64,000 nt of DNA from NCBI GenBank assembly GCA_913776825.1, contig CAJYPV010000028.1, forward strand, positions 124,001 to 188,000. The letters are read 5' to 3'. The position numbers and the translations under genes were made by a program. Under the pieces are notes generated by a model that was not told the origin of the DNA, made no database searches, and saw only the letters and a list, made by a program, of their open reading frames with translations. The DNA is from Burkholderiaceae bacterium (GTDB lineage: Bacteria > Pseudomonadota > Gammaproteobacteria > Burkholderiales > Burkholderiaceae_C). Below, in pieces: positions 1 to 64,000 of the stretch. Each line of letters begins with the position of its first letter. Position 1 is the stretch's first letter.

Positions 1-326
1 GCCATCACCACATCGACCGCATCGCCGCCTGCATCCGTCCAGCGGTAGGTCTCCGGGGCGACCTTCTCGCCCAGCGAGCGGGTCAGCTTGATCAGGTCGA
101 CCAGCTTCATGCCGGCATGCAGACGGGACTGCAGCATGACCGCGCTGGAGACATGGCCCAGCGGCGATTCATTGGCGGTGCGCATCACCTTCATCAACTG
201 CGTGAACTGCAGCAGCAGGTAGAAGACCACGCCGGACAGCGCCACGATCGCGCCCTTCCAGCCGAAGAATGCGGTGCCGGCCACGAAGGCGGCGAGGGTC
301 AGGACGATGCCGAAATACTTGTTCAT
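1..326 (-). CDS. Small membrane protein of unknown function, C-terminus cut by window edge
   Basis: Reading leftward from an ATG at 326 gives an open frame that runs off the window edge, so only the first 108 or so residues are seen. Residues 5 to 45 are hydrophobic and look like one or two membrane segments. A soluble, mixed-charge region follows (around residues 50 to 108) with no catalytic motif that I recognise. It lies upstream of, and convergent in sense with, nothing on the left; radA ends 240 bases to its right on the same strand. Small proteins of this layout occur beside radA in other Burkholderiales as far as I recall, but I cannot assign a function. Confidence 0.65.
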   Translation of the reverse strand, partial: MNKYFGIVLTLAAFVAGTAFFGWKGAIVALSGVVFYLLLQFTQLMKVMRTANESPLGHVSSAVMLQSRLHAGMKLVDLIKLTRSLGEKVAPETYRWTDAGGDAVDVVM

Positions 327-567
327 GGATGAGGTGCCGCCACGGCGGGCATGGGATCTCGGAAGGTGATCGTCGCAACCGCCGAGCGGCTGCAGGCGCT
401 GGGTCGATCGACCATCGGCCTGTCGTCAAGCCGATCGGTGAGCCGCTGCGACCGGTATTGTCACGGCAGCGCGCGAACGTGGCATGTGGGTATTGCGCAG
501 GCGCCGACGCCGGACGAGCGAGACAGGCCGGCCCCGTCCCCGCGCCGGCCGTCCCATGGGCGCCGGC

Positions 568-1929
568 TCACATGCCGCGCAGGATCTCGATCGCGTCCTC
601 GATCCGCGCCACCGAGTGCACCGTCAGTCCGGGGATCGGTTTCTTGGGCGCATTCGCCTGCGGCACCACGGCCACCGAGAAGCCCAGCTTGGCCGCTTCC
701 TTCAGCCGCTCCTGACCCCGTGGCGCAGGCCGGACCTCGCCCGCCAGGCCGACTTCGCCGAATGCGATGAAGCCCTTGGGCAGCGGCTTGCCGCGCAGCG
801 AGCTCTGGATGGCCAGCAGCACGGCCAGGTCGGCCGCGGGCTCACTGATGCGCACGCCGCCGACCGCGTTCACGAAGACGTCCTGATCCATCGTCGCCAC
901 GCCGGCATGGCGGTGCAGCACCGCCAGCAGCATCGCCAGACGATCGCGCTCCAGGCCGACCGACAGCCGCCGCGGGCTCGGCCCGCCGCTGTCCACCAGC
1001 GCCTGCAGCTCCACCAGCAACGGACGGGTGCCTTCCAGCGTGACCAGCACGCAGGAACCGGGCACCGGCTCGCCGTGGGTGGACAGGAAAATCGCGCTTG
1101 GATTGGTGACGCCCTTCAGCCCCTTCTCGGTCATCGCGAAGACGCCGATCTCATTGACCGCGCCGAAGCGGTTCTTGATCGCCCGGACCAGGCGATAACT
1201 GCTGTGGGTGTCGCCCTCGAAATACAGCACCGTGTCGACGATGTGTTCCAGCACCCGCGGCCCGGCCAGCGCGCCTTCCTTGGTGACATGGCCGACCAGC
1301 ACGATGGCGCAGCCGCTGGCTTTGGCGGTGCGGGTCAGCTGCGCGGCGCACTCGCGCACCTGGGCGACCGAGCCCGGCGCGGAACTGAGCTGCTCGGAGT
1401 AAAGCGTCTGGATGGAGTCGATCACGCAGAAGCGGGGCTGCTCGACTTCAATGGTGGCGAGGATCTTCTCCAGGCCGATTTCGGCCAGCACGCGCACCTG
1501 ACTGCCGTCCAGGCTGAGCCGGCGAGCGCGCATCGCGACTTGGGCGCCGGACTCTTCCCCGGTGACATACAGCACCTTCATCTGGCGCGAGAGCGCGTCC
1601 ACCGCCTGCAGCAGCAGCGTCGACTTGCCGATGCCCGGATCGCCGCCGATCAGCACCACGCCGCCGCTGACGATTCCGCCGCCCAGCACCCGGTCCAGTT
1701 CTTCCAGCGAGGTGGGCGTGCGGTCCACATCGCGGGCCTCGATCTCGGACAAGGTGGCCACCGGCTGGCTCTTCGCCAGCGCCTGGTAGCGGTTCTTGCC
1801 ACCGGCGGGCGCCTCGGCGACGGTCTCGCTCAAGGTGTTCCAGGCGCCGCAGGCGGGGCAGCGGCCCAGCCATTTGGCGCTCGTGGCGCCGCATTCAGAA
1901 CAGACGTAATGGGTTTTGGGAGAGGCCAT
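568..1929 (-). CDS. radA: DNA repair protein RadA
   Basis: RadA is a RecA-like ATPase that promotes branch migration of recombination intermediates. The 453-residue length is normal for the family. All hallmarks are visible: a four-cysteine zinc finger at the N-terminus (C10, C13, C24, C27), a Walker A motif GGDPGIGKST at about 95-104, the RadA-specific KNRFG motif at 252-256, and a C-terminal Lon-protease-like domain that ends in the usual way. The start at 1929 places the zinc finger at the expected distance from the N-terminus. The gene stands alone on the minus strand between two membrane proteins. Nothing is odd about it. Confidence 0.97.
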   Translation of the reverse strand: MASPKTHYVCSECGATSAKWLGRCPACGAWNTLSETVAEAPAGGKNRYQALAKSQPVATLSEIEARDVDRTPTSLEELDRVLGGGIVSGGVVLIGGDPGIGKSTLLLQAVDALSRQMKVLYVTGEESGAQVAMRARRLSLDGSQVRVLAEIGLEKILATIEVEQPRFCVIDSIQTLYSEQLSSAPGSVAQVRECAAQLTRTAKASGCAIVLVGHVTKEGALAGPRVLEHIVDTVLYFEGDTHSSYRLVRAIKNRFGAVNEIGVFAMTEKGLKGVTNPSAIFLSTHGEPVPGSCVLVTLEGTRPLLVELQALVDSGGPSPRRLSVGLERDRLAMLLAVLHRHAGVATMDQDVFVNAVGGVRISEPAADLAVLLAIQSSLRGKPLPKGFIAFGEVGLAGEVRPAPRGQERLKEAAKLGFSVAVVPQANAPKKPIPGLTVHSVARIEDAIEILRGM

Positions 1930-1951
1930 GGGCGGGATTGTCGCCGCCCGG

Positions 1952-2839
1952 TCACTTGATCCGGATCAGGTGCCAGGCATGCGGCAAGGAGTCGGCCGCT
2001 GGAATCCAGTGGTCGATCGCTGCGCCCAGCAGCACGCCGACCACGAACAGCCCGAGCGCGCCGGCCCAGGTGTGGCGAATCGCGCAGCGCCACCAGCCTT
2101 CCTCGCTCAGGCGGCGCCAGGCCAGGCCGCCCGCGACGCCGGCCAGTGCCACCTCGACCGCGACCGCCAGCAGCACCTCCACCCCGAACAGCGCGAACAC
2201 GCCGGCGCTCAAGGCCAGCACGATGCCCACGATCACCAGCAGCGGCACCGCCACGATCGCGCCTTCGTCCATCGCGCCCAGCGCCTCGCCGGCCGCGCCC
2301 ATCGTCTTGCCCGCCGCACCGGCGGTCTCGGCGACGTCCGACAGCGTCACCCCATCCGCCAGCGCCGGGCCGGAGAACTCCCCACTGGCGCCGCCGCCAC
2401 CGAAGTTACCGCCGCCACCCGCTCGCAGCGGCGGGATCCGGCTGATGCGGCTCAGATGGCCCGCGCCGTCGGCCAGCATCTCGGCGGCGTCCACGGCATC
2501 CAGCGCATCGGGAAGGTCCGGCGCATCGCGGCGTAGCAAGGTGCCGGCCCACAGCCGCAGCACGGCCAGATAAAGCAGATAGCCCGCCGGCAGCAGCACC
2601 GCATAGCGCCAGGCGAGGGACTCCAAGCCCAGCGCGCGCAAGCCCGCGCCGCCCAGCATCAGCACCCCCAGCCAGATCAGCGCGATCAGGAAGACATGCA
2701 GCCGCAGCCAGCGGGTGCGGCGCAGTCGCGTCCGGAGCGCATCGATGGACTCGCGCCGCCAGCGCTCTCGCAGCAGTGGCGACAGCGGTCGCTGGCCAGT
2801 TCGGGATGCTCGGGAAGGGGAGGCGGACGGGCGGTTCAT
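1952..2839 (-). CDS. Hypothetical multi-pass membrane protein
   Basis: 295 residues. An arginine- and serine-rich N-terminal 40 residues precede two membrane segments (about 45-95). A Gly/Ala-rich soluble stretch follows (about 135-195), including a GGGGNFGGGG run typical of a flexible linker. Three further hydrophobic segments lie at about 195-285. No enzymatic motif is visible. It sits 22 bases upstream of radA on the same strand, so the two may be co-transcribed. I do not recognise the family; the glycine-rich loop between membrane blocks is the only distinctive feature. Confidence 0.7.
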   Translation of the reverse strand: MNRPSASPSRASRTGQRPLSPLLRERWRRESIDALRTRLRRTRWLRLHVFLIALIWLGVLMLGGAGLRALGLESLAWRYAVLLPAGYLLYLAVLRLWAGTLLRRDAPDLPDALDAVDAAEMLADGAGHLSRISRIPPLRAGGGGNFGGGGASGEFSGPALADGVTLSDVAETAGAAGKTMGAAGEALGAMDEGAIVAVPLLVIVGIVLALSAGVFALFGVEVLLAVAVEVALAGVAGGLAWRRLSEEGWWRCAIRHTWAGALGLFVVGVLLGAAIDHWIPAADSLPHAWHLIRIK

Positions 2840-3077
2840 GGCCCGGCAGCATAGAGGCGCGACCGCCGTTGCGGCAGGCTTTCCCCGTCGATTCCCCCAT
2901 CAGAAGGAGCCGTTCGCGCCCGGAGTTCTCACTCGGGCCCGGGATGGGATCGTTCGCGCATCGCCCCGCTGTGGTGCGGCCGCATCCGATTGCAACGAAT
3001 CGTCCCAGGCGTCGAGGATGACCTTCGCTGCCGACGAGGCCGCGTGCTACAACGCCTGCTCCTGAAGGAGTGGAATC

Positions 3078-3707
3078 ATGGAGTTTTCAGTCTGGCTGCA
3101 GTTTTTCGCGGCCTCCTGGGCCATCAGCCTGTCACCAGGCGCGGGCGCCATCGCCGCCATGAGCGCCGGACTGAATCACGGCTTCAAGCGCGGCTACTTC
3201 ATGACCTTCGGGCTGATCCTGGGCATCCTCACCCAGATCGTGCTGGTCGGCGCCGGCCTGGGCGCCGTGATCGCCGCCTCGGAGCAGGCCTATCTGGTGG
3301 TGAAGTGGGCCGGCGTGGCCTACCTCGTCTACCTGGGCATCCAGCAATGGCGCGCGCCCGGCAAGCCGCTGGTGGCGCAACAGGCCGAAGGCGTGCAGGT
3401 CAGCCGACGCCAGATGGTGCTGCGCGGCTGGGGCATCAATGCGGTCAATCCCAAGGGCACGGTCTTCCTGCTGGCGGTGGTGCCGCAGTTCCTGGATCTG
3501 CAGCATGGCCTCGCGCCTCAATACGGCGTGATTGCCGCCACCCTGGCCTTCACCGATGCCGTCGTGATGGCGGGTTACACCGCGCTGGCGGCCCGAGTGC
3601 TGTCCGCGCTGCGTTCCGAAGCCCATCTGAAGGCGATCAACCGGGTGTTCGGATCGCTGTTCGTGGCGGCGGGCGCCTTGCTGGCGACCTTCAAGCGCAG
3701 CGTCTGA
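3078..3707 (+). CDS. LysE/RhtB-family amino acid exporter
   Basis: A 209-residue inner-membrane protein with six hydrophobic segments and the family N-terminal signature SLSPGAGAIAAMSAG at about residues 19-33, equivalent to the SPGP motif of LysE/RhtB exporters. The family exports amino acids such as threonine, homoserine or lysine; the substrate here cannot be read from sequence. An AAGGAG ribosome-binding site lies just ahead of the ATG and fixes the start. A perfect inverted repeat downstream (3800-3821) is a likely terminator separating it from the next transporter. Confidence 0.9.
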   Translation: MEFSVWLQFFAASWAISLSPGAGAIAAMSAGLNHGFKRGYFMTFGLILGILTQIVLVGAGLGAVIAASEQAYLVVKWAGVAYLVYLGIQQWRAPGKPLVAQQAEGVQVSRRQMVLRGWGINAVNPKGTVFLLAVVPQFLDLQHGLAPQYGVIAATLAFTDAVVMAGYTALAARVLSALRSEAHLKAINRVFGSLFVAAGALLATFKRSV

Positions 3708-3799
3708 GCGACGCGGGCAACTCGGGCGGTGCGGGTCACGCCGGCGCAGAAGACGCCGGCCCGCGCAACGCGACCTCGCTCATCCCCACCTGATTCGAT

Positions 3800-3821
3800 G
3801 AGGCCGCCCGCGGGCGGCCTC
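3800..3821 (+). terminator. Perfect 22-base palindrome, probable terminator
   Basis: Two 11-base arms (GAGGCCGCCCG and its exact complement) with no loop, followed by GGTGTTCCTT. It lies between the LysE-family gene and the EamA gene, both on the plus strand. The downstream T-content is modest, so the call rests mainly on the stem. Confidence 0.6.
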
Positions 3822-3877
3822 GGTGTTCCTTCCCTGTCCTCCTTCTGACGCGACGCCCACGGCGCCGCGCCTCGACG

Positions 3878-4759
3878 ATGTCCAAAGTTTCCGACCGCTG
3901 GCTGTTCTGGGGCCCGACGCTGATCTGGGCCAGCACCTGGCATGTGATCCTCTATCAGCTCGCCTCCGGCGTGCCGGTGCTGAATTCGGTGGGCTGGCGG
4001 TTCGCCCTCGCCGCAGCGCTGTTGGCCGGACTGGCGCGCTGGCAGGGCGAATCCTTGAAGCTGCCGTGGTCGGCGCATGGCCTGATGCTGGCGACCGGCA
4101 TCGTGCAATACAGCGGCAACTACTACTCCGTCTATGAAGCGGAGCGCCACATCCCGACCGGACTGGTGGCGGTGCTGTTCTGCCTGATGGTGTTCGGCAA
4201 TGCGCTGTCGGGCCGGGTGTTCTTCGGCCAGCGCGTGTCGGCGCGGTTCCTCGGCGCGTCGGCCGGCGGCGTGCTGGGCGTGGTGATGATCTTCTGGCCG
4301 GAGATCGCCGCCACCGGCGCTCGCCCGACGGCGGCTTACGGCCTGATGCTCGGTCTGGCGGCGGTGCTGGCGGCCTGCATCGGCAATGTGCTGACGCTCA
4401 CCCTGACCCGCCGCGGCCTCGCCCTGGTGCCAGTGCTGGCCTGGAGCATGGGCTACGGCGCGGTGTTCCTGCTGCTGATGTCGGTGGTCACCGGCCAGGG
4501 CCTGCATTTCGCCTGGCAGCCGAGCTACATCGCCAGCCTGCTTTACCTGTCGGTGTTCGGCTCGGTGGTGGCCTTCGTCCTGTACTTCAAGCTGGCTCAG
4601 CGCCAGGGCACGGCGCGCGCCGCGCTGACGGGCGTCGTGATTCCGGTCATCGCGCTGGCGATCTCGGCGATGCTGGAAGGCTGGCAGCCGACCGCGCTCT
4701 CGCTGGCCGGCATGGCGCTCTGTCTGGGCAGCATCTACCTGGCGACGCGTCAGCGCTGA
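3878..4759 (+). CDS. EamA/DMT-family transporter
   Basis: A 293-residue protein with about ten hydrophobic helices arranged as two EamA repeats, the standard drug/metabolite transporter layout. The first repeat begins with WGPTLIWASTWHVILYQLAS at about residues 10-29, and the protein ends in a short basic tail. Substrates of these permeases range from amino acids to sugars and drugs and cannot be predicted here. It follows the LysE-family exporter after a terminator-like palindrome and is probably transcribed separately. Confidence 0.88.
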   Translation: MSKVSDRWLFWGPTLIWASTWHVILYQLASGVPVLNSVGWRFALAAALLAGLARWQGESLKLPWSAHGLMLATGIVQYSGNYYSVYEAERHIPTGLVAVLFCLMVFGNALSGRVFFGQRVSARFLGASAGGVLGVVMIFWPEIAATGARPTAAYGLMLGLAAVLAACIGNVLTLTLTRRGLALVPVLAWSMGYGAVFLLLMSVVTGQGLHFAWQPSYIASLLYLSVFGSVVAFVLYFKLAQRQGTARAALTGVVIPVIALAISAMLEGWQPTALSLAGMALCLGSIYLATRQR

Positions 4760-4837
4760 TCGGCGGCGAGGTAGGTGGGCTGCGCCGCTGGCGTCGGGAA
4801 GACGCGAGCGGCCCGGAGGCCCGGCCGGCGGATGCGG

Positions 4838-5611
4838 CTATCGGTGCTTGGTCCAGCCAATCTCGCTGGCGGTCAGTGCGCCGATGACGGTCTCCTTCAT
4901 CCCGTTCGGGATGCGCGAGGTGGCCGGTTTGGTCGGCACCCGGCCGGCCATCAGCTCCGCCTTGTCCTGCGGCAGCAGCGGCGATTGATAGGGCTCGGCA
5001 TAGCCGTCCGGCGCGATCGGCTGCAGCGTGAACGGGTCGTACTTGTCGCTGGCGCCGAAGGTGTGCAGGGTTTCATGGGCGACGACCACCTGATTCGGCC
5101 CCTGCTGCGCCTTGTGGGCAAACAGATGCACCAGTCCCAGCCGTCCTTTTTCCAGTCCGATGGAATGGGGCAGGGCGCCGCTGTAGGTGGGCGGGTGATA
5201 CATCAGGAACATCTTCACATCCGGAATCGGTGAGCTGGCCGGCGTGTGCCGCCAGGCCCAACAGCGCATGCGCAGGCTCCAGACGATCGCGCTGGCGATG
5301 CCGCGGTCGCGCGGCACGGCCGGCGGCAGCGCCTGCACGCGACCGCCCAGCACGATGCGGATCGGCTGGTCCAGGCCCAGCTGATAACGCGCGGCCTGCT
5401 GACGGAAGTAGGGCTCCAGCTCGGCGAACGCGCTGGCGTCCAGGCGCTGGAGGTAATCCTCGGTCACCGCGTCGCCGGCGGCATTGATCGGATAGAGCGT
5501 GACCACCTGCGTCCGGTGCCAGGATTGCGATTGCCAGCGGTTGTAGAGCGTGGTGCCCGCGACCGTCGCGAGAATCGCCAGCAGGATCAGGATGCGGATC
5601 GCCTTGAACAT
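4838..5611 (-). CDS. Membrane-anchored metzincin-like metallopeptidase, putative
   Basis: A longer frame reaches 5722. I take the internal ATG at 5611 because it has a GAAGAAG site just upstream and starts directly with a basic residue and a hydrophobic anchor (residues 4-23). The resulting 257-residue protein would be secreted or anchored in the inner membrane facing the periplasm. It carries HETLHTFGASD at 179-189, an exact HExxHxxGxxD pattern as found in snapalysin-like metzincins (H179, H183 and D189 as zinc ligands, E180 as base). An ELMAGR segment further on could be the Met-turn. Outside this motif I recognise no homology, so protease activity is inferred. It stands alone between convergent and divergent neighbours. 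Confidence 0.65.
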   Translation of the reverse strand: MFKAIRILILLAILATVAGTTLYNRWQSQSWHRTQVVTLYPINAAGDAVTEDYLQRLDASAFAELEPYFRQQAARYQLGLDQPIRIVLGGRVQALPPAVPRDRGIASAIVWSLRMRCWAWRHTPASSPIPDVKMFLMYHPPTYSGALPHSIGLEKGRLGLVHLFAHKAQQGPNQVVVAHETLHTFGASDKYDPFTLQPIAPDGYAEPYQSPLLPQDKAELMAGRVPTKPATSRIPNGMKETVIGALTASEIGWTKHR

Positions 5612-5830
5612 GGTTACTTCTTCCTCGAACTCGGCCGCACGGTAGCGCAGGCGATCTCGAGGGATCCGTTCACCGGATGTCAGTCTTGTGTCCAGACCTT
5701 GCACCGGCCTGGACGGTGCCATCGCGGCGTGATACTTCTCACGAATCGGACCCGTCCACAGGGTGTCGCGGCGCGGTCGCCCCCTTCAAGCAAGGGGGGC
5801 GCGAATTCAACCTCCGCGCCACACCGTGGG

Positions 5831-6238
5831 CTACAGATCGCGCACCTTGCCGCGTCCGGCCTTGATGTCGCCGCGCAGGCTCTTGCCCGCCAGACGGCGC
5901 TGCTGCGAGCCGTGGGTCGGCCGGGTCGGGCGACGGACCTTGGGCGTGTGGGCCACGCTCTGGGCCAGCGCGATCAGGCGGGCGATCGCATCGGCCCGGT
6001 TCTGTTCCTGGCTGCGCGACTCCTGGGCCTTGATGACGACCACGCCCTCGGCGGTGATGCGCTGGTCGGACAGCGCCAGCAAGCGCTCCTTGATGACGGC
6101 CGGCAGGGTCGAGCGCCGGATGTCGAAGCGCAGATGCACCGCGCTGCTGACCTTGTTGACGTTCTGCCCGCCCGGTCCGCTGGCGCGGATGGCGCTGACC
6201 TCGATTTCCCAGTCTGCGGGCGACCAGTTCAACAGCAT
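5831..6238 (-). CDS. arfB: Alternative ribosome-rescue factor ArfB (YaeJ)
   Basis: A 135-residue peptidyl-tRNA hydrolase that releases nascent chains from ribosomes stalled without a stop codon. It has the release-factor catalytic loop GPGGQNVNK with GGQ at 23-25, no codon-recognition domain, and a basic C-terminal tail (KSLRGDIKAGRGKVRDL) of the kind that enters the empty mRNA channel. Length and layout match ArfB well. It lies 91 bases downstream of alr on the same strand, separated by a strong hairpin. Confidence 0.95.
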   Translation of the reverse strand: MLLNWSPADWEIEVSAIRASGPGGQNVNKVSSAVHLRFDIRRSTLPAVIKERLLALSDQRITAEGVVVIKAQESRSQEQNRADAIARLIALAQSVAHTPKVRRPTRPTHGSQQRRLAGKSLRGDIKAGRGKVRDL

Positions 6239-6255
6239 GGCGGGCGCTCAGGACA

Positions 6256-6299
6256 GCGGGTGCCGCAGCGCCGCCGGGCGCGCCCGGTGCGGCGCCCGC
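6256..6299 (-). terminator. Long GC hairpin between alr and arfB
   Basis: Twelve-base arms at 6256-6267 and 6288-6299 pair with a single G-U, and the loop itself contains a 14-base palindrome (6274-6287). No U-run follows, so it could be a transcription attenuator or mRNA stabiliser rather than a classical terminator. Confidence 0.4.
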
Positions 6300-6329
6300 G
6301 CACGGACAGGGGCCGAGACCCGCCGATGA

Positions 6330-7433
6330 TCAGCCCAGCGTCTCGACATGCACCGGCACCCGGCGGGCGAGGGCGCACATCAGCTCATAGCCGATGGTGC
6401 CGGCGGCGCGGGCGACTTCATCGATCGGCAGGACGCTGCCATTCGGACCCTGGCCCCAGAGCGTGACCTCGCTGCCCACGCCCGCCTGCGGCAGGGCGCT
6501 GAGGTCGACCGCCAGCATGTCCATCGAGACCCGGCCGACCGTGGTCGTGCGCTGGCCGCTGACCAGCACCGGCGAGCCATGACCGGCATGGCGGGGATAG
6601 CCGTCGGCATAACCGCAGGCCACGGTGCCGATGCGCATCTCTCGATCAGCGACGAAGGTGCTGCCGTAGCCCACGCTCTCGCCGGCGCGCAGCGGCTGCA
6701 CCGCCAGCACCTTGGAGCGCAGCGTCATGGTGGGCTGCAGGTCCCAATGGTGGATGTCGTGTTCGGGGAAATCCGGCGCGCTGCCGTAGGCCATGATGCC
6801 CGGGCGCAGCCAGTCCGCGCGCACGGACGCCTCCTGCGCATGACGTAGCACCGCGGCGCTGTTGCTGAGCGAGCGCTCACCCGGCAGGTCTTCCGTGGCT
6901 TCCTTGAAGACCGCCATCTGATGGGCGATGCCGCGCGGACCGTCGGCGTCCGAGAAATGCGTCATCAGCGTGATCTCGTCCACCTGCGGCAAGGCATTCA
7001 GGCGGGTCCAGGCGGCGCGGAACGCGGTGGGCGTGAAGCCCAGCCGGTTCATGCCGCTGTTGAGCTTGAGGAACACCCGGTGCGGCTCATGGGTCTTGTG
7101 CATGGCCAGCCAGTCGATCTGCTGCTCATGGTGCACCGCATGCCAGAGCTTGAGCCGGGAGCACAGCTCCAGATCGCGGGTCTCGAAACAGCCTTCGAGC
7201 AGCAGGATCGGACCGCGCCAGCCCAGGCTGCGCACGCGCTGGGCTTCGTCCAGATCCAGCAGGGCGAAGCCGTCGGCGCCGCGCATCGCCTCGTAGACGT
7301 GCTCGATGCCATGGCCGTAGGCATTGGCCTTGACGATCGCGAAGACCTGGGCGTCAGGCGCGCAGGCGCGGACGCGGCGAATGTTGTGAGCCAGCGCGGG
7401 CTGGTGGATGAGCGCTTCAATCGGACGGGGCAT
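6330..7433 (-). CDS. alr: Alanine racemase
   Basis: PLP-dependent racemase interconverting L- and D-alanine, supplying D-Ala for cell-wall synthesis or L-Ala for catabolism. From the ATG at 7433 the protein is 367 residues, the usual length; a longer frame to 7550 would add a cysteine- and arginine-rich stretch with no family likeness. The PLP lysine is K35 in [11 protein letters not shown] and the second catalytic residue is Y256 in VGYGSTF. It is divergent from lplT. The window also encodes a DadA-type dehydrogenase about 12 kb away, so a catabolic role (DadX) is possible, but the two are not in one operon. Confidence 0.95.
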
Positions 7434-7599
7434 GGGCACAGATTGTGCCCTTGTCGAAGTCCCTGCACCCACCCGGGGGAGCCGACGTCCCGACACCCCC
7501 CCATCACAGCACCGATGGCAGGACGGTTTCCACCGAGAATCATTGGGCAATTCACACGGTCAACAGGTCTGGACAAGGTCTGTTACCAAAACAAGCGCG

Positions 7600-7608
7600 T
7601 GCTATAAA
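7600..7608 (+). promoter_or_regulatory. Extended -10 promoter element ahead of lplT
   Basis: TGCTATAAA fits an extended -10 (TGn then TATAAA) and would start transcription about 65 bases before the lplT ATG. No good -35 hexamer is seen at 17 bases (only a weak TGTTAC at 16). The same TGCTATAAACCC string recurs at 10365 in another long intergenic region. Confidence 0.5.
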
Positions 7609-7678
7609 CCCGCCGCAATGCTGCCGACCTCCAAGGACCCAGCAGCACTTTCATCGCAGTTCCAGGTTTGTTGGGTCC

Positions 7679-8956
7679 ATGAAAAAAGGCTTCTACACCA
7701 TCATGTCAGCGCAGTTCTTCAGCTCGCTGGCTGATAACGCGCTGTTCGTGGCCGCCGTGGAAATGCTCCGCACCAACGGCTCGGCCGAATGGCAGCGTGC
7801 CGCCCTGGTGCCCATGTTCGCGTTGTTCTATGTGGTGCTGGCGCCGTTTGTCGGCGCCTTCGCCGACGCGGTGCCCAAAGGCAAGGTCATGTTCATCTCC
7901 AACACCATCAAGGTGGTGGGATGTCTGAGCATGCTGGTGGGCGTGCATCCGCTGATCGCCTACGCCATCGTGGGTCTGGGCGCCGCCGCCTACTCGCCGG
8001 CCAAGTACGGCATCCTGACCGAGCTGCTGCCCCCCTCCCAACTGGTCAAGGCCAACGGCTGGATCGAAGGCCTGACCATCGCCTCCATCATCCTGGGCGC
8101 GGTGTTCGGCGGGCAGTTGCTGGGCGAGCGGGCCTCGTCCGTGCTGCTGGCCTTCGACATGCCGTTCATCGACACCGGCATCGACACCGCACCCGAGGCC
8201 GCCATCGCCTTCATGGTGGTGCTCTATTTCATTGCGGCGCTCTTCAATCTGCGCATTCCGCGCACCGATTCGCCGCTGCAGCCCATCTCCCACAACGCCG
8301 TCGACCTGGTGCGCGAATTCGCCTCCTGCAATTCCCGGCTGTGGAATGACAAGCTGGGCCAGATCTCGCTGGGCATGACGACGCTGTTCTGGGGCGTGTC
8401 CGGCAACATGCGCTACATCGTCTTCGCCTGGGCCGCTGCGGCGCTGGGCTACGGCACGACGCAGGCGTCGGCGCTGGCCGGCGTGGTGGCGATCGGGACC
8501 GCGGTCGGCGCGGTGGTGGCCTCGATGGCGGTGCGGCTGGACCGCGCCACCGGCGTGATTCCGCTGGGCATCGCCATGGGCCTGCTGATGCTGGTGCTGA
8601 ATTTCATCCACGACCTGTGGCTGGCCGTGCCGTTCCTGATCCTGCTGGGCGGGGTGGGCGGCTATCTGGTGGTGCCGATGAATGCGCTGCTGCAGCATCG
8701 TGGGCACAACCTGATGGGCGCGGGCCGGTCGATCGCGGTGCAGAACTTCAACGAGCAGGCCTGCATCCTCGGCCTGGGTGCGCTCTACACCGTGCTGACC
8801 CGCTTCGGCGTCTCGGCCTTCGGCTCGATCACGATCTTCGGTCTGCTGATCGCCGGCACCATGTGGGTGATCGGACGCTGGCACAAAAGCAACCTCGTCC
8901 AGCATCCGCAAGAGCTGGAGCGGTTGCTGTCGATCGCGCGCAGCGACAAGCACTGA
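7679..8956 (+). CDS. lplT: Lysophospholipid transporter LplT
   Basis: A 425-residue major-facilitator protein. The N-terminal sequence MKKGFYTIMSAQFFSSLADN is characteristic of LplT, which flips lysophospholipids into the cytoplasm for re-acylation. About twelve hydrophobic segments are present. The start at 7679 is chosen over an upstream ATG at 7445 because the extra 78 residues are polar and low in family likeness. No acyltransferase partner (aas) adjoins it, unlike in enterobacteria. An extended -10 promoter lies about 70 bases upstream and a stem-loop follows the stop. Confidence 0.9.
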   Translation: MKKGFYTIMSAQFFSSLADNALFVAAVEMLRTNGSAEWQRAALVPMFALFYVVLAPFVGAFADAVPKGKVMFISNTIKVVGCLSMLVGVHPLIAYAIVGLGAAAYSPAKYGILTELLPPSQLVKANGWIEGLTIASIILGAVFGGQLLGERASSVLLAFDMPFIDTGIDTAPEAAIAFMVVLYFIAALFNLRIPRTDSPLQPISHNAVDLVREFASCNSRLWNDKLGQISLGMTTLFWGVSGNMRYIVFAWAAAALGYGTTQASALAGVVAIGTAVGAVVASMAVRLDRATGVIPLGIAMGLLMLVLNFIHDLWLAVPFLILLGGVGGYLVVPMNALLQHRGHNLMGAGRSIAVQNFNEQACILGLGALYTVLTRFGVSAFGSITIFGLLIAGTMWVIGRWHKSNLVQHPQELERLLSIARSDKH

Positions 8957-8970
8957 TCCGTGATGGGCGC

Positions 8971-9002
8971 GGCCCGCCGCGAGTGACGCTCGCGGCCGGG
9001 CC
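8971..9002 (+). terminator. Stem-loop after lplT
   Basis: GGCCCGCCGCGAG pairs with CTCGCGGCCGGGCC across a five-base loop, with one bulged C. It begins 15 bases past the lplT stop. No T-run follows. Confidence 0.5.
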
Positions 9003-9096
9003 CTCACGCCCAGCACGCAGCGGCGCGTCGCTCAGAGCGCGCGCTTGGTCGAATGGGTCTGCGCCGGCTCCCGCGCCCGGTGAGATGGCCGATTCG

Positions 9097-9132
9097 ACGC
9101 GTGTTTCAACGCGTGTTTCAACGCGCGTCTCA
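9097..9132. repeat. Three tandem 12-base units
   Basis: Two identical units ACGCGTGTTTCA are followed by a third with two changes. They lie in the 239-base gap between convergent lplT and the SGNH hydrolase gene. No function is evident. Confidence 0.7.
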
Positions 9133-9195
9133 GCGCTTCGCGCAGCGCGCCTGACCGAACGCGCTGGATGGCACAGCCTGCCCGGCGCGCCAGCC

Positions 9196-10134
9196 TCAAC
9201 GGCGGCGTTCGCGGCCCTTGTTCGGCGTGTCCACGATCAAGCCACCGGTGGTCAGCACCTGCTCGATGTGCTCGGACCAGGCGCGGCCGATCTTGAAGCA
9301 GCCGCTGTGGTTGAGGTGGATCTCGTTGTGCCAGTCGCCGCTGATGCCGCTGGCACCGGGCGCCGCCGGCGCGAGCGGCACGGCGGTGGAGTCGAAGACG
9401 AACAGGCCAGGGAAGTGCTCCTTGTCGGCCATCAGCGACTTCAGGCACTGCGCCAGGTGCATCACCATCAGGCGGCTGACGGCTGCCCAATCCGCCGAGG
9501 GAATCGAATAAGCCTTCAGCGCCGGATACAGCCACGGGCCGTGACCGGCGTCCTCGGCGCCCGCCGGGCGCGGCACCGGCACCGCATAGCAGTGCATGAA
9601 CACCGGCTTGCCCGCCGAGGGGCCCTGGTCACGCAGGGTGAGCAGATGCCGCAGGTTGGCCTTCAGATACTCGGCATAGGTGGCCCAGCCGGGTTCCGAA
9701 AAATAGCGGCCCACGCCCGCCGACGGCGGACCCCATTCCGTCTGGCGGCGCAGCAGGCGCAGGTGCAGCGGGATGTCCTCGCCGTCGATCTGGCCGGGGG
9801 TTTGGGCGGCCTTGATCAGGTCGTTGCCGCCCACCGAGAGCAGCACCCCGTCCCAGACCGGCGCGTCGGGGCCGGTGAGCAGATCGACGAAGTCGGGCGC
9901 GGATTCCAGCTCGACCAGCCGGGCCAGGCTTTCGCTCTGGCCAGCGCAGTTCACCGCAGCGGCGGGCTTGGACAGCACCAGTTCCTGCAGCAGGTTGGCA
10001 TGCGCGCTGAGCTTGGCCTGTGCGGTGGAAAACCAGGAATCGCCCTGGGCCAGCAGACGCCAGTGATAGGCCTGCAGGTCGGGCGCCTGGGCGGACCGCA
10101 AATCTTCCGGGGCGAAACAGGCCAGGTGATCCAA
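9196..10134 (-). CDS. SGNH/GDSL-type hydrolase, putative
   Basis: A 312-residue protein without a signal peptide. It has the elements of SGNH esterases in order: GDSWF at 31-35 (S33 as nucleophile), a GGND block (VLLSVGGNDLIKAAQ) for the oxyanion hole, and a C-terminal HLNHSGCFKIG segment following DWHNEIH that can supply the catalytic Asp/His pair. The family hydrolyses esters of lipids, sugars or thioesters; the substrate is unknown. It is convergent with lplT, and a 650-base non-coding region lies upstream. Confidence 0.75.
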   Translation of the reverse strand: MDHLACFAPEDLRSAQAPDLQAYHWRLLAQGDSWFSTAQAKLSAHANLLQELVLSKPAAAVNCAGQSESLARLVELESAPDFVDLLTGPDAPVWDGVLLSVGGNDLIKAAQTPGQIDGEDIPLHLRLLRRQTEWGPPSAGVGRYFSEPGWATYAEYLKANLRHLLTLRDQGPSAGKPVFMHCYAVPVPRPAGAEDAGHGPWLYPALKAYSIPSADWAAVSRLMVMHLAQCLKSLMADKEHFPGLFVFDSTAVPLAPAAPGASGISGDWHNEIHLNHSGCFKIGRAWSEHIEQVLTTGGLIVDTPNKGRERRR

Positions 10135-10787
10135 GAGATGCTCCCTAGTTGCGGCCGGACGGGTGTCCAGCCTGCCTGACCCAGGTCAGGCGATGTGCGA
10201 TGTCGATCTACGGCGACGATATCCGACGATCAGCGGGCAGGCCAGGGAATCTCTGCATCACATCCCTCAAACTGCCGACGGGCGTGATGCGGCGCTCCCC
10301 CGGAACCGCCCGCATGACCAGCGCGCGGCGCCCCGATTGGAGGTCAGGGTCAGGCCTTGCGCCATGCTATAAACCCTCGCCATTGTTGAGCGGGTTCGAC
10401 CCGGCTTCCAAGCGTCTGACGCTCGATTGCCTCGGTAAAACCAACGCCCACTCGGCTGGCCGGGCCATCGATTGTTGCGCGGCGGCCACCGCGGCAGAAC
10501 CGTCCGCGTGACCGGTTGTGTCGCCGCTTGATGTGGCATGCCCGCCATGGCCGACCATCCGGACCGTCTCGTCGGTCAGGTGCTGCCGGTCATTCGGTTG
10601 CCGCCTGCTGCTGGCGATGCCTCACTCGGTGGCTCAACCCGGTCGAGGCGCTGCCCGGCCGATCCATCATCCGCGCCCCCGCCCGGACGAGTGCGTCCCG
10701 TGGTGGCTCGTCCGTCGCCGGATCTTCGAGCCCTCATCGCCTCGGCCGCCTCCGGTCGGCGCGTTGTTTTTGTTGTGATCGCTGTTC
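10135..10787. other. Long intergenic region with promoter-like element and small hairpins
   Basis: 653 bases between a leftward hydrolase gene and a rightward EamA gene. No convincing coding frame is seen; the open frames have skewed, arginine/proline-rich translations. It holds an extended -10 motif at 10365 and, just downstream, small stems such as GGGT/ACCC and AGCGT/ACGCT (about 10387-10420). These could belong to an untranslated leader or small RNA, but I match them to no known RNA family. Confidence 0.4.
10365..10373 (+). promoter_or_regulatory. Extended -10 promoter element
   Basis: TGCTATAAA, the same string seen ahead of lplT, followed in both places by CCC and a CGCC-rich start. 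It lies 415 bases ahead of the EamA gene, so it implies either a long leader or a separate short transcript. Confidence 0.4.
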
Positions 10788-11648
10788 ATGCCCATTGCCT
10801 GTCTGATGTTCAACGCCCTCGTCTGGGGGCTGTCCTGGTGGCCGTTCCGGCAATTCGAGGCGGCAGGGCTGCATCCGCTGTGGACCACGGTGATCCTCTA
10901 TTCCCTGTCCTGGGTGGTGGTGATGGTCAGTCAGCGCGGCGCGGCGCGCGAGCTGCTGCGCTCGCCCGGGCTGTGGCTGGTGCTGCTGGCCGCAGGCACC
11001 ACCAACACCGCCTTCAACTGGGGCGTGGCCACCGGCGATGTGGTGCGGGTGGTGCTGTTGTTCTATCTGATGCCGCTGTGGGCGGTGCTGCTGGCCCGGC
11101 TGATCCTGGGTGAGCCGCTGACGGCGCTGGCCGGCTTGCGCATCCTGCTGGCGCTGGGCGGAGCGCTGGCGGTGCTGGCGCCCGCGCAGGGCGGCTGGCC
11201 GCTGCCGTCCTCGCTGGCCGACGGACTGGGCTTGCTCGGCGGCCTGACCTTCGCCTTCAACAACGTGATGCTGCGCCGGGAAGCCGCCCGCAGTCCGGGC
11301 GCGCGGGCGCTGGCGATGTTCACCGGCGGCGTGCTGGTGGCGGGCCTCTCGGCGCTGGTGATGGCGTGGAAGGGCCTGGCGGCCTGGCCGTCGCTGCCGG
11401 GGCCGATCTGGCTGATTCCCCTGGTGGCGATGGCGCTGTTGTTTTTTGCGTCCAATCTGTCCTTGCAGTACGGCGCGACGCGTTTGCCGGCCAATGTGAC
11501 GGCGGTCGTCATGTTGACCGAGGTGCCGGTGGCGGCGTTGTCGGCGCTCTGGCTGGGCGGCGGCGAGCTGGATGCCAAGACCGCGCTGGGCGGCCTGGCG
11601 ATCGTGGCGGCCGCGATGCTGGCGGCGCTGGAGCGACGGCGCGGCTGA
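10788..11648 (+). CDS. EamA/DMT-family transporter
   Basis: A 286-residue permease with ten hydrophobic helices in two EamA repeats, ending in ERRRG. The start is taken at 10788 because an in-frame TGA lies four codons upstream, and the first helix begins immediately (FNALVWGLSWWPF). No clear ribosome-binding site is seen. Substrate unknown. This is the second EamA transporter of the window; the two are not close copies. Confidence 0.85.
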   Translation: MPIACLMFNALVWGLSWWPFRQFEAAGLHPLWTTVILYSLSWVVVMVSQRGAARELLRSPGLWLVLLAAGTTNTAFNWGVATGDVVRVVLLFYLMPLWAVLLARLILGEPLTALAGLRILLALGGALAVLAPAQGGWPLPSSLADGLGLLGGLTFAFNNVMLRREAARSPGARALAMFTGGVLVAGLSALVMAWKGLAAWPSLPGPIWLIPLVAMALLFFASNLSLQYGATRLPANVTAVVMLTEVPVAALSALWLGGGELDAKTALGGLAIVAAAMLAALERRRG

Positions 11649-11762
11649 CATCGCGCGCTCGAAGCGGCGCGACTGTGCCTTGTGACACATTGACGCGAAG
11701 GGTTCCCCAGGTCGGCCCAGGCATCGCGCTAGGATGCGCCGACATCTCAAAGGAGGAGTCTC

Positions 11763-12251
11763 ATGAGCCAAACCGCTTTCGACTTCGATGCCGTGAGCAT
11801 CAATGGCGAACCGGTGTCGCTGTCGCAATACCGGGGCCGGGTGCTGCTGGTGGTGAACACGGCCAGTGAATGTGGGTTCACGCCCCAGTTCAAGGGACTG
11901 GAGGAGCTGTGGCGCGATTACCAGGCCCGCGGTCTGATGATCGTCGGCTTCCCGAGCAATGAATTCGGCGGCCAGGATCCGGGCTCGAACGACGAGATTG
12001 CCTCGTTCTGCCAGCTGAATTACGGCGTGAGCTTCCCGATGATGGGCAAGATCAAGGTCAATGGCGCCGAGGCCCATCCGCTGTGGAAGTGGCTGAAGGG
12101 CGAGAAGCCCGGCATCCTCGGCACCCAGGCCATCAAGTGGAACTTCACCAAGTTCCTGGTGGGTCGCGACGGCCAGGTGCTGCGCCGCTATGCACCGAAT
12201 GACGCACCGGCATCGATCCGGGCCGACATCGAAGCCGCGTTGGCCAACTGA
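11763..12251 (+). CDS. Glutathione peroxidase-family thiol peroxidase
   Basis: A 162-residue cytoplasmic peroxidase that reduces hydrogen and organic peroxides. The family signature is intact: NTASECGFT with the catalytic cysteine near residue 37, FPSNEFGGQ with the conserved glutamine, and KWNFTKFLV with the Trp-Asn pair. It is a cysteine, not selenocysteine, enzyme. A strong AAAGGAGGAG site precedes the ATG. The next gene starts 22 bases after its stop and may be co-transcribed. Confidence 0.95.
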   Translation: MSQTAFDFDAVSINGEPVSLSQYRGRVLLVVNTASECGFTPQFKGLEELWRDYQARGLMIVGFPSNEFGGQDPGSNDEIASFCQLNYGVSFPMMGKIKVNGAEAHPLWKWLKGEKPGILGTQAIKWNFTKFLVGRDGQVLRRYAPNDAPASIRADIEAALAN

Positions 12252-12273
12252 TTCCGCCGCGGGACGAGTGGCC

Positions 12274-13422
12274 ATGACCGATGAGCCTCAGGACCGTGAC
12301 GCCCTGTTGTCGACGCTGGCCCAGCGCTTCTCCCGTTTCGCGGAGATCGACGGTCGCGACGACCCGCTCTATGCCGCGCTGGCCACCGCCATCGCGGCCG
12401 ACCCGGCGCTGACCGCGCTGCTGGCGGAGGCGCCTGCCACGCAGCACCTCCCGGTGACCTTGCTGGCGGCGCTGCATGAGCGCGTGCTGGCCGGCACCGA
12501 CCATCCGCTGGCCGCGTATTACGCCAGCGTCGGCGGCACGCGGGCGCCGGATGCCGCGCTGCCCGGCGCGCTGAAGGATTTCGTCGCCCAGCAGTCCGGC
12601 GCGCTGGTGCAACTGCTGCGCAGCCGCACCACCCAGACCAACGAGATCGGACGCTGCGCCGTGTTGCGGCCCGCGTTGCAGGCGCTGGCGCTGCGCCTCG
12701 GCGGCACGCCGGCGGCGCCGCGTCGGTTGGCGCTGTTCGACTTCGGTTGCAGCGCCGGTCTGAACCTGCAGGTCGACCGTTATGCCTATGACGATGGCCT
12801 CGCCCCCGTGGCCGGCGAGACCGAGGCCGATGGGGCCCCGCCCGTCGTCCGCAGCGAATGGCGCAGTGCGCCGCCGCTCGCGCTGATCGGGCCGAGGGCC
12901 TGGACGGTCGCGGACCGCCACGGCGTGGACCTGCATCCCATCGATCCCGCCGACGAGGGCGCCACCCGCTGGCTGCGCGCCTGTCTCTGGCCCGGTGATG
13001 CGGCCCGCCGGGACCGGTTGCAGGCCGCGCTCGCCGTGGCGCGGCGCCATCCCGCCACGCTGGAGCGCAGTGCGGATGGCCTGACGGTGCTGGAGCGATG
13101 GCTCGATCGTCTGCCGTCCGACGTCCAGCCCGTGATCTTCAATGTCTGGGTGCTGGCGTATTTCGATCCCGCCGGCTGGCGCGCGTACCTCGATCGCATC
13201 GAGGGGCTGGTCCGCACCCGCGGTCTGGCCTGGATCAGCGGCGAGATGGGCAAGCTGTCGCCCCTGCCCACGCTGCCGCCCAGCCCGGCGGGCGAATCGG
13301 CGCACAGCGCGACCTTGTGGACGCTGCAATGGCGGTCGCCGCAGGGCGTGCGCGCCGAGGCGCTGGCGTGGTCGCATCCGCACGGGCGATGGATTCAGTG
13401 GGTGGACGAGACCGTCTCCTGA
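12274..13422 (+). CDS. DUF2332-family protein
   Basis: 382 residues from the ATG at 12274; a longer frame would overlap the peroxidase gene. The central LFDFGCSAGLNLQVDRYAYD block resembles the glycine-rich loop of S-adenosylmethionine methyltransferases and is typical of DUF2332 proteins. The C-terminal part contains WISGEMGKLS and ends WIQWVDETVS. No function is established for the family to my knowledge. It follows the peroxidase by 22 bases. Confidence 0.8.
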   Translation: MTDEPQDRDALLSTLAQRFSRFAEIDGRDDPLYAALATAIAADPALTALLAEAPATQHLPVTLLAALHERVLAGTDHPLAAYYASVGGTRAPDAALPGALKDFVAQQSGALVQLLRSRTTQTNEIGRCAVLRPALQALALRLGGTPAAPRRLALFDFGCSAGLNLQVDRYAYDDGLAPVAGETEADGAPPVVRSEWRSAPPLALIGPRAWTVADRHGVDLHPIDPADEGATRWLRACLWPGDAARRDRLQAALAVARRHPATLERSADGLTVLERWLDRLPSDVQPVIFNVWVLAYFDPAGWRAYLDRIEGLVRTRGLAWISGEMGKLSPLPTLPPSPAGESAHSATLWTLQWRSPQGVRAEALAWSHPHGRWIQWVDETVS

Positions 13423-13518
13423 CACGCGCGGCCTCGAGACGATCCCCACGCCGCCCGCACGGATCGAACGGCTCAGCGGCGTCGGCCCGGGCCGTCCGCG
13501 ACCGTCGCGGGCGGGTTC

Positions 13519-13842
13519 TCAGCCGATCGGCGTCAGCTTGACCAGCTTCGGTGGCCCGACCATCAGCGTGTCGACCTGCGCGGCGAAGGCCTGGAAGTAC
13601 GCCGACGCGAAATGCGCGTCGAGCGCGGCCTGGTCGGCGAAGCTTTCGCGCATGTAGAAGGTGCCCGGTTCCTCGGTCAGCTCGAACAGGCGGTAGTCCA
13701 GGCAGCCGGGTTCGGCATGGGTGGGGTCGATCAGGGCGGTGAGGGCCTGACGCAGCGCGTCACGCTGTCCGGGGCGGGCCACCAGCACGGCGATCATGGT
13801 GATGGCGGAGGCCGGCGGTGCGGCGGGAATTCGAGAGCTCAT
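13519..13842 (-). CDS. Antibiotic-biosynthesis-monooxygenase (ABM) domain protein
   Basis: A 107-residue single-domain protein with the ABM pattern: a first strand (MIAVLVARPGQRDAL), then EPGCLDYRLFELTEEPGTFYMRESFADQAALDAH split over the central sheet, and a C-terminal strand. Such small dimeric proteins include quinol monooxygenases (YgiN) and haem-degrading relatives. The first 15 residues are Ala/Pro-rich and the true start may be the internal Met at residue 16. It is convergent with the DUF2332 gene. Confidence 0.82.
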   Translation of the reverse strand: MSSRIPAAPPASAITMIAVLVARPGQRDALRQALTALIDPTHAEPGCLDYRLFELTEEPGTFYMRESFADQAALDAHFASAYFQAFAAQVDTLMVGPPKLVKLTPIG

Positions 13843-14083
13843 GTCGAAGGCTTTCAGGGTGGACGAGATATCGGACCATCGACGCCGCCCGGGACGGGCC
13901 GCGGTCGTGCGGAGGCTGGAAGGGCGGCGCGGCCCTGCTCAAGTGCCGCTCTGGATGCTACGGACCGAGCGCGCCTGGATACACCCCGCCACGCGAGAAA
14001 CTCTTTCAAGCGGCGACCGGACCCGGGATCGCCGATAGGATCAGCCACCCTTCGCTCTCGCGCCTCGTGGCGCCCCGACGACC

Positions 14084-15478
14084 ATGGACCGTTCGACGAT
14101 GCCATCGCCCCTGGGACTCTGGCGCACCGCGCACCCGCCGCTCAACCGGCTGACCGGGCGGACGGCTCGCTGGATGCGCCGGGCCTGTCGGCCCGCAGCG
14201 CTGGCGGTGGCGTGGATGGCGAGCGCGAGCCTGGCCCCGGCCGCCGCGCAGACGCTGCCGCAATGGCAGGCCATCGCCGCCCGCGAGCAGCCGGCACTGC
14301 TCAAGACATTGCAGCAGCTGGTGGAAATCGAATCCGGCAGTTCCGACCGCGAAGGCCTGGAGCGCATCGCGGCCGTGGTGGCGCAGCGGCTGCGGGACGC
14401 CGGCGGACAGGTCGAGCTGATCGAGCCTGGCGCTGATCTGTACCGGATGTTCGATACCCCGGCCCGCGTGGGCCCGATGGTGAAGGCGCGCTTCCAGGGC
14501 ACCGGCGGCCGACGCGTCCTGCTGATCGCGCACATGGACACGGTCTATCCGCGCGGCATGCTGGCCCAGCAGCCATTCCGCATCGAGGGCACGCGGGCTT
14601 ATGGCCTGGGCATCGCCGACGACAAGCAGGGCGTGGCGATGATCCTGCATCTGATGGCAATGCTGAAGGCCGCCAACGTCCGCGACTATGGCGAGATCAC
14701 CGTGTTGATCAATGGCGATGAGGAAATCAGCTCGCCCGCCTCGCGCCAGCTGCTCACCCAGCTGGGCGCGCAACATGATGCGGTGCTGTCCTTCGAAGGC
14801 GGCGGCGGTCCGGCCGGTCCGGACACGCTGCGCCTGGCCACCAGCGGCATCGCGGCCGCGAACCTGTCGGTCAAGGGACGGGCCTCGCATGCGGGCGCCG
14901 CGCCGGAGAAGGGCGTCAATGCGCTCTATGAGCTGTCGCATCAGCTGCTGCAGGCGCGGGATCTGTCCGATCCGCCGAACGGCAAGCAACTGCATTGGAC
15001 GATTGCCAAGGCCGGCACCGTGCGCAACGTGATCCCGGCGCTGGCGGAGGCGTCGGCCGATGTGCGGGTCGACCGGGTGTCCGACTTCGATGGACTCGAA
15101 GCCGCGCTGCGCCAGCGCATCCAGAACAAGCTGCTGCCCGAATCGGAGGTGTCGCTGAGCTTCGAACGCCGCCGTCCGCCGTTGCAGGCCGGCGAGGCGG
15201 CGCGGGCGCTCGCCGCGCGGGCCCAGGCCCTGGCGGCCGAGCAGGGCATGACGCTGGAGGTGCGCGATCAGCCGACCGGCGGCGGCACCGATGCCGCCTT
15301 CGCCGCGCTCGCCACCCAGGCGCCGGTGCTGGAAGGGCTGGGCACGCGCGGCTACGGCGCGCACAGCAACAACGCCGAGTTCATTCAGATCGATGCCATC
15401 GCGCCCAAGCTGCTGCTCGCGACCCGTTTGGTCATGGCCATCGGCAGCGGGCAGGCGCTGCCGGCCGCGAAGCCCTGA
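14084..15478 (+). CDS. Exported M20-family metallocarboxypeptidase (glutamate carboxypeptidase type)
   Basis: A 464-residue protein with an N-terminal export signal (basic stretch, then hydrophobic to AAAQ near residue 56) and a full M20 peptidase: IAHMDTVYP (zinc ligand His), GLGIADDKQG (bridging Asp), NGDEEISS (catalytic and zinc Glu), the dimerisation domain around SHAGAAPEKG, and a final GYGAHSNNAEF zinc ligand. Relatives include carboxypeptidase G2, which removes C-terminal glutamate from folates and peptides. A second in-frame ATG at 14099 is an alternative start. It stands alone on the plus strand. Confidence 0.9.
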   Translation: MDRSTMPSPLGLWRTAHPPLNRLTGRTARWMRRACRPAALAVAWMASASLAPAAAQTLPQWQAIAAREQPALLKTLQQLVEIESGSSDREGLERIAAVVAQRLRDAGGQVELIEPGADLYRMFDTPARVGPMVKARFQGTGGRRVLLIAHMDTVYPRGMLAQQPFRIEGTRAYGLGIADDKQGVAMILHLMAMLKAANVRDYGEITVLINGDEEISSPASRQLLTQLGAQHDAVLSFEGGGGPAGPDTLRLATSGIAAANLSVKGRASHAGAAPEKGVNALYELSHQLLQARDLSDPPNGKQLHWTIAKAGTVRNVIPALAEASADVRVDRVSDFDGLEAALRQRIQNKLLPESEVSLSFERRRPPLQAGEAARALAARAQALAAEQGMTLEVRDQPTGGGTDAAFAALATQAPVLEGLGTRGYGAHSNNAEFIQIDAIAPKLLLATRLVMAIGSGQALPAAKP

Positions 15479-15555
15479 CGGGCGCGGGCCGGCGCAGGCT
15501 CATGCCGGGGCGGCGCGGGGCCGGGCCGTCGGCCCGACCGTCCGACCCTCCGACC

Positions 15556-15966
15556 TCAGGCGGCCTTGGGATACAGAATCATCTGCGTGCAGCGGAACAG
15601 CGCGATCGTCTTGCCGTTGTGGGTGACGACCGCGTCCCAGACCTGCGTGGTGCGGCCCAGATGGACGGCGGTGGCGCGGCATTCGATGACGCCATCCCGC
15701 GCGGTGCCGAGGTGGTTGGACTTCAGCTCGACGGTGGTGAAGTTCTGCGCGCCCTCCGGCAGGCTGGCGATGCAGCCGTAGCCGCAGCAGGTGTCGGCCA
15801 GGGTGACGACGCTGCCCGCATGCAGGAAGCCGTTGGGCGCCATCACTTCCTGGCGCACCGGCAGCCGTGCGAACACCTGGCCCTTGGCCACCTCCACGAT
15901 CTCGATGCCCATGTGGCCGGGCAGGCAGGCGGCGCCGCGTGCGTTGAATTCGTCGTTGCTGAGCAT
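15556..15966 (-). CDS. PaaI-type hotdog-fold thioesterase
   Basis: 136 residues from the ATG at 15966, which has an AGAGGA site upstream; the longer frame to 16227 crosses the neighbouring promoter. The hotdog signature is PNGFLHAGSVVTLADTCCGY, followed by ELKSNHLGTARDG and a final strand. PaaI-like enzymes hydrolyse acyl- or aryl-CoA thioesters. It is divergent from the aminotransferase gene (about 260 bases between starts). Substrate not predictable. Confidence 0.88.
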   Translation of the reverse strand: MLSNDEFNARGAACLPGHMGIEIVEVAKGQVFARLPVRQEVMAPNGFLHAGSVVTLADTCCGYGCIASLPEGAQNFTTVELKSNHLGTARDGVIECRATAVHLGRTTQVWDAVVTHNGKTIALFRCTQMILYPKAA

Positions 15967-16225
15967 GAAATCCTCTGGGTCCTTCGTGGATGCGGGTGTC
16001 TCGTGGACGGAGGAACCTGACCCCGCGCCGCAGCGTCGGACGGACCAGGTCCCGATGACGAGCCGAAGCGGATCGCGCGGACGTTGATCTTGTGGATCCC
16101 ACACCCGCGGCATCGATGCGTGGTGCGCATGGACTTCGGCCGAGGCGGCATTCTCGTCGCAGTGCCCGCGGTCGGCGGCGCTGGGGATAATGAGCGCGGC
16201 CTTTTGTGAGTTCCGGAGAATCCCC

Positions 16226-17419
16226 ATGTTCCAACACGTCGATGCCTATCCTGGCGATCCCATCCTGAGCCTGAACGAAGCCTTCCAGAAGGACCCGCGC
16301 AGCGCCAAGATCAATCTGTCGATCGGCATCTACTTCGATGACGAGGGCCGCATCCCGATGCTGGATTCGGTCCGTCGCGCCGAATTGGCGGTGGTGGAAC
16401 AGGCCGGCGCGCGCCCCTATCTGCCGATGGAAGGTGCTGCCAACTTCCGCACTGAAGTCCAGAAGCTGCTGTTCGGCGCGGACAGCGAGGTCCTGCGCGC
16501 CAACCGGGTGGCCACCATCCAGGGCGTGGGCTCGTCGGGCGGCCTGAAGGTCGGCGCGGACTTCATCAAGCGCTATTTCCCGGACAGCGCGCTCTATCTG
16601 TCCGATCCCACCTGGGACAACCATCGTGCCGTCTTCGAGGGCTCCGGCCTGGAATGCCGCACCTATCCGTATTACGACGCCGCCACCGGCGGTCTGCGTT
16701 TCGACGCCATGCTGCAGGCGCTCAGCGAGGCTCCGGCTCGCAGCGTGGTGCTGCTGCATGCCTGCTGCCACAACCCGACCGGCGTGGACCTGACCCAGCT
16801 GCAGTGGGATGCGCTGATCCCGGTGCTGCGCGATCGCGAACTGATCCCCTTCCTGGACCTGGCCTACCAGGGCTATGGCGACGGCCTCGAAGCCGACACC
16901 TTCGCCATCCGCGCGCTGGCCCAGGCCGGGCTGAGCTTCTTCGTCGCCAACAGCTTCTCGAAGAACATGAGCCTGTATGGCGAGCGCTGCGGCGCGCTGT
17001 CGGTGGTCTGCCCGGATGCGGCGCAGGCGGCCCATGTGCTGGGCCAGCTCAAGTTCACCATCCGCCGCAACTATTCCAATCCGCCGATGCATGGCGGCCA
17101 GGTCGTGGCCCGTGTCCTGGGCGACCCGACCTTGCGCACGCTGTGGGAAGGTGAGGTCGAGGAAATGCGCGAACGCATCCTGGCGATGCGCAATGCCTTG
17201 TTCGAGGTGCTGAGCGCCAAGCTGCCGGGCCGCAACTTCGATTACTTCCTCACCCAGCGCGGCATGTTCAGCTACACCGGCCTGACGCCGGCGCAGGTGG
17301 ATCGACTGCGCGAGGAATTCGGCGTGTACGTGCTGCGCAGCGGCCGGATGTGCGTGGCGGGCCTGAACACCCGCAATGTCGAAGCCACCGCGAATGCGAT
17401 GGCGGCGGTGCTGGGCTGA
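16226..17419 (+). CDS. tyrB: Aromatic/aspartate aminotransferase (class I)
   Basis: A 397-residue PLP enzyme of the aspartate/tyrosine aminotransferase group, which transfers amino groups between aspartate or aromatic amino acids and 2-oxoglutarate. It starts in typical fashion ([20 protein letters not shown]). The PLP lysine is K246 in [15 protein letters not shown], and the C-terminal [10 protein letters not shown] carries the substrate-binding arginine. A CGGAGAA site supports the ATG at 16226. Symbol by family likeness only; aspC is equally possible. Its stop is 4 bases from that of the convergent flavoprotein gene. Confidence 0.9.
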
Positions 17420-17423
17420 CCGG

Positions 17424-18941
17424 TCAGACGGCCTGCGCAGCCGCGTAGGCCGACGCCCAGGCCCACTGGAAGTTGAAGCCGCCCAGGTGCCCGCTCACGT
17501 CGAGCACCTCGCCGATGAAATACAGCCCGGGCGACTTCATCGATTCCATTGTCTTGGAGGACACCTCCCGGGTGTCCACCCCGCCCAGCGTCACCTCGGC
17601 GGTGCGGTAGCCCTCGGTGCCGGCGGGCACGACCTGCCAGTCGCTCAGCCGCGCCGCGATCGTTTCCAGCTCGGCGTGGGTGAGCTGCTTCATCGGTTTG
17701 GAGACGAACCATTCATCCGCGATCAGCGTCGCCATCTTCTTGGTGAACAGCTCGCCCAGCAGCGTCTTCAATTCCGCATTGGGCCGGTCGTTGCGCTGCT
17801 GCGCCAGCCACTGCGGCAGATCCAGATCGGGCAGCAGGTTGATGTGGACCGTCTGGCCCGGCAGCCAGTACGACGAGATCTGCAGGATCGCCGGCCCGCT
17901 CAGCCCGCGATGGGTGAACAGGATGTTCTCGCGGAATTGCTTGCCATTGCAGCTCACCAGGCAGTCCACCGACGTGCCGGACAACTCGGTGCACATCGCC
18001 TTGAGCTGATCGGTGATGGTGAACGGCACCAGCCCGGCGCGGGTCGGCAGCACCTCATGGCCGAACTGCCGGGCCACCTGATAGCCGAAGCCGGTGGCGC
18101 CCATGGTCGGGATCGACAGCCCGCCGGTGGCGATCACCAGCGAGCGGGTCCGCACCGGCCCGGCGCTGGTCTGCAGCAGGTACTCGCAGGCGGGTCTGGC
18201 CGCCGCGCTGGCCTCGTCCTTGGCGCGTCCCTTCCTGGATCCGCTCTTCTTGCCGCCCTTGCCGCGCTCATCGGCCTGCGGCTCGCCGGCTGCGCCGTCG
18301 CTTTGAGCCGCGCTGACGGTCGCGTCGTCGGCGCGGTCCAGCGCGATCCGGGTCGTGGCGGAACCGGCGATCGGCTCAGCGCGCGAGGCATCGGCCGAGG
18401 CGGCAGCGGCGGGGGCGGTCAGCGTCGCCGACGCTGGCGACGCGGCTTCTGCGACGTCGGCATCTTGGGCGCCGGGCAGGTCGATCCGCTCGATCTGCTC
18501 GATGCGGGTGTTGAGCATCAGCCGGGCGCCGGCCGTCTCGCATTCCTTGAGCAGCAGGTTGAGGATGTCCACCGACTTGTTGTCGCAGAACAGCTGCCCC
18601 AGCTTTTTCTCGTGGTACTTCACGCCGTGTTTGTTGACCAGCGCAATGAAGTCCCATTGGGTGTAGCGGGCGAGCGCGGATTTGCAGAAGTGCGGGTTCT
18701 GCGACAGGAAATTCGCCGGCTCGGTATAGAGATTCGTGAAGTTGCAGTGGCCGCCGCCGGACATCAGGATCTTCTTGCCGGCCTTGTTGGCATGGTCGAG
18801 GATCAGCACGCGGCGCCCCCGACCCGCCGCCTGCAGCGCGCACATCAATCCGGCGGCACCAGCGCCCAGCACCACCACATCCCACGCCTGCGGCGCCACC
18901 GACTCGTCCATCATTCCGTCCATCGTTCTCTCCACGCTCAA
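17424..18941 (-). CDS. BaiN/YhiN-family (HI0933-like) flavoprotein with a large internal insertion
   Basis: A 505-residue FAD-dependent oxidoreductase. The N-terminal dinucleotide fold is clear (VVVLGAGAAGLMCALQAAGRG at about 22-42), followed by the family motif KKILMSGGGHCNFTN, and the C-terminus has GEVLDVSGHLGGFNFQWAWA. Relatives are usually about 400 residues. The excess comes from about 95 residues at 156-251 rich in Ala, Asp, Ser and Gly and ending in a Lys/Arg-rich run, placed between two conserved blocks. The family role is poorly defined (BaiN acts on bile acids in gut bacteria). Convergent with the aminotransferase gene. Confidence 0.88.
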   Translation of the reverse strand: MSVERTMDGMMDESVAPQAWDVVVLGAGAAGLMCALQAAGRGRRVLILDHANKAGKKILMSGGGHCNFTNLYTEPANFLSQNPHFCKSALARYTQWDFIALVNKHGVKYHEKKLGQLFCDNKSVDILNLLLKECETAGARLMLNTRIEQIERIDLPGAQDADVAEAASPASATLTAPAAAASADASRAEPIAGSATTRIALDRADDATVSAAQSDGAAGEPQADERGKGGKKSGSRKGRAKDEASAAARPACEYLLQTSAGPVRTRSLVIATGGLSIPTMGATGFGYQVARQFGHEVLPTRAGLVPFTITDQLKAMCTELSGTSVDCLVSCNGKQFRENILFTHRGLSGPAILQISSYWLPGQTVHINLLPDLDLPQWLAQQRNDRPNAELKTLLGELFTKKMATLIADEWFVSKPMKQLTHAELETIAARLSDWQVVPAGTEGYRTAEVTLGGVDTREVSSKTMESMKSPGLYFIGEVLDVSGHLGGFNFQWAWASAYAAAQAV

Positions 18942-19121
18942 GCCAGCGGGCGCGGCAGCTTAACGCACGGGCGCGGTTCGGACGGCGCTGCCCGTCGCTG
19001 GCGGGTTCGCTGGAGGGGGCGCCAAAGGATTCGCTGGAGTTATGGGAGCCGCCCGCCGTTTCATTGGCCGCTGCCGGCCGGAGTGCTTACGCTGCCGGGC
19101 AGTCGAGCAATGTGCCGTGGG

Positions 19122-20375
19122 ATGAAACAGCTTGTCGTGATCGGTGGGGGCGTGATTGGCGTCACCACTGCGTGGGCCTTGGCGGAGGCCGGCCATCGGG
19201 TGACCTTGGTCGAGCGCGAGCCTGCCCTGGCCGAAGGCGCCAGCCGGGCCAATGGCGGCCAGCTCAGCTATCGCTATGTGTCGCCACTGGCTGACGCCGG
19301 CGTGCCGATGAAGGCGCTGCGCTGGTTGATGGACCCGGACGGCCCGCTGCGCTTCAAGCCCGATGGCAGCTGGGCGCAATGGCGCTGGCTGGCCGCCTTC
19401 CTGGCGCATTGCCGCGCCGAGGTGAACCGCCAGACGACCGAACGCCTGCTCGCGCTCGGCGCCTACAGCCAGCGCTGTTTCGGTGAACTGCATCAGCGTG
19501 CCGAGCTGGATGCGGTGGCGCTGCGCACGCCCGGCAAGCTCGTGGTGTACCGGCGCCCTGGCGAATTCGAATCGGTGGCCCGACGCACGTTGACGGGCGG
19601 ACCGGAGCAGGCCTTGTCGCAGGCGGAGTGTCTGGCGCTGGAGCCGTCGCTTGCCGATGGCCGTGGCGGCGACTGGCTGGCCGGCGGCATCTTCACCGCC
19701 GGTGAGGCGGTGGCGGACTGCCACGCGCTGTGTCTGCAACTGGGCGATCGGCTGCGGGACCATCCCAATTTCGAGGGCTGGGTGCATGCCACGGCGCTGG
19801 ACTTCGTCTGCGACGGCGACCGCGTCACCGCGCTGCGCACCTCGCGCGGTGAACTGGGCGCGGCGGGCTTCGTTCTGGCCGCCGGGTTGCAGAGCGCCGC
19901 ACTCGCCGCGCCGCTGGGGCTGCGTCTGCCGCTGTATCCGCTGAAGGGCTACAGCCTGTCGGCGCCGATCGAGGCGCGCCACCGTCCGCCGCAGGTCAGC
20001 GTGACCGACTTCGAGCGCAAGACGCTGTACGCCCGCATCGGTGAACAGCTGCGGGTGGCGGCGATGGTGGATCTCGTCGGCGAAGACACCCGCCTGGATC
20101 CTCGCCGGCTGGCCGCCTTGCACCGCACCGTGCGCGCCACCTTTCCGAATGCCGCGGACTACGACCGCGCGCTGCCCTGGGCCGGATTGCGCCCGGCCAC
20201 GCCCAGCGGCGCGCCCATGCTCGGCGCCACCCCGCTGCGCGGCCTGTGGCTGAATGTGGGCCACGGCGCCCTGGGTTTCACCTTCTCCTTCGGGTCCGCC
20301 CGCATCCTGGCCGAGCTGATCTCCGACCGCGCCAGCCCGATCGATTTGACGGGCCTGCAACTGCGCGCGGCCTGA
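19122..20375 (+). CDS. dadA: D-amino acid dehydrogenase small subunit (DadA-type)
   Basis: A 417-residue FAD enzyme of the DAO family that oxidises D-amino acids, chiefly D-alanine, to keto acids, passing electrons to the respiratory chain. The FAD loop VVIGGGVIGVTTAWALAEAG begins at residue 4, followed by EGASRANGGQLSYRYVSPLA, and a C-terminal NVGHGALGFTFSFGSA completes the FAD site. This matches DadA closely in order and length. An ATG at 19110 is an alternative start. It lies 180 bases upstream of an LD-carboxypeptidase gene on the same strand, a pairing that fits use of D-alanine from murein. Confidence 0.88.
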   Translation: MKQLVVIGGGVIGVTTAWALAEAGHRVTLVEREPALAEGASRANGGQLSYRYVSPLADAGVPMKALRWLMDPDGPLRFKPDGSWAQWRWLAAFLAHCRAEVNRQTTERLLALGAYSQRCFGELHQRAELDAVALRTPGKLVVYRRPGEFESVARRTLTGGPEQALSQAECLALEPSLADGRGGDWLAGGIFTAGEAVADCHALCLQLGDRLRDHPNFEGWVHATALDFVCDGDRVTALRTSRGELGAAGFVLAAGLQSAALAAPLGLRLPLYPLKGYSLSAPIEARHRPPQVSVTDFERKTLYARIGEQLRVAAMVDLVGEDTRLDPRRLAALHRTVRATFPNAADYDRALPWAGLRPATPSGAPMLGATPLRGLWLNVGHGALGFTFSFGSARILAELISDRASPIDLTGLQLRAA

Positions 20376-20558
20376 GGGCGCAGCGATGATGCGGGCTCGG
20401 CCGTGTCGGGCAGCGGCGCGATCGCCCGTCCCGTCCGGCGGGCAGCCCGCGCGACCCATGCCCCTCCACGTGCCTGGCGTTCGACTCCATCCGTGCCGCT
20501 GGCACGGTCCGAGCCGCGCCGTGCTGATCCGACCGCTCTTCTGCTGAAGGCCCGCTCG

Positions 20559-21473
20559 ATGACCGATCTTCCATTCCTGATGCCGCCCCTGCCCGAACAC
20601 GCCTGCCTCGGCGTGATCGCTCCGGCGGGTCCGCCGCGTGAGGGCACCCTGGCGGCGGTGATGCCGATGATGGCGCGGCTGGGATTTCGGACCCGGCTGT
20701 TGCCCGGCTGCCAGGGGCCGGCGGCTTTGGGCCATCTGGCGGCCGATGACGCGCAGCGGCTGGCGGATCTGCAGGCGGCGTTCACCGATCCCGAGCTGGA
20801 CGCGGTCATCGCGCTGCGCGGCGGCTACGGCTGCATGCGGCTGCTGGACCGGATCGATCCCGACTTCTGGCGCGCCACCGACAAACCGCTGATCGGCTAC
20901 AGCGACCTGACCGCGCTGCATCTGCAGCGTCAGGCCGTGGGCCGGGCGGGCTGGCATGCGCCGATGCCGGCCTCCGACTGGCATCGCGCCGAGGCCGGTT
21001 GGGCGGATGCGCTGGCGCTGGCCGAGCGTCTGCGGGCCGGACTGCGGGTGGGCGAGGCGCTGGGGCCGGCGCTGGCGCCGCATCCGCTGAATCGGGGCAC
21101 GCAGACGGTCGAGGGCCGGCTGACCGGCGGCAACCTCGCGGTGCTGGTCGCGCTGATGGGCACGCCCTTCATGCCCGATCTGCGAGGCGCGATCCTGTTC
21201 CTGGAGGATGTGGGCGAGGATCCCTACAAGATCGACCGGCTGCTGTGCCAGTTGCGGCTGGGCGGTCAGTTGAGCGAATTGGCCGGCGTGCTGCTCGGCA
21301 GCTTCAGCGACGCCGAAGCGCCCGATGCGGTGCTGGCGGATTACCTCGACCCGCTCGGCGTGCCGGTGCTGGCCGGATGGCCCAGCGGCCATGCCACGCC
21401 GAACCGGCCGCTGCCGCTGGGGCTGCGGGTCCGGATGGACCCGCTGAGCCGTCAGCTGTGGGCGGTGGGCTGA
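20559..21473 (+). CDS. ldcA: Cytoplasmic LD-carboxypeptidase (S66 family, LdcA)
   Basis: Removes the terminal D-alanine from murein tetrapeptides, a key recycling step. From the ATG at 20559 the protein is 304 residues, close to bacterial LdcA. The S66 serine-glutamate-histidine triad is visible: S115 in GYSDLT, E216 in ILFLEDVGE and H278 in SGHATPNRPLPLG. No signal peptide precedes the N-terminal LGVIAPAGPP strand, so it acts in the cytoplasm. It follows dadA on the same strand. A second S66 gene with a Tat signal lies at 27984-29084. Confidence 0.92.
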   Translation: MTDLPFLMPPLPEHACLGVIAPAGPPREGTLAAVMPMMARLGFRTRLLPGCQGPAALGHLAADDAQRLADLQAAFTDPELDAVIALRGGYGCMRLLDRIDPDFWRATDKPLIGYSDLTALHLQRQAVGRAGWHAPMPASDWHRAEAGWADALALAERLRAGLRVGEALGPALAPHPLNRGTQTVEGRLTGGNLAVLVALMGTPFMPDLRGAILFLEDVGEDPYKIDRLLCQLRLGGQLSELAGVLLGSFSDAEAPDAVLADYLDPLGVPVLAGWPSGHATPNRPLPLGLRVRMDPLSRQLWAVG

Positions 21474-21557
21474 CGGCGGGCGCCTCCCGGCGTCCGTTGC
21501 CCATGGTCGCGGCCCACACGCGCCGCGGCGCGGCGGCGGGTGCGGCGGGTGCGGCGC

Positions 21558-24371
21558 TTACTTGAACTCGTACTTGACCGAGACCGCGAGCGTCCGACCG
21601 AACGGATCGGCCACCCGCGGATCCCAGCCCGCGCCGGCGACATCGTCCACGTCATGGTGGGTGAACGGCGGCTCGCGGTCGAACAGGTTGCGCACGCCCA
21701 CGGTGATCGTGGTGTTCTTGAAGCCGCTGTAGCTGCCGAACAGGTCGAAGGTGGTGAGGCTGGCCACCCGGGTGTTGGCGGTGGCCGGCAGCACGCCCTT
21801 GGCGCTCATGTCCTGGTCCTGATAGCCGGCCTTGTAGACCGTGCTGAAGGTGGCGCTCCACGCATCGCGCGACCAGGTCAGGTCGGCATTGAGCTTGTCG
21901 CGCAGGAACAGCGTGCGGGTGTTGAATTTCCCGACCAGGTCCACCTGCGGCTGACCGTAGAAGGCGCGTTCCTTCGCATTGAGCATGTGGGTGCCGTTGA
22001 CCGTCGCCAGCCAGGTGCCGGTGCTGTGCTTGAACTGCACGCTGCCGCCCCAGTCGATGCCGCTGGTGCTGCTGTCGGCGGCATTGATCCAGCCCGCCTG
22101 CACCACGCTGGCATTGCCATTGGCGTCGCGCACGATGCGATCGGAGAACAGCGCGTAGTTGTTCAGCACGTCGGAGACGGTCAGCTTGCGGATGCGCTGA
22201 TCGAGGTCGACGCGCCAGTAGTCGGCATAGAGGTTGGTGTTGGCGGTCGGCGAGACCACCACGCCAAAGGTGCCCTGCTTGGACTTCTCCGGCTTCAGGT
22301 TGGGATTGCCGCTGTCGGTGTAGTCCAGGCCGACGATCGAGCACTGGGTCGGATCGACCGGGCAGCGCACCGGATCGCTCCAGGTGGCGGTGTAGTCGCG
22401 CGGCGCGGTGTTGGGGCTGAGCTGCTGGAAGCTCGGCGCCTTGAAGCCGGTGTTGTAGGAGCCGCGGAACAGGATCATCTGCGCCGGCTGCCAGCGGAAG
22501 CCGATCTTCGGATTGGTCGTGCCGCCGATCTTGCTGTACTGGTCATGCCGCAGCGCCAGCTGCAGGTCGAAGCCCTGGAACACCGGCACCGCCAGCTCGC
22601 CATACACCGCGCCGATGTTGCGCGCCACGCGCGGCACGGCGGTGTTGCCGGGGCACAGCAGCACATCGGTGGCGCCGGTCGTCAGGCCGGAGATGCAGTT
22701 GAATCCCGCCGCATTGGGCGCGAATTCATAGGTCTCGCGACGCAGATCGAAGCCGGCGGCGAACTGCAGCATGCCGGCCGGCAGCTTGAACAGATCGCCG
22801 CTGATCGAGCCGTCGACCTGCTGCAGCGTGGTTTCGCCGCCTTGCAGACGGCCGCGGGCCTTCATCGATTCGATCAGCGCCTGCGCTTCCGGCGTCTGGG
22901 TCTGGCCAGGCGCCACCCAGGGATTGATCAGGCCCTTGCTCAGCGCATCCACCAGCGGTCGGGTGTAGGCATAGCCGTCGATCAGGTTGGAATAGCCCTT
23001 CGCACCGGCGATCGAGGCGCCGACCTTGTAGCTGTAGGCGCCGAGCTCGCCCTCCAGACCGACCAGCAGCCGGGAGTTTTCATCGACGTTCTCGATCACC
23101 CGGTTGCCGAAATCCTGCATGCGCCAGCGGTAGGCGATCGGCTTGGTCGGATCGAAGTCCGTCACGCCGTAGTTCTTCAGGTTCAGGTAGTACGGGCCGT
23201 TGACCGGATACAGCGTGCCGGAGGCCGCCGTGGTGCTGAACTGGCCGGGCGTGAGCTCCGATTTCACCCGGTTGCGCGACGCGGTGATCTCGAGGAAGGC
23301 TTCATGCTCGGGCGCCAGGCGGAAGGTGCTGCGGGCGACCAGGTTCTCGGCCTTCTTCGGCGCGGCCAGCATGAACTGGCTGCCGTAGTCGGTGTTGCAC
23401 AGGTAGCGGCCGCTGGCGAGGTTGGCGGCCTTGGTGGCGGGCGTGGCGCTCGCGGGGGTCCACAGGCCGGGCTGGAACTGCACGCCGTAGGGCACGCTGT
23501 CGCAGGCGCCCTGCAGGCTCAGCAGGTTGATGCGGGTGTACTTGATCGCATCGCCGCTGCCGGCCACCGCCGATCCCGCGCCCAGCGCGGTGCCGGTGCC
23601 CGAAATGATGTTGGCGAACGGGCTGCTCGAGGAGTTGGGCGACAACCCCAGCGCGGGCTGGAAGCCCTTGGCCCAGTCGCGGTCGCTGCCGCGCAGGATG
23701 TCGTTGTCGGTCAGGCTCAGGCTGACCATCATGTTGTAGCCGTCGCGCTCCAGCGAGCCCCAGCCTCCCGTGATCGAGGCCTTGCGCTGGGTGCCGCCGC
23801 CGGATTCGAACGGCGTCGAGTAGTCCATGCTCAGCGCGGCGCCCTGGTAATCCTTCTTCAGGATGAAGTTGATGACGCCGCCGATCGCATCGGTGCCGTA
23901 GATGGCCGAGGCGCCGTCCTTGAGGATTTCCACCCGCTGGATCGCCGCCATCGGAATGCTGTTGAGGTCGACCGCGCCGCCGCTCATGCCGGAGGTGGAC
24001 ACCCGTCGGCCATTGAGCAGCACCAGCGTGCTGCCGGGGCCGAGGCCGCGCAGGTTGGCATTGGCGGTGCCGCCGGTCAGGCGGTCGGTGTCGGCGCCGA
24101 AGACGTTGTTGTTGGAGATCGCGTTGTCCGCGCCGGTGCCGTTCACGCCCAGTTGGCGCAGCATCTGTTCGGCGCTGGTGATGCCCTTGCGGCTGAGCTC
24201 GCTGGCGGTGATGACCTGCACCGGCAGCGCGCCTTCGTCCTTGAGCCGCTTGATGCTGGACCCGGTGATTTCCACCCGCTCCATCTTCCGGACTTCTTCC
24301 TGTGCCCAGACGGCGGCATGCGCGCCCAGACCGACGACGATCAGACCGCGAGCGAGTTGATTGAGTTTCAA
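21558..24371 (-). CDS. TonB-dependent outer-membrane receptor, TTG start
   Basis: A 937-residue ligand-gated importer. The plug domain is clear (VEITGSSIKRL, TSAEQMLRQLG, NLRGLGPGSTLVLLNGRR, VEILKDGASAIYGTDAIGG), followed by a long beta barrel that ends in VKYEFK, with a terminal aromatic-rich strand. I place the start at a TTG (24369-24371): it has AAGGAG at the right spacing and gives a clean signal peptide, MKLNQLARGLIVVGLG then AVWAQ. The ATG at 24458 would put 29 unrelated residues ahead. Substrate is unknown; plugs of this type often serve peptides or glycans. It is divergent from the PBP4 gene and convergent with ldcA. Confidence 0.93.
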   Translation of the reverse strand: MKLNQLARGLIVVGLGAHAAVWAQEEVRKMERVEITGSSIKRLKDEGALPVQVITASELSRKGITSAEQMLRQLGVNGTGADNAISNNNVFGADTDRLTGGTANANLRGLGPGSTLVLLNGRRVSTSGMSGGAVDLNSIPMAAIQRVEILKDGASAIYGTDAIGGVINFILKKDYQGAALSMDYSTPFESGGGTQRKASITGGWGSLERDGYNMMVSLSLTDNDILRGSDRDWAKGFQPALGLSPNSSSSPFANIISGTGTALGAGSAVAGSGDAIKYTRINLLSLQGACDSVPYGVQFQPGLWTPASATPATKAANLASGRYLCNTDYGSQFMLAAPKKAENLVARSTFRLAPEHEAFLEITASRNRVKSELTPGQFSTTAASGTLYPVNGPYYLNLKNYGVTDFDPTKPIAYRWRMQDFGNRVIENVDENSRLLVGLEGELGAYSYKVGASIAGAKGYSNLIDGYAYTRPLVDALSKGLINPWVAPGQTQTPEAQALIESMKARGRLQGGETTLQQVDGSISGDLFKLPAGMLQFAAGFDLRRETYEFAPNAAGFNCISGLTTGATDVLLCPGNTAVPRVARNIGAVYGELAVPVFQGFDLQLALRHDQYSKIGGTTNPKIGFRWQPAQMILFRGSYNTGFKAPSFQQLSPNTAPRDYTATWSDPVRCPVDPTQCSIVGLDYTDSGNPNLKPEKSKQGTFGVVVSPTANTNLYADYWRVDLDQRIRKLTVSDVLNNYALFSDRIVRDANGNASVVQAGWINAADSSTSGIDWGGSVQFKHSTGTWLATVNGTHMLNAKERAFYGQPQVDLVGKFNTRTLFLRDKLNADLTWSRDAWSATFSTVYKAGYQDQDMSAKGVLPATANTRVASLTTFDLFGSYSGFKNTTITVGVRNLFDREPPFTHHDVDDVAGAGWDPRVADPFGRTLAVSVKYEFK

Positions 24372-24604
24372 GACTTTCTCCTTGAGAACAGACCAGCGCC
24401 CTGGATGCGCCGCCAACGACAGGATGGAGCGGCCCGACGCCGCCACCCGGTGATCCATGGGCCACCTCGGATCGGATGATCAAGCACGGCCACGCCGAGC
24501 TGTCATAGGACCGTCACGAGTTTGTTGCGCCGGTCCCGATGAATGCTTGTCGCGTGCGTATAACCGGACGGAATGTGAATGGGACGGGCCGGTACAGTGA
24601 GCCC

Positions 24605-26230
24605 ATGCGATTGTCTCTGCCGTTCCGTCGTCTCTCCGGTCTCCCTGGTCTCCACGGCGCACCCGCGTCGCGCAGTCGCGGTCAGGCGCAGCCGCGTCCC
24701 ACCCTGGCACCTGGCGCTGGCGCAGGCGCTGCGCGCGCATGGTGCTGGCTCGCGGCTGCTGCGTGGTTGAGCGGCTGCGCGACGCTGAGTTCGGACCTGC
24801 CGCCCCCGATGGATGCCGCCCTGCGCACCGCCGAGGTGCCGCACAGCGCGCTGTCGGTCGTGGCCTTTCCCATCGACGCGCCGCAGCGCGGCCTGCGGCT
24901 GAATGCGGACCGGCCGATGCCGCCGGCGTCGACGATGAAGCTGGTCACCGCCGCGGTCGCGCTGGACCGGCTGGGGCCGAACAGCCGAGGCAAGACCGAG
25001 CTGTTGGTGGCGCCCGATCCGGACAGTCCCGCCAGCCCGGATAGCCCTGAGAGCCCTGATCGCGTGAGCGGCCGCATCGGTGGCATTGGCACGTCGGTCG
25101 AGGCGCGCCTGAGCGGCCCGCTGTATCTCAAGGGCGGCGCCGATCTGGACCTCGACAGCGCGGCGCTGTGGCAGATGCTGCGGGAGCTGCGCGAACGCCA
25201 CGGCGTGCGGGATCTGGACGGCGGCATCGTCGTCGACCGCAGCTTGTTCCAGCCGGCGCGGCCGGACCTCGGGCTCGACCCCTTCGACGAGCAGCCGGAG
25301 TTCCCCTACAACGTCGTGCCGGACGCCTTGAACCTGGACGGCAGTCTGCTGGAGCTGACCTTGTGGTCGGACGATCGATCGGTGCAGGCCCGCGCGTTCC
25401 CCGCCATCGACGGCCTGGAGATCGACACCCGCGAGCTGGGCCTGAACGACAGCAGCTGCGCCGACTGGGACCGCGACTGGCGCACACCGCGTCAGACGCC
25501 GCGTGCCGAGGGCGGCCCGAGGGTGGTGTTGCAAGGCAGCTTTCCGCGCGGCTGCCAGGTGCGGCAACGGCTTCAACTGGTCGACCGCCAGCAGTTGACC
25601 GCGCAATCGCTGCGACAGCTGTGGACCCGCCTGGGCGGGACGATCGGCGGCGAGATCCGTGAGGGCCGCACGCCGCCAACCGCGCGGACGCTGGTCCAGC
25701 ATCAGGATCGGCCTCTCGCCGAAGCGCTGCGGCAGGTGTTGAAGCGTTCGGACAATCCCGGCTCGCGGCTGATCTTCGATCGGCTGGGGGCGGCGGTCGC
25801 GACCGAGGGCGAATCGACGCGCGCCGCCGCCGAGCGTCAGGTGCGTGGCTGGCTGACGGCGCAGGGTCTGTCCACCGACGGCCTCGTGCTGGAGAACGGC
25901 TCAGGCCTGTCGCGCACCGAGCGGATGACCGCCACGCAGTTGAGCGGTGTGCTGGCGGCCGCGCAGCGCGGCGCGCACGGTCCGGAACTGCTGGCCCTCC
26001 TGCCGGTGGCGGGTGTGGATGGCACCTTGTCCCGACGCTTCAAGGGCACCGCGGCGCAAGGCCGCGCCCGCATGAAGACCGGCACGCTGCGGGATGTGGT
26101 GGCCCTCGCCGGTTATGTGCCGGACGCCAGTGGTCGGCTGTGGGTGGTGGTGGCGATGGTTCAGGACGACCAGGCCTCACGCGCGCGACCGGCGATCGAT
26201 GCGCTGGTCGACTGGGTGGCGGCGCACTGA
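24605..26230 (+). CDS. dacB: PBP4-type D-Ala-D-Ala carboxypeptidase/endopeptidase, predicted lipoprotein
   Basis: A low-molecular-weight penicillin-binding protein (S13) that trims pentapeptides and cleaves crosslinks. The three active-site motifs are present: S109-T-M-K112, S382-D-N and K491-T-G, with the family ENGSGLSR block between the last two. The 541-residue length fits class C PBPs. The N-terminus is unusual: a long arginine-rich lead, then AAAWLSGC with a lipobox cysteine at 58, predicting a lipid anchor rather than a cleaved soluble form. A Pro/Asp/Ser-rich repeat (around 140-155) interrupts the N-terminal domain. Divergent from the TonB receptor. Confidence 0.92.
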   Translation: MRLSLPFRRLSGLPGLHGAPASRSRGQAQPRPTLAPGAGAGAARAWCWLAAAAWLSGCATLSSDLPPPMDAALRTAEVPHSALSVVAFPIDAPQRGLRLNADRPMPPASTMKLVTAAVALDRLGPNSRGKTELLVAPDPDSPASPDSPESPDRVSGRIGGIGTSVEARLSGPLYLKGGADLDLDSAALWQMLRELRERHGVRDLDGGIVVDRSLFQPARPDLGLDPFDEQPEFPYNVVPDALNLDGSLLELTLWSDDRSVQARAFPAIDGLEIDTRELGLNDSSCADWDRDWRTPRQTPRAEGGPRVVLQGSFPRGCQVRQRLQLVDRQQLTAQSLRQLWTRLGGTIGGEIREGRTPPTARTLVQHQDRPLAEALRQVLKRSDNPGSRLIFDRLGAAVATEGESTRAAAERQVRGWLTAQGLSTDGLVLENGSGLSRTERMTATQLSGVLAAAQRGAHGPELLALLPVAGVDGTLSRRFKGTAAQGRARMKTGTLRDVVALAGYVPDASGRLWVVVAMVQDDQASRARPAIDALVDWVAAH

Positions 26231-26321
26231 CGCCGGACGCGCCGACGCCGGCGGGCGTCGTGCGGCCCGATGCGCCATCAGCCGGCGACCGTGGCATGGA
26301 GCGCGAATGAACGCGCCCAGC

Positions 26322-27026
26322 TCACACCTGGCTGATCTGACGGCTGCCCGAGCGGGGCGGTGAGTCGGAGGTCGCCTCCTCGCCAGCCCTGGCTCCCGGG
26401 GCGAAGGTGACCGACTTGCTCATGGCCGATCGCTTGGGCGATGAGGCGGCTTGCATCTCCCGGTGGATCAAGCCGTCGAGTTGGCGCAGCAGATGCGCGC
26501 CCTCCTGGCTGTCACCGCACAGGTCCAGTTGCGCCATCAGCTCGTTGAATGGCTGAGCGCCTGGCCGCCGCGCAAAGGCGGCAAATTCACCGCTGTCTTG
26601 TCGGAGCTGCAGCGCATTGCGGCGCTCGAGGAATTGGGTCGGCCCGGCCGAGTGTCGCGCCGCTTCCTGCAGCAGACGTCGGTGGCCGTGCCGGATCGCC
26701 TCCATGCCGTCGATGGCACGTTTCGCCGCTTCCAGGTCGCCGTGTTGCGCCTGACGTGCGGCGGCCACGGCGCGCGACTTCAGGCGGTGATACCACCCGC
26801 AGGCTGCGGTGCAGAACGGCTGTCCGAATTGGCCGATGAAGCTCGTCCGGGCCAGCGTCAGATGGCTGGTCCAGACCGCAACCCACCCATCGGCGCGGTG
26901 GGAGGTGTCGACGCGCTCATTGCCGGTCGGCGCCATGGAGGGCAGGGTGGAGCCCTGCGGCGCCGCGATCGGGTGATAGGGCTGGGAGAGCGGGCCCGTG
27001 GTCTCACGGGGAACGTGGGGATACAT
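26322..27026 (-). CDS. Unknown protein, paralogue of the next gene upstream
   Basis: 234 residues from the ATG at 27026, which has a GAAGGA site upstream. Residues 1-50 are rich in Pro, Ser, Thr and Gly with no membrane segment; residues 60-190 are helical, with many Arg, Gln and Leu; the C-terminal 40 residues are Ser/Arg-rich. Residues 61-188 align without large gaps to residues 64-190 of the protein encoded at 27201-27902, sharing F, GQ, WYxRL, AR, FLxRRNA, LDxC and the final LDxLHR-like block. I recognise no family or function. Convergent with dacB. Confidence 0.7.
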   Translation of the reverse strand: MYPHVPRETTGPLSQPYHPIAAPQGSTLPSMAPTGNERVDTSHRADGWVAVWTSHLTLARTSFIGQFGQPFCTAACGWYHRLKSRAVAAARQAQHGDLEAAKRAIDGMEAIRHGHRRLLQEAARHSAGPTQFLERRNALQLRQDSGEFAAFARRPGAQPFNELMAQLDLCGDSQEGAHLLRQLDGLIHREMQAASSPKRSAMSKSVTFAPGARAGEEATSDSPPRSGSRQISQV

Positions 27027-27200
27027 ATGGCCGGTCCTTCGAAGTGATGGAACGGTCTCTGTGGCGCGAGCGGGTGGCTTGATTCGAGCCGTGGTTCCGG
27101 GTGCCCGAGCGTCGTCGCTGGCCCGTGGTCCGACGGCGCCCATCCTCGCCGAAGCCGCTCGTGCGCGCGCACGGCACGGCCCGCGGGCGCGACGCGGCCA

Positions 27201-27902
27201 TCAGTCCAGCTGGACGTCCGCCAGCGCATCCATCATGTCCTTCAAGCCGTTGTTCAAGGGTTGGGGCGAATGCCACCGGCCTGCCGCCATGGCCCGGTGG
27301 CAGGTGCGATGGCGACCCAGTGCGGCATTGCGATGGAGCGAATCCAGCTCGCCCAGATGCTGCAGGCCTTCATCGATGTCGGCACAGATGTCCAGCCGGA
27401 ATCGCACGTCACGAAAGCGATCGACGAACGGCTGGTGGTGGATGCAGTCGTTGTCCTGATCGTCGCCACGCCGATGGAAGGCATTGCGCTGCCGCAGGAA
27501 GGTCGTCGCCTCGGCAGGCCGGCTCTTGCCTTGGTTGATGATCGCCCGGTTGCCGTCGTAGATCGCGTCCAGACCCTCGAAGATCTCGCGCAGATACACC
27601 GGTTGGTCCGCTTCGAAGCGACGAGCCTCGCCCATCGTGATTCGAAGCAGGCGCGCATACCAGAGCCCCAATTCCTGGGCGAATTCCTGCCCATGGGTCT
27701 TGGCGAACACCGTGCGACACAGCCGCCCGCCATTCATCCACTGGGAATTGAACTTCGCGAACTGGCTCAGCGCATCGTCGACCTCATGGGCCGACATCTT
27801 CGCCTGGGTGCGCGGCCGGCATGACGCGACGATGGGGGTCTCGTCCGGTTGGTCGTAGATCGACAGGGCGCGCGAAGTCAGGGTGATGACGGTGGCGGGC
27901 AT
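27201..27902 (-). CDS. Unknown protein, paralogue of the next gene downstream
   Basis: 233 residues, starting at an ATG with a strong GAGGAGA site. No signal peptide or membrane segment. Conserved landmarks shared with the adjacent paralogue are GQEF (71-74), LWYARL (80-85), AR (93-94), GLDAI (110-114), FLRQRNA (135-141), PF (158-159), LDIC (170-173) and ELDSLHR (185-191). The paralogue match covers about 125 residues. The C-terminus ends in DALADVQLD. The gene precedes its paralogue by 175 bases on the same strand and follows the Tat LD-carboxypeptidase gene by 81 bases. Function unknown. Confidence 0.72.
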   Translation of the reverse strand: MPATVITLTSRALSIYDQPDETPIVASCRPRTQAKMSAHEVDDALSQFAKFNSQWMNGGRLCRTVFAKTHGQEFAQELGLWYARLLRITMGEARRFEADQPVYLREIFEGLDAIYDGNRAIINQGKSRPAEATTFLRQRNAFHRRGDDQDNDCIHHQPFVDRFRDVRFRLDICADIDEGLQHLGELDSLHRNAALGRHRTCHRAMAAGRWHSPQPLNNGLKDMMDALADVQLD

Positions 27903-27983
27903 GGCGGGGTCTCCTCATCGAAGGAAACCCGCTCTGTGCGACGCCGAACCAGTTGCATCCGAAAACCGGCGGCGGGCGCGCGC

Positions 27984-29084
27984 TCAGCTCACGGCGGCGC
28001 TCAGCAGCCGGACCGTGCCCGCCAGCGCATCCATTTCGGCGGGCTGGCCCACCGGCACGGTGAACTTGCGGCGGATGTGGCCGATCATCGCGCCGCGATA
28101 CACCGGCACCTTCAGCGGCAGGAAGTAGTCGTCGAAGACTTCGTCCAGGGTCAGCGTGCCGAAGTTGCCATCGCCCGGGCCGCAATTGGTGAACTTGCCC
28201 AGCACCACGCCGGCCAGACGGTCCAGCGCGCCGGACAGGCGCAGCGTGGAGAGCATCCGGTCCACGCGATAGATGTATTCATTGACCTCTTCCAGGAAGA
28301 GGATCGCGCCGCGGCAGTCCGGGAAATATGGCGTGCCCACCAGCGAGCTCAGCACCGCCAGATTGCCGCCCACCAACGGCCCACGCGCCAGGCCGCCGCG
28401 CAGGGTGCTGATGCGGTCCTGCGTGGTCACCAGGTTGCCGGTGCGCTCCTGCGGATTGCTCAGCAGGTCGGGCTCCGCCGCCATCACCACCGCCTTGAAG
28501 TGCTGCACCGAGAAATCGTTCCATTCCGAGCCCGCCACCGGGCAATGGAAAGTGATCAGGCCGGTCTGCCGGTGGATCGCGTTGACCAGGCTGGTCAGGT
28601 CGGAGAAGCCGCCGAAGAACTTGGGCTTGCGTCGGATCAGCGCGTAATTGAGTTTGTCGACGATGCGATTGCAGCCGGATCCGCCGGTGACCGCCAGGAT
28701 GCCCGCCACCGAGACGTCGGCGAAGGCGTCGTTGATGTCGGCGGCGCGCTGCGCGTCGGTCCCGCCGAACTGGCCATAACGGCCCTTCACATGCGCGCCG
28801 AGCCGGACCTTGAAACCCAGCGCCTGAACCGCCTCGACCGCGATCTCCAGCGGCTCGCGCTCATAGGTGGCATTCGCCGGGCTGACCAGCGCCAGGGTGT
28901 CGCCAGGGCTCAGCCGTCTGGCACGCAGCAGCGGCAGTCCGTTCGGCGCGGTGAGGGGCGGCGTGGCATCGGACGCGTCGGTCGCCGTCGCGGGACCCGC
29001 CAGTGCTGCGCGCGCCGGCCCGGCCAGTGCGGTGCCGGCGGTCAGCGCGCCAGCGGTCAGGAGCTGTCGACGGGTGGGGGGCAT
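27984..29084 (-). CDS. Tat-exported LD-carboxypeptidase-like protein (S66)
   Basis: A 366-residue S66 peptidase with a twin-arginine signal: TRRQLLTAGALTAG at residues 4-17, then an Ala-rich region to ARA. The catalytic set is S161 in GGFSDLT, E265 in ILFLEEVNE and H336 in GAMIGHIRRK. It would cleave the L-D bond of murein tetrapeptides, but in the periplasm, unlike classical cytoplasmic LdcA. An AGGAGA site fixes the start. It is the last recognisable member of a leftward gene run that includes a VanX-type dipeptidase (59 bases upstream), a LysR regulator and a peptide ABC importer. Confidence 0.9.
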   Translation of the reverse strand: MPPTRRQLLTAGALTAGTALAGPARAALAGPATATDASDATPPLTAPNGLPLLRARRLSPGDTLALVSPANATYEREPLEIAVEAVQALGFKVRLGAHVKGRYGQFGGTDAQRAADINDAFADVSVAGILAVTGGSGCNRIVDKLNYALIRRKPKFFGGFSDLTSLVNAIHRQTGLITFHCPVAGSEWNDFSVQHFKAVVMAAEPDLLSNPQERTGNLVTTQDRISTLRGGLARGPLVGGNLAVLSSLVGTPYFPDCRGAILFLEEVNEYIYRVDRMLSTLRLSGALDRLAGVVLGKFTNCGPGDGNFGTLTLDEVFDDYFLPLKVPVYRGAMIGHIRRKFTVPVGQPAEMDALAGTVRLLSAAVS

Positions 29085-29142
29085 GGCGTCTCCTGCGAGG
29101 AAAGGGGGGAGGTCGTCGATCCGGCCGGCGATCGGCCGGGGT

Positions 29143-29763
29143 TCAGAGCACCAGCGGCAGCGTTTGCCGAACCTGGTCCCGATCGCCGAAATCGAAATGC
29201 CACCACTCGGTGCTGATGGTCTGAAATCCCGCGTGGCGCATGGCGGCCCGCAACCAGCCGCGATGCTGCAACTGCGGCGCGGTGAGACCTCCCAGCGCCA
29301 GTTGCTCGGCCTCGAATTCGGGATGGGAGGCGGGCGTCATCTCATCGAAGCCGGTGCCCATGTCGAGCTCACGCCCGTCGGCATCCCGCAGCGTCACATC
29401 GACCGCCATGCCGAAGGAATGGATCGAATGCCGCGCCGGATGGGCCAGGTAACGGGTCAGCGGTGTGCCTTCCAGTTCCTTCCACAGCGCTTCCTGCACC
29501 CGTTGCGGCCGCAACGCATCCAGCACCACCAGGCTGAGGCCGGGTTGGTGGCGCGACAGCCAATCGGCGGCGACCAGCAGTGCGTCGGCGGCTTCCTGGC
29601 GCAGATAGGCGCAATCCAGCCCGCCGTAGACATTGCGGCCGACGAAGTTGTCGGGCGTCGCATAGCGCAGGTCGACGGCGATGCCGGGCAGGCTGAGCAG
29701 CGGTCGGAACGCCGGATGGGCGGCGATCTCTTCGCAAGGAATGGCGGGTTCGGATCGGCTCAT
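29143..29763 (-). CDS. ddpX: D-Ala-D-Ala dipeptidase (VanX/DdpX type)
   Basis: A 206-residue zinc dipeptidase (M15D) that splits D-Ala-D-Ala. The motif SxHxxGxAxD is exact at 113-122 (zinc ligands H115 and D122), ExxWH is at 186-189 (base E186, ligand H189), and R85 in LDALRPQRVQ is the conserved substrate arginine. No signal peptide, so it acts in the cytoplasm. With no VanS/VanR, VanH or VanA nearby and a peptide importer in the same run, it fits D-Ala-D-Ala nutrition or recycling (as E. coli DdpX) rather than glycopeptide resistance. Start at 29763 by homology. Confidence 0.92.
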   Translation of the reverse strand: MSRSEPAIPCEEIAAHPAFRPLLSLPGIAVDLRYATPDNFVGRNVYGGLDCAYLRQEAADALLVAADWLSRHQPGLSLVVLDALRPQRVQEALWKELEGTPLTRYLAHPARHSIHSFGMAVDVTLRDADGRELDMGTGFDEMTPASHPEFEAEQLALGGLTAPQLQHRGWLRAAMRHAGFQTISTEWWHFDFGDRDQVRQTLPLVL

Positions 29764-29792
29764 GGTCGTCGGGGAGAAGGGCGGTCGGGGCG

Positions 29793-30698
29793 TCAGGCCA
29801 GGCTGTCGAGATTGCTGCGGGCGGCATCGCGCAGGTAGGTGACCAGGCGCCGCGCGGCCTGCGCGAGCGGCGCGCTGGCGGAGGTCAGCAGCACCAGCTG
29901 CACGTTCATCACGGGCTGCAGCGGCCGGACCCGCACGCGGCTGCGGTCGGCGGAGGCGGCGGTGAACGGGTCCACCACGGTCATGCCGACGCCCGCTTCC
30001 ACGAGCGCGCGGGCGAGCTGGTAGGTCTGCACCGTGATCCGGCTGTCGAGGTGGCGGCCTTCGGCCTCGCCGGCGTGATGGAGCATCTGGCCGAGCGGAT
30101 CGTCCTCGGCCATGGCGATCAGCTCGGACTGGATGTCTTCCAGCGGCAGCGGCCCTTGGCCCTGCGCTTCCGGGCTGTTCAACGGGCACAGCGCCATCAG
30201 GCTGCCGGTGGCCAGCACTTCGGTCTTGATGCCGGGATGGCGCGGATCGTGCAGGCTCAGCGCCAGATCGGCTTCTCCCAGCAGCAGCGAGGAGACCAGC
30301 TCGCGCGTGTGATGGGTGCTGAGCTGGATGCGGCTGCGCGGGAAGGCCTGCGTCCAGTGGGTCATGGCGGCCGGGATGACCGAGGCACCGAGCGTGGGCG
30401 TGGCCATCAGCCGCAGCAGTTCCGATTCGCCTGCGCGCAGATTCGCCGCCAGGCGACGGATCGAGACCAGGTCCCGGTTCAGCTTGTCGATCTCGACGAA
30501 CAGCCGCTGGGCTTCCGGCGTGGGATAGAGCTTGCCGCGGACCCGGTCGAACAGCGGCATGCCCAGTTGCAGCTCACAGTGCTGCAGCACCTTGGTCACG
30601 GCCGGCTGCGAGATGTGCAGCAGTTGGGCGGCGCCGCTGATGGTGCCGGCCTGCATGACGGCATGGAAGACTTCGATGTGCCGAAGGCGCATGGTCAC
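29793..30698 (-). CDS. LysR-family transcriptional regulator
   Basis: 301 residues. The N-terminal winged helix-turn-helix is standard (MRLRHIEVFHAVMQAGTISG, then SQPAVTKVLQHCE), followed by a two-lobed ligand-binding domain. It starts at a GTG (30698) that overlaps the stop of the binding-protein gene by 4 bases; an ATG two codons on is equally possible. The overlap argues that it is translated with the dipeptide-importer genes and regulates them, perhaps with a murein peptide or D-amino acid as co-inducer. That last part is inference. Confidence 0.93.
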   Translation of the reverse strand: MTMRLRHIEVFHAVMQAGTISGAAQLLHISQPAVTKVLQHCELQLGMPLFDRVRGKLYPTPEAQRLFVEIDKLNRDLVSIRRLAANLRAGESELLRLMATPTLGASVIPAAMTHWTQAFPRSRIQLSTHHTRELVSSLLLGEADLALSLHDPRHPGIKTEVLATGSLMALCPLNSPEAQGQGPLPLEDIQSELIAMAEDDPLGQMLHHAGEAEGRHLDSRITVQTYQLARALVEAGVGMTVVDPFTAASADRSRVRVRPLQPVMNVQLVLLTSASAPLAQAARRLVTYLRDAARSNLDSLA

Positions 30699-32341
30699 TC
30701 GCGGTAGACGTTCTCAAAGATCACCCCGCCGTTGGGCTGCATCCGGAATCCGCGCAGGTCCTGGCTGGTGGGGATGTAGACCGTCGAGTGTGCCATCGTG
30801 ATCCACGGCCGCTCGCGCTTGAAGATCACCTGCGCCTGCTCATAGAGCGCCTGGCGCGCGGCCGGATCGGGATTCGCCCGGGCGGCGTCGATCAATCGCT
30901 CGAACTCGCGATGGCAGAACTTCACGCCGGTCTTGTTGGTGGCGCAGCTGAGGTTGGGGGTGAGGAAGTCGTCGGCATCACCGTTCTCGCCGGCCCAGCC
31001 GCTCATGTAGACCGAGTGCTCGCCCGCGTTGGCGCGCTTGAGGTACTCGCCCCATTCATAGGTGCGGATCTGCGCGCGCACGCCGATGCGTGCCCAGTCC
31101 TGCTGGATCAACTGGGCCATCAGCTGGCCGTTGGGATTGGTCGGGCGGGTGACGGGCAGCGCCCAGAGATCGATGTCCAGCCCGTTGGCAAAGCCGGCCT
31201 GTTGCAGCAGCGCCTTGGCGCGTTCGGGGTTGTATTCATTGCGCAGGCTGCGGTTGTAGCCGGGGATGGCGGGCGGGAACGGATTGACCGCCTGCATCGC
31301 GTCGCCGCGCGGGAACAGCGCGCGGAAGATGGCATCGCGGTCGATGGCGATGTCCAGCGCCTCTCGCACCAGACGGTTGTCGGTGGGCGGCTTGCGCAGG
31401 TTGAAGGCGAGGTAGGAAATGTTGAGCGCCTGGATCTTCTCCAGCCGGATGCGGCCGGGATGGCGATCCAGCGCGGCGACGTCGATGTCGCGCAGCGGCG
31501 AGGTGATCTGGCATTCACCCGCCAGCAGCTTCTGCACCCGCACCGGCGCCTCGCGACTGATGGTGAAGATCAGCTTGCGGGTGCGTTGGGGGGCGCCCCA
31601 GTAGCCGGGGTGGGCATCCATCCGCACCACGTCGTCCTTCGCATAGCTGCGGAAGGCGAAGGGGCCGGTGCCGATCGGCAAGCGGTTGATCTGGCTGGCC
31701 TTGCCGTCGCGCAGCAGCTGGGCGCCGTATTCCGCCGACTGGATGCCGGCGAAGGCCATCGCGAACCAGGTGACGAAGGTGACGTTGGGTTGATGCAGCG
31801 TGAACCGGACCGTCATGTCGTCCAGCTTCTCCATGCGCGCGACGGCCTTGGCCAGGCCCAGGCTTTGCGGATAGATGAAGTTGGCGGGGAAGGCCTGGTT
31901 GAACGGGTGGTCGCGATTCAGAAAGCGGCCGAAGGTGAAGAGGACGTCGTCCGCATTGAGCGGTCGGGTCGGGGTGAACCACGGACGGGTGTGGAAGTTC
32001 ACGCCGGGCCGCAGCTCGAAGACGAAGCTGCGCGCATCGGGACTGATGGTCCAGCGGGTCGCCAGGCTGGGCTGCAGCGCGGTGCCGCCGCGCTCGAAGC
32101 GCACCAGGCCCTGGAACATCTGGTTGTTGACGTTGTTGGTGCTGGCCGAATCCCACAGGCCGGGGTCGAAGCCCTCCGGGCTGGCATCGGTGCAATAGAC
32201 CAGGGGTTTGGCCGCTGCGGGCGTCGCGCCAGAAGCGGCCCGCGCCGCCGATGCGGGCACCGCCGCGTCAACGTTGACGACGTCCATGGTGTGCACGGCG
32301 GCAAAGCAGGCGACCAACAGGGTGATCAGGGACAGGCGCAT
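30695..32341 (-). CDS. Peptide ABC transporter substrate-binding protein (DppA/OppA type)
   Basis: A 548-residue solute-binding protein (SBP_bac_5) that captures peptides in the periplasm for the Dpp-type permease encoded just upstream. Family blocks include DPGLWDSASTNNVNNQMFQG, DARSFVFELRPGVNFH and LNADDVLFTFGRFL. Start uncertain: the ATG at 32341 gives a hydrophobic signal sequence (MRLSLITLLVACFAAV); an ATG at 32365 adds eight residues and would make LLVAC a plausible lipobox. Its 3' end overlaps the LysR gene. An antitoxin gene on the other strand separates it from dppF. Confidence 0.92.
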   Translation of the reverse strand: MRLSLITLLVACFAAVHTMDVVNVDAAVPASAARAASGATPAAAKPLVYCTDASPEGFDPGLWDSASTNNVNNQMFQGLVRFERGGTALQPSLATRWTISPDARSFVFELRPGVNFHTRPWFTPTRPLNADDVLFTFGRFLNRDHPFNQAFPANFIYPQSLGLAKAVARMEKLDDMTVRFTLHQPNVTFVTWFAMAFAGIQSAEYGAQLLRDGKASQINRLPIGTGPFAFRSYAKDDVVRMDAHPGYWGAPQRTRKLIFTISREAPVRVQKLLAGECQITSPLRDIDVAALDRHPGRIRLEKIQALNISYLAFNLRKPPTDNRLVREALDIAIDRDAIFRALFPRGDAMQAVNPFPPAIPGYNRSLRNEYNPERAKALLQQAGFANGLDIDLWALPVTRPTNPNGQLMAQLIQQDWARIGVRAQIRTYEWGEYLKRANAGEHSVYMSGWAGENGDADDFLTPNLSCATNKTGVKFCHREFERLIDAARANPDPAARQALYEQAQVIFKRERPWITMAHSTVYIPTSQDLRGFRMQPNGGVIFENVYRE

Positions 32342-32660
32342 CGGAGGGGAAGGGGGCCGCTGCATTGTCGAAACGACAGCGCGCGCGTCACAACTGAAAT
32401 GGGCGGTTCGGACCATAACACCGGGTTATGTGCATGGGGACTCGGGCCTCGCCGCGCATTCCACCGCCCGGCCTCCACGTCATGGATCGAGGGCTGGGAG
32501 TCGATCCGTTTGGCTTTCGTCAGTGTTCCGCTGCAGCGCTGGGCCGAGTTTGCAGCTGAGCTCGAAGATCATTCGGACTCGCACTTCTCACGACGCCAAG
32601 TCCTATCCAGGCGCCACAAACGACGCTACATGGTGACCACGTTCTGCGCGGGAGAAGCCC
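32342..32660. other. Intergenic region upstream of the peptide-binding protein
   Basis: About 319 bases between the leftward binding-protein gene and the rightward antitoxin gene. Less GC-rich than its surroundings. It must hold promoters for both directions, but I see no clear -35/-10 pair, hairpin or repeat. Confidence 0.35.
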
Positions 32661-32951
32661 ATGACCATGACCATCAAGTCCACCGAATTGCGATCACGTG
32701 TCGAACCTGATTTGAAGGATTCCGCCGCCGAGGTATTGGCCCAGTGCGGCCTGACGCTGAGCGATGCCATTCGCCTCTTTCTGCGGCAGGTCGTCTTGCA
32801 AAACGGGCTCCCTTTCGAGGTGAAGGTGCCGACTGCGGAGACGCGCGCGGCCATGGAGGAAGCCCGATCGATCACACGCGCTCGATTCCACGACGGGAAG
32901 GCGTTGATCGATGATCTTGAAACGAAAACCCGCCCGAGAAAAGCGCGCTAG
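32661..32951 (+). CDS. RelB/DinJ-family antitoxin, apparently orphan
   Basis: 96 residues. The N-terminal half matches the ribbon-helix-helix antitoxins of the RelB/DinJ family: a first strand (TIKSTELRSRVEPDLKDSA), then LAQCGLTLSDAIRLFLRQVV and PFEVKVP. The C-terminal half (ARSITRARFHDGKALIDDLE) would wrap a RelE/YafQ toxin. A GGGAGAA site precedes the ATG. No toxin gene follows; dppF on the other strand ends 30 bases past its stop. It is the only plus-strand gene inside a long minus-strand locus and less GC-rich than its neighbours, which suggests acquisition by transfer. Confidence 0.88.
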   Translation: MTMTIKSTELRSRVEPDLKDSAAEVLAQCGLTLSDAIRLFLRQVVLQNGLPFEVKVPTAETRAAMEEARSITRARFHDGKALIDDLETKTRPRKAR

Positions 32952-32980
32952 GCCGCCGCGCGCGGCGGAGCGCCCTATGT

Positions 32981-33961
32981 TCACACCACATCACACGCCA
33001 CCCGCCGCCCGTCCACCTCCCGCAGCTCCGGCCGCACTTGCGCGCAGCGCGGCACCGCCCGAGGACAGCGTTGATGGAACGCGCAGCCGCTGGGCGGATT
33101 CAACGGGCTGGGCAGTTCGCCATGGATGCGGATGCGGGTGCGCCGATCAGCCGGACGCAGCGCAGGCGTGGCGCTGATCAGCGCCTCGGTATAGGGATGC
33201 AGCGGCTGCGCGAAGACACGGCGCTTGTCGCCGTGCTCCACCACCCGGCCCAGGTACATCACCATCACCTCATCGGCCACATGCTCGACCACCGCCAGGT
33301 TGTGAGAGATGAACACATAGCCGGTGCCGAATTCTTCCTGCAGGTCCATGAACAGATTCAGGATCTGCGCCTGGATCGACAGGTCCAGCGCCGAGGTCGG
33401 CTCATCCGCCACGACCAGGCCCGGCTGCAGCACCATCGCTCGCGCAATCGCGATCCGCTGGCGCTGCCCGCCCGAGAACATGTGCGGATAACGCTGCAGA
33501 TGCTCACGGCGCAAGCCGACCTTCTCGGCCAGCCGCTCGATGTGGGCCTGCCGCTCCGCGCGGCTCAGCCGGGTGTTGATGACCAGCGGCTCCGCCAGCG
33601 TCGCGGCGATCGTCTTGCGCGGGTTCAGCGCCGCATAGGGGTTCTGGAACACCATCTGCACCTGGCGCCGCAAGCCCGCATGGGTGCGTGGATCGGTGGC
33701 GTCCTGACCGTGGATGCGCAGCGCGCCGGCGGTCGGCCGTTCGATCAGGGTCAGCGCCCGCGCGAGCGTCGATTTGCCGCAACCCGATTCGCCCACCACC
33801 GCCAGCGTGCGTCCCGCCTGCAGATCGAAGCTGACCCCGTCCAGCGCCCGCACCTGCGCCGGCGGCGACCACCAGCCGCGCTTGACGCGATAGTGCTGCG
33901 CCAGATCGCGCGCCTGCAGCAGCGGCGCGTCGCCGGATGCCAGACCCTCAGCGGCGCTCAT
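32981..33961 (-). CDS. dppF: Dipeptide ABC transporter ATPase (DppF type)
   Basis: 326 residues from the ATG at 33961, whose ATGA overlaps the dppD stop. Walker [10 protein letters not shown], the ABC signature [14 protein letters not shown] and Walker [13 protein letters not shown] are intact, and the C-terminal oligopeptide-ATPase extension carries the cysteine cluster ([17 protein letters not shown]). It energises the importer with DppD. Substrate specificity comes from the binding protein, here probably murein-derived peptides by context. It is the last importer gene before the antitoxin insertion. Confidence 0.94.
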
Positions 33962-34905
33962 GCGGGGTGCTCCTCGTTCAGCGGATGGAAGCAGCGCACG
34001 CCGGAGGCGATGCTCGGCCGCTCCGTCCGGCAATTCGGCTGCACGCGAGCGCAGCGCGGTGAGAACAGGCATCCCACGGGGCGATCCAGCGCCCCCGGCA
34101 CGATGCCTGGCAGCGCCTGCAGCCGGCGAGCGCCGCGGTTGTGCTCCGGAATCGCCGCCAGCAGCGCGGCGGTGTAGGGATGCTGCGGCGTCTCGAAGAC
34201 GGCGGGCAGGGATCCGGTCTCCACCACCTGGCCGGCATACATCACCGCGACCCGCTGAGCCATTTCGGAGACCACCGCCAGGTCGTGGCTGATCATCACC
34301 AGCGCCATGCCGCGCTCGCGTTGCAGTCGCAGCAACAGGTCGATGATCTGGGCCTGGATGGTCACATCGAGCGCGGTGGTCGGCTCGTCGGCAATCAGCA
34401 GCTTGGGCGAGCAGGCAATCGCCAGCGCGATCATCACCCGCTGGTTCATCCCGCCCGACAGTTCATGCGGATAGGCCTTCAAGCGTTGCGGCGCATCCGG
34501 GATCTCCACCTGTTCCAGCAGCTCCAGCGCGCGGCGCCGGGCGGCATCGCCGCGCAGGCCGAGGTGCGTGCGCAGCACCTCGCCCAACTGATGGCCGACG
34601 GTGTAGCTCGGATTGAGGCTGGCCAGCGCATCCTGGAACACCATCGCCACCTCGCGGCCGATCACGCGTCGGCGCTCGCGGGCGGACATGTTCATCAGGT
34701 CGCGGCCATCGAAGGCCAAGGTCTGCGCGGACACCACGCCCGGCGGATCGATCAGGCCCATCACCGCCATCATGCTGACCGACTTGCCGGATCCGGATTC
34801 CCCCACGATGCCCAGCACCTCGCCGGGTGCGACGTCCAGATCCACGCCCTCCACCGCCGCCATCGCGCCGAAGCGCACCCGCAGGTCTCGCAAGGTCAGC
34901 AGCAT
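33958..34905 (-). CDS. dppD: Dipeptide ABC transporter ATPase (DppD type)
   Basis: 315 residues starting at the ATG at 34905, which overlaps the dppC stop (TGATG). Walker [10 protein letters not shown], signature [16 protein letters not shown], Walker [13 protein letters not shown] and switch His ([10 protein letters not shown]) are present, and the C-terminal Cys cluster ([15 protein letters not shown]) is typical of Opp/Dpp ATPases. A longer frame to 35064 lacks any family likeness. Part of the dppBCDF set; translationally coupled on both sides. Confidence 0.94.
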
Positions 34906-35831
34906 CACGACACCCGCTTCAAACGGGGATCGAGCGCATCCCGCAGTCCGTCGCCCATCAGGTTGACGCTGAGCACCGACACCAGGATGCACAGCCCCGG
35001 CAGCGTCACCACCCACGGCGCGCGCACGATGTAATCCCGCGCCGACGACAGCATCGAACCCCATTCGGGCGTCGGCGCCTGCACGCCGAGCCCCAGAAAG
35101 CCCAGTCCCGCCGCTTCCAGAATGGCCGCGGAAAAGCTCAGCGAGGCATTCACGATCAACGGCGCGGTGCAGTTGGGCAGCACCGCGGAAAACATCAGTC
35201 GCCAGGTCGAGGCGCCGGCCACGCGGCTGGCGGTTACATAGTCCTTGCCCAGTTCGGCCAGCGCGGCGGCGCGGGTCAGGCGCACATATTCCGGCAGGCT
35301 GCCGATGGCGATGGCGATCACCGTGTTGAACAGGCCCGGTCCCAGCACCGTGATCACGCAGATGGCCAGCAGCAGCCCCGGCAGCGCCAGCATCACATCC
35401 ATCACCCGCATCACCACGGGCGACAGCCAGCGCGGATGAAAGGCCGTCAGCAGGCCCAGCAGCACGCCCGGAATCAGCGAGAGCCCCACCGACGCCAGCC
35501 CGATGCCCAGCGACACGCGGGCGCCATGCAGCAGTCGCGACAGCAGATCGCGGCCCAGCTCATCGGTGCCGAGCAGGAAGCGCGCATCGCCGCCGTCCAT
35601 CCAGATTGGCGGCATCAACATCTGCAGCCGGTATTGCTGGATCGGGTCATGCGGCGCGATCCAGGGCGCCAGCAGCGCGGCCAGCGCCATCAGCGTGAAC
35701 ACGCACAGGGCTACGAGCGCGCCGCGGTTGGTCGAGAAGCCAAGCCAGAACTCGCGCAGTGGCCCCGGCGGCGGAGGCGTTGTCGGCACGGCATCGGCCG
35801 GGGAAGGAAGCGGGTCAGGCAGCGCGCGCAT
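34905..35831 (-). CDS. dppC: Dipeptide ABC transporter permease (DppC type)
   Basis: 308 residues. A Pro-rich cytoplasmic lead (about residues 1-30) precedes the OppC N-terminal region and the BPD_transp_1 permease domain. The [19 protein letters not shown] block and the EAA loop ([22 protein letters not shown]) are clear. Start at the ATG at 35831; a longer frame adds a Cys/Pro-rich stretch. It overlaps dppD by one base and lies 76 bases after dppB. Confidence 0.93.
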
Positions 35832-35907
35832 GGTCGGAGAAGGAAAGCTGGCGTCGATCGTGGGGCTGGGCGGCGAGCATGGGCAAAGACGGGGCGCAAG
35901 GCGCGGG

Positions 35908-36963
35908 TCACGCCTCGCGGCGGATGCGCGGATTGACGATGCCATACAGCAGGTCGACCACCAGATTGACGGCGATGAAGGTGCAGGCGGAAATCAGGAT
36001 GCCGGCCTGCACCACCGGATAGTCCCGGCGCGCGATCGCATCGATCAGCCATTTGCCGATGCCGGGCCAGGAGAAGATGGTTTCGGTCAGCACCGCGCCG
36101 GCCAGCAGGCTGCCGACCTTCAGCCCGATCACGGTGATGACCGGGATCAGCGCATTGCGCAGCCCGTGCACCACCACCACCCGCATCGGCGACAGGCCGC
36201 GGGCGCGGGCGCTGCGCAGGTAGTCCTCTCGCAGCACCTCCAGCAGGCTGGAGCGGGTCATGCGGGCGATCACTGCCGTGGTGCTGGTGCCCAGCACCAG
36301 CGCGGGCAGCAGCAGATGGCGCAACGCGGACAGCCAGGCGCCAGGCTCGTCATGCAGCGCCGCGTCGATCAGCATGAAGCCGGTGAGACGCGGGATGTCG
36401 TATTCCACCGCGACGCGGCCGGACACGGGCGTCCAGCCCAGCCCCACCGAGAAGGTCATGATCAGGATCAGGCCCCACCAGAACACCGGCATCGAATAGC
36501 CGACGGTGGCCACGCCCATCACGCCCTGATCCAGCAGCGAGCCGCGCTTGAGCGCCGCGCCGGTGCCCAGCGCCAGCCCGAGCACGATCGCCATCAGCAG
36601 CGCGGTCAGCGCCAGCTCGGCCGTCGCCGGAAACAGCGCCGCGAACTCATGGGCGACGGGTTCGCGAGACACCAGGGACCGCCCCAGATTGCCGTGCAGC
36701 AGGCCGCCGAGATAGTCCAGGTATTGGCGCCACAGCGGCTGGTCCAGGCCCATCTCATGCATCAGGCGCGCATGGGTGGCGTCGTCCAGCGCGCGCTCGC
36801 CCATCATGATGGCGATCGGATCTCCCGGCACCAGCCGGATCAGACCGAAGGCGACCACGGTGACGCCCAGCAGCGTGGGCAGCAAGGTGGCCAGTCGTCG
36901 AAGCAGGAAGTTCAGCAAGGCCGTGGATCCGGGCGAGACGAGGAGGCGCGGCGACGGCGCCAT
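35908..36963 (-). CDS. dppB: Dipeptide ABC transporter permease (DppB type)
   Basis: 351 residues. The first membrane segment (LLNFLLRRLATLLPTLLGVT) and the family IRLVPGDPI motif are present, then the permease domain with the EAA loop (REDYLRSARARGLSPMRVVV). First of the four membrane and ATPase genes of the importer. It follows amiD by 73 bases on the same strand, consistent with one transcript joining periplasmic amidase and peptide uptake. Confidence 0.93.
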   Translation of the reverse strand: MAPSPRLLVSPGSTALLNFLLRRLATLLPTLLGVTVVAFGLIRLVPGDPIAIMMGERALDDATHARLMHEMGLDQPLWRQYLDYLGGLLHGNLGRSLVSREPVAHEFAALFPATAELALTALLMAIVLGLALGTGAALKRGSLLDQGVMGVATVGYSMPVFWWGLILIMTFSVGLGWTPVSGRVAVEYDIPRLTGFMLIDAALHDEPGAWLSALRHLLLPALVLGTSTTAVIARMTRSSLLEVLREDYLRSARARGLSPMRVVVVHGLRNALIPVITVIGLKVGSLLAGAVLTETIFSWPGIGKWLIDAIARRDYPVVQAGILISACTFIAVNLVVDLLYGIVNPRIRREA

Positions 36964-37036
36964 GCGGATCGCGCCGCACCGCCGCCGCGCCGACTCGGGA
37001 CGCCAGCGGACGGATGAGCACGCGCCGACTGCCGCA

Positions 37037-37879
37037 TCAGTAAGGCGACCGCTGCGCCGCAGCCGCGGGCGTCGGCGCGAAGGTGATCATGCCACCGGGC
37101 GTGGTGGCGACGTCCAGCAGGGCGGCGGTCTGCGCATCCGGCTCGCCCTGGATGTCGGTGGGCCGGTACTTCATCTGGAAGGTGCTCAGCACTTCGCGGG
37201 TGGCGACATCCAGCACACCGGTCTGCGGCGTCTGATAGCCGATGCGGGCCAGGCGTTCCTGGAACCAGAGCAGGTCCGGCGGCGGAGCGATCTGATAGAT
37301 GGCCTGCTTGATCTCCACCTGCGCCGGATCGGGCCAGGGAATCAGGCCGGCATCGGCGAGCTGCTTCCACGGGAAGGCGGGACCCGGATCCTGCTTGCGG
37401 CCGGGCGCGATGTCGTTGTGGCCGAGGATGCGGTCGGGCCGGATGTTGTGGCGGGCGACGATGTCCTTGGTCAGGGCGATGACCTCGTCGATCTGCGGCT
37501 GCGGGAAGGGCGCATACAGGCGACCGGCAGGCGTGTCGGTGAAGCCGGCATTGACGATCTCGATGCCGATGGACGCCGAATTCAGATTCGTCGCGCCACC
37601 CCAGTAGCTAACGCCGGCGTGCCAGGCGCGGCGGTTCTCATCCACCAGCTGATAGGTCTGCGCGGGCGTGTCCCGCACCAGGTAGTGGGCCGAGACCTTG
37701 CCGCCCGTGGTCAACACCTTCAGCGAGCGCTCGAAGTCGATCACGGTGTAGTGCAGGATCAGGTACTGCACCCGGCTGTCCTGATTCTGGGACACATGGC
37801 TGCGGTCGATCTGACGCAACGGCGTGCCGCAGGCGGCCAGCAACAGGGCGGAGGCAAGGGCGAGAAGCGGGGTCTTCAT
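37037..37879 (-). CDS. amiD: Lipoprotein N-acetylmuramoyl-L-alanine amidase (AmiD type)
   Basis: A 280-residue zinc amidase that splits the bond between MurNAc (or anhydroMurNAc) and the stem peptide. The signal ends in a lipobox (LLLAAC, C17), so it is likely tethered to a membrane as E. coli AmiD is to the outer membrane. The Amidase_2 fold shows zinc ligands H43 (ILHYT), H154 (GHNDIAPGRK) and D164, with E107 (GIEIVN) as catalytic glutamate; a C-terminal peptidoglycan-binding domain follows (about 190-260). Released peptides would be the natural substrate of the Dpp importer encoded directly downstream. Confidence 0.93.
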   Translation of the reverse strand: MKTPLLALASALLLAACGTPLRQIDRSHVSQNQDSRVQYLILHYTVIDFERSLKVLTTGGKVSAHYLVRDTPAQTYQLVDENRRAWHAGVSYWGGATNLNSASIGIEIVNAGFTDTPAGRLYAPFPQPQIDEVIALTKDIVARHNIRPDRILGHNDIAPGRKQDPGPAFPWKQLADAGLIPWPDPAQVEIKQAIYQIAPPPDLLWFQERLARIGYQTPQTGVLDVATREVLSTFQMKYRPTDIQGEPDAQTAALLDVATTPGGMITFAPTPAAAAQRSPY

Positions 37880-37918
37880 GGGCGGGCGTCTGGTGAAGCG
37901 TCGAATGAATGGACGAAT

Positions 37919-37942
37919 GACTGAGCGAATGACTGAGCGAAT
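37919..37942. repeat. Two tandem 12-base units upstream of amiD
   Basis: GACTGAGCGAAT occurs twice in a row, with a related GAATGGACGAAT just before. It lies 40 bases ahead of the amiD start, where a promoter or operator would be expected. Confidence 0.65.
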
Positions 37943-38075
37943 GTCGGGCGTATGGATCGGCGAGTGATCGGCGGCTGAGACAACGGATCACGCGCCGAAG
38001 CAACCGCCGATGACACGCCCGCCGACATGGTGGCGCCACGCCGGGCGTCTGTTCGGGTCGGTCGTGGCCTTCCGT

Positions 38076-39005
38076 TCACCGATCGCCACCGACCGCGCGG
38101 ACTGCCGCCGCCAGCGCAGTATCGGGCTGTTGCACGCTCAGGGGCAGGTCTTGCGGCAGGGCGGCCCGCAGTCCGGCCTCGATCGCCGGATGCAATTGCA
38201 GCACACGTCCCGCCGCGATGACCGGTTTCGGCCCGAGCCGGTGGACCAAGGCCAGCGCCAGGCGGGCCAGCTCGGTGCCGGCGCGGTGCAGCAGGCCGCG
38301 CGCGTCGTCGTCCCCTTCCTGGGCTGCGCGGGCCACGGCCAAGGCGAGTTGACCGATGCTGCCGCGCCGGGCAGCGGACTCCCCGCCATACAGGAAGGCG
38401 CGGCTGATCGCCCAGTCCGCGCCGCCAAGTTCGTCGAACAACTGCCGCGCCAGCGCGGAGCGCGACCAGGCGCCCGGCTCGGCATCCTCGCGCCGCCAGA
38501 CCAGCGCCAGCGCTTCACGTGCGATCCACTGTCCGCCGCCCTCGTCGCCGATCAGCGGACCTCGGCCGCCGGCTCGGTGCAGGTGGCCGTCCGCATCGAT
38601 GAAGGCGGCGATGGCGCCGGTGCCGGCATAGACCAGATGGCCCTCGCCGGGCCGAAACACCGCATGCCAGGCGGCGGCGATGTCGCTGTCGCACACGACC
38701 TGCGCGGGCGACAGCCCGAGATGCTGCGCCAGCAGCGCCTGCAACTGGCGGCCGATGGGACCGTCGGGTTCGCCCAGTCCGGTGATGCCGGCCTGCAGGC
38801 CGGCCAGTCGTCCGGGACCCGCGGCCTGGACCACCTCGGCGGCCAGGGATTGCAGGGTCTGCGCGAGCATCACCCGTCCGGCACTGGCATGGAGCAGCAG
38901 CGCGGTGAAGCCCGCCACCTGGCCGCGCGCCACGCAGCGGCCCTGCGCATCGGCCAATGCCCAACGGGTCCGCGTGCCGCCAGCGTCCAGTCCGAGGCCA
39001 AGCAT
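38076..39005 (-). CDS. BadF/BadG-family N-acetylhexosamine kinase (MurK/NagK-like)
   Basis: Phosphorylates GlcNAc and/or MurNAc. The protein opens with the ATPase loop LGLDAGGTRTRWAL, has YAGTGAIAAFI (phosphate 2) and GPLIGDEGGGQWIAREAL, all typical of BadF/BadG/BcrA sugar kinases such as Clostridium MurK. From the ATG at 39005 it is 309 residues, with the loop at residue 4; the frame stays open to 39152 and would add a low-complexity (Ser-Ala-Pro)n lead encoded by the 9-base repeat. With murQ 8 kb upstream in the same run, MurNAc kinase activity is attractive: MurNAc-6-P is the MurQ substrate. Confidence 0.85.
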   Translation of the reverse strand: MLGLGLDAGGTRTRWALADAQGRCVARGQVAGFTALLLHASAGRVMLAQTLQSLAAEVVQAAGPGRLAGLQAGITGLGEPDGPIGRQLQALLAQHLGLSPAQVVCDSDIAAAWHAVFRPGEGHLVYAGTGAIAAFIDADGHLHRAGGRGPLIGDEGGGQWIAREALALVWRREDAEPGAWSRSALARQLFDELGGADWAISRAFLYGGESAARRGSIGQLALAVARAAQEGDDDARGLLHRAGTELARLALALVHRLGPKPVIAAGRVLQLHPAIEAGLRAALPQDLPLSVQQPDTALAAAVRAVGGDR

Positions 39006-39027
39006 CGACGCGCGAGCGCGCGCCGCC

Positions 39028-39081
39028 GCTGAAGGCGCTGAAGGCGCTGAAGGCGCTGATGGCGCTGATGGCGCTGATGGC
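39028..39081. repeat. Six tandem 9-base units
   Basis: Three units GCTGAAGGC followed by three units GCTGATGGC, then a partial unit. On the minus strand they are in frame with the sugar-kinase gene and, if the longer start at 39152 or the Met at residue 19 is used, encode (Ser-Ala-Pro)n. The 9-base period keeps the frame, so copy-number change would alter only a linker. Confidence 0.85.
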
Positions 39082-39291
39082 GCTGGCGCGACGGTCATCC
39101 GGGCATCGGGCGTCACGACAGACGGAACCTCGGCAGCAGTCAGCGGGCGCATGGCAGGCGGGTGGCGGCGATCATCGAGGCGGCGAGCGGATGAGGTGCG
39201 GCTCAGCTTACGGCGGCGCCGGCGTGGCGGCCAGTGTCAATGCGCGGGCAGGGTATGACTCCGCCTCATGGCCGGCGCCTGTCGACGGGCG

Positions 39292-39322
39292 AAAAAAAAC
39301 CGCGCCGGAAGACCGGCGCGGT
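39292..39322 (-). terminator. Intrinsic terminator downstream of the TonB receptor
   Basis: Read on the minus strand, ACCGCGCCGG pairs with CCGGCGCGGT across a four-base loop and is followed by a run of eight T. A textbook Rho-independent terminator 45 bases past the receptor stop. It therefore splits the receptor transcript from the downstream kinase gene. Confidence 0.93.
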
Positions 39323-39367
39323 GGGGGGCGTCTCAGGCGACCGAAGTCGCCGGTGAGGCTGCTCGCT

Positions 39368-41836
39368 TTAGAAATCGGCGCTCAGGCTGATCGAAGCGAA
39401 GCGCGGGGCGCCCAGGTAGTAGAACGAGTTGCTGGCGGCGTAGGTGTAGGCCTGGCCGTTGGGCAGCGTCGTCGAGTACGCCGCGGCGTTCGTCACCGAG
39501 CCGGAGCTCGGGGTGCGGAACGACGCGTTGCCGATGTTGCTCACGTTCAAGCGCAGCTGCACGTTGTTGGCCCAGCTCACGTTGCCGAAGTTGTAGCCCG
39601 CGTCGAAGTCGGCGGACCAGTAGGCCGGGGCCTGCTCGTCGTTCAGCAGCGACGCGTATTGCGTGCCGGTGCGCTTGATCTTCAGACGGCCGTAGAAGCC
39701 ACCCACCGTGTACTGCACCGAGCCCGCGTAGATCTGACGCGGCGTCAGCGCGAATTCCTTGCCGGTCAGCGGCAGGTACACGTCATAGGTCTTGGTCGGA
39801 TCGGTGGTGGACTTCACGCGGGCGATCATCAGGTCGTCCTTGATTTCGCTCTTTTGCAGCGTCATCGAGGCATAGGCGCTGAAGCCCTTGAAGGTGCCGG
39901 TGCCGGCTTCCAGTTCCAGACCACGGGTGTTGACCTTGCCCGCGTTCATGTAGGTGCTCTTGTCGACGATCGGGTCGTAGGCGTTGGCCTGGCGATCCTT
40001 GAAGTCGGAGTTGAACACCGTGGCCGACAGCGACAGGTCCTTGCTCTGGAAGCGATAGCCCAGGTCGGTCATCACCGAGGTTTCGGCCTTGGCTTCACGC
40101 ACCAGCGAGGCGACGCCGTTGGTGATCGTCACGTTGCTGCCGGTGAAGGCGAAGTTCGGCGGTGCGCGGAAGTTCTTCGAAACGTTGATGAAGACTTGCT
40201 GCGACTTGTCCAGGCTGAAGCGCAGGCCGGCTTGCGGCAGCACGTCGTCGTAGGTCTTCTTGAAGTTGTAGTTGACCACCGCCGCTTCGTTGGCGTAGTT
40301 GTTCACGTCACGCTGCACATGCGGCGTGCGCACGCCCACGGTCAGCAGGCCGCGATCGCCGGCGAACGTCCAGTTGTCGCTCACATAAGCCTGGTAGGCG
40401 GTGCTGACGGTTTCCCAGTCACGGTTCTGATAGAGCGAGCCATCGGCGCGGGTGATGCGGCCCTTGTCCAGCCAGATCGACGTCGGGTTGCCGGCGAAGT
40501 CCACCGAGACCATCGGCTGGGTTTGACGGTGGTTGGCGCGCTCGTACCAGACGCCCACGCGCAGGTTGTGGTCACCCAGCGTGGTGTTGATTTCGGTGGT
40601 GATGCCGGGGCGCGAGGTGCGGGTGACGCTGGCGCGGGCCATGGTCACGGTGTCGAGCGTGTCGCCGTCGCCGTTCAGGTCCTTGGCGCCGTCGATCTTG
40701 CCGGTGGCCTTGTTCAGCAGGAAGCCGGATTCCTTGACGGACATCTGGGTCCAGCCGCCGTTGCCGAAGCCGTACCAGAGGTAAGGCTGCACCTTCAGAT
40801 AGGTGGCTTCCGCCAGCTTGAAGGAGCCGGAGACCGACACCACCGCGTTCTCGAACGGGTTGTTGGCCAGACGGTAGTAGTTGGGCGACTGCGACGGATC
40901 GACGTCCGCCTTGCCGTTGGTCGGCGTGACACGGCCGATGAAGGTCGGCGAATAGTCGTAGTTGTAGCCGCGGGTCTTCAGCTGGGTCAGGTTCAGGTTG
41001 CCGATGGCGTTGTTGACCGCGCGGTTGTAGAGCACCGAACCGAGGATGGTGTTGCCTTCGTTGATGTCCCAACGGAAGGCCGCATCGATGTGGTCCTTCT
41101 TGGCCGAGCCCTCGCCCTTCCACTTGTCGGCTTCGGTGTGCGAGTAGCTCACGAACACCTTGGCCGAGTCATTGAAGAAGCGGCCGGTGTCGTAACGCAG
41201 GAAGGTGCGGGTGTAGTTCAGGTCGCCCAGGCCCTGGGTCACGCGCACGCGGCGCTTGTCTTCCGGGTCGCAGCTGGTGATGGACACATTGCCGCCGGTG
41301 GCGCCGGCGTGCGGGGAGTCGGAATCCGGGCTGCCTTGCGACAGCGACTGGGTGCAAAGGTTTTCCTGGTCCGCATATTCCTGCGGATAGACGGCGAAGT
41401 TGCCGGAGTCATTGACCGGCACGCCGTTGACGGTGAAGCCCATCTGGTCGGCGCCGAAGCCCCGCACCGTCAGGCCGCCGCCGAACAGACCGGTGGCGTC
41501 GTAGTTGTAGGTGTTCACGCCCGGCAGCAGCGCCAGGGCCTGGAACGGGTTGCCGGACGCGCGATCCTTGTCGATCGCGTCACGGGTCACGGTGCTGCGC
41601 GACTTGACCGCGTCTTCGTTCAGCATCTGACCGGTGCCGAGCTTGTTGCCGCTGCCCACGATCGTGATCGTGCCCAGACGGACCGCATCTTCCTTCGCGC
41701 GCGGAGCGCCTTCTTCCGCCTTTTCAGCATCCGCCTTCTTGGCGTCCTGCGCCATCGCGGGCAGGGCCACCGCCATGGCAGCCGCGGCGGCCAAAGCCGT
41801 CATGCCGAATCCCGACCAACTGTTGTTCTGACTCAT
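39368..41836 (-). CDS. TonB-dependent outer-membrane receptor in the murein locus
   Basis: An 822-residue receptor. The signal peptide is clear (hydrophobic run to ALPAMAQ near residue 29), followed by a short charged Ala/Glu/Lys-rich region, the plug domain (GTITIVGSGNKLGTG, ALALLPGVNTYNY, GLTVRGFGADQMGFTVNGVPV) and a barrel ending in SISLSADF with terminal Phe. The AGGAG site upstream sets the start at 41836. It sits between a DigH-type glycosidase and a MurNAc/GlcNAc kinase gene, suggesting that it imports murein fragments or another aminosugar ligand; this is inference from context. The gene ends at a strong terminator. Confidence 0.94.
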   Translation of the reverse strand: MSQNNSWSGFGMTALAAAAAMAVALPAMAQDAKKADAEKAEEGAPRAKEDAVRLGTITIVGSGNKLGTGQMLNEDAVKSRSTVTRDAIDKDRASGNPFQALALLPGVNTYNYDATGLFGGGLTVRGFGADQMGFTVNGVPVNDSGNFAVYPQEYADQENLCTQSLSQGSPDSDSPHAGATGGNVSITSCDPEDKRRVRVTQGLGDLNYTRTFLRYDTGRFFNDSAKVFVSYSHTEADKWKGEGSAKKDHIDAAFRWDINEGNTILGSVLYNRAVNNAIGNLNLTQLKTRGYNYDYSPTFIGRVTPTNGKADVDPSQSPNYYRLANNPFENAVVSVSGSFKLAEATYLKVQPYLWYGFGNGGWTQMSVKESGFLLNKATGKIDGAKDLNGDGDTLDTVTMARASVTRTSRPGITTEINTTLGDHNLRVGVWYERANHRQTQPMVSVDFAGNPTSIWLDKGRITRADGSLYQNRDWETVSTAYQAYVSDNWTFAGDRGLLTVGVRTPHVQRDVNNYANEAAVVNYNFKKTYDDVLPQAGLRFSLDKSQQVFINVSKNFRAPPNFAFTGSNVTITNGVASLVREAKAETSVMTDLGYRFQSKDLSLSATVFNSDFKDRQANAYDPIVDKSTYMNAGKVNTRGLELEAGTGTFKGFSAYASMTLQKSEIKDDLMIARVKSTTDPTKTYDVYLPLTGKEFALTPRQIYAGSVQYTVGGFYGRLKIKRTGTQYASLLNDEQAPAYWSADFDAGYNFGNVSWANNVQLRLNVSNIGNASFRTPSSGSVTNAAAYSTTLPNGQAYTYAASNSFYYLGAPRFASISLSADF

Positions 41837-42481
41837 TTTCTTGCGCTCCTGTGCGACGAACCGAATTGAAAAGAAACCACCGAATCCGCGGCTGCAAATG
41901 GAAGGCATCCCACCCCTCCGCTGGCACGAGACGGTCTGCACGTTCCGGGTTTTCCCACCCCGCAAACGTTTTGCGCCGCCTTTGGCAGCCCGGAACTCAC
42001 GGACTGCCGGCCTCATCGAATCAGCCACCTCTTACCGACAAAGAGGCCGTCTGCGCGGCCTCTTTTCTGATCTCAAGCAAAAAGCCTACCAGTCGGCACA
42101 AACAGCAGCAATGCGGATGGAACCGCCGCGCTGGGATTTGTGTCCCTCCGGCAAGGTGCTTCGGCGAGACGGCCCGCGGTCGCCCGCGAGCCGCCTCAGC
42201 GATTCACGGGCCGGAGTCTCCAGCCGGCATGTTGTAGGTTTGTGACAAGGAATGACAGGGCTGGGCCCACATTCATGTCATCCGGCCGAGAGCCGTCATC
42301 GTCGTCGCCAACGCGCCGCTCAGAGGGCGCCGAAGGCCGTCGCCATGGCCTTCGACACGGGTTTCCACGGGGGTTGAGGACCGCCCCTAGATACAGGGAG
42401 ACGTTGCGCGGAATCGACAGTTTGTGACGGCCCACCGGCCGCCACGCATTCAGCTTCCGTTCATCTTTCGGGGCGTCCGGG
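41837..42481. other. Intergenic region upstream of the TonB receptor
   Basis: 645 bases with no convincing gene. It holds a hairpin at 42040-42065 and AT-richer stretches (about 41840-42120) suited to a regulated promoter for the receptor. No recognisable riboswitch; the short frames on the plus strand have no ribosome-binding sites. Confidence 0.5.
42040..42065 (-). terminator. Hairpin, probable terminator of the upstream glycosidase operon
   Basis: Ten-base arms AAAGAGGCCG and CGGCCTCTTT around a six-base loop, with T-rich sequence after the stem on the plus strand (TTTTCTG) and a shorter TTTGTC on the minus strand. It could end the NAGPA-to-DigH transcript before the TonB receptor. Orientation not certain. 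Confidence 0.6.
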
Positions 42482-44026
42482 TCAGAGCAGAAACACCGCG
42501 CGCGGGCCTTCCTGCTGCAGCGTGTTGAGCGCGGACGCCACCACCTGGTCGCCGGCCTGCACCTGCGTCAACACGCCGTCCGGACCGACGCTGCGGAAGC
42601 GCCACGACGCCTCGCCGCGGTGCGGGCTGCGCTGCCAGAGGGCATAAGCGCGCGGCGCTGCGCCATCCTGGGTCGTCAGCTTCACGCTGCCGTCGGGCGC
42701 GCGCAGCAGATGCACCGCGCCGCAGCCGGGGGCGCTCAGCCAGGGCGTGAGCGGCGGCAGCGCAGCTTGGGCATAGACGCCCTCCCGCAGCCGGTCGGCC
42801 AGACCGCGCCGGTTCTGCTGCAGCGCCACCATGCTGAAGTGCAGGTGACCGCCGGTGCTTGGCGCGACGCGGGTCAGCTCGATCTGCGCCGCGATTTCAT
42901 CCGCCGGCCAGCCGTCCGACTCATTGCCGGCCTTGCTGGTGAACAGCCCGGGCCAGATGTGGCGCTGCTGCGGATTGAGCCCCTGCCAGGCCCGCATCAG
43001 CGGCTCGAACGCCTGGCCGGCAGGCGCCCGCGGCCAATAGAGCTGAGGCGCCAGGTAGTCCAGCCAGCCCATCGCCAGCCAGCGTTCGACATTGGCGTAG
43101 AGCTTGTCGAACTGCGAGAACCCGACGATGCCCGCCGGCCGCAGGTCCGGTCGTGGCAGACCGAACGGACTGATGCCCAGCCGCGCCGTCGGTCGCACCT
43201 CGCGCACCAGCGCATGCAGCCGCTCGACCAGCCGATCGACGTTGTCGCGCCGCCAGTTCGCCCGGTCCAGCGTGCCGCCTTGCGCCAGATAGCGCTGCCA
43301 GCTGGGCTCGTCCGGGAAGTCCAGTTCCTGTGGCCGCGCCGCGGGATCGGGCACCGGATAGGGATAGAAGTAGTCGTCGATGTGCAGGCCGTCGAGCGCA
43401 TAGCGGCTCAGCAGATCGCGGCAGACGGCCAGCGTGTGGGCGGCGGCGTCGGGCTCGCCGGGATCGATCCACAGCTGATCGCCGTAGCGCTTGACCCAGT
43501 CCGGCCGGGTGCGGCTCAGATGGTTGGCCGCCGCGGGCGACTTGCCGCCGCTTTGCCGCGCCCGGTAGGGATTGATCCAGGCATGCAGCTCCAGGCCGCG
43601 CGCCTGCGCTTCCGACAGCCAGACCGCGAGCGGGTCGTAGCCCGGACCCTGACCCTGCACGCCGCTGAGGTACTCGCTCCAGGGCTCCAGCGACGACCGA
43701 TACAGCGCATCCGCGCTGGTGCGGACCTGCAGCACGATCGCATTCAGACGCAGCGCCTGGGCGCTGTCGAGCAGCGCGCGGATCTCGGCGATCTGCTGCG
43801 CATCGCTCAAGCCCTTGCGGCTGGGCCAGTCGATGTTGGCCACGGTCGCCACCCAGGCGGCGCGGAACTCCCGCGGCGGCGGCGGTGGCAAGTCCGGTGT
43901 GCCGGCCGGGCCCGGCAGCGCCGCGGCGGATGCGGGCGCCACTTCGCGCCAGGAAGAACAGCCCGGCAGGCCCAGGCCCAGCACCGGCGCGGCCAGGGCC
44001 GCGGTCATCAGCAGTCGTCGTTGCAT
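42482..44026 (-). CDS. digH: Lipoprotein glycosyl hydrolase-like GHL10 (DigH/YngK type)
   Basis: 514 residues. The signal ends in a lipobox (GLGLPGC, C23). The catalytic domain begins at about residue 52 with REFRAAWVATVANIDWPSR, the GHL10/DUF187 opening, and contains DALYRSSLEPWSEYLSG, LHAWINPYRA and GLHIDDYFYPYP, in which the paired aspartates are candidate active-site residues. E. coli DigH (YddW) is an outer-membrane lipoprotein that cleaves glycan strands stripped of peptides. With AmiD in the same locus (which would strip the peptides) this is a coherent pair. Symbol by family likeness. Confidence 0.85.
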   Translation of the reverse strand: MQRRLLMTAALAAPVLGLGLPGCSSWREVAPASAAALPGPAGTPDLPPPPPREFRAAWVATVANIDWPSRKGLSDAQQIAEIRALLDSAQALRLNAIVLQVRTSADALYRSSLEPWSEYLSGVQGQGPGYDPLAVWLSEAQARGLELHAWINPYRARQSGGKSPAAANHLSRTRPDWVKRYGDQLWIDPGEPDAAAHTLAVCRDLLSRYALDGLHIDDYFYPYPVPDPAARPQELDFPDEPSWQRYLAQGGTLDRANWRRDNVDRLVERLHALVREVRPTARLGISPFGLPRPDLRPAGIVGFSQFDKLYANVERWLAMGWLDYLAPQLYWPRAPAGQAFEPLMRAWQGLNPQQRHIWPGLFTSKAGNESDGWPADEIAAQIELTRVAPSTGGHLHFSMVALQQNRRGLADRLREGVYAQAALPPLTPWLSAPGCGAVHLLRAPDGSVKLTTQDGAAPRAYALWQRSPHRGEASWRFRSVGPDGVLTQVQAGDQVVASALNTLQQEGPRAVFLL

Positions 44027-44136
44027 CGAACGGGTCGCTTGTTCACGCCCGAGGGGCGCAGAGGGAAGGCAAGAGAGGGTGCAGCCGACTCAGCGGTCCC
44101 GCCGCTGAAGGCGTCGCCAGTCTGACAGATCGCCCC

Positions 44137-45324
44137 TCACAGTTTGACGAACCAGCCACGCCGAAACATCAGCCAGGCGATGAGGTACATCACCCCCACG
44201 AAGCCGATCGCAAACAGCAGCGAGGCCAGGCGCGGGTCCAGCGGCCAGGCGGCGATCGGCGCATGGAGCCAGGCTTTGAGCGTCAGATCCGGTGCGACCC
44301 GCACCAGCCCCAACACCCGAGCCAGCACGCCGGACAGCACGAACAGGAACAGCGCATTCATGCCGAAGACCACCAGCGGCTGGGCGCGGCGCGCCATCGC
44401 CGCCCGCAAGCGCGGCAGTGGCGACGCATCCAGCAGCCAATAGAAGACCCCGAACACCAGGCTTCCCCAACCGGTGCTCATGAAGACGAAGGCCGGCGTC
44501 CACAGGCTCTTGTTGATCGGCAGGGACCAGGCGTCCAGGATCTGCGCCATCCACAGCGCGCCCAGCCCGGCCAGCATGAAGCCCATCGCCTTCTCCGACG
44601 GATCGCGGCCCCGCAGTGCCAGCCAGCGGCCGGCCAGCAGGCCGGCGATCTGTCCGGCCAACGCGGGCATCGTGCCGAGCAGGCCTTCCGGGTCCCAGGT
44701 CTTACTGTGCGACCACAGGTGCCCGCCCATCAGCCAGCGATCCAGCCAGGCGCCGACGTCCTCGCCTGGGGCGACTGACCCGCGATGCCACACGCCGCTG
44801 GCATCGGGCACCGGAACCAGCGTCTGCAGCATCGTGTAGGCCGTCATGAGCGCCACCGCCCAGACGACTTGCGCCCGCCAGCCACACCACAAGGCCAGCG
44901 GCGCCGCCAGCACGGTCAGCAGGCCCAGGCGTTGCAGCACTCCGGGCAGGCGCCAGGCATCGAACTGAAACAGCGGAAAGAGGTTGAGCAGCAGGCCGAT
45001 GCCGATGATCAGCAGCCCGCGTCGCCAGAGATGTCGCAGCAGCGCCGGCCGATCCGCTCGCTCACCGCGCCGGGCGAGGCTGAAGCTCATCGAGATGCCG
45101 CTGATGAAGACGAAGAACGGGAAGATCCAGTCGGTGAAGGTCCAGCCATGCCAGGCGGCATGGGCCAACGGCGCGAACAGCGCGGACCAGTCGCCCGGGT
45201 TGTTGACCAGCAGCATCGCGGCGATGGTGAAGCCGCGAAACGCATCGAGCGACAGCAGACGCCCGTCCAGCGCGCCGGCCCGTGGCGTCGCGCCGTGCTG
45301 CGCGGAAAGACTCGCGCCGCTCAT
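44137..45324 (-). CDS. NagX-like membrane protein (DUF5009, heparan-glucosaminide acetyltransferase fold)
   Basis: A 395-residue protein with about ten membrane segments. It starts with the characteristic RLLSLDAFRGFTIAAMLLVN and FTDWIFPFFVFISGISMSFS, as in NagX and eukaryotic HGSNAT. NagX genes travel with GlcNAc utilisation operons in several proteobacteria and are suspected of roles in aminosugar transport or acetylation; none is proven to my knowledge. It overlaps the stop of the AmpG-like gene by 4 bases (ATGA), so the two are translationally coupled. Confidence 0.88.
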   Translation of the reverse strand: MSGASLSAQHGATPRAGALDGRLLSLDAFRGFTIAAMLLVNNPGDWSALFAPLAHAAWHGWTFTDWIFPFFVFISGISMSFSLARRGERADRPALLRHLWRRGLLIIGIGLLLNLFPLFQFDAWRLPGVLQRLGLLTVLAAPLALWCGWRAQVVWAVALMTAYTMLQTLVPVPDASGVWHRGSVAPGEDVGAWLDRWLMGGHLWSHSKTWDPEGLLGTMPALAGQIAGLLAGRWLALRGRDPSEKAMGFMLAGLGALWMAQILDAWSLPINKSLWTPAFVFMSTGWGSLVFGVFYWLLDASPLPRLRAAMARRAQPLVVFGMNALFLFVLSGVLARVLGLVRVAPDLTLKAWLHAPIAAWPLDPRLASLLFAIGFVGVMYLIAWLMFRRGWFVKL

Positions 45325-46691
45325 GCCGCCGGCGTCTTGCGACCGAAGCCGTCTGGCACCTGGATCAGCGCGGTCATGATCAACGACGGCAGCGTGGCGA
45401 TCAGCACCCAGCCGAAGAAGTTCACATAGCCCAGCTGGTCCTGCAGCCAGCCGCTCCACATGCCCGGCAGCATCATGCCCAGCGCCATGAAGCCGGTGCA
45501 GATGGCGTAGTGAGCCGTCTTGTGCGGCCCCTCGGCCACCAGAATCATCACCATCAGATAGGCGGTGAAGCCCAGGCCGTAGCCGAACTGCTCGATCGCC
45601 AACGCGCCGCAAATCACCGCAAGGCTGCCCGGGTGCGACCAGGCCATCGCCAGGAACACCACATTCGGCACATGCATGGCCAGCGCGAGCGGCCACAAGG
45701 CCTTCTTGAGCCCGACGCGCGAAATGATCCAACCGCCCAACAGCCCGCCCAGAGTCAGCGCGCCCAGCCCCACCGTGCCATACGCCAGCCCCACTTCCTT
45801 GTTCGTCAGGCCCAGCCCGCCCGCGCTGACCGGGTCGAGCAGAAAGGGCGTGGCGAGCTTCAGCAACTGTGCTTCAGGGAACCGATAGAACAGCAGATAG
45901 CCGATGAACACGGCGATCGCGGGCTTGCGGAAGAAGTCCACGAAGATGGTGAAGAAGCTGCGCCAGTGGCGCTCGCTGGCCTCGGCCGGCCGATCGAGGT
46001 CGGGCCGCGGCAGCCGCCAGGCGTGATACATCGCCATCAGCAGGAACAGCCCCGCCAGGACGGCCATCACCGCCTGCCACGCGGTGACCCAGCTCGCCCC
46101 GCGGTCGTGCAGCTCGCCGGCCAGCCACACCAGGCCGCCCTGACCGCCGATGTTGGCCAGTCGGTAGAAGGTCGAGCGCACCCCCACGAAGGCCGCCTGC
46201 TGATGTTCCTTCAACGCCAGCAGATAGAACCCATCCGCCGCGATGTCGTGCGAAGCCGAGGCAAACGCCATCAGCCAGAGGACCGCCAGCGAAAGCTGGA
46301 AGAAGCGGTCCATCGGCAGCGTCAGCGCCACCATCGCCAGCGAGGCGCCCACCGCGAACTGCATCACAGCCACCCACAGCCGCTTGGTGCCCAGCAATTC
46401 GACGAGCGGCGCCCACAGCGGCTTGATCACCCAGGGCAAGTAGAGCCAGCTGGTGTAGAGCGCGATGTCGGTGTTGGACACGCCCAGGTTCTTGTAGAGG
46501 ATGACCGACAGCGTCATCACCACCACATACGGCAGGGCCTGGGCGAAATACAGCGAGGGCACCCAGCCCCACGGGCTGCCGGCCGGATCCACGGGGTCCA
46601 GGGAGCCGGAGGGCGGCGTCCCTCGTGGCGAGGCGTCGGAACGGGCTGGCGGCAAGTCGGGGGGCGACGAAGAAGAGGGCGTGGCTTGCAT
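45321..46691 (-). CDS. ampG: AmpG-like muropeptide permease (MFS)
   Basis: A 456-residue major-facilitator protein with about twelve to fourteen membrane segments after a Pro/Ser-rich cytoplasmic lead. Blocks such as WVPSLYFAQALPYVVVMTLS, SNTDIALYTSWLYLPWVIKP and ASASHDIAADGFYLLAL resemble AmpG, the permease for GlcNAc-anhydroMurNAc-peptides, and the AmpG relatives found beside murQ in other recycling clusters. Start at 46691, or 46712 as alternative. It lies 85 bases downstream of murQ and overlaps the NagX-like gene. The exact muropeptide specificity is not readable. Confidence 0.82.
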   Translation of the reverse strand: MQATPSSSSPPDLPPARSDASPRGTPPSGSLDPVDPAGSPWGWVPSLYFAQALPYVVVMTLSVILYKNLGVSNTDIALYTSWLYLPWVIKPLWAPLVELLGTKRLWVAVMQFAVGASLAMVALTLPMDRFFQLSLAVLWLMAFASASHDIAADGFYLLALKEHQQAAFVGVRSTFYRLANIGGQGGLVWLAGELHDRGASWVTAWQAVMAVLAGLFLLMAMYHAWRLPRPDLDRPAEASERHWRSFFTIFVDFFRKPAIAVFIGYLLFYRFPEAQLLKLATPFLLDPVSAGGLGLTNKEVGLAYGTVGLGALTLGGLLGGWIISRVGLKKALWPLALAMHVPNVVFLAMAWSHPGSLAVICGALAIEQFGYGLGFTAYLMVMILVAEGPHKTAHYAICTGFMALGMMLPGMWSGWLQDQLGYVNFFGWVLIATLPSLIMTALIQVPDGFGRKTPAA

Positions 46692-46776
46692 GGGGGCCAA
46701 GTGTCGCGGCAAACCCGACCGACCCGATCGCGGACCGATCCGGATGGTGCTGTCGTCCTGTCGTCCTCTCGTGCTG

Positions 46777-47670
46777 TCAGCGCGCGGCGAGAGCGTGGCG
46801 CACGCTGCCTTGATGTCGTTCCAGCAAGCGCGCTGCGTCTGGCGCGTCCAGTTGCCGGAGCAGCATCACGATGGCCGTCTTCACGCTGAAATCGCACTGC
46901 GACAGCGCCTGCTGCGCGCGGGCCTCGTCCACGCCGGTGGCGCGTCGGGTCAAGGCCACGGCCCGGCGGATCAGCTTCGCATTGGTGGCTTTCATGTCCA
47001 CCATCAGATTGCCGTGGACCTTGTTCAACCGGACCATCAACGCGCTGGAGAAACTGTTGAGCGCGATCTTCTGCGCCGTGCCCGCCTTGAGCCGGGTGCT
47101 GCCGGAAATGATCTCGGCGCCGGTGTCCAGCAACACCGGATGATCGCAAGCGGCCAGCACCGCACTGCCGGGGTTGTTGGCCAATCCGACCGTGAGGCAG
47201 CCCGCCGCACGCGCCGCCGCCAGCGCGCCCAGCACATACGGCGTCTGACCGGAGGCCGCCAGCGCGAGCAGCACATCCTGGGGACCCGGCTGCTGCGCCA
47301 TCAGGTCTCGGCCGCCCTGGTCCTGGTCGTCCTCCGCGCCTTCCACCGCGACGAACATCGCCGACGCGCCGCCCGCGATCAGGGCCACGGCGCGCTCCGC
47401 CGGCCAGGAGAAGGTGGGGCCCAGCTCCACGCTGTCGAGCACGCCCAGTCGCCCGGAGGTGCCGGCCCCCGCATACAACAGGCGGCCGCCCGCGCGGATG
47501 CGGGGCAGCGCCGTGTCCACGGCGGCGGCCAGCGCCGGGGCGGCGGCGCGGACGGCGTCCAGCGCGGCCTGCTGGTCCTCGACCAGCGCCTGCATCAGCC
47601 GGGCGCTGTCATACAGATCCAGATCCGGATGCTGCAGGCTGGGAGATTCGGTGTGAAGCAGATTGAGCAT
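46777..47670 (-). CDS. murQ: N-acetylmuramic acid 6-phosphate etherase
   Basis: Cleaves the lactyl ether of MurNAc-6-P to give GlcNAc-6-P and D-lactate, the committed step of MurNAc catabolism. A 297-residue protein of normal length with a SIS domain: GRLLYAGAGTSGRLGVLDSVE, active-site glutamates E82 (in DSVELGPTF) and E113 (in EGAEDDQDQG), and ALAASGQTPYVLGAL. The C-terminal helical region ends in VRHALAAR. It is followed by the AmpG-like and NagX-like genes and preceded by two lipoprotein genes on the same strand. Confidence 0.96.
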   Translation of the reverse strand: MLNLLHTESPSLQHPDLDLYDSARLMQALVEDQQAALDAVRAAAPALAAAVDTALPRIRAGGRLLYAGAGTSGRLGVLDSVELGPTFSWPAERAVALIAGGASAMFVAVEGAEDDQDQGGRDLMAQQPGPQDVLLALAASGQTPYVLGALAAARAAGCLTVGLANNPGSAVLAACDHPVLLDTGAEIISGSTRLKAGTAQKIALNSFSSALMVRLNKVHGNLMVDMKATNAKLIRRAVALTRRATGVDEARAQQALSQCDFSVKTAIVMLLRQLDAPDAARLLERHQGSVRHALAAR

Positions 47671-47830
47671 GGCGCGCCGCGATGCGGCGCCCGCGCGCCG
47701 ACCATCGGTCTGCGGCCTACTCTAGTGGCAGCGCCGCCGGCTTGCCAATGAATGCCCGCCGTGCCGTCATAACCGCCGGTGATGCGGCCGCCGGCCGGTC
47801 ATCCCGCGCGCGGCGCCGCCGCCGCGCGGC

Positions 47831-49303
47831 TCACAGCCGCGCTTCTGCGTCCAGCACGGCCTGAATCACCTCGGCCAGGCTGACCGGTGCGGTGGCGGGA
47901 TCCAGCTCCAGCAGGACGAAATAGCCCCGGTCCTGACCGCGTGCGGTGAAGGCCTGCAGCAGCGCCAGTTGATCGCTGTGGACCATCGTGCCCTCACGGT
48001 CCCAATATTCCATCGCCACCACGCAGCCCGCCGACGGCGTGCCCGGGAAATAGGCGCTGCCGAGGTAATAACGCGGATCGATGGTGCTGCCATGCAGCAG
48101 CATCTCGTCGCGACCGGCCTGTCCCGCGAGCCAGGCCTCCTGCATCGGCGCGTACTGGCGCCAGCTGGCCGGCAGCAGCGCGCGGTAGCGATCGAGCGTC
48201 CATGCCGGTTCATTGGCGCCCGGCGCGCGCTGCTCGAATTCGGCCACGCTCGCTTCGACCGGCACCTTGGTGTGCAGATAGGGCGTCGGTCCGATCCAGA
48301 TGTTGCTGGCGGCCCGCCCCGCGCCCTGCACGGTGAACAGGCCCTGCGGTGTGTTGCCCAGGGTGATGGTGCCCGGCAGTCCGCTGCGGGACAGCGCCAG
48401 CTGCGGAATGTTGAACAGCCCGCCATCGGCGCGGCGCACGAAGTGGCCGTCGGCCTGGCGGACCAGGGCCAGGCCCATCTGCTGGCGGCCCGGACGCTGG
48501 AAGCTGAACACCACCGGATAGCCGGGTCGCACGGCCAGCAGATCTGCCAGCGGCGGGCGCTGCGGTTGCGGCACGCCCTGCGCGGTGGCGAGCGCGAGCG
48601 CCAGGGCGCGGAGGCGCGGCTCATCGGGCTCACGGGCGCTCAGCTGGGACTGGATCAGCGCCAGGTCTGCGGGCTGCCGGGTCGCCATCAGCGTGTAGGC
48701 GGCGATGGCGAACTCGCGCGGCGTGGTCAGGCGCGGCAACAGCGGTCGCAACAGCGGCGCGGCGTCCTGCGGGTAGAGCGTGTAGGCGGCGCTCAGCAAG
48801 GGACGCTGCACATCGGCCGGCTGGCTGTCGAGCGTGGGCAGCGCGGCCAGCAGCGCGGGGCGGGCCGAATCGATCTCGATGTTGTAGTGCGCCGCGATGC
48901 TCAAGCCCTGCGCCAGTTCGCGCAGCACCGCCGTGTCGCGCGGCGAGGCCAGCGCCGCCGCCACGGCCGCCCGCAGCCGTTGACGCTCGCTCTCCAGCCG
49001 CGCCTGCGCCTGCGCTGCGCTGCCCACGGTCGAGCGGAACTGCGCCGGGCGCAGCGCCTGCAAGGCGGCGGGGCTGAACTCGCCGGTGCCTGGGGCCGGC
49101 GTCACTGGCGGGCGCGGGGTCGGGACTTGCGCACAGCCGATCAGCAGCAGCGCTGCCAGGCCGCTGGCCCAACCCAGCGGCCGACGCCTCGCAGGACGGG
49201 CGGCAGCCGATGGGGCCGCCGGTGAGCCGGTCGGGCTGATGGCGGCGGTCAGACCGTTGAGGCCGGGCAGGGCAGGGATCGCAGGGAACGAGGCAAGGGT
49301 CAT
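47831..49303 (-). CDS. Lipoprotein with L,D-transpeptidase-like active-site motif
   Basis: 490 residues. After a low-complexity lead there is a signal with lipobox (ALLLIGC, C57). Residues 80-260 are helical and leucine/alanine-rich. The C-terminal domain has LLHGST (H404) and, 23 residues later, PSAGCVV (C427), the order and spacing of the catalytic His and Ser-x-Gly-Cys of YkuD-type L,D-transpeptidases, although surrounding residues differ. If active, it could form or cut crosslinks or remove proteins from murein, as YafK/DpaA does. It overlaps the NAGPA-domain gene by 4 bases. Enzyme class inferred from this motif and from the neighbourhood. Confidence 0.55.
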   Translation of the reverse strand: MTLASFPAIPALPGLNGLTAAISPTGSPAAPSAAARPARRRPLGWASGLAALLLIGCAQVPTPRPPVTPAPGTGEFSPAALQALRPAQFRSTVGSAAQAQARLESERQRLRAAVAAALASPRDTAVLRELAQGLSIAAHYNIEIDSARPALLAALPTLDSQPADVQRPLLSAAYTLYPQDAAPLLRPLLPRLTTPREFAIAAYTLMATRQPADLALIQSQLSAREPDEPRLRALALALATAQGVPQPQRPPLADLLAVRPGYPVVFSFQRPGRQQMGLALVRQADGHFVRRADGGLFNIPQLALSRSGLPGTITLGNTPQGLFTVQGAGRAASNIWIGPTPYLHTKVPVEASVAEFEQRAPGANEPAWTLDRYRALLPASWRQYAPMQEAWLAGQAGRDEMLLHGSTIDPRYYLGSAYFPGTPSAGCVVAMEYWDREGTMVHSDQLALLQAFTARGQDRGYFVLLELDPATAPVSLAEVIQAVLDAEARL

Positions 49304-50337
49304 GGTGCGAAATCTTGGGTCCGGCGAATGATCAAGGCATTGGCCAGCGGCCGCAGCGAGGGTTCGTTGAAGGGGCGGGCCATCGTCGCACGACCTTCGA
49401 TCAGCAGGCTGCTGCTGCCGCCGCCATCCAGATTGAAGGCCTGGTGGACGCCGCGTGCGGCCATCAACACCGCGAGCTCGGACAGCCGCAGGCCGGCGAC
49501 TTCACCGCGGCGACCTTCCGCCAGCACCACGATCAGATGACGGCCGTCGGCATCCAGGCCCAGCGCGGTGCGGGGATGGACCGCCTGACAGAAACGGCAA
49601 TCCGCATCGTCGGACGGACGGCGCGCTTGCCCGGCGCGGACCAGCCACGGCGTTCCGGACACCGCCAGCCAGGCGGGCGAGGGCGGCGCTGGCGGCGGCT
49701 GGAGCAGCACGTCACAGCGGATCCAGGTGATGCAGGCCAGCGTCGGGCTGCTGTCCGCCGACAGCACCGGCGCCCAGACCTGTCCCGCCGACACGGTCCA
49801 GCCCCGCGGCGTGAAGGCGCGATCAAAGAACGAGGCATTGATCACCGCCAGCGCGTCGGTGGCGCCGTCGAAGGCGTCCAGCGGGCGACCGCGCTCGTCG
49901 GGGCCGGTCAGCGTCAGGCGCAGGCGGGGATCCTGCAGATCCAGCCGCAGCCAGTGCAAGACCTGACCCGGGCGGTGATCGTCCCGCTCATACAGCAGGC
50001 CGGGCTCGCCCGCGACCGGTTGCCAGTGCGGGGTCTCCGCATTCGAGACCGGCACAGAGGCTGGCGCATCGACCGTCCCGCGGTGGCCCGGTCCTTTCGG
50101 GCCATGGGCGCAGGCCACCAGCAGACACGCTACTGTCAACGCCATCGCGCCCGCACGCGCCTGCCGGAGCGTGTGAATGCCGATGCGGCGCGCCTGTTCG
50201 AGGCGGCGGCCCGCGCGGCCCTGTCGGAACTGCCCGGACAACGCGGCTACGGAGACGACCTGATGCGCGCGTCGTTCTGATGGGACGGGCCATCGACGTG
50301 GAAGGTCAGGCGGGGCGCTGCAATGCATCGGCTTCAT
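49300..50337 (-). CDS. NAGPA-domain phosphodiester glycosidase-like lipoprotein
   Basis: 345 residues from the ATG at 50337, which has GGAG at good spacing. The hydrophobic signal starts only at residue 65 (MALTVACLLVAC), so the n-region is unusually long and an internal start at 50145 is possible; LLVAC is a lipobox. The domain shows the phosphodiester-glycosidase (DUF2233/NAGPA) features: ALAVINASFFD, HPRTALGLDADG and the diagnostic FNLDGGGSSSLLI. The mammalian relative removes GlcNAc from phosphodiesters; bacterial substrates are mostly unknown. It is the first gene of the murein run. Confidence 0.82.
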   Translation of the reverse strand: MKPMHCSAPPDLPRRWPVPSERRAHQVVSVAALSGQFRQGRAGRRLEQARRIGIHTLRQARAGAMALTVACLLVACAHGPKGPGHRGTVDAPASVPVSNAETPHWQPVAGEPGLLYERDDHRPGQVLHWLRLDLQDPRLRLTLTGPDERGRPLDAFDGATDALAVINASFFDRAFTPRGWTVSAGQVWAPVLSADSSPTLACITWIRCDVLLQPPPAPPSPAWLAVSGTPWLVRAGQARRPSDDADCRFCQAVHPRTALGLDADGRHLIVVLAEGRRGEVAGLRLSELAVLMAARGVHQAFNLDGGGSSSLLIEGRATMARPFNEPSLRPLANALIIRRTQDFAP

Positions 50338-50578
50338 GTCGGCTCCATTCTAGGAAGGCCGCATGAGTGGTGCGTTGAGGCCGGCGGTCCTGTCCCTGGC
50401 ACGTCGATTGCCGTCGTTGCGCGTCGATCGGTCCGGCGCGGCAACGCCGTCCCGGCGCTGCCGTCCGCTGTGAGGCGTCGCCGTGACCCCGCACTCGGAA
50501 CCGATCATGCCGATCGCGTCGCGCCGCCGAGTGGACAGGTCGAACCCATTGAACCGGCCTTGGCCCTGAGGAGATTCC

Positions 50579-51847
50579 GTGAAGTTGTTGACCTGCCCCT
50601 CACCCGCGCTCGCCGCAGCGGCCCGCACGCCCGCCGCGACCTCGTTCGCACCCTCGCTGATGCCTTCGCTGATGCCCTCGCTGCCCTGGTGTGGTCTGGC
50701 GCTGGTGGTGGCGTCCGCGCTCGCATGGCCCACGGCCGCACGCGCGCAGTTCAGCATCCTGCCGCCGGGCGGTCCGGGGGACTGCACCCGCATCGACGAT
50801 CCCACCGAGCGCCTGGCCTGTTATGACCGCATGCACAGCCGTGGCGGCGATGCCGCCTCCGGCAACGGCGCGGCCTCCGCCGCGACCGGCACGACGCCGA
50901 CCGGCGCCGCTGCGGCCGGTGCAGCGTCCCGTCCGGCGACCGGCGCGGCCACGACCACCGCCGCTGCCGCAGCAGCCCAGGACGATCCCTGCAGCCGACT
51001 GCCGGAAGCCGCTGGCAGCGCCCGCAGCTACCTGGGCTCCACGCTCTCCGAGCGTTGGGAGCTGAGCTGCCGCGACCAGTTGCCGGCTTTCCTGCCGCGT
51101 CCGTACAAGCCGGTGTACCTGCTGCCGGTGTCGTGGACCTCGCGCGCGAATCGGATGCCCGGCAGCTCGGAGACGCCGGACAACGCGGTGGTCGATGCGC
51201 TGGATCTGGACAAGAACGAGGCCAAGTTCCAGGTCAGCCTGAAGTCCAAGATCTGGTCGATGGATGACTTCGGCACCTTCGCCGTCTGGGGGGCCTATAC
51301 CCAGAGCTCGCGCTGGCAGGTCTACAACGGCCGCAGCTCGCGCCCGTTCCGCGAGACCAACTATGAGCCGGAAATCATCCTGACCCACGGCATGGATGTC
51401 GGCCTGCCCTTCGGCTGGAAGGCCCGGATGGCGTCGGTGAGCTTCAACCACCAATCCAACGGCCGCGCCCAGCCGCTGTCGCGCAGCTGGAACCGGGTCA
51501 TCGGCGAGCTGAATTTCGAGCGCGGCGAAACCACCGTCAGCGTGCGCCCCTGGTGGCGCATCGCCGACGGCACCGACGACAACCCCGGCATCAAGGATTA
51601 CATCGGCCGCGGCGAGCTGCTGGTCACGCAGAAGTGGGGCCAGCATGTGGTGACCTTCCAGGGTCGGCACTCGCTCAAGCGCGGCGACAAGTCGCGCGGC
51701 TCCGCCCAGGTCGAATGGGCGTTCCCGATCGGCGCAGGACTGCACGGTTATGCGCAGCTGTTCCATGGCTACGGCGAAAGCCTGATCGACTACAACTTCC
51801 GCGAGACCCGCATCGGCTTGGGCGTGTCGGTCATCGAGTGGCGCTGA
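50579..51847 (+). CDS. pldA: Outer-membrane phospholipase A
   Basis: A 422-residue protein starting at GTG with an AGGAG site. The signal ends near TAARAQ (about residue 56). An Ala/Thr/Gly-rich linker (about 95-140) precedes the 12-strand barrel. The catalytic triad is exact: H291 and S293 in FNHQSNGR and N305 in SWNRVIGE, with the same spacing (2 and 12) as E. coli PldA. It hydrolyses phospholipids that reach the outer leaflet. The low-complexity linker makes it longer than E. coli PldA. Divergent from the NAGPA-domain gene; lplT elsewhere in the window could retrieve its lysophospholipid products. Confidence 0.94.
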   Translation: MKLLTCPSPALAAAARTPAATSFAPSLMPSLMPSLPWCGLALVVASALAWPTAARAQFSILPPGGPGDCTRIDDPTERLACYDRMHSRGGDAASGNGAASAATGTTPTGAAAAGAASRPATGAATTTAAAAAAQDDPCSRLPEAAGSARSYLGSTLSERWELSCRDQLPAFLPRPYKPVYLLPVSWTSRANRMPGSSETPDNAVVDALDLDKNEAKFQVSLKSKIWSMDDFGTFAVWGAYTQSSRWQVYNGRSSRPFRETNYEPEIILTHGMDVGLPFGWKARMASVSFNHQSNGRAQPLSRSWNRVIGELNFERGETTVSVRPWWRIADGTDDNPGIKDYIGRGELLVTQKWGQHVVTFQGRHSLKRGDKSRGSAQVEWAFPIGAGLHGYAQLFHGYGESLIDYNFRETRIGLGVSVIEWR

Positions 51848-52138
51848 GCTTCGACCGTCCGCGCCAGGGACCGCGCGGACGTCGGATGCCCGCCGGGCGA
51901 TAAGGCCGGCGACGGGTCCGATGATCCGTCGAGCCGACAGGCCGCCCAGCCCGTGAAGCATCGCCCCGTCGCCTGTGCGAAATATCACGACTGGCGGCGG
52001 GCGGTGATGCGCGGGATCGGCGGGCCCCGCCGGGACCGTGGCGTCCTGACAGCGGTTTCACTGCCTTTCGATGAATATGGCGCACGCCTCGGGGGGCGCC
52101 GGATGGCGTTTGGACGGCGGCCGCACTAGTCTCCGACC

Positions 52139-52411
52139 ATGTCGGATGTGTCCAAAAGCAACGTCGGGCCGGATGGCTGTGTGCTCTGGGTGGTGGATTA
52201 CCGCCTGGACGAGCGCGACCGCCAATGGTTTCGCGCGCTTCCCCCGGTGCTCGGGGCCGAGGCGATGCAGTCGTTGATGCTGGAAGAGCTGGACGAGCTT
52301 TACGGGTCGCGTGCCCAGCTGCTGGCGCTGCGACCTGCCAGCCTGGAAGAGCGCCGCGCCTTCCTGCGCGGTGAGCTCAGCCGCCCGGCGTCGGGATCTC
52401 GGTCCAGCTGA
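52139..52411 (+). CDS. Small conserved-looking hypothetical protein
   Basis: 90 residues, acidic N-terminal half and helical C-terminal half (LMLEELDELYGSRAQLLALR, LEERRAFLRGELSR). No signal peptide, membrane segment or known motif. The ribosome-binding site is weak, but the composition is protein-like and unlike the shadow frames around it. It ends 33 bases before the convergent VOC gene. Confidence 0.55.
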   Translation: MSDVSKSNVGPDGCVLWVVDYRLDERDRQWFRALPPVLGAEAMQSLMLEELDELYGSRAQLLALRPASLEERRAFLRGELSRPASGSRSS

Positions 52412-52443
52412 ATCGAAGTGAGCCGTCGGGCCGCCGCGCCCGC

Positions 52444-52869
52444 TCAGGTCGAGCCGGCAGGGGCGGCGTTGCCCGCCGCGCTGTCGGTGCCATCGTCGTC
52501 GTCCAGTGCTTCATTGAAGCGCAGGCGGTTGCCGAAGGGGTCCATCAGCGTCATCAGCTTGGCATTCCACGGCGCGATCTCCACCGACGGATTCAGGAAG
52601 CGATACGGCTTCGCGCGCAGCTCCGCCAGCAGCGCGTCGACATCCTGCACCTGAAGCAACACCGCCGATCCCGGCGTGGCGTCGCCGTGATGCTCGGTCA
52701 GATGCAGGCACATCGCGCCTCGGGAGACCTGCAGATAGAGCGGCATGTGCTCGCCGAAGCGGTGTTCCCAGTCGACGGTGCAACCCAGGTAATCGACATA
52801 GAACTCGCGGGCCTTCGCCACGTCGAAGATCCGCAGGATGGGAATGGTTTGATCCACCTCGAAAGCCAT
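52444..52869 (-). CDS. VOC-superfamily protein (glyoxalase/bleomycin-resistance fold)
   Basis: 141 residues with the beta-alpha-beta-beta-beta pattern of the vicinal-oxygen-chelate fold: TIPILRIFDVAKAREFYVDY, LGCTVDWEHRF, LQVQDVDALLAELRAKPYRF and MTLMDPFGNRLRFNEAL. The closing Glu in RFNE is the usual metal ligand position. An acidic low-complexity tail follows. Such proteins include lyases, dioxygenases and drug-binding proteins; no specific role can be read. Neighbour genes give no hint. Confidence 0.88.
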   Translation of the reverse strand: MAFEVDQTIPILRIFDVAKAREFYVDYLGCTVDWEHRFGEHMPLYLQVSRGAMCLHLTEHHGDATPGSAVLLQVQDVDALLAELRAKPYRFLNPSVEIAPWNAKLMTLMDPFGNRLRFNEALDDDDGTDSAAGNAAPAGST

Positions 52870-53122
52870 GATCGGTGTCCGGTGAGGGCGAGTGATAGAG
52901 AGTGAGGGGGCGTGAATGGCGGGCGTTCCCCAGTGTAGTGACCGCCGCCCACGCGCATTCCGTCACAAGCGGGCGAGGGCCCGATCGGAGTTCCGTCCGG
53001 TTACCGCTCAGGATGCGGAGCCACGCGAGAATCGCGCCCGCACACCGGTCTCACGTCGCGCGTGTCGGCGCGCCAGTCTTCAGCGCCCTCGGTGCTTCCT
53101 CTTCCTCACCTCGCCCGTCGTC

Positions 53123-54475
53123 ATGTCCTCCCCGTCTCCCCGCCTGTTCGCCCTGGCCTGGCCGCTGTTTCTGGAGCTGTGCCTGGGCATTGCCGTCGGC
53201 GTGATCGGCACGGTGCTGGCGGCGCGCATTTCCGATCCGGCGGGCGCGGCCTTCGCGTTGGCCAATCAGGTGGCGGCCACCCTGTTCATCCTCTTTCGCA
53301 TCATCGGCGCCGGCATCAGCGTGGTGATCACCCAGGCGCTGGGCAGCGGGCGGCGCGTCGTGGCCGATGCGACCGCGCGCGCGGCGCTGGGCGCCAGCAG
53401 TTGGCTGGGCGGCATCACCGCGCTGATGGCGGTGGCCTTTGCCGGTCCGTTGCTGCGGCTGCTGAATGCGCCGGACAGCGTGCTGCCGTTGGCGCAGCCC
53501 TTTCTGATGGCGCTGGCGCCTGCGCTGATGCTGGACGCGTGGAATGCGTCGATGGCCAGCGTGATGCGGGCCCATCTGCGTAGCCGCGACACCTTGATGG
53601 TGCTGGTGGTGATGCAGGTGGCCCAGTTGGCGCTGTCGCTGCTGCTGATGCCGCATCTGGGCCTGCCGGGCTTTGCGCTCGCGCTGGCCATGAGCCGCAG
53701 CCTGGGGCTGGGCCTGCATCTGTGGCTGTGGAGGGAACGGCTGGCCCTGCGCCCGCGTGCCAGCGACTGGTGGCGGCTGCCGAAGGTGGAGCTCGCCGGC
53801 GTGCTGCACATCGGGCTGCCTGGCGCGGCTGAGAACATCGCTTACCGGCTGGCCTACATGGTCAGCATCGCTGTGGCCGGCCATCTGGGCGCCTCCGCGC
53901 TGGCCGCGCACAGCTACACCTCGCAGCTGATGTATTTCGTGCTGCTGCCCGGGCTGGCCACCGGCTTCGCCGCGGAAATCGTGGTCGGCCACCTGATCGG
54001 CGCCGGCCAATTGCATGAGGCCCATCGGCTGGTGCGCAAGGCGCTGGGCCGGGGGCTGGCGATCAGCGTGGTCGTCGCGGGTGCGGCGGCATTGGCCTCG
54101 CCGTGGCTGCTGCGCATGTTCACGCAGGATCCGTCGATCATCGGCACGGCCGTCGTGCTGATGGGGCTGACGGTGCTCCTGGAGCCCGGTCGCACCTTCA
54201 ACCTGGTGGTGATCAATGCGCTGCGCGCGGCGGGCGATGCGCGTTATCCGGTGATGGTGGGCGCGGGCTCGATGCTGCTGGTCCTGGCCGGCGGCAGCTG
54301 GCTGCTCGGCGAGGTGCTGGGTCTGGGCCTGGTCGGCGTCTGGATCGCCTACGCGGCCGATGAATGGATCCGGGGCCTGCTGATGTGGCGCCGCTGGGCA
54401 CGCCTGGGCTGGGTGCCCCATGCCCGCGCCGTGCACCGACGGCTGCGCCACGCCGCCCAGCCAATGCACGCCTGA
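53123..54475 (+). CDS. MATE-family multidrug/cation exporter
   Basis: 450 residues and about twelve membrane segments in two halves of six, the MATE layout. Family blocks include WPLFLELCLGIAVGVIGTVL, LFRIIGAGISVVITQALGSG, HIGLPGAAENIAYRLAYM and GLATGFAAEIVVGHLIGAG. Start at the ATG at 53123; a longer frame adds an Arg-rich stretch. Substrate unknown. A repeat region follows it. Confidence 0.9.
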   Translation: MSSPSPRLFALAWPLFLELCLGIAVGVIGTVLAARISDPAGAAFALANQVAATLFILFRIIGAGISVVITQALGSGRRVVADATARAALGASSWLGGITALMAVAFAGPLLRLLNAPDSVLPLAQPFLMALAPALMLDAWNASMASVMRAHLRSRDTLMVLVVMQVAQLALSLLLMPHLGLPGFALALAMSRSLGLGLHLWLWRERLALRPRASDWWRLPKVELAGVLHIGLPGAAENIAYRLAYMVSIAVAGHLGASALAAHSYTSQLMYFVLLPGLATGFAAEIVVGHLIGAGQLHEAHRLVRKALGRGLAISVVVAGAAALASPWLLRMFTQDPSIIGTAVVLMGLTVLLEPGRTFNLVVINALRAAGDARYPVMVGAGSMLLVLAGGSWLLGEVLGLGLVGVWIAYAADEWIRGLLMWRRWARLGWVPHARAVHRRLRHAAQPMHA

Positions 54476-54616
54476 CGAGCCACCCCGCCCCTCGTCCCGC
54501 GCGCCGATCGCATGGGGTCATCGACGTCAAACGCCGTTCACCGCAACGTCCCGATTCGCCCCGCCGTCGCTGTCTCAGCCGTCCCAACCCAGCCGAAGAA
54601 AAACGCAGTAAGTCGT

Positions 54617-55096
54617 TGAGAGGCGCCCGCGACCCGCGAATGCGGGCAAGGTCACCGCTGGGCGTGCCAAGCGTCCTCAGTGGTCGCGGTGCTAGTAGCA
54701 GTGACCGAGCGGATGCGAGCGATGACAGCGAGCCAAATCAAAGTCCGCCAGCGTTTCTTTGGTGACTTTCTTGGCGCGCCAAGAAAGTTACTCGCCCGCC
54801 GGGGCGAGACCCGGCGGGCTGCATCGAGGACCGCTCCGCCCCACCCGCGAGCGGCCCGAGCGCGCCCTAGGCCCGCGCATGCGGACAGAGGCCACCGCTT
54901 GGGGGCCCCAGCGTCGTCAGCGGTCGCGGTTCAAGCAGCAGAGCCCGAGCGACCGCGGGCGATGACAGCGAGCCAAATCAAAGTCCATCAGCGCCTCTAT
55001 AGCGACCTCCTAGGCGCGCCAAGAAAGTTACTCGCCAGCCGGGGCGAGACCCGGCGGGCTGCATCGAGGACCGCTCCGCCCCACCCGCAAGCGGCC
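54617..55096. repeat. Tandem duplication, two 240-base units with palindromes
   Basis: Units 54617-54856 and 54857-55096. The right half of each is close to identical (for instance GATGACAGCGAGCCAAATCA at 54721 and 54961, exactly 240 bases apart); the left half has diverged. Each contains inverted repeats. The short frames across it are repeat-encoded. It fills the gap between the MATE gene and the second Dpp operon, starting about 140 bases after the MATE stop. It looks like an intergenic dispersed repeat family (REP/BIME-like), but no other copies lie in this window. Confidence 0.88.
54765..54819. repeat. Perfect 24-base palindrome plus 10-bp stem-loop in the first repeat unit
   Basis: A perfect palindrome at 54765-54788 (ACTTTCTTGGCG and its complement) is followed by a second stem at 54794-54803/54810-54819 (GCCCGCCGGG around a six-base loop). 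In the second unit the first palindrome has lost much of its left arm and the second stem has one mismatch. Confidence 0.85.
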
Positions 55097-55125
55097 AGAA
55101 GCACCCCTCTATGATCCCGCCCGCT

Positions 55126-56088
55126 ATGGCCCATTTCCTCAAGCGCCTCGGCCTCCTCCTGCTGACGCTACTAGCCGCTTCGGCGCTGATCTTCGCCGCC
55201 CTCGACTGGCTCCCCGGCAACGCAGCCCAACTCATCATGGGCCCCGAAGCCCCCCCCGAGGCGGTGGAGGCCTTGTCGCGCCAGCTGGGCCTGGACCTCC
55301 CGCCCTGGCAGCGTTACGCCGCCTGGCTCGCCGGTTTGGCGCGCGGCGATCTGGGCCTGTCCTATGCCTACGGCGCGCCGGTCAGCGAGCTGATCGCCGA
55401 ACGGCTGTCGCTGACGCTCCCGCTGGCGCTGCTGTCGATGGCCCTGTCGGTGCTGGTCGCCTTGGTGGCCGGCTGGTGGGCCGCCAGCCAGCAGGGCCGC
55501 CTCGGCGATCACCTGGTGATGGGCCTCACCCAACTGGGCCTCGCCCTGCCGAGCTTCTGGTTCGGCATGCTGCTGGTGCTGCTGTTCGCGGTGAAGCTGC
55601 AGTGGGTCGATGCCGGCGGCTTCCCGGGCTGGCGCGAGGACCTGGGCGGCGGCCTGTGGCCCGGCCTGCGCGCGCTGCTGCTGCCGGCCATCGCCCTGTC
55701 GCTGGTCCAGGCGGCGATCCTGGCGCGGGTGGCCCGTTCCGCGCTGCTGGACATCGCCCGCGACGACTTCATGCGCAGCGCCCGCGCCAAGGGCCTGTCC
55801 CGCCGTGCCGCGCTGTGGCGCCACGGCCTGCGCCATGCCGCGCTGCCGCTGCTGACCTTGGGCGGCCTGCAGTTCGCGAATCTGCTGGCCGGCACCATCG
55901 TCATCGAGAACGTGTTCACCTTGCCCGGCCTCGGTCGCCTGATGGCGCAAGCCATCGCCAACCGCGACCTGATCGTGGTCCGCAACGGCGTGATGCTGCT
56001 GGCCGCGCTGGTGCTGATCATCAACATGGCGGTCGACCTGCTGCATGGCTGGATCGATCCCCGCGTGCGCACGAGGACCCGCCCATGA
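55126..56088 (+). CDS. Peptide/nickel-type ABC permease (DppB type), second system
   Basis: 320 residues from the ATG at 55126 (or 325 from 55111). Typical DppB start (HFLKRLGLLLLTLLAASALI), LDWLPGNAAQLIMGP, and the permease EAA loop (DDFMRSARAKGLSRRAALWR). First gene of a five-gene operon in which every junction is an ATGA overlap. It begins only about 30 bases after the 240-base repeats, so its promoter must lie within or beyond them. Not a close copy of the importer at 33-37 kb. Confidence 0.9.
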   Translation: MAHFLKRLGLLLLTLLAASALIFAALDWLPGNAAQLIMGPEAPPEAVEALSRQLGLDLPPWQRYAAWLAGLARGDLGLSYAYGAPVSELIAERLSLTLPLALLSMALSVLVALVAGWWAASQQGRLGDHLVMGLTQLGLALPSFWFGMLLVLLFAVKLQWVDAGGFPGWREDLGGGLWPGLRALLLPAIALSLVQAAILARVARSALLDIARDDFMRSARAKGLSRRAALWRHGLRHAALPLLTLGGLQFANLLAGTIVIENVFTLPGLGRLMAQAIANRDLIVVRNGVMLLAALVLIINMAVDLLHGWIDPRVRTRTRP

Positions 56089-56906
56089 GCCGCGCCCTTC
56101 AGCGCAGCGGCCTGTGGATCGGCGCGCTGCTGACCGCCGGCCTGATGGCGACGGCGCTGCTGTCCTGGATCTGGACGCCCTGGCCGCCGGAGCAGATCGA
56201 CATGGCGCGCCGTCTCGCGCCCGCCAGCGCGGCCCACTGGCTGGGTTGCGACCAACTGGGACGCGATGTGCTGAGCCGTCTGATGGTCGGCGCCCAGAGC
56301 GCCTGGCTGGTGGGCCTGGTCGCGGTGGGTCTGGGCCTGGTGGGCGGCACCCTGCTGGGTCTGCTGGCGGCCGCCCGTCGCGGCTGGGTGGAGACACTGA
56401 TCCTGCGCGCGTCCGACCTCGGCCATGCCTTTCCCGCGCTGCTGCTGGCCATCCTGTTGGCGGCGGCGCTGGGGCCTGGCATGACGATCGCGATGGTCGC
56501 CATCGGGCTGCATGCGGTGCCGTCGTTCGCGCGGCTGGTCAATGGCAGCGCCAAGAGCTGGTGGGCGCGGGACTTCGTGCTCGCCGCGCGGGCGGCGGGG
56601 CAGGGGCCGCTGTCGATCACGCTGCGCCATGTGCTGCCGCAACTGACGCCGCTGCTGCTCGTTCAGGGCACGACGGCCTTCGCGCTGGCGATCCTCGCGG
56701 AAGCCGGGCTGTCCTATCTGGGGCTGGGCACCCAGCCGCCGCAGGCCAGTTGGGGCCGACTGCTGGCCGAGGCGCAAACCTTGATGTTCGATGCGCCGCA
56801 ACTCGCGATCGCCCCCGGCGTGGCGATCACCTTGGCGGTGCTGGGCCTGAACTTGCTGGGCGACGGCCTGCGGGACTGGCTCGATCCCAAGGAGCAAGCG
56901 CGATGA
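56085..56906 (+). CDS. Peptide/nickel-type ABC permease (DppC type), second system
   Basis: 273 residues starting at the ATG inside the previous stop (ATGA). WLGCDQLGRDVLSRLMVGAQ and the EAA loop (ARDFVLAARAAGQGPLSITL) identify a DppC permease; the C-terminus ends GDGLRDWLDPKEQAR in the family manner. The N-terminal cytoplasmic lead is shorter than that of dppC at 35 kb. Confidence 0.92.
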   Translation: MSRALQRSGLWIGALLTAGLMATALLSWIWTPWPPEQIDMARRLAPASAAHWLGCDQLGRDVLSRLMVGAQSAWLVGLVAVGLGLVGGTLLGLLAAARRGWVETLILRASDLGHAFPALLLAILLAAALGPGMTIAMVAIGLHAVPSFARLVNGSAKSWWARDFVLAARAAGQGPLSITLRHVLPQLTPLLLVQGTTAFALAILAEAGLSYLGLGTQPPQASWGRLLAEAQTLMFDAPQLAIAPGVAITLAVLGLNLLGDGLRDWLDPKEQAR

Positions 56907-57868
56907 GCGCCTCCCACGCCGCACCGCTGCTGCGGGTGCGTGATCTGAATGTCTGGATGCCCGGACCGGCCGGCGCTCGGCTGCACGCCCTGCGCGGACT
57001 CCACCTGACGCTGGACGCCGGCGACAGCCTGGCGCTGATCGGCGAATCGGGCAGCGGCAAGACGCTGACCGCGCTGGCGCTGATGGGGCTGTTGCCGGAG
57101 GGCGCGTCCTGCACCGGCGAGATCGAATTGCAGGGTCAGTCCTTGCTCGCGCTGGACGACACGGGCTGGAGCGCGGTGCGGGGCCGTCGCCTGGCGATGG
57201 TGTTCCAGGAGCCGCTGACGGCGCTCAATCCGCTGCAACGGGTGCTGGCGCAGGTGGTGGAGCCGATCCGGCTGCATCGCCTGGCGCCTGACCGTGAGAC
57301 CGCTCAGCAGCGCGCGATGGCGCTGCTGGAGCGGGTGGGCCTGGACGAGCGACAGGCGCGGTCCTATCCGCATGAGCTGTCCGGCGGCCAGCGCCAGCGT
57401 GCGCTGATCGCGATGGCGCTCGCCGCCGATCCGGTCCTGCTGATCGCCGATGAACCGACCACCGCGCTGGATGCGCGTCTGCGGCTGCAGGTGCTGGATC
57501 TGCTGGCATCGCTGGTGGCGGAACGCGGCATGGGCCTGCTGCTGATCTCGCACGATCTGGCGCTCACCGCGCGACGGGTGCAGCGTCTGGCGATCCTCTA
57601 TGGCGGCCAGTTGATGGAGCAGGGCGATGCCGCCACGCTGCTGACCGAGCCGCGTCATCCCTACACCCGCGCGCTGTGGGCGGCGCGTCCCCGGCTGGGC
57701 GCGGGCCGCGATCAGCCGCTTCATCCGCTGCCCGGCCAGGTGCCGACGCTGGCGCAGCTCGAACCCGGTTGCCCGTTCGCGCCGCGCTGTCCATTGGCCC
57801 AGCCGCGTTGCGCCAGGCAGGCGCCGGCGTGGGATGGACGGCTGGCCTGCTGGGAGGTCACGCCATGA
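56903..57868 (+). CDS. Peptide ABC ATPase (DppD type), second system
   Basis: 321 residues. Walker A GESGSGKT, signature LSGGQRQRALIAMALA, Walker [16 protein letters not shown] and switch His in LLISHDLALT. The C-terminal cysteine cluster (GCPFAPRCPLAQPRC) is that of Opp/Dpp ATPases. Overlaps both neighbours by 4 bases. Confidence 0.93.
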   Translation: MSASHAAPLLRVRDLNVWMPGPAGARLHALRGLHLTLDAGDSLALIGESGSGKTLTALALMGLLPEGASCTGEIELQGQSLLALDDTGWSAVRGRRLAMVFQEPLTALNPLQRVLAQVVEPIRLHRLAPDRETAQQRAMALLERVGLDERQARSYPHELSGGQRQRALIAMALAADPVLLIADEPTTALDARLRLQVLDLLASLVAERGMGLLLISHDLALTARRVQRLAILYGGQLMEQGDAATLLTEPRHPYTRALWAARPRLGAGRDQPLHPLPGQVPTLAQLEPGCPFAPRCPLAQPRCARQAPAWDGRLACWEVTP

Positions 57869-58632
57869 GAGCGCTCCCACGCGACGATGAGCCGCCGCTG
57901 CTCACCGCACAGGCGCTGGGCCAGGCCTATCGCGGGCGGTCGGTGCTGCGTGAGGTGAGCTTTCAGCTGCGCGCCGGTGAATCGCTGGGCGTGATCGGCG
58001 AATCCGGCGCCGGCAAGAGCACGCTGGCCCGGCTGATCATGGCGCTGGAGCGGCCGGCCGTCGGCGAGCTGCGCTGGTCCGGCATCTGCCCGCACACGCT
58101 GTCGGCGCGGGCGTTGCGCCAATGGCGTCCTCAGGTGCAGATGGTGTTTCAGGATCCCTATGGATCGCTCGACCCGCGCTGGCGCGTCGGCCGCAGCGTG
58201 ATCGAGCCGCTGCGGGCGCTGTCGATGACGGATGCGCAAAGGCAGCAGCGTCTGAACGAGGTGCTGACCGCCGTCGGCCTGGAGCCGGACGCCGCGCTGC
58301 GGTTCCCGCATCAGTTCTCCGGCGGTCAGCGCCAGCGGCTGGCGATCGCGCGGGCGCTGAGCACCCGGCCGCGGTTGATCGTCGCGGATGAGCCGCTGTC
58401 GGCGCTGGATGTGTCGGTGCAGGCGCAGATCCTGTCCCTGCTGCGGGACCTGCAGCAGCGCGAGGGCATCAGCCTGGTGCTGGTGAGCCACGACCTGGCG
58501 GCGGTCGAGGTGCTGTGCGACCAGGCGCTGGTGCTGCGCGAGGGCGCGGTGCTGGAGCAGGGCGCGACCGCGCAGGTGCTGGGCGATCCGCATCATCCCT
58601 ACACCCGGTCGCTGCTGGCGGCTTTGGCATGA
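57865..58632 (+). CDS. Peptide ABC ATPase (DppF type), second system, short form
   Basis: 255 residues. Walker A GESGAGKST, QMVFQDPYGSLDPRW, signature [16 protein letters not shown], Walker B LIVADEPLSALDVS. It stops soon after HPYTRSLLAALA, lacking the C-terminal extension with cysteines that most DppF proteins have, so it is about 60 residues shorter than dppF at 33 kb. No sign of a frameshift; the next gene's start overlaps its stop. Confidence 0.92.
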   Translation: MRALPRDDEPPLLTAQALGQAYRGRSVLREVSFQLRAGESLGVIGESGAGKSTLARLIMALERPAVGELRWSGICPHTLSARALRQWRPQVQMVFQDPYGSLDPRWRVGRSVIEPLRALSMTDAQRQQRLNEVLTAVGLEPDAALRFPHQFSGGQRQRLAIARALSTRPRLIVADEPLSALDVSVQAQILSLLRDLQQREGISLVLVSHDLAAVEVLCDQALVLREGAVLEQGATAQVLGDPHHPYTRSLLAALA

Positions 58633-60170
58633 TCCGCCCCATGGACAGACGCCGCTTTGCGTTGGGGGCCGCGGGCGCGGCCGTCGGCGCCACCTTGACC
58701 TCCCTGAATCTAGCCGTGCAGGCCCAGACCCGGCCCGCGTCACCGAACGCTGCCGCGCCGCAGCGGCCGCTGGTGATGGGCATGACGCTGGAGCCGCCCG
58801 GCCTCGATCCGACCACCGGCGCGGCCTCGGCGATTGCCGAGGTGGTGCTCTACAACCTGCTGGAGCCGCTGACCAAGGTGGCGCAGGACGGCAGCGCGCA
58901 GCCGCTGCTCGCGACCCGCTGGCAGGTCTCCGCCGACCAGCGCAGCTGGACCTTCACGCTGCGGCCCGGCGTGCGCTTCCACAACGGCGAGGCCTTCGAT
59001 GCCGCTGCCGTGAAGTTCAGCTTCGAACGCGCCGCCGCGGAAGGCAGCCTGAACAAGGACCGGCGCGTCTTCAGCAACATCACCGACATCCGCACGCCGG
59101 ATCCACTCACCGTGGTGCTCGCCCTGCGCCTGCCGGAGCCGGACCTGCCCGCGCTGCTGGCCCAGGCGACGGCGGTGATCGTCGAGCCGAAGAGCGCGGC
59201 CGGCAATGCGCAGACACCGATCGGCACCGGGCCCTATCGCCTGGCGCAATGGCAGCGCGGCGCCAGCCTGACGCTCACCGCCTGGCCGGGCTTCCGCGAC
59301 GCGGCGGCCATTCGCATCCCGCGCGTGCAGTTCCGCTTCATCGGCGAGCCGGCCGCGCAGGTCGCTGCGCTGCTGGCCGGCGATGTGGACGCCTTCCCGC
59401 GCGTGGCGGCCGCGCGCGCCATGACGCAGTTCAAGGCGCAGCCGCAGCGCTTCCAGGTGATCACGGCCTCCTCGCGCGCCAAGACCATCCTGGCCATCAA
59501 CCATCAGCGGGCGCCGCTGGGCGATGTGCGGGTGCGCCGCGCGATCGCGATGGCGCTGGATCGGCAGGCCATCATCCAGGCCAGCGCGGACGGCTACGGC
59601 GTGCCGATCGGCAGCTATGTGACGCCCGATGCGCCAGGTTATGTCGATTGCACCGCCATCAACGCCTATCAGCCCGCCGCCGCCCGCGCGTTGCTGCAGG
59701 ACGCCAAGGCGGTCGGCCTGGCCTTGACCCTGAAGCTGCCGCCGGTGCCGTATGCGCGCCAGGGCGGCGAGCTGATCGCGGCGCAGCTGAACGCCATCGG
59801 TCTGAAGATCCGGATCGAGCAGATCGAATGGGCCCAATGGCTGTCCAGCGTCTATGGCAACAAGGCCTATGACCTGACGCTGATCGCGCATGTCGAGCCC
59901 TATGACTTCGGCAATTTCGCGCGGCCCGGCTATTACTGGGGTTATCAGAACCCCGCGTTCAATGCGCTGTACGAGCGGATGCAGGCGAGCGCCGACCCGG
60001 CCACCCGCCAGGCGCTCTTCGCCGAGGCCCAACGCCTGGTCGCCCAGGAGGCGGTGGCGGGCTTTCTCTACCAGCCGCAATGGATCACCGTGGCGCGCGC
60101 TGGTCTGCGCGGGCTGTGGACCCGCACGCCGCTGTTTGCGAACGATCTGTCGGCGCTGAGCTGGGCGTGA
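58629..60170 (+). CDS. Peptide ABC substrate-binding protein (SBP_bac_5), second system
   Basis: 513 residues, with start ATG in the previous stop codon (another in-frame ATG at 58641). The N-terminus DRRRFALGAAGAAVG then AVQAQ resembles a twin-arginine signal. Family blocks: TLEPPGLDPTTGAASAIAEV, RSWTFTLRPGVRFHNGEAFD, TGPYRLAQWQRG. Ligand unknown (peptide, nickel-chelate or glutathione are all seen in this family). Completes a BCDF-A operon, gene order different from the first Dpp set, where the binding protein also comes last but after an inserted gene. Confidence 0.92.
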   Translation: MIRPMDRRRFALGAAGAAVGATLTSLNLAVQAQTRPASPNAAAPQRPLVMGMTLEPPGLDPTTGAASAIAEVVLYNLLEPLTKVAQDGSAQPLLATRWQVSADQRSWTFTLRPGVRFHNGEAFDAAAVKFSFERAAAEGSLNKDRRVFSNITDIRTPDPLTVVLALRLPEPDLPALLAQATAVIVEPKSAAGNAQTPIGTGPYRLAQWQRGASLTLTAWPGFRDAAAIRIPRVQFRFIGEPAAQVAALLAGDVDAFPRVAAARAMTQFKAQPQRFQVITASSRAKTILAINHQRAPLGDVRVRRAIAMALDRQAIIQASADGYGVPIGSYVTPDAPGYVDCTAINAYQPAAARALLQDAKAVGLALTLKLPPVPYARQGGELIAAQLNAIGLKIRIEQIEWAQWLSSVYGNKAYDLTLIAHVEPYDFGNFARPGYYWGYQNPAFNALYERMQASADPATRQALFAEAQRLVAQEAVAGFLYQPQWITVARAGLRGLWTRTPLFANDLSALSWA

Positions 60171-60497
60171 GTCGGCACGGGCCGGTGTGGTCGGGTGGGG
60201 CGCCTGTCGCGCTCGCGCCATCGCGTGGTCGGAACCGAGGCCCGCTGCGGGCGGACTCGATGGGCGCTCGGGCCGGCTGGCCTGTTCGATTCGTGGTCCG
60301 TGGCGGCGGTGATGGGCTGACGCGGCCGGTCGTCGCGCCTGTGGCGTCGCCACGTCGGCGCCTGCCCCCTCGTTCCGGGGGATGCAAGACGGCTCGTCGG
60401 ACGGGCGATGCCGGTCATCCCTTTCCCGGGCATATCCTCTACAGTGAGGCTTCCGGGCGGTGCTAGCGTGCTCGGTTCGGAGGAGCCGGAGACCCGC
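60171..60497. other. Intergenic region upstream of the receiver-domain gene
   Basis: 327 bases without a convincing gene. A purine-rich GGAGGAGCCGGAGA stretch just before 60498 is the ribosome-binding site of the next gene. No terminator-like hairpin for the ABC operon and no clear promoter hexamers seen. Confidence 0.4.
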
Positions 60498-61106
60498 ATG
60501 CCGTTCGATTTGCACTTTCCTGATACTTTGCAGCCCTTCCTGATTCCGCTGCTCTTCGCGATTCCGCTGGCCCTGCTGGTCTGGATCATCATTGGCCGCC
60601 GTGGCGATGCCCACGATGTCGGCGTGCCGCCGCGCAAGCCGGCCGTGCCGCCGGCGGGTTCGCCCGTCACCGGCCCGCGTCCCGCCGCGCCGCCCCGCGC
60701 GGCCGCCTTCGCCGCCGGTGTGGACGAACGCCTGCCGGTGCTGGTGGTGGATGACTCCGCCGTGGTGCGCGCCAAGCTGCTGAAGCTCTTCAACGATGTC
60801 GGCTATGAAGTCATCGCTGCGCGCGACGGCGTCGAGGCGCTGGAGATGATGGCGCACCGCCGCTTCGGCGTGCTGGTGACCGATCTGGAAATGCCCAACA
60901 TGGACGGCTTCCAGCTGATCCAGGCGGTGCAGGGCGCGATGGAGACGGAAGACCTCCCCATCATCGCCATCACCGGCCATGAGGAACTGCATGCGCGTCT
61001 GCATCAGATCCAGGGCCTGTACGGCATGTTCCAGAAACCCTGGAACGACCGCGAAATGCTCCGGCGGGTGGAAGCGCTGGCCCAGTTGCGCCGGATCCAC
61101 CCATGA
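60498..61106 (+). CDS. Membrane-tethered single-domain response regulator
   Basis: 202 residues in three parts: a membrane segment at about 13-33 (FLIPLLFAIPLALLVWIIIG), a Pro/Ala-rich linker (about 40-75) and a complete CheY-like receiver. The receiver has the acidic pair D85-D86, phospho-acceptor D129 in VTDLEMPNMDG, T159 in AITG and K180 in FQKPW, so it should be phosphorylated. There is no output domain. A strong GGAG site lies ahead of 60498. Its stop overlaps the start of the acylase gene by 4 bases. No histidine kinase gene is adjacent. Confidence 0.88.
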   Translation: MPFDLHFPDTLQPFLIPLLFAIPLALLVWIIIGRRGDAHDVGVPPRKPAVPPAGSPVTGPRPAAPPRAAAFAAGVDERLPVLVVDDSAVVRAKLLKLFNDVGYEVIAARDGVEALEMMAHRRFGVLVTDLEMPNMDGFQLIQAVQGAMETEDLPIIAITGHEELHARLHQIQGLYGMFQKPWNDREMLRRVEALAQLRRIHP

Positions 61107-63604
61107 CCGCAGCGGGCCGGCCGCGCGGCGTCGTGCGGCGGTGGCTGCGACGCGGTGTTGTCGGCCTGACCGTGCTGCTGGCCCTCACGGCCGGCGCATT
61201 GACCTGGCATGTGCGCGCCAAGCTGCCGCAGCGCAGCGGCGAGCTGACCCTGTCGGGCCTGAGCGCACCGGTCCAGGTGCGTTACGACGAATGGGGCGTG
61301 CCCCACATCGAAGCCCGCAACGAAGACGATCTCTATCGCGCGCTCGGCTATCTGCATGCGCAGGACCGGCTGTTCCAGATGGAGATGCTGCGCCGGCTGT
61401 CGCGCGGCGAGCTGGCGGAAATCCTCGGCCCCCGCTTGCTGGAAACCGACCGCCTGTTCCGCACGCTGGGCATCCGGGAACGGGCCGATCAGATGGCGGC
61501 GGTGGGCGGCGCGCTGAGCGCGCAACCGGCCGCCTCCCGCGCGCTGCGGGCCTATCTGGAAGGCGTGAATCACTTTCAGGCGACTCGACCCGCGCCGCTG
61601 GAATTCGAGCTGCTGGGCATCCCGAAACGGCCCTTCACCGCGGCGGACAGCCTGAGCATCGCGGGCTATCTCGCCTACAGCTTCGCCGCAGCCTTTCGCA
61701 CCGAGCCGGCGCTGACGGCCATCCGCGATCAGCTCGGACCGGACTACCTGCGGATCTTCGATCTCGACTGGAAGCCCGGCGGTGAGCTGCAGGCCAGCCG
61801 ATCGCCGATCACGAGCCCGACGCGCGACCGGGCGCAGGAGGCCTTGCCCGCGCTCACGCAACTGGCCGCGATCAGCGAGCGCGCGGCCTCGCTCGCCGGC
61901 CTGCCGCAGTTCGAAGGCAGCAATGCCTGGGTGGTGGCGGGCAGCCGCACCGCCAGCGGCAAGCCGCTGCTGGCCGGTGATCCGCACATCGCTTATTCCG
62001 CCCCATCGGTCTGGTGGGAAGCGCATCTGAAGACGCCGGATTTCGAGCTTTACGGCCATCATCTGGCGCTCAATCCGATGGCGCTGCTGGGCCACAACGG
62101 GCGCTTCGGCTGGAGCCTGACGATGTTCCAGAACGATGACGTCGACCTGATTGCCGAGAAGCTCAATCCGGCCAATCCCAACGAGGTCTGGGTGGCCGAT
62201 GCGCCGGCGCCGGCCGCGGCCGCCAGCGCCGGGGAAGTCGCCGCTGCGGCGGGCGGGCGCTGGGTGCCGATGCGCTCGCGCCAGGAGATCATCAAGGTCA
62301 AGGGCCAGCCGGATCAGGTGATCACGCTGCGACGTTCGCCGCATGGCCCGATCATCAACGACGCGGTCCCGGGCGACCGAGGCACCCGGCCGATCGCCCT
62401 GTGGTGGGCCTTCCTGGAGACCGACAACCCGGTGCTGCAGGCGTTCTATCAGCTCGGCCGGGCCGACACGCTGCCCAAGGCCCGCGAGGCCGCCAGCCTG
62501 ATCCATGCGCCCGGCCTGAACATCGTCTGGGCGAATGCGGCGGGCGACATCGGCTGGTGGGCGGCGGCGAAGCTGCCGATCCGGCCCGAGGGCGTGAATC
62601 CGTCGTTCGTGCTCGATGGCGGCACGCATGAGGCGGACAAGCGGGGCTTCCATCCCTTCAGCGACAACCCGCAGGAAGAGAACCCGGCGCGCGGCTACAT
62701 CGTCTCGGCCAACTTCCAGCCGGAGTCGCGGGTGCCGGTGCCGGGCTATTACAACCTCGGCGATCGCGGGCGCCGCCTGGACGGCCTGCTCAATCAGGGC
62801 AAGCGCTGGGATGTGAACAACAGCCAGGCGCTGCAGCTGGATGTGCAGACCGATTACGGGCCGCGGGTGCTGCGGCCGCTGATTCCGCTGCTGCGCTCGG
62901 CGGCCTCGGGTGAGGAACAGCCCTTGGTCGAAGCGCTGGCGCGCTGGAATGGCGCCTACAAGCGCGATGGTTTGGCGCCGGTGTTGTTTCAGCAGTTCGT
63001 CACCGAGCTGCTGCGGGCGACCTTGAAGGATGAGCTGGGCGATGTCCAGTTCGAGAACCTGCGTCGCACCCGCGCGCTGGACCATGCGCTGCCGCGATTG
63101 GTGGCCGATCCGGACTCGCCGTGGTGGGACAACCGCGCCACGCCGCAGCGCGAGACGCAGGCGGACATCGTGCGCCAGGCCTGGAAGGCCGCCGTCGCGC
63201 ATCTGCAGCGCGCGGTGGATCCGGACAGCAACCAATGGCGCTGGGAGCGGGTGCACACGCTCACCCACGAGCATCCGCTCGGCAAGCAGGCGCCGCTGGA
63301 TCGGATCTTCAATGTCGGACCGCTGCCGGTGCCGGGCGGCCATGAGGTGCCCAACAACTTCGCCCAGCGGGGCGGCGATGCGCCGTGGTCGGTGGCCTAT
63401 GGGCCGTCGACCCGACGCCTGATCGACTTCGCCCGGCCGCAGGAAGCGCTGGGCATCAATCCGGTCGGCCAAAGCGGCGTCTGGCCGGATGCGCATTACA
63501 GCGACCAGGCCGAGCTGCTCGCGCAAGGCCTCTATCGACGCCAGTGGCTCAGCGAAGGCGATATCCAGGCCAACAGCCTGGAGCGTCTGGTGCTGAAGCC
63601 CTGA
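61103..63604 (+). CDS. Penicillin-acylase-family (S45) N-terminal nucleophile hydrolase
   Basis: 833 residues. A single hydrophobic segment (about 15-36) after an Arg-rich start is a signal or anchor. The Ntn-hydrolase precursor pattern is present: an alpha-chain region (VRYDEWGVPHIEARNEDDLY), a spacer, then the autocleavage site and catalytic serine S273 in FEGSNAWVVAG, and beta-chain blocks GHNGRFGWSLT and DIGWWAAAKLPIRPEG. Family members hydrolyse beta-lactam side chains, acyl-homoserine lactones or other amides; substrate not readable. Its start overlaps the membrane-tethered receiver gene. Confidence 0.93.
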   Translation: MTAAGRPRGVVRRWLRRGVVGLTVLLALTAGALTWHVRAKLPQRSGELTLSGLSAPVQVRYDEWGVPHIEARNEDDLYRALGYLHAQDRLFQMEMLRRLSRGELAEILGPRLLETDRLFRTLGIRERADQMAAVGGALSAQPAASRALRAYLEGVNHFQATRPAPLEFELLGIPKRPFTAADSLSIAGYLAYSFAAAFRTEPALTAIRDQLGPDYLRIFDLDWKPGGELQASRSPITSPTRDRAQEALPALTQLAAISERAASLAGLPQFEGSNAWVVAGSRTASGKPLLAGDPHIAYSAPSVWWEAHLKTPDFELYGHHLALNPMALLGHNGRFGWSLTMFQNDDVDLIAEKLNPANPNEVWVADAPAPAAAASAGEVAAAAGGRWVPMRSRQEIIKVKGQPDQVITLRRSPHGPIINDAVPGDRGTRPIALWWAFLETDNPVLQAFYQLGRADTLPKAREAASLIHAPGLNIVWANAAGDIGWWAAAKLPIRPEGVNPSFVLDGGTHEADKRGFHPFSDNPQEENPARGYIVSANFQPESRVPVPGYYNLGDRGRRLDGLLNQGKRWDVNNSQALQLDVQTDYGPRVLRPLIPLLRSAASGEEQPLVEALARWNGAYKRDGLAPVLFQQFVTELLRATLKDELGDVQFENLRRTRALDHALPRLVADPDSPWWDNRATPQRETQADIVRQAWKAAVAHLQRAVDPDSNQWRWERVHTLTHEHPLGKQAPLDRIFNVGPLPVPGGHEVPNNFAQRGGDAPWSVAYGPSTRRLIDFARPQEALGINPVGQSGVWPDAHYSDQAELLAQGLYRRQWLSEGDIQANSLERLVLKP

Positions 63605-63632
63605 GCCGGACGGCCCTCAGCCGCCGGGGACG

Positions 63633-64000
63633 TCAATACCAGGGCTGGGGCAGCGCCTCGGTCTCGATCGCGCGACGCAGCGCCGGGCGTTCCGCCATGC
63701 GCGCCAGGAAGGCTGCCAGCGCAGGACGCTGGCGCGCGGGTTGCGCGAAGTTGCGCGACCAGCGGCACAGCATGAAGGCGAAGGCGTCCAGCACGCTGTA
63801 GGTGTTGCCCAGCATCCAGGGGCCGCCGTGGCGTTCGAACTCGGCGGCCAACAGGTCCAGCTGGGCGCCGGCGCGCAGCTCGGCCTGCTGCTTGACCTCG
63901 GCCGCGCCGCTGGCGTTGCCCGGCGCGACCCAGCGGTCGGGGTAGTAATAGGCGATCAGCGTGGGCTGCAGCGTGTTGGTCAGCCACATCAGCCACTTGT
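63633..64000 (-). CDS. Glutathione S-transferase family protein, N-terminus cut by window edge
   Basis: The last 120 or so residues of a GST are visible, including the helical C-terminal domain: LQPTLIAYYYPDRWVAP, then GPWMLGNTYSVLDAFAFMLC, whose NTYSVLDAF part contains the N-capping box and hydrophobic-staple pattern of GSTs, and MAERPALRRAIETE near the end. The thioredoxin-like N-terminal domain lies beyond the window, so class and substrate cannot be judged. Convergent with the acylase gene, 28 bases apart. Confidence 0.88.
   Translation of the reverse strand, partial: KWLMWLTNTLQPTLIAYYYPDRWVAPGNASGAAEVKQQAELRAGAQLDLLAAEFERHGGPWMLGNTYSVLDAFAFMLCRWSRNFAQPARQRPALAAFLARMAERPALRRAIETEALPQPWY

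Follow-up and report, generated by a model that had tools for sequence, protein, structure and literature searches.

Among the closest described systems is that of Tannerella forsythia, a nine-gene peptidoglycan cluster, Tanf_08345-08385, containing AmpG, MurT, MurK and MurQ; its AmpG has 27% identity to the E. coli protein, and T. forsythia needs this AmpG to grow on foreign peptidoglycan fragments (PMC7670621). Recycling of the E. coli type, through AmpG, NagZ, AmpD, LdcA and AnmK, has also been studied in Caulobacter, where MurQ is reported missing (PMC13046382). The locus described here resembles the T. forsythia cluster in bringing together a divergent AmpG-like permease, MurQ and a relative of MurNAc kinases (a BadF-type protein whose MurNAc activity is putative). 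It differs from that cluster, which belongs to another phylum, in adding AmiD, a GHL10 protein, a NagX-like protein, Dpp, DdpX, an exported LdcA, a LysR regulator and a receptor, and whereas T. forsythia is described as a MurNAc auxotroph, our genome encodes AnmK and a MurU-like protein. The chemistry is that of E. coli-type recycling, with AnmK, GH3 genes and NagA found in the same genome, but that genome holds no AmpG above the TIGR00901 cut-off, and the genes are clustered in one locus. The hydrolase, amidase and dipeptidase families are likewise those of E. coli DigH, AmiD and DdpX, whose genes, to our knowledge, do not share a locus in E. coli, whereas here the three families lie in one conserved locus. 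We found no description of the cluster in Burkholderiales in a limited literature set represented by titles and the beginnings of abstracts, and to call it undescribed is thus provisional.

The locus occupies positions 27984-50337 of the window, the whole 64,000-nucleotide stretch of DNA analysed, from a Roseateles-kind bacterium. An earlier, sequence-only reading had counted fifteen genes, fourteen of them on one strand; we count 17, every one on the minus strand, and take the plus-strand open reading frames within these limits to be shadow ORFs. The features are as follows.

49300..50337, minus strand: NAGPA-domain (phosphodiester glycosidase) lipoprotein, accessory (PF09992, 3.3e-28)
47831..49303, minus strand: lipoprotein with an L,D-transpeptidase-like HG...SxGC motif, accessory (motif alone)
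46777..47670, minus strand: MurQ, MurNAc-6-phosphate etherase, core (TIGR00274, 303.6 bits, cut-off 302; NF003915, 1.3e-109)
45321..46691, minus strand: AmpG-like MFS permease, core, start inferred (TIGR00901, 168 bits, cut-off 350)
44137..45324, minus strand: NagX-like membrane glucosamine N-acetyltransferase, start inferred (NF046061, 1.2e-44, 153 bits, cut-off 480)
42482..44026, minus strand: GHL10 lipoprotein, DigH family, core (PF02638, 2.2e-52)
39368..41836, minus strand: TonB-dependent receptor in an exchangeable slot, non-core, start inferred (PF00593, 2.7e-37; Plug, 5.5e-10)
39299..39322, minus strand: intrinsic terminator directly 3′ of the receptor gene (10-bp stem, T-tail)
38076..39152, minus strand: BadF-type N-acetylhexosamine kinase, NAGK/MurK relative, core (PF01869, 3.6e-16; PDB matches)
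37037..37879, minus strand: AmiD-like amidase lipoprotein with peptidoglycan-binding domain, core (Amidase_2 PF01510, 1.6e-32; PG_binding_1 PF01471)
35908..36963, minus strand: DppB permease (NF008161, 1.5e-135)
34905..35945, minus strand: DppC permease (NF008160, 3.5e-112)
33958..34905, minus strand: DppD ATPase, start inferred (NF008246, 4.9e-128)
32981..33961, minus strand: DppF ATPase, start inferred (NF008453, 7.2e-163)
30695..32416, minus strand: DppA-like solute-binding protein, SBP_bac_5 (PF00496, 3.4e-84; NF043070, 3e-146)
29793..30698, minus strand: LysR regulator (PF03466, PF00126)
29143..29763, minus strand: M15 D-Ala-D-Ala dipeptidase, DdpX/VanX family, start inferred (PF01427, 1.1e-27; NF007557, 1.9e-41)
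27984..29084, minus strand: S66 LD-carboxypeptidase, LdcA family, with Tat-like signal (PF17676, PF02016; NF008424, 3e-50)

Profile searches back 16 of the 17 names, in agreement with the earlier assignment of these genes by motif to murein, transport and regulation. MurQ passes its equivalog threshold. The AmpG-like and NagX-like names hold at family level, both proteins falling short of their equivalog cut-offs; the permease, far under its own, is not a canonical AmpG, and the NagX-like protein, whose gene is joined to that of the permease by an ATGA overlap, has no Pfam match. The name L,D-transpeptidase-like comes solely from the HG...S-x-G-C motif, which we take to mark that family: all 14 homologues in the alignment keep it unchanged, but the lipoprotein has no Pfam match (hence no YkuD), nor one in NCBIfam or the PDB, and an AlphaFold model from 14 sequences was unusable, with a mean pLDDT of 46.9 and a catalytic part below 50. 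Its gene shares 4 bp with the NAGPA gene, and the latter is present in 7 of 22 relatives' stretches (some of them incomplete), all from congeners. The LdcA-family enzyme is probably periplasmic, since it carries a Tat-like signal, recognised by eye. A promoter scan gave 1 match against 1.5 expected. A DasR/NagR-like palindrome, sought with what we take to be its consensus in the window, in three relatives and in the nag cluster, gave no meaningful signal: the window has 5 matches and its shuffled versions have 2-7.

The proposal of a murein-fragment utilisation locus had been made to depend on synteny, and the synteny search upholds it. The core, MurQ–AmpG-like–(NagX-like)–GHL10/DigH–BadF kinase–AmiD, is found in the same order in 64 of 80 named loci, and the core-ordered loci span Roseateles, Inhella, Massilia, Duganella, a Rhodocyclaceae MAG and Geothrix, the last in another phylum, Acidobacteriota. 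A chance run of genes is ruled out by this conservation of order and strand over many genera. Genes for the D,D-dipeptidase, LysR, LdcA and Dpp are found repeatedly next to the core in relatives, and therefore the murein assignment holds. The LysR regulator is among the best conserved proteins of the locus (89-94% in congeners, 83% in the relative G007), and DppB is present in only 17 of the 80 loci. Relatives also contribute genes of their own: Geothrix has a NagA-like amidohydrolase and an SIS gene directly upstream of MurQ, Massilia has a GntR/UTRA regulator upstream of MurQ, an enolase-superfamily gene of the kind that includes Ala-Glu epimerases occurs in close form (84-86%) in 3 of the 80 loci and weakly in 2, and an AstE/AspA-type amidohydrolase occurs in 7 of the 80. 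Judged by their sequences, these additions would all fit the same pathway; a match to the enolase superfamily or to AstE/AspA does not establish what a gene does.

We consider it likely that this is a muropeptide-catabolism locus, with a permease that probably also serves recycling and a receptor that is a late, exchangeable cassette. This reading builds on gene families, synteny, co-occurrence, the lack of a canonical AmpG above cut-off and the presence of two unrelated receptors in one slot, from which all substrates, flux directions and localisations in the following scheme are predicted. Murein fragments in the periplasm would be cut down to peptides and disaccharides by two lipoproteins, AmiD and DigH, together with an exported LdcA. 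The AmpG-like permease would import (anhydro)disaccharides and Dpp would import peptides, although the substrates of Dpp are not readable from sequence. A GH3 enzyme of the NagZ type and AnmK, both encoded elsewhere, would together with the BadF kinase yield MurNAc-6-P, which MurQ would convert to GlcNAc-6-P for a separate nag cluster (NagA and an SIS gene), while DdpX would cleave D-Ala-D-Ala. Elsewhere in the genome, NagA (C19) scores 243.7 against a cut-off of 225.65 bits, so that GlcNAc-6-P catabolism is available, and its cluster also holds the SIS gene, a GntR regulator and a second BadF kinase. AnmK is present as a source of MurNAc-6-P (447.6 bits, cut-off 24), which rules out a scheme in which AnmK is absent and the BadF kinase is the sole source. 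Because a MurU-like protein (246.9 of 250 bits) accompanies AnmK, MurNAc could return to murein rather than be burned. PDB matches of the in-locus BadF kinase include NAGK (2ch5) and the MurNAc/GlcNAc kinase 8zo3; aligned with these two to see whether it leaves space for the lactyl group at MurK S133-L135, it has no Glu or His at its GGRG stretch, but GGRG is also present in the broad hexokinase 2e2n. R193 and R197 are invariant in 15 of 15 aligned sequences, namely the window's and those of 14 of 17 relatives, G001 and G012 (incomplete ORFs) and G013 (two frames) having been left out.

The TonB receptor looks like an exchangeable, later addition rather than part of the core. In the 53 named loci from other genera that keep the core in order, no receptor was found at the DigH–BadF junction, where the gap is at most 400 bp in 48, at most 1.4 kb in 3 and longer, without a receptor-sized ORF, in 2; the Roseateles-named loci outside the window's genus (L056, L058 and L066) have no receptor there. 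Within the genus, the slot is filled in 15 of 15 readable loci (our own, G001-G013 and G015), by two unrelated kinds of receptor; 5 of the 14 readable congeners carry the alternative kind. The type present in the window falls inside a lineage whose five outside members all adjoin a 5′-nucleotidase gene, and 13 of the receptor's 15 outside relatives are beside or close to genes for nucleotides or phosphate esters. Among listed receptors of 14 genomes, a PF02872 gene is located no more than 5 kb away from 5 of 12 outside family members, compared with 0 of 137 others, a control that covers 150 of 346 receptors in genomes chosen for holding the family. We tentatively entertain the possibility, raised by these neighbours, that the protein serves the uptake of nucleotides, nucleosides or phosphate esters and either ended up in a lysate-feeding locus or works together with one, a setting it could fit because dead cells release both murein and nucleotides. 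Against this, the window's locus contains no nucleotidase gene, and what lies beside relatives does not settle which substrate the window's own branch takes. Candidate substrates, on sequence grounds, are murein fragments, nucleotides and possibly nucleotide-linked murein precursors.

It appears doubtful that this is a PUL-like system in which the receptor carries foreign murein fragments through the outer membrane to feed the same pathway. The steady occupation of the slot by receptors in the genus, the Oar-like receptor that G022, a member of another genus, has at the DigH–BadF junction, and receptors of other families elsewhere in L059, L062 and G022 suggest repeated selection for an outer-membrane import step. 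There is, however, no SusD family, and hence no SusC/SusD pair, among the Pfam matches of the 17 genes. The earlier claim that a dedicated TonB receptor makes this a scavenger of foreign murein also runs against the 53 outside loci, the exchangeable kinds, the receptor gene's own terminator and the nucleotidase-linked kin.

The same claim had separated scavenging from self-recycling, a division that proves too sharp, as canonical AmpG is missing from most MurQ genomes: it is absent in 17 of 23 genomes with MurQ compared with 4 of 57 without (Fisher 4e-9, a guide only, the genomes being related; 2 of those 4 carry fragments of such a gene). Among 20 picked locus-bearing genomes, 12 lack a canonical AmpG and 8 keep one. 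In our tree the in-locus AmpG-like sequences group together on one side of a branch supported at 100/100, and three canonical proteins lie apart from them. Because MurQ genomes mostly lack canonical AmpG, the locus's divergent permease may run housekeeping recycling, and since it may have taken over this task, the locus is not simply a scavenger of foreign murein. With no canonical AmpG found, we think that the permease probably does serve housekeeping recycling as well, though two AmpG-like paralogues in the genome, about 42% identical to it, could carry muropeptides instead. It is unlikely, in our view, that the locus is only the clade's housekeeping recycling set, its permease exchanged, and plays no part in nutrition. 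The AmpG pattern and the membership of AmiD and LdcA in families that act in recycling would agree with a purely housekeeping role, but MurQ, Dpp and DdpX point to catabolism, and recycling in MurQ-less relatives seems to need no MurQ, because AnmK is present in 50 of 57 of them and MurU exceeds its cut-off in 43 of all 80 genomes.

Extending the muropeptide-catabolism reading, we can picture, as a very improbable limit, a locus that replaced classical AmpG recycling by burning the cell's own and others' murein, with a receptor from a 5′-nucleotidase-linked lineage importing UDP-MurNAc-peptides or nucleotides from lysed neighbours, in short, an island for scavenging dead cells whose gate in the outer membrane can be exchanged. 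For the muropeptide-catabolism locus itself, our results suggest that many environmental Burkholderiales process murein through clustered catabolic genes that include a dedicated permease, and that presence of this route goes together with absence of canonical AmpG. Whether recycling and murein feeding can be one pathway thereby becomes testable. With its interchangeable receptors, the slot offers a natural experiment in outer-membrane specificity, and the kin of the window's receptor point to a receptor family, as yet without an assigned substrate, that is connected with the use of nucleotides.

The locus and its downstream neighbours are arranged in the window as follows.

24539-26230, plus strand: S13 D-Ala-D-Ala carboxypeptidase, close to the locus
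26322-27143, minus strand: gene just downstream of the locus, no NCBIfam match
27201-27902, minus strand: gene just downstream of the locus, no NCBIfam match
27984-50337, minus strand: the locus, 17 genes

Profile searches assigned 16 of the 17 locus genes to families concerned with murein, with sugar or peptide transport, or with regulation. Because the permease and the NagX protein score far under the curated family cut-offs, we call them AmpG-like and NagX-like rather than family members. The LDT-like lipoprotein, which gave zero matches in Pfam, NCBIfam and PDB searches, is named for an HG...SxGC motif that is invariant in 14 of 14 homologues. By coordinates and inferred starts, short overlaps join NAGPA/LDT, AmpG/NagX, DppD/DppF and DppA/LysR, which suggests translational coupling of these pairs; the wider spacing between DigH and the receptor (about 645 bp) and between DppF and DppA (about 565 bp) suggests that the locus is read as several transcripts. 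The window receptor is followed by a strong terminator (10-bp stem, seven T). Such hairpins stand behind 5 of 10 receptors of its 822-aa type and 2 of 5 of the Oar-like type found at the same place in relatives, leaving 8 of 15 without one, against a background of 2 in 1,500 random slices and none behind the 15 other window genes tested.

MurQ is present in 23 of 80 genomes: the window's own, all 15 congeners, six other family members and one genome from another family of the order. Gene order, read from stretches round MurQ in the 22 relatives, shows in most congeners a core of MurQ, AmpG-like permease, DigH, BadF kinase and AmiD, plus Dpp. NagX had no match in the MurQ stretches of five relatives (G001, G003, G009, G012 and G013), the Dpp set is absent from the G007 locus, and the G011 and G014 stretches end at contig ends. 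The loci of G022 and G036 contain inserted genes, that of G042 is rearranged, those of G028, G043 and G045 are partial, and G069 has just MurQ, at 41% identity. The BadF kinase profile retrieved 378 related stretches, the best 80 of which, some short, are our named loci; L045-L055 are 11 of the congeners, and the two sets overlap. Counting any match, strand or identity, the named loci hold BadF (80), AmiD (76), AmpG-like (73), MurQ (71), DigH (71), M15 dipeptidase (60), LysR (46), NagX (39), LdcA (19) and DppB (17); stricter limits give 53 for M15, 42 for LysR and 15 for LdcA. The one-strand order MurQ, AmpG, DigH, BadF, AmiD is kept in 64 of the 80, among which are a Rhodocyclaceae MAG (L119) and the acidobacterium Geothrix (L088). 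L045-L055 go by the names Roseateles and Mitsuaria, apart from one Pelomonas and two MAGs listed under Rubrivivax, from which we infer that the window's genus is Roseateles in the broad sense; L056, L058 and L066, which are among the 53 core-ordered loci outside that group, are named Roseateles too.

Several genes accompany the core in relatives. In Geothrix, MurQ is immediately preceded by a NagA-type amidohydrolase and a SIS gene; its neighbours in Massilia (L064) include a GntR/UTRA regulator, a beta-lactamase-family hydrolase and a DAO-type oxidoreductase. A gene of the enolase superfamily, which includes Ala-Glu epimerases, adjoins the core in G042, with close copies (84-86%) in L099, L109 and L124 and only weak matches in L064 and L088. 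An AstE/AspA-type gene occurs in 7 of the 80 named loci. S13 matches lie near the locus in 49 of the 80 (best 80 of 378), and an arginase-family gene is in or near it in the G022, G036 and G043 stretches (the G043 copy assigned by Pfam) and in L057, L058, L060, L063, L066 and L073. The BadF kinase of G013 (L025, about 11334-12217 of the oriented stretch) matches in two frames, which suggests a frameshift or sequence error.

The junction between DigH and BadF differs among the loci. Of the 53 core-ordered named loci other than L045-L055, 48 have no more than 400 bp between the two genes, and L056, L057 and L066 have 753-1399 bp; the distance is longer in L059 and L062, whose filtered ORF lists show no receptor-sized gene there. 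Each of these two has a Plug-domain receptor elsewhere, that of L059 following AmiD and that of L062 following DppF; the tblastn scan may miss divergent receptors, as it did that of L059. In L045-L055 the two genes stand 3.2-4.4 kb apart with a receptor between them, of the 822-aa type in six and an unrelated Oar-like protein of about 1150 aa (OMP_b-brl_4, CarboxypepD_reg) in five. Counting the window's genome and all congeners with a readable slot (G014, cut by a contig end, is left out), the types number 10 and 5. Congeners with the Oar-like type had no genome-wide match to the 822-aa type at 1e-60 among the 12 candidates scored per genome. Outside the genus, G022 likewise carries an Oar-like receptor at this junction, plus another TonB receptor between DppF and DppA.

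We read 15 homologues of the window receptor outside the locus, 4 from one homology search and 11 from another. In the subset of neighbours scanned, a 5′-nucleotidase accompanied six, a PhoD-like phosphatase four, a nucleoside hydrolase with a Xan_ur permease one and an S1/P1 nuclease one; the L142 homologue has a PnrA-like (Bmp) ABC transporter with GntR nearby, and none of these genes was among the neighbours scanned at L140 and L141. A midpoint-rooted tree of 25 receptors places the 10 from the locus in one group (99/99), nested in a group of 15 (100/100); the other five of these 15, all from outside the locus, each have a 5′-nucleotidase next to them. As a control, 150 of 346 TonB receptors were listed from 14 genomes chosen for holding the family. 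A PF02872 gene lay within 5 kb of 5 of 12 listed outside-locus members versus 0 of 137 other listed receptors (counted by eye; Fisher 1.4e-6, for listed receptors within family-holding genomes only); the control covers PF02872 alone. The receptors of L128-L131, L134-L139 and L142-L144, with ExbB alongside in several cases and a 5′-nucleotidase, PhoD-like phosphatase, nucleoside hydrolase, S1/P1 nuclease or PnrA-like transporter beside or near them, are a candidate nucleotide/organophosphate receptor family.

Canonical AmpG, called by the curated cut-off, is present in 59 of 80 genomes: 53 of the 57 without MurQ and 6 of the 23 with it (G007, G022, G036, G042, G043 and G069). The association of MurQ with canonical AmpG absence (Fisher 4e-9) is a guide only, as the genomes are related, and two of the four MurQ-less genomes below the cut-off (G016 and G034) hold lower-scoring AmpG fragments. 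Among 20 genomes of unstated completeness picked from the 80 named loci, canonical AmpG is present in 8 and absent in 12. Its loss is thus common without being a rule, and this holds beyond the window's genus as well. In a midpoint-rooted tree, 11 permeases encoded in the loci cluster together, separated from three canonical AmpG proteins (100/100), and the window permease is 26% identical to a canonical AmpG. In the partial G043 locus no AmpG-like gene was found, and its genome retains canonical AmpG, an exception that fits the proposed replacement of one permease by the other. A third AmpG-like permease of the window's own genome (L145, contig C18) adjoins a GH31 glycosidase, hinting that the subfamily carries several sugars.

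In the Tannerella forsythia cluster, deletion of a divergent AmpG causes GlcNAc-anhMurNAc and GlcNAc-MurNAc to remain in the medium (PMC7670621), and the sugar branch of the window locus would work like that of this cluster. The window's genome has AnmK on a contig other than that of the locus, and a cluster on contig C19 combines a second BadF kinase, NagA, a GH3 glycosidase and a SIS gene with a GntR regulator, an AmpG-like permease and a NagX/HGSNAT-like gene. As that cluster already has a BadF kinase, the locus kinase plausibly serves MurNAc, a point on which its alignment to NAGK and MurK is neutral. The pathway we propose is built on gene families and genomic company, from which we infer every substrate. 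AmiD, DigH and an exported LdcA would hydrolyze murein in the periplasm, with disaccharides entering through the AmpG-like permease and peptides through Dpp. GH3, AnmK and the BadF kinase would then produce MurNAc-6-P, which MurQ would convert to GlcNAc-6-P for the nag cluster, while DdpX would release D-Ala and the NagX-like protein would presumably acetylate glucosamine.
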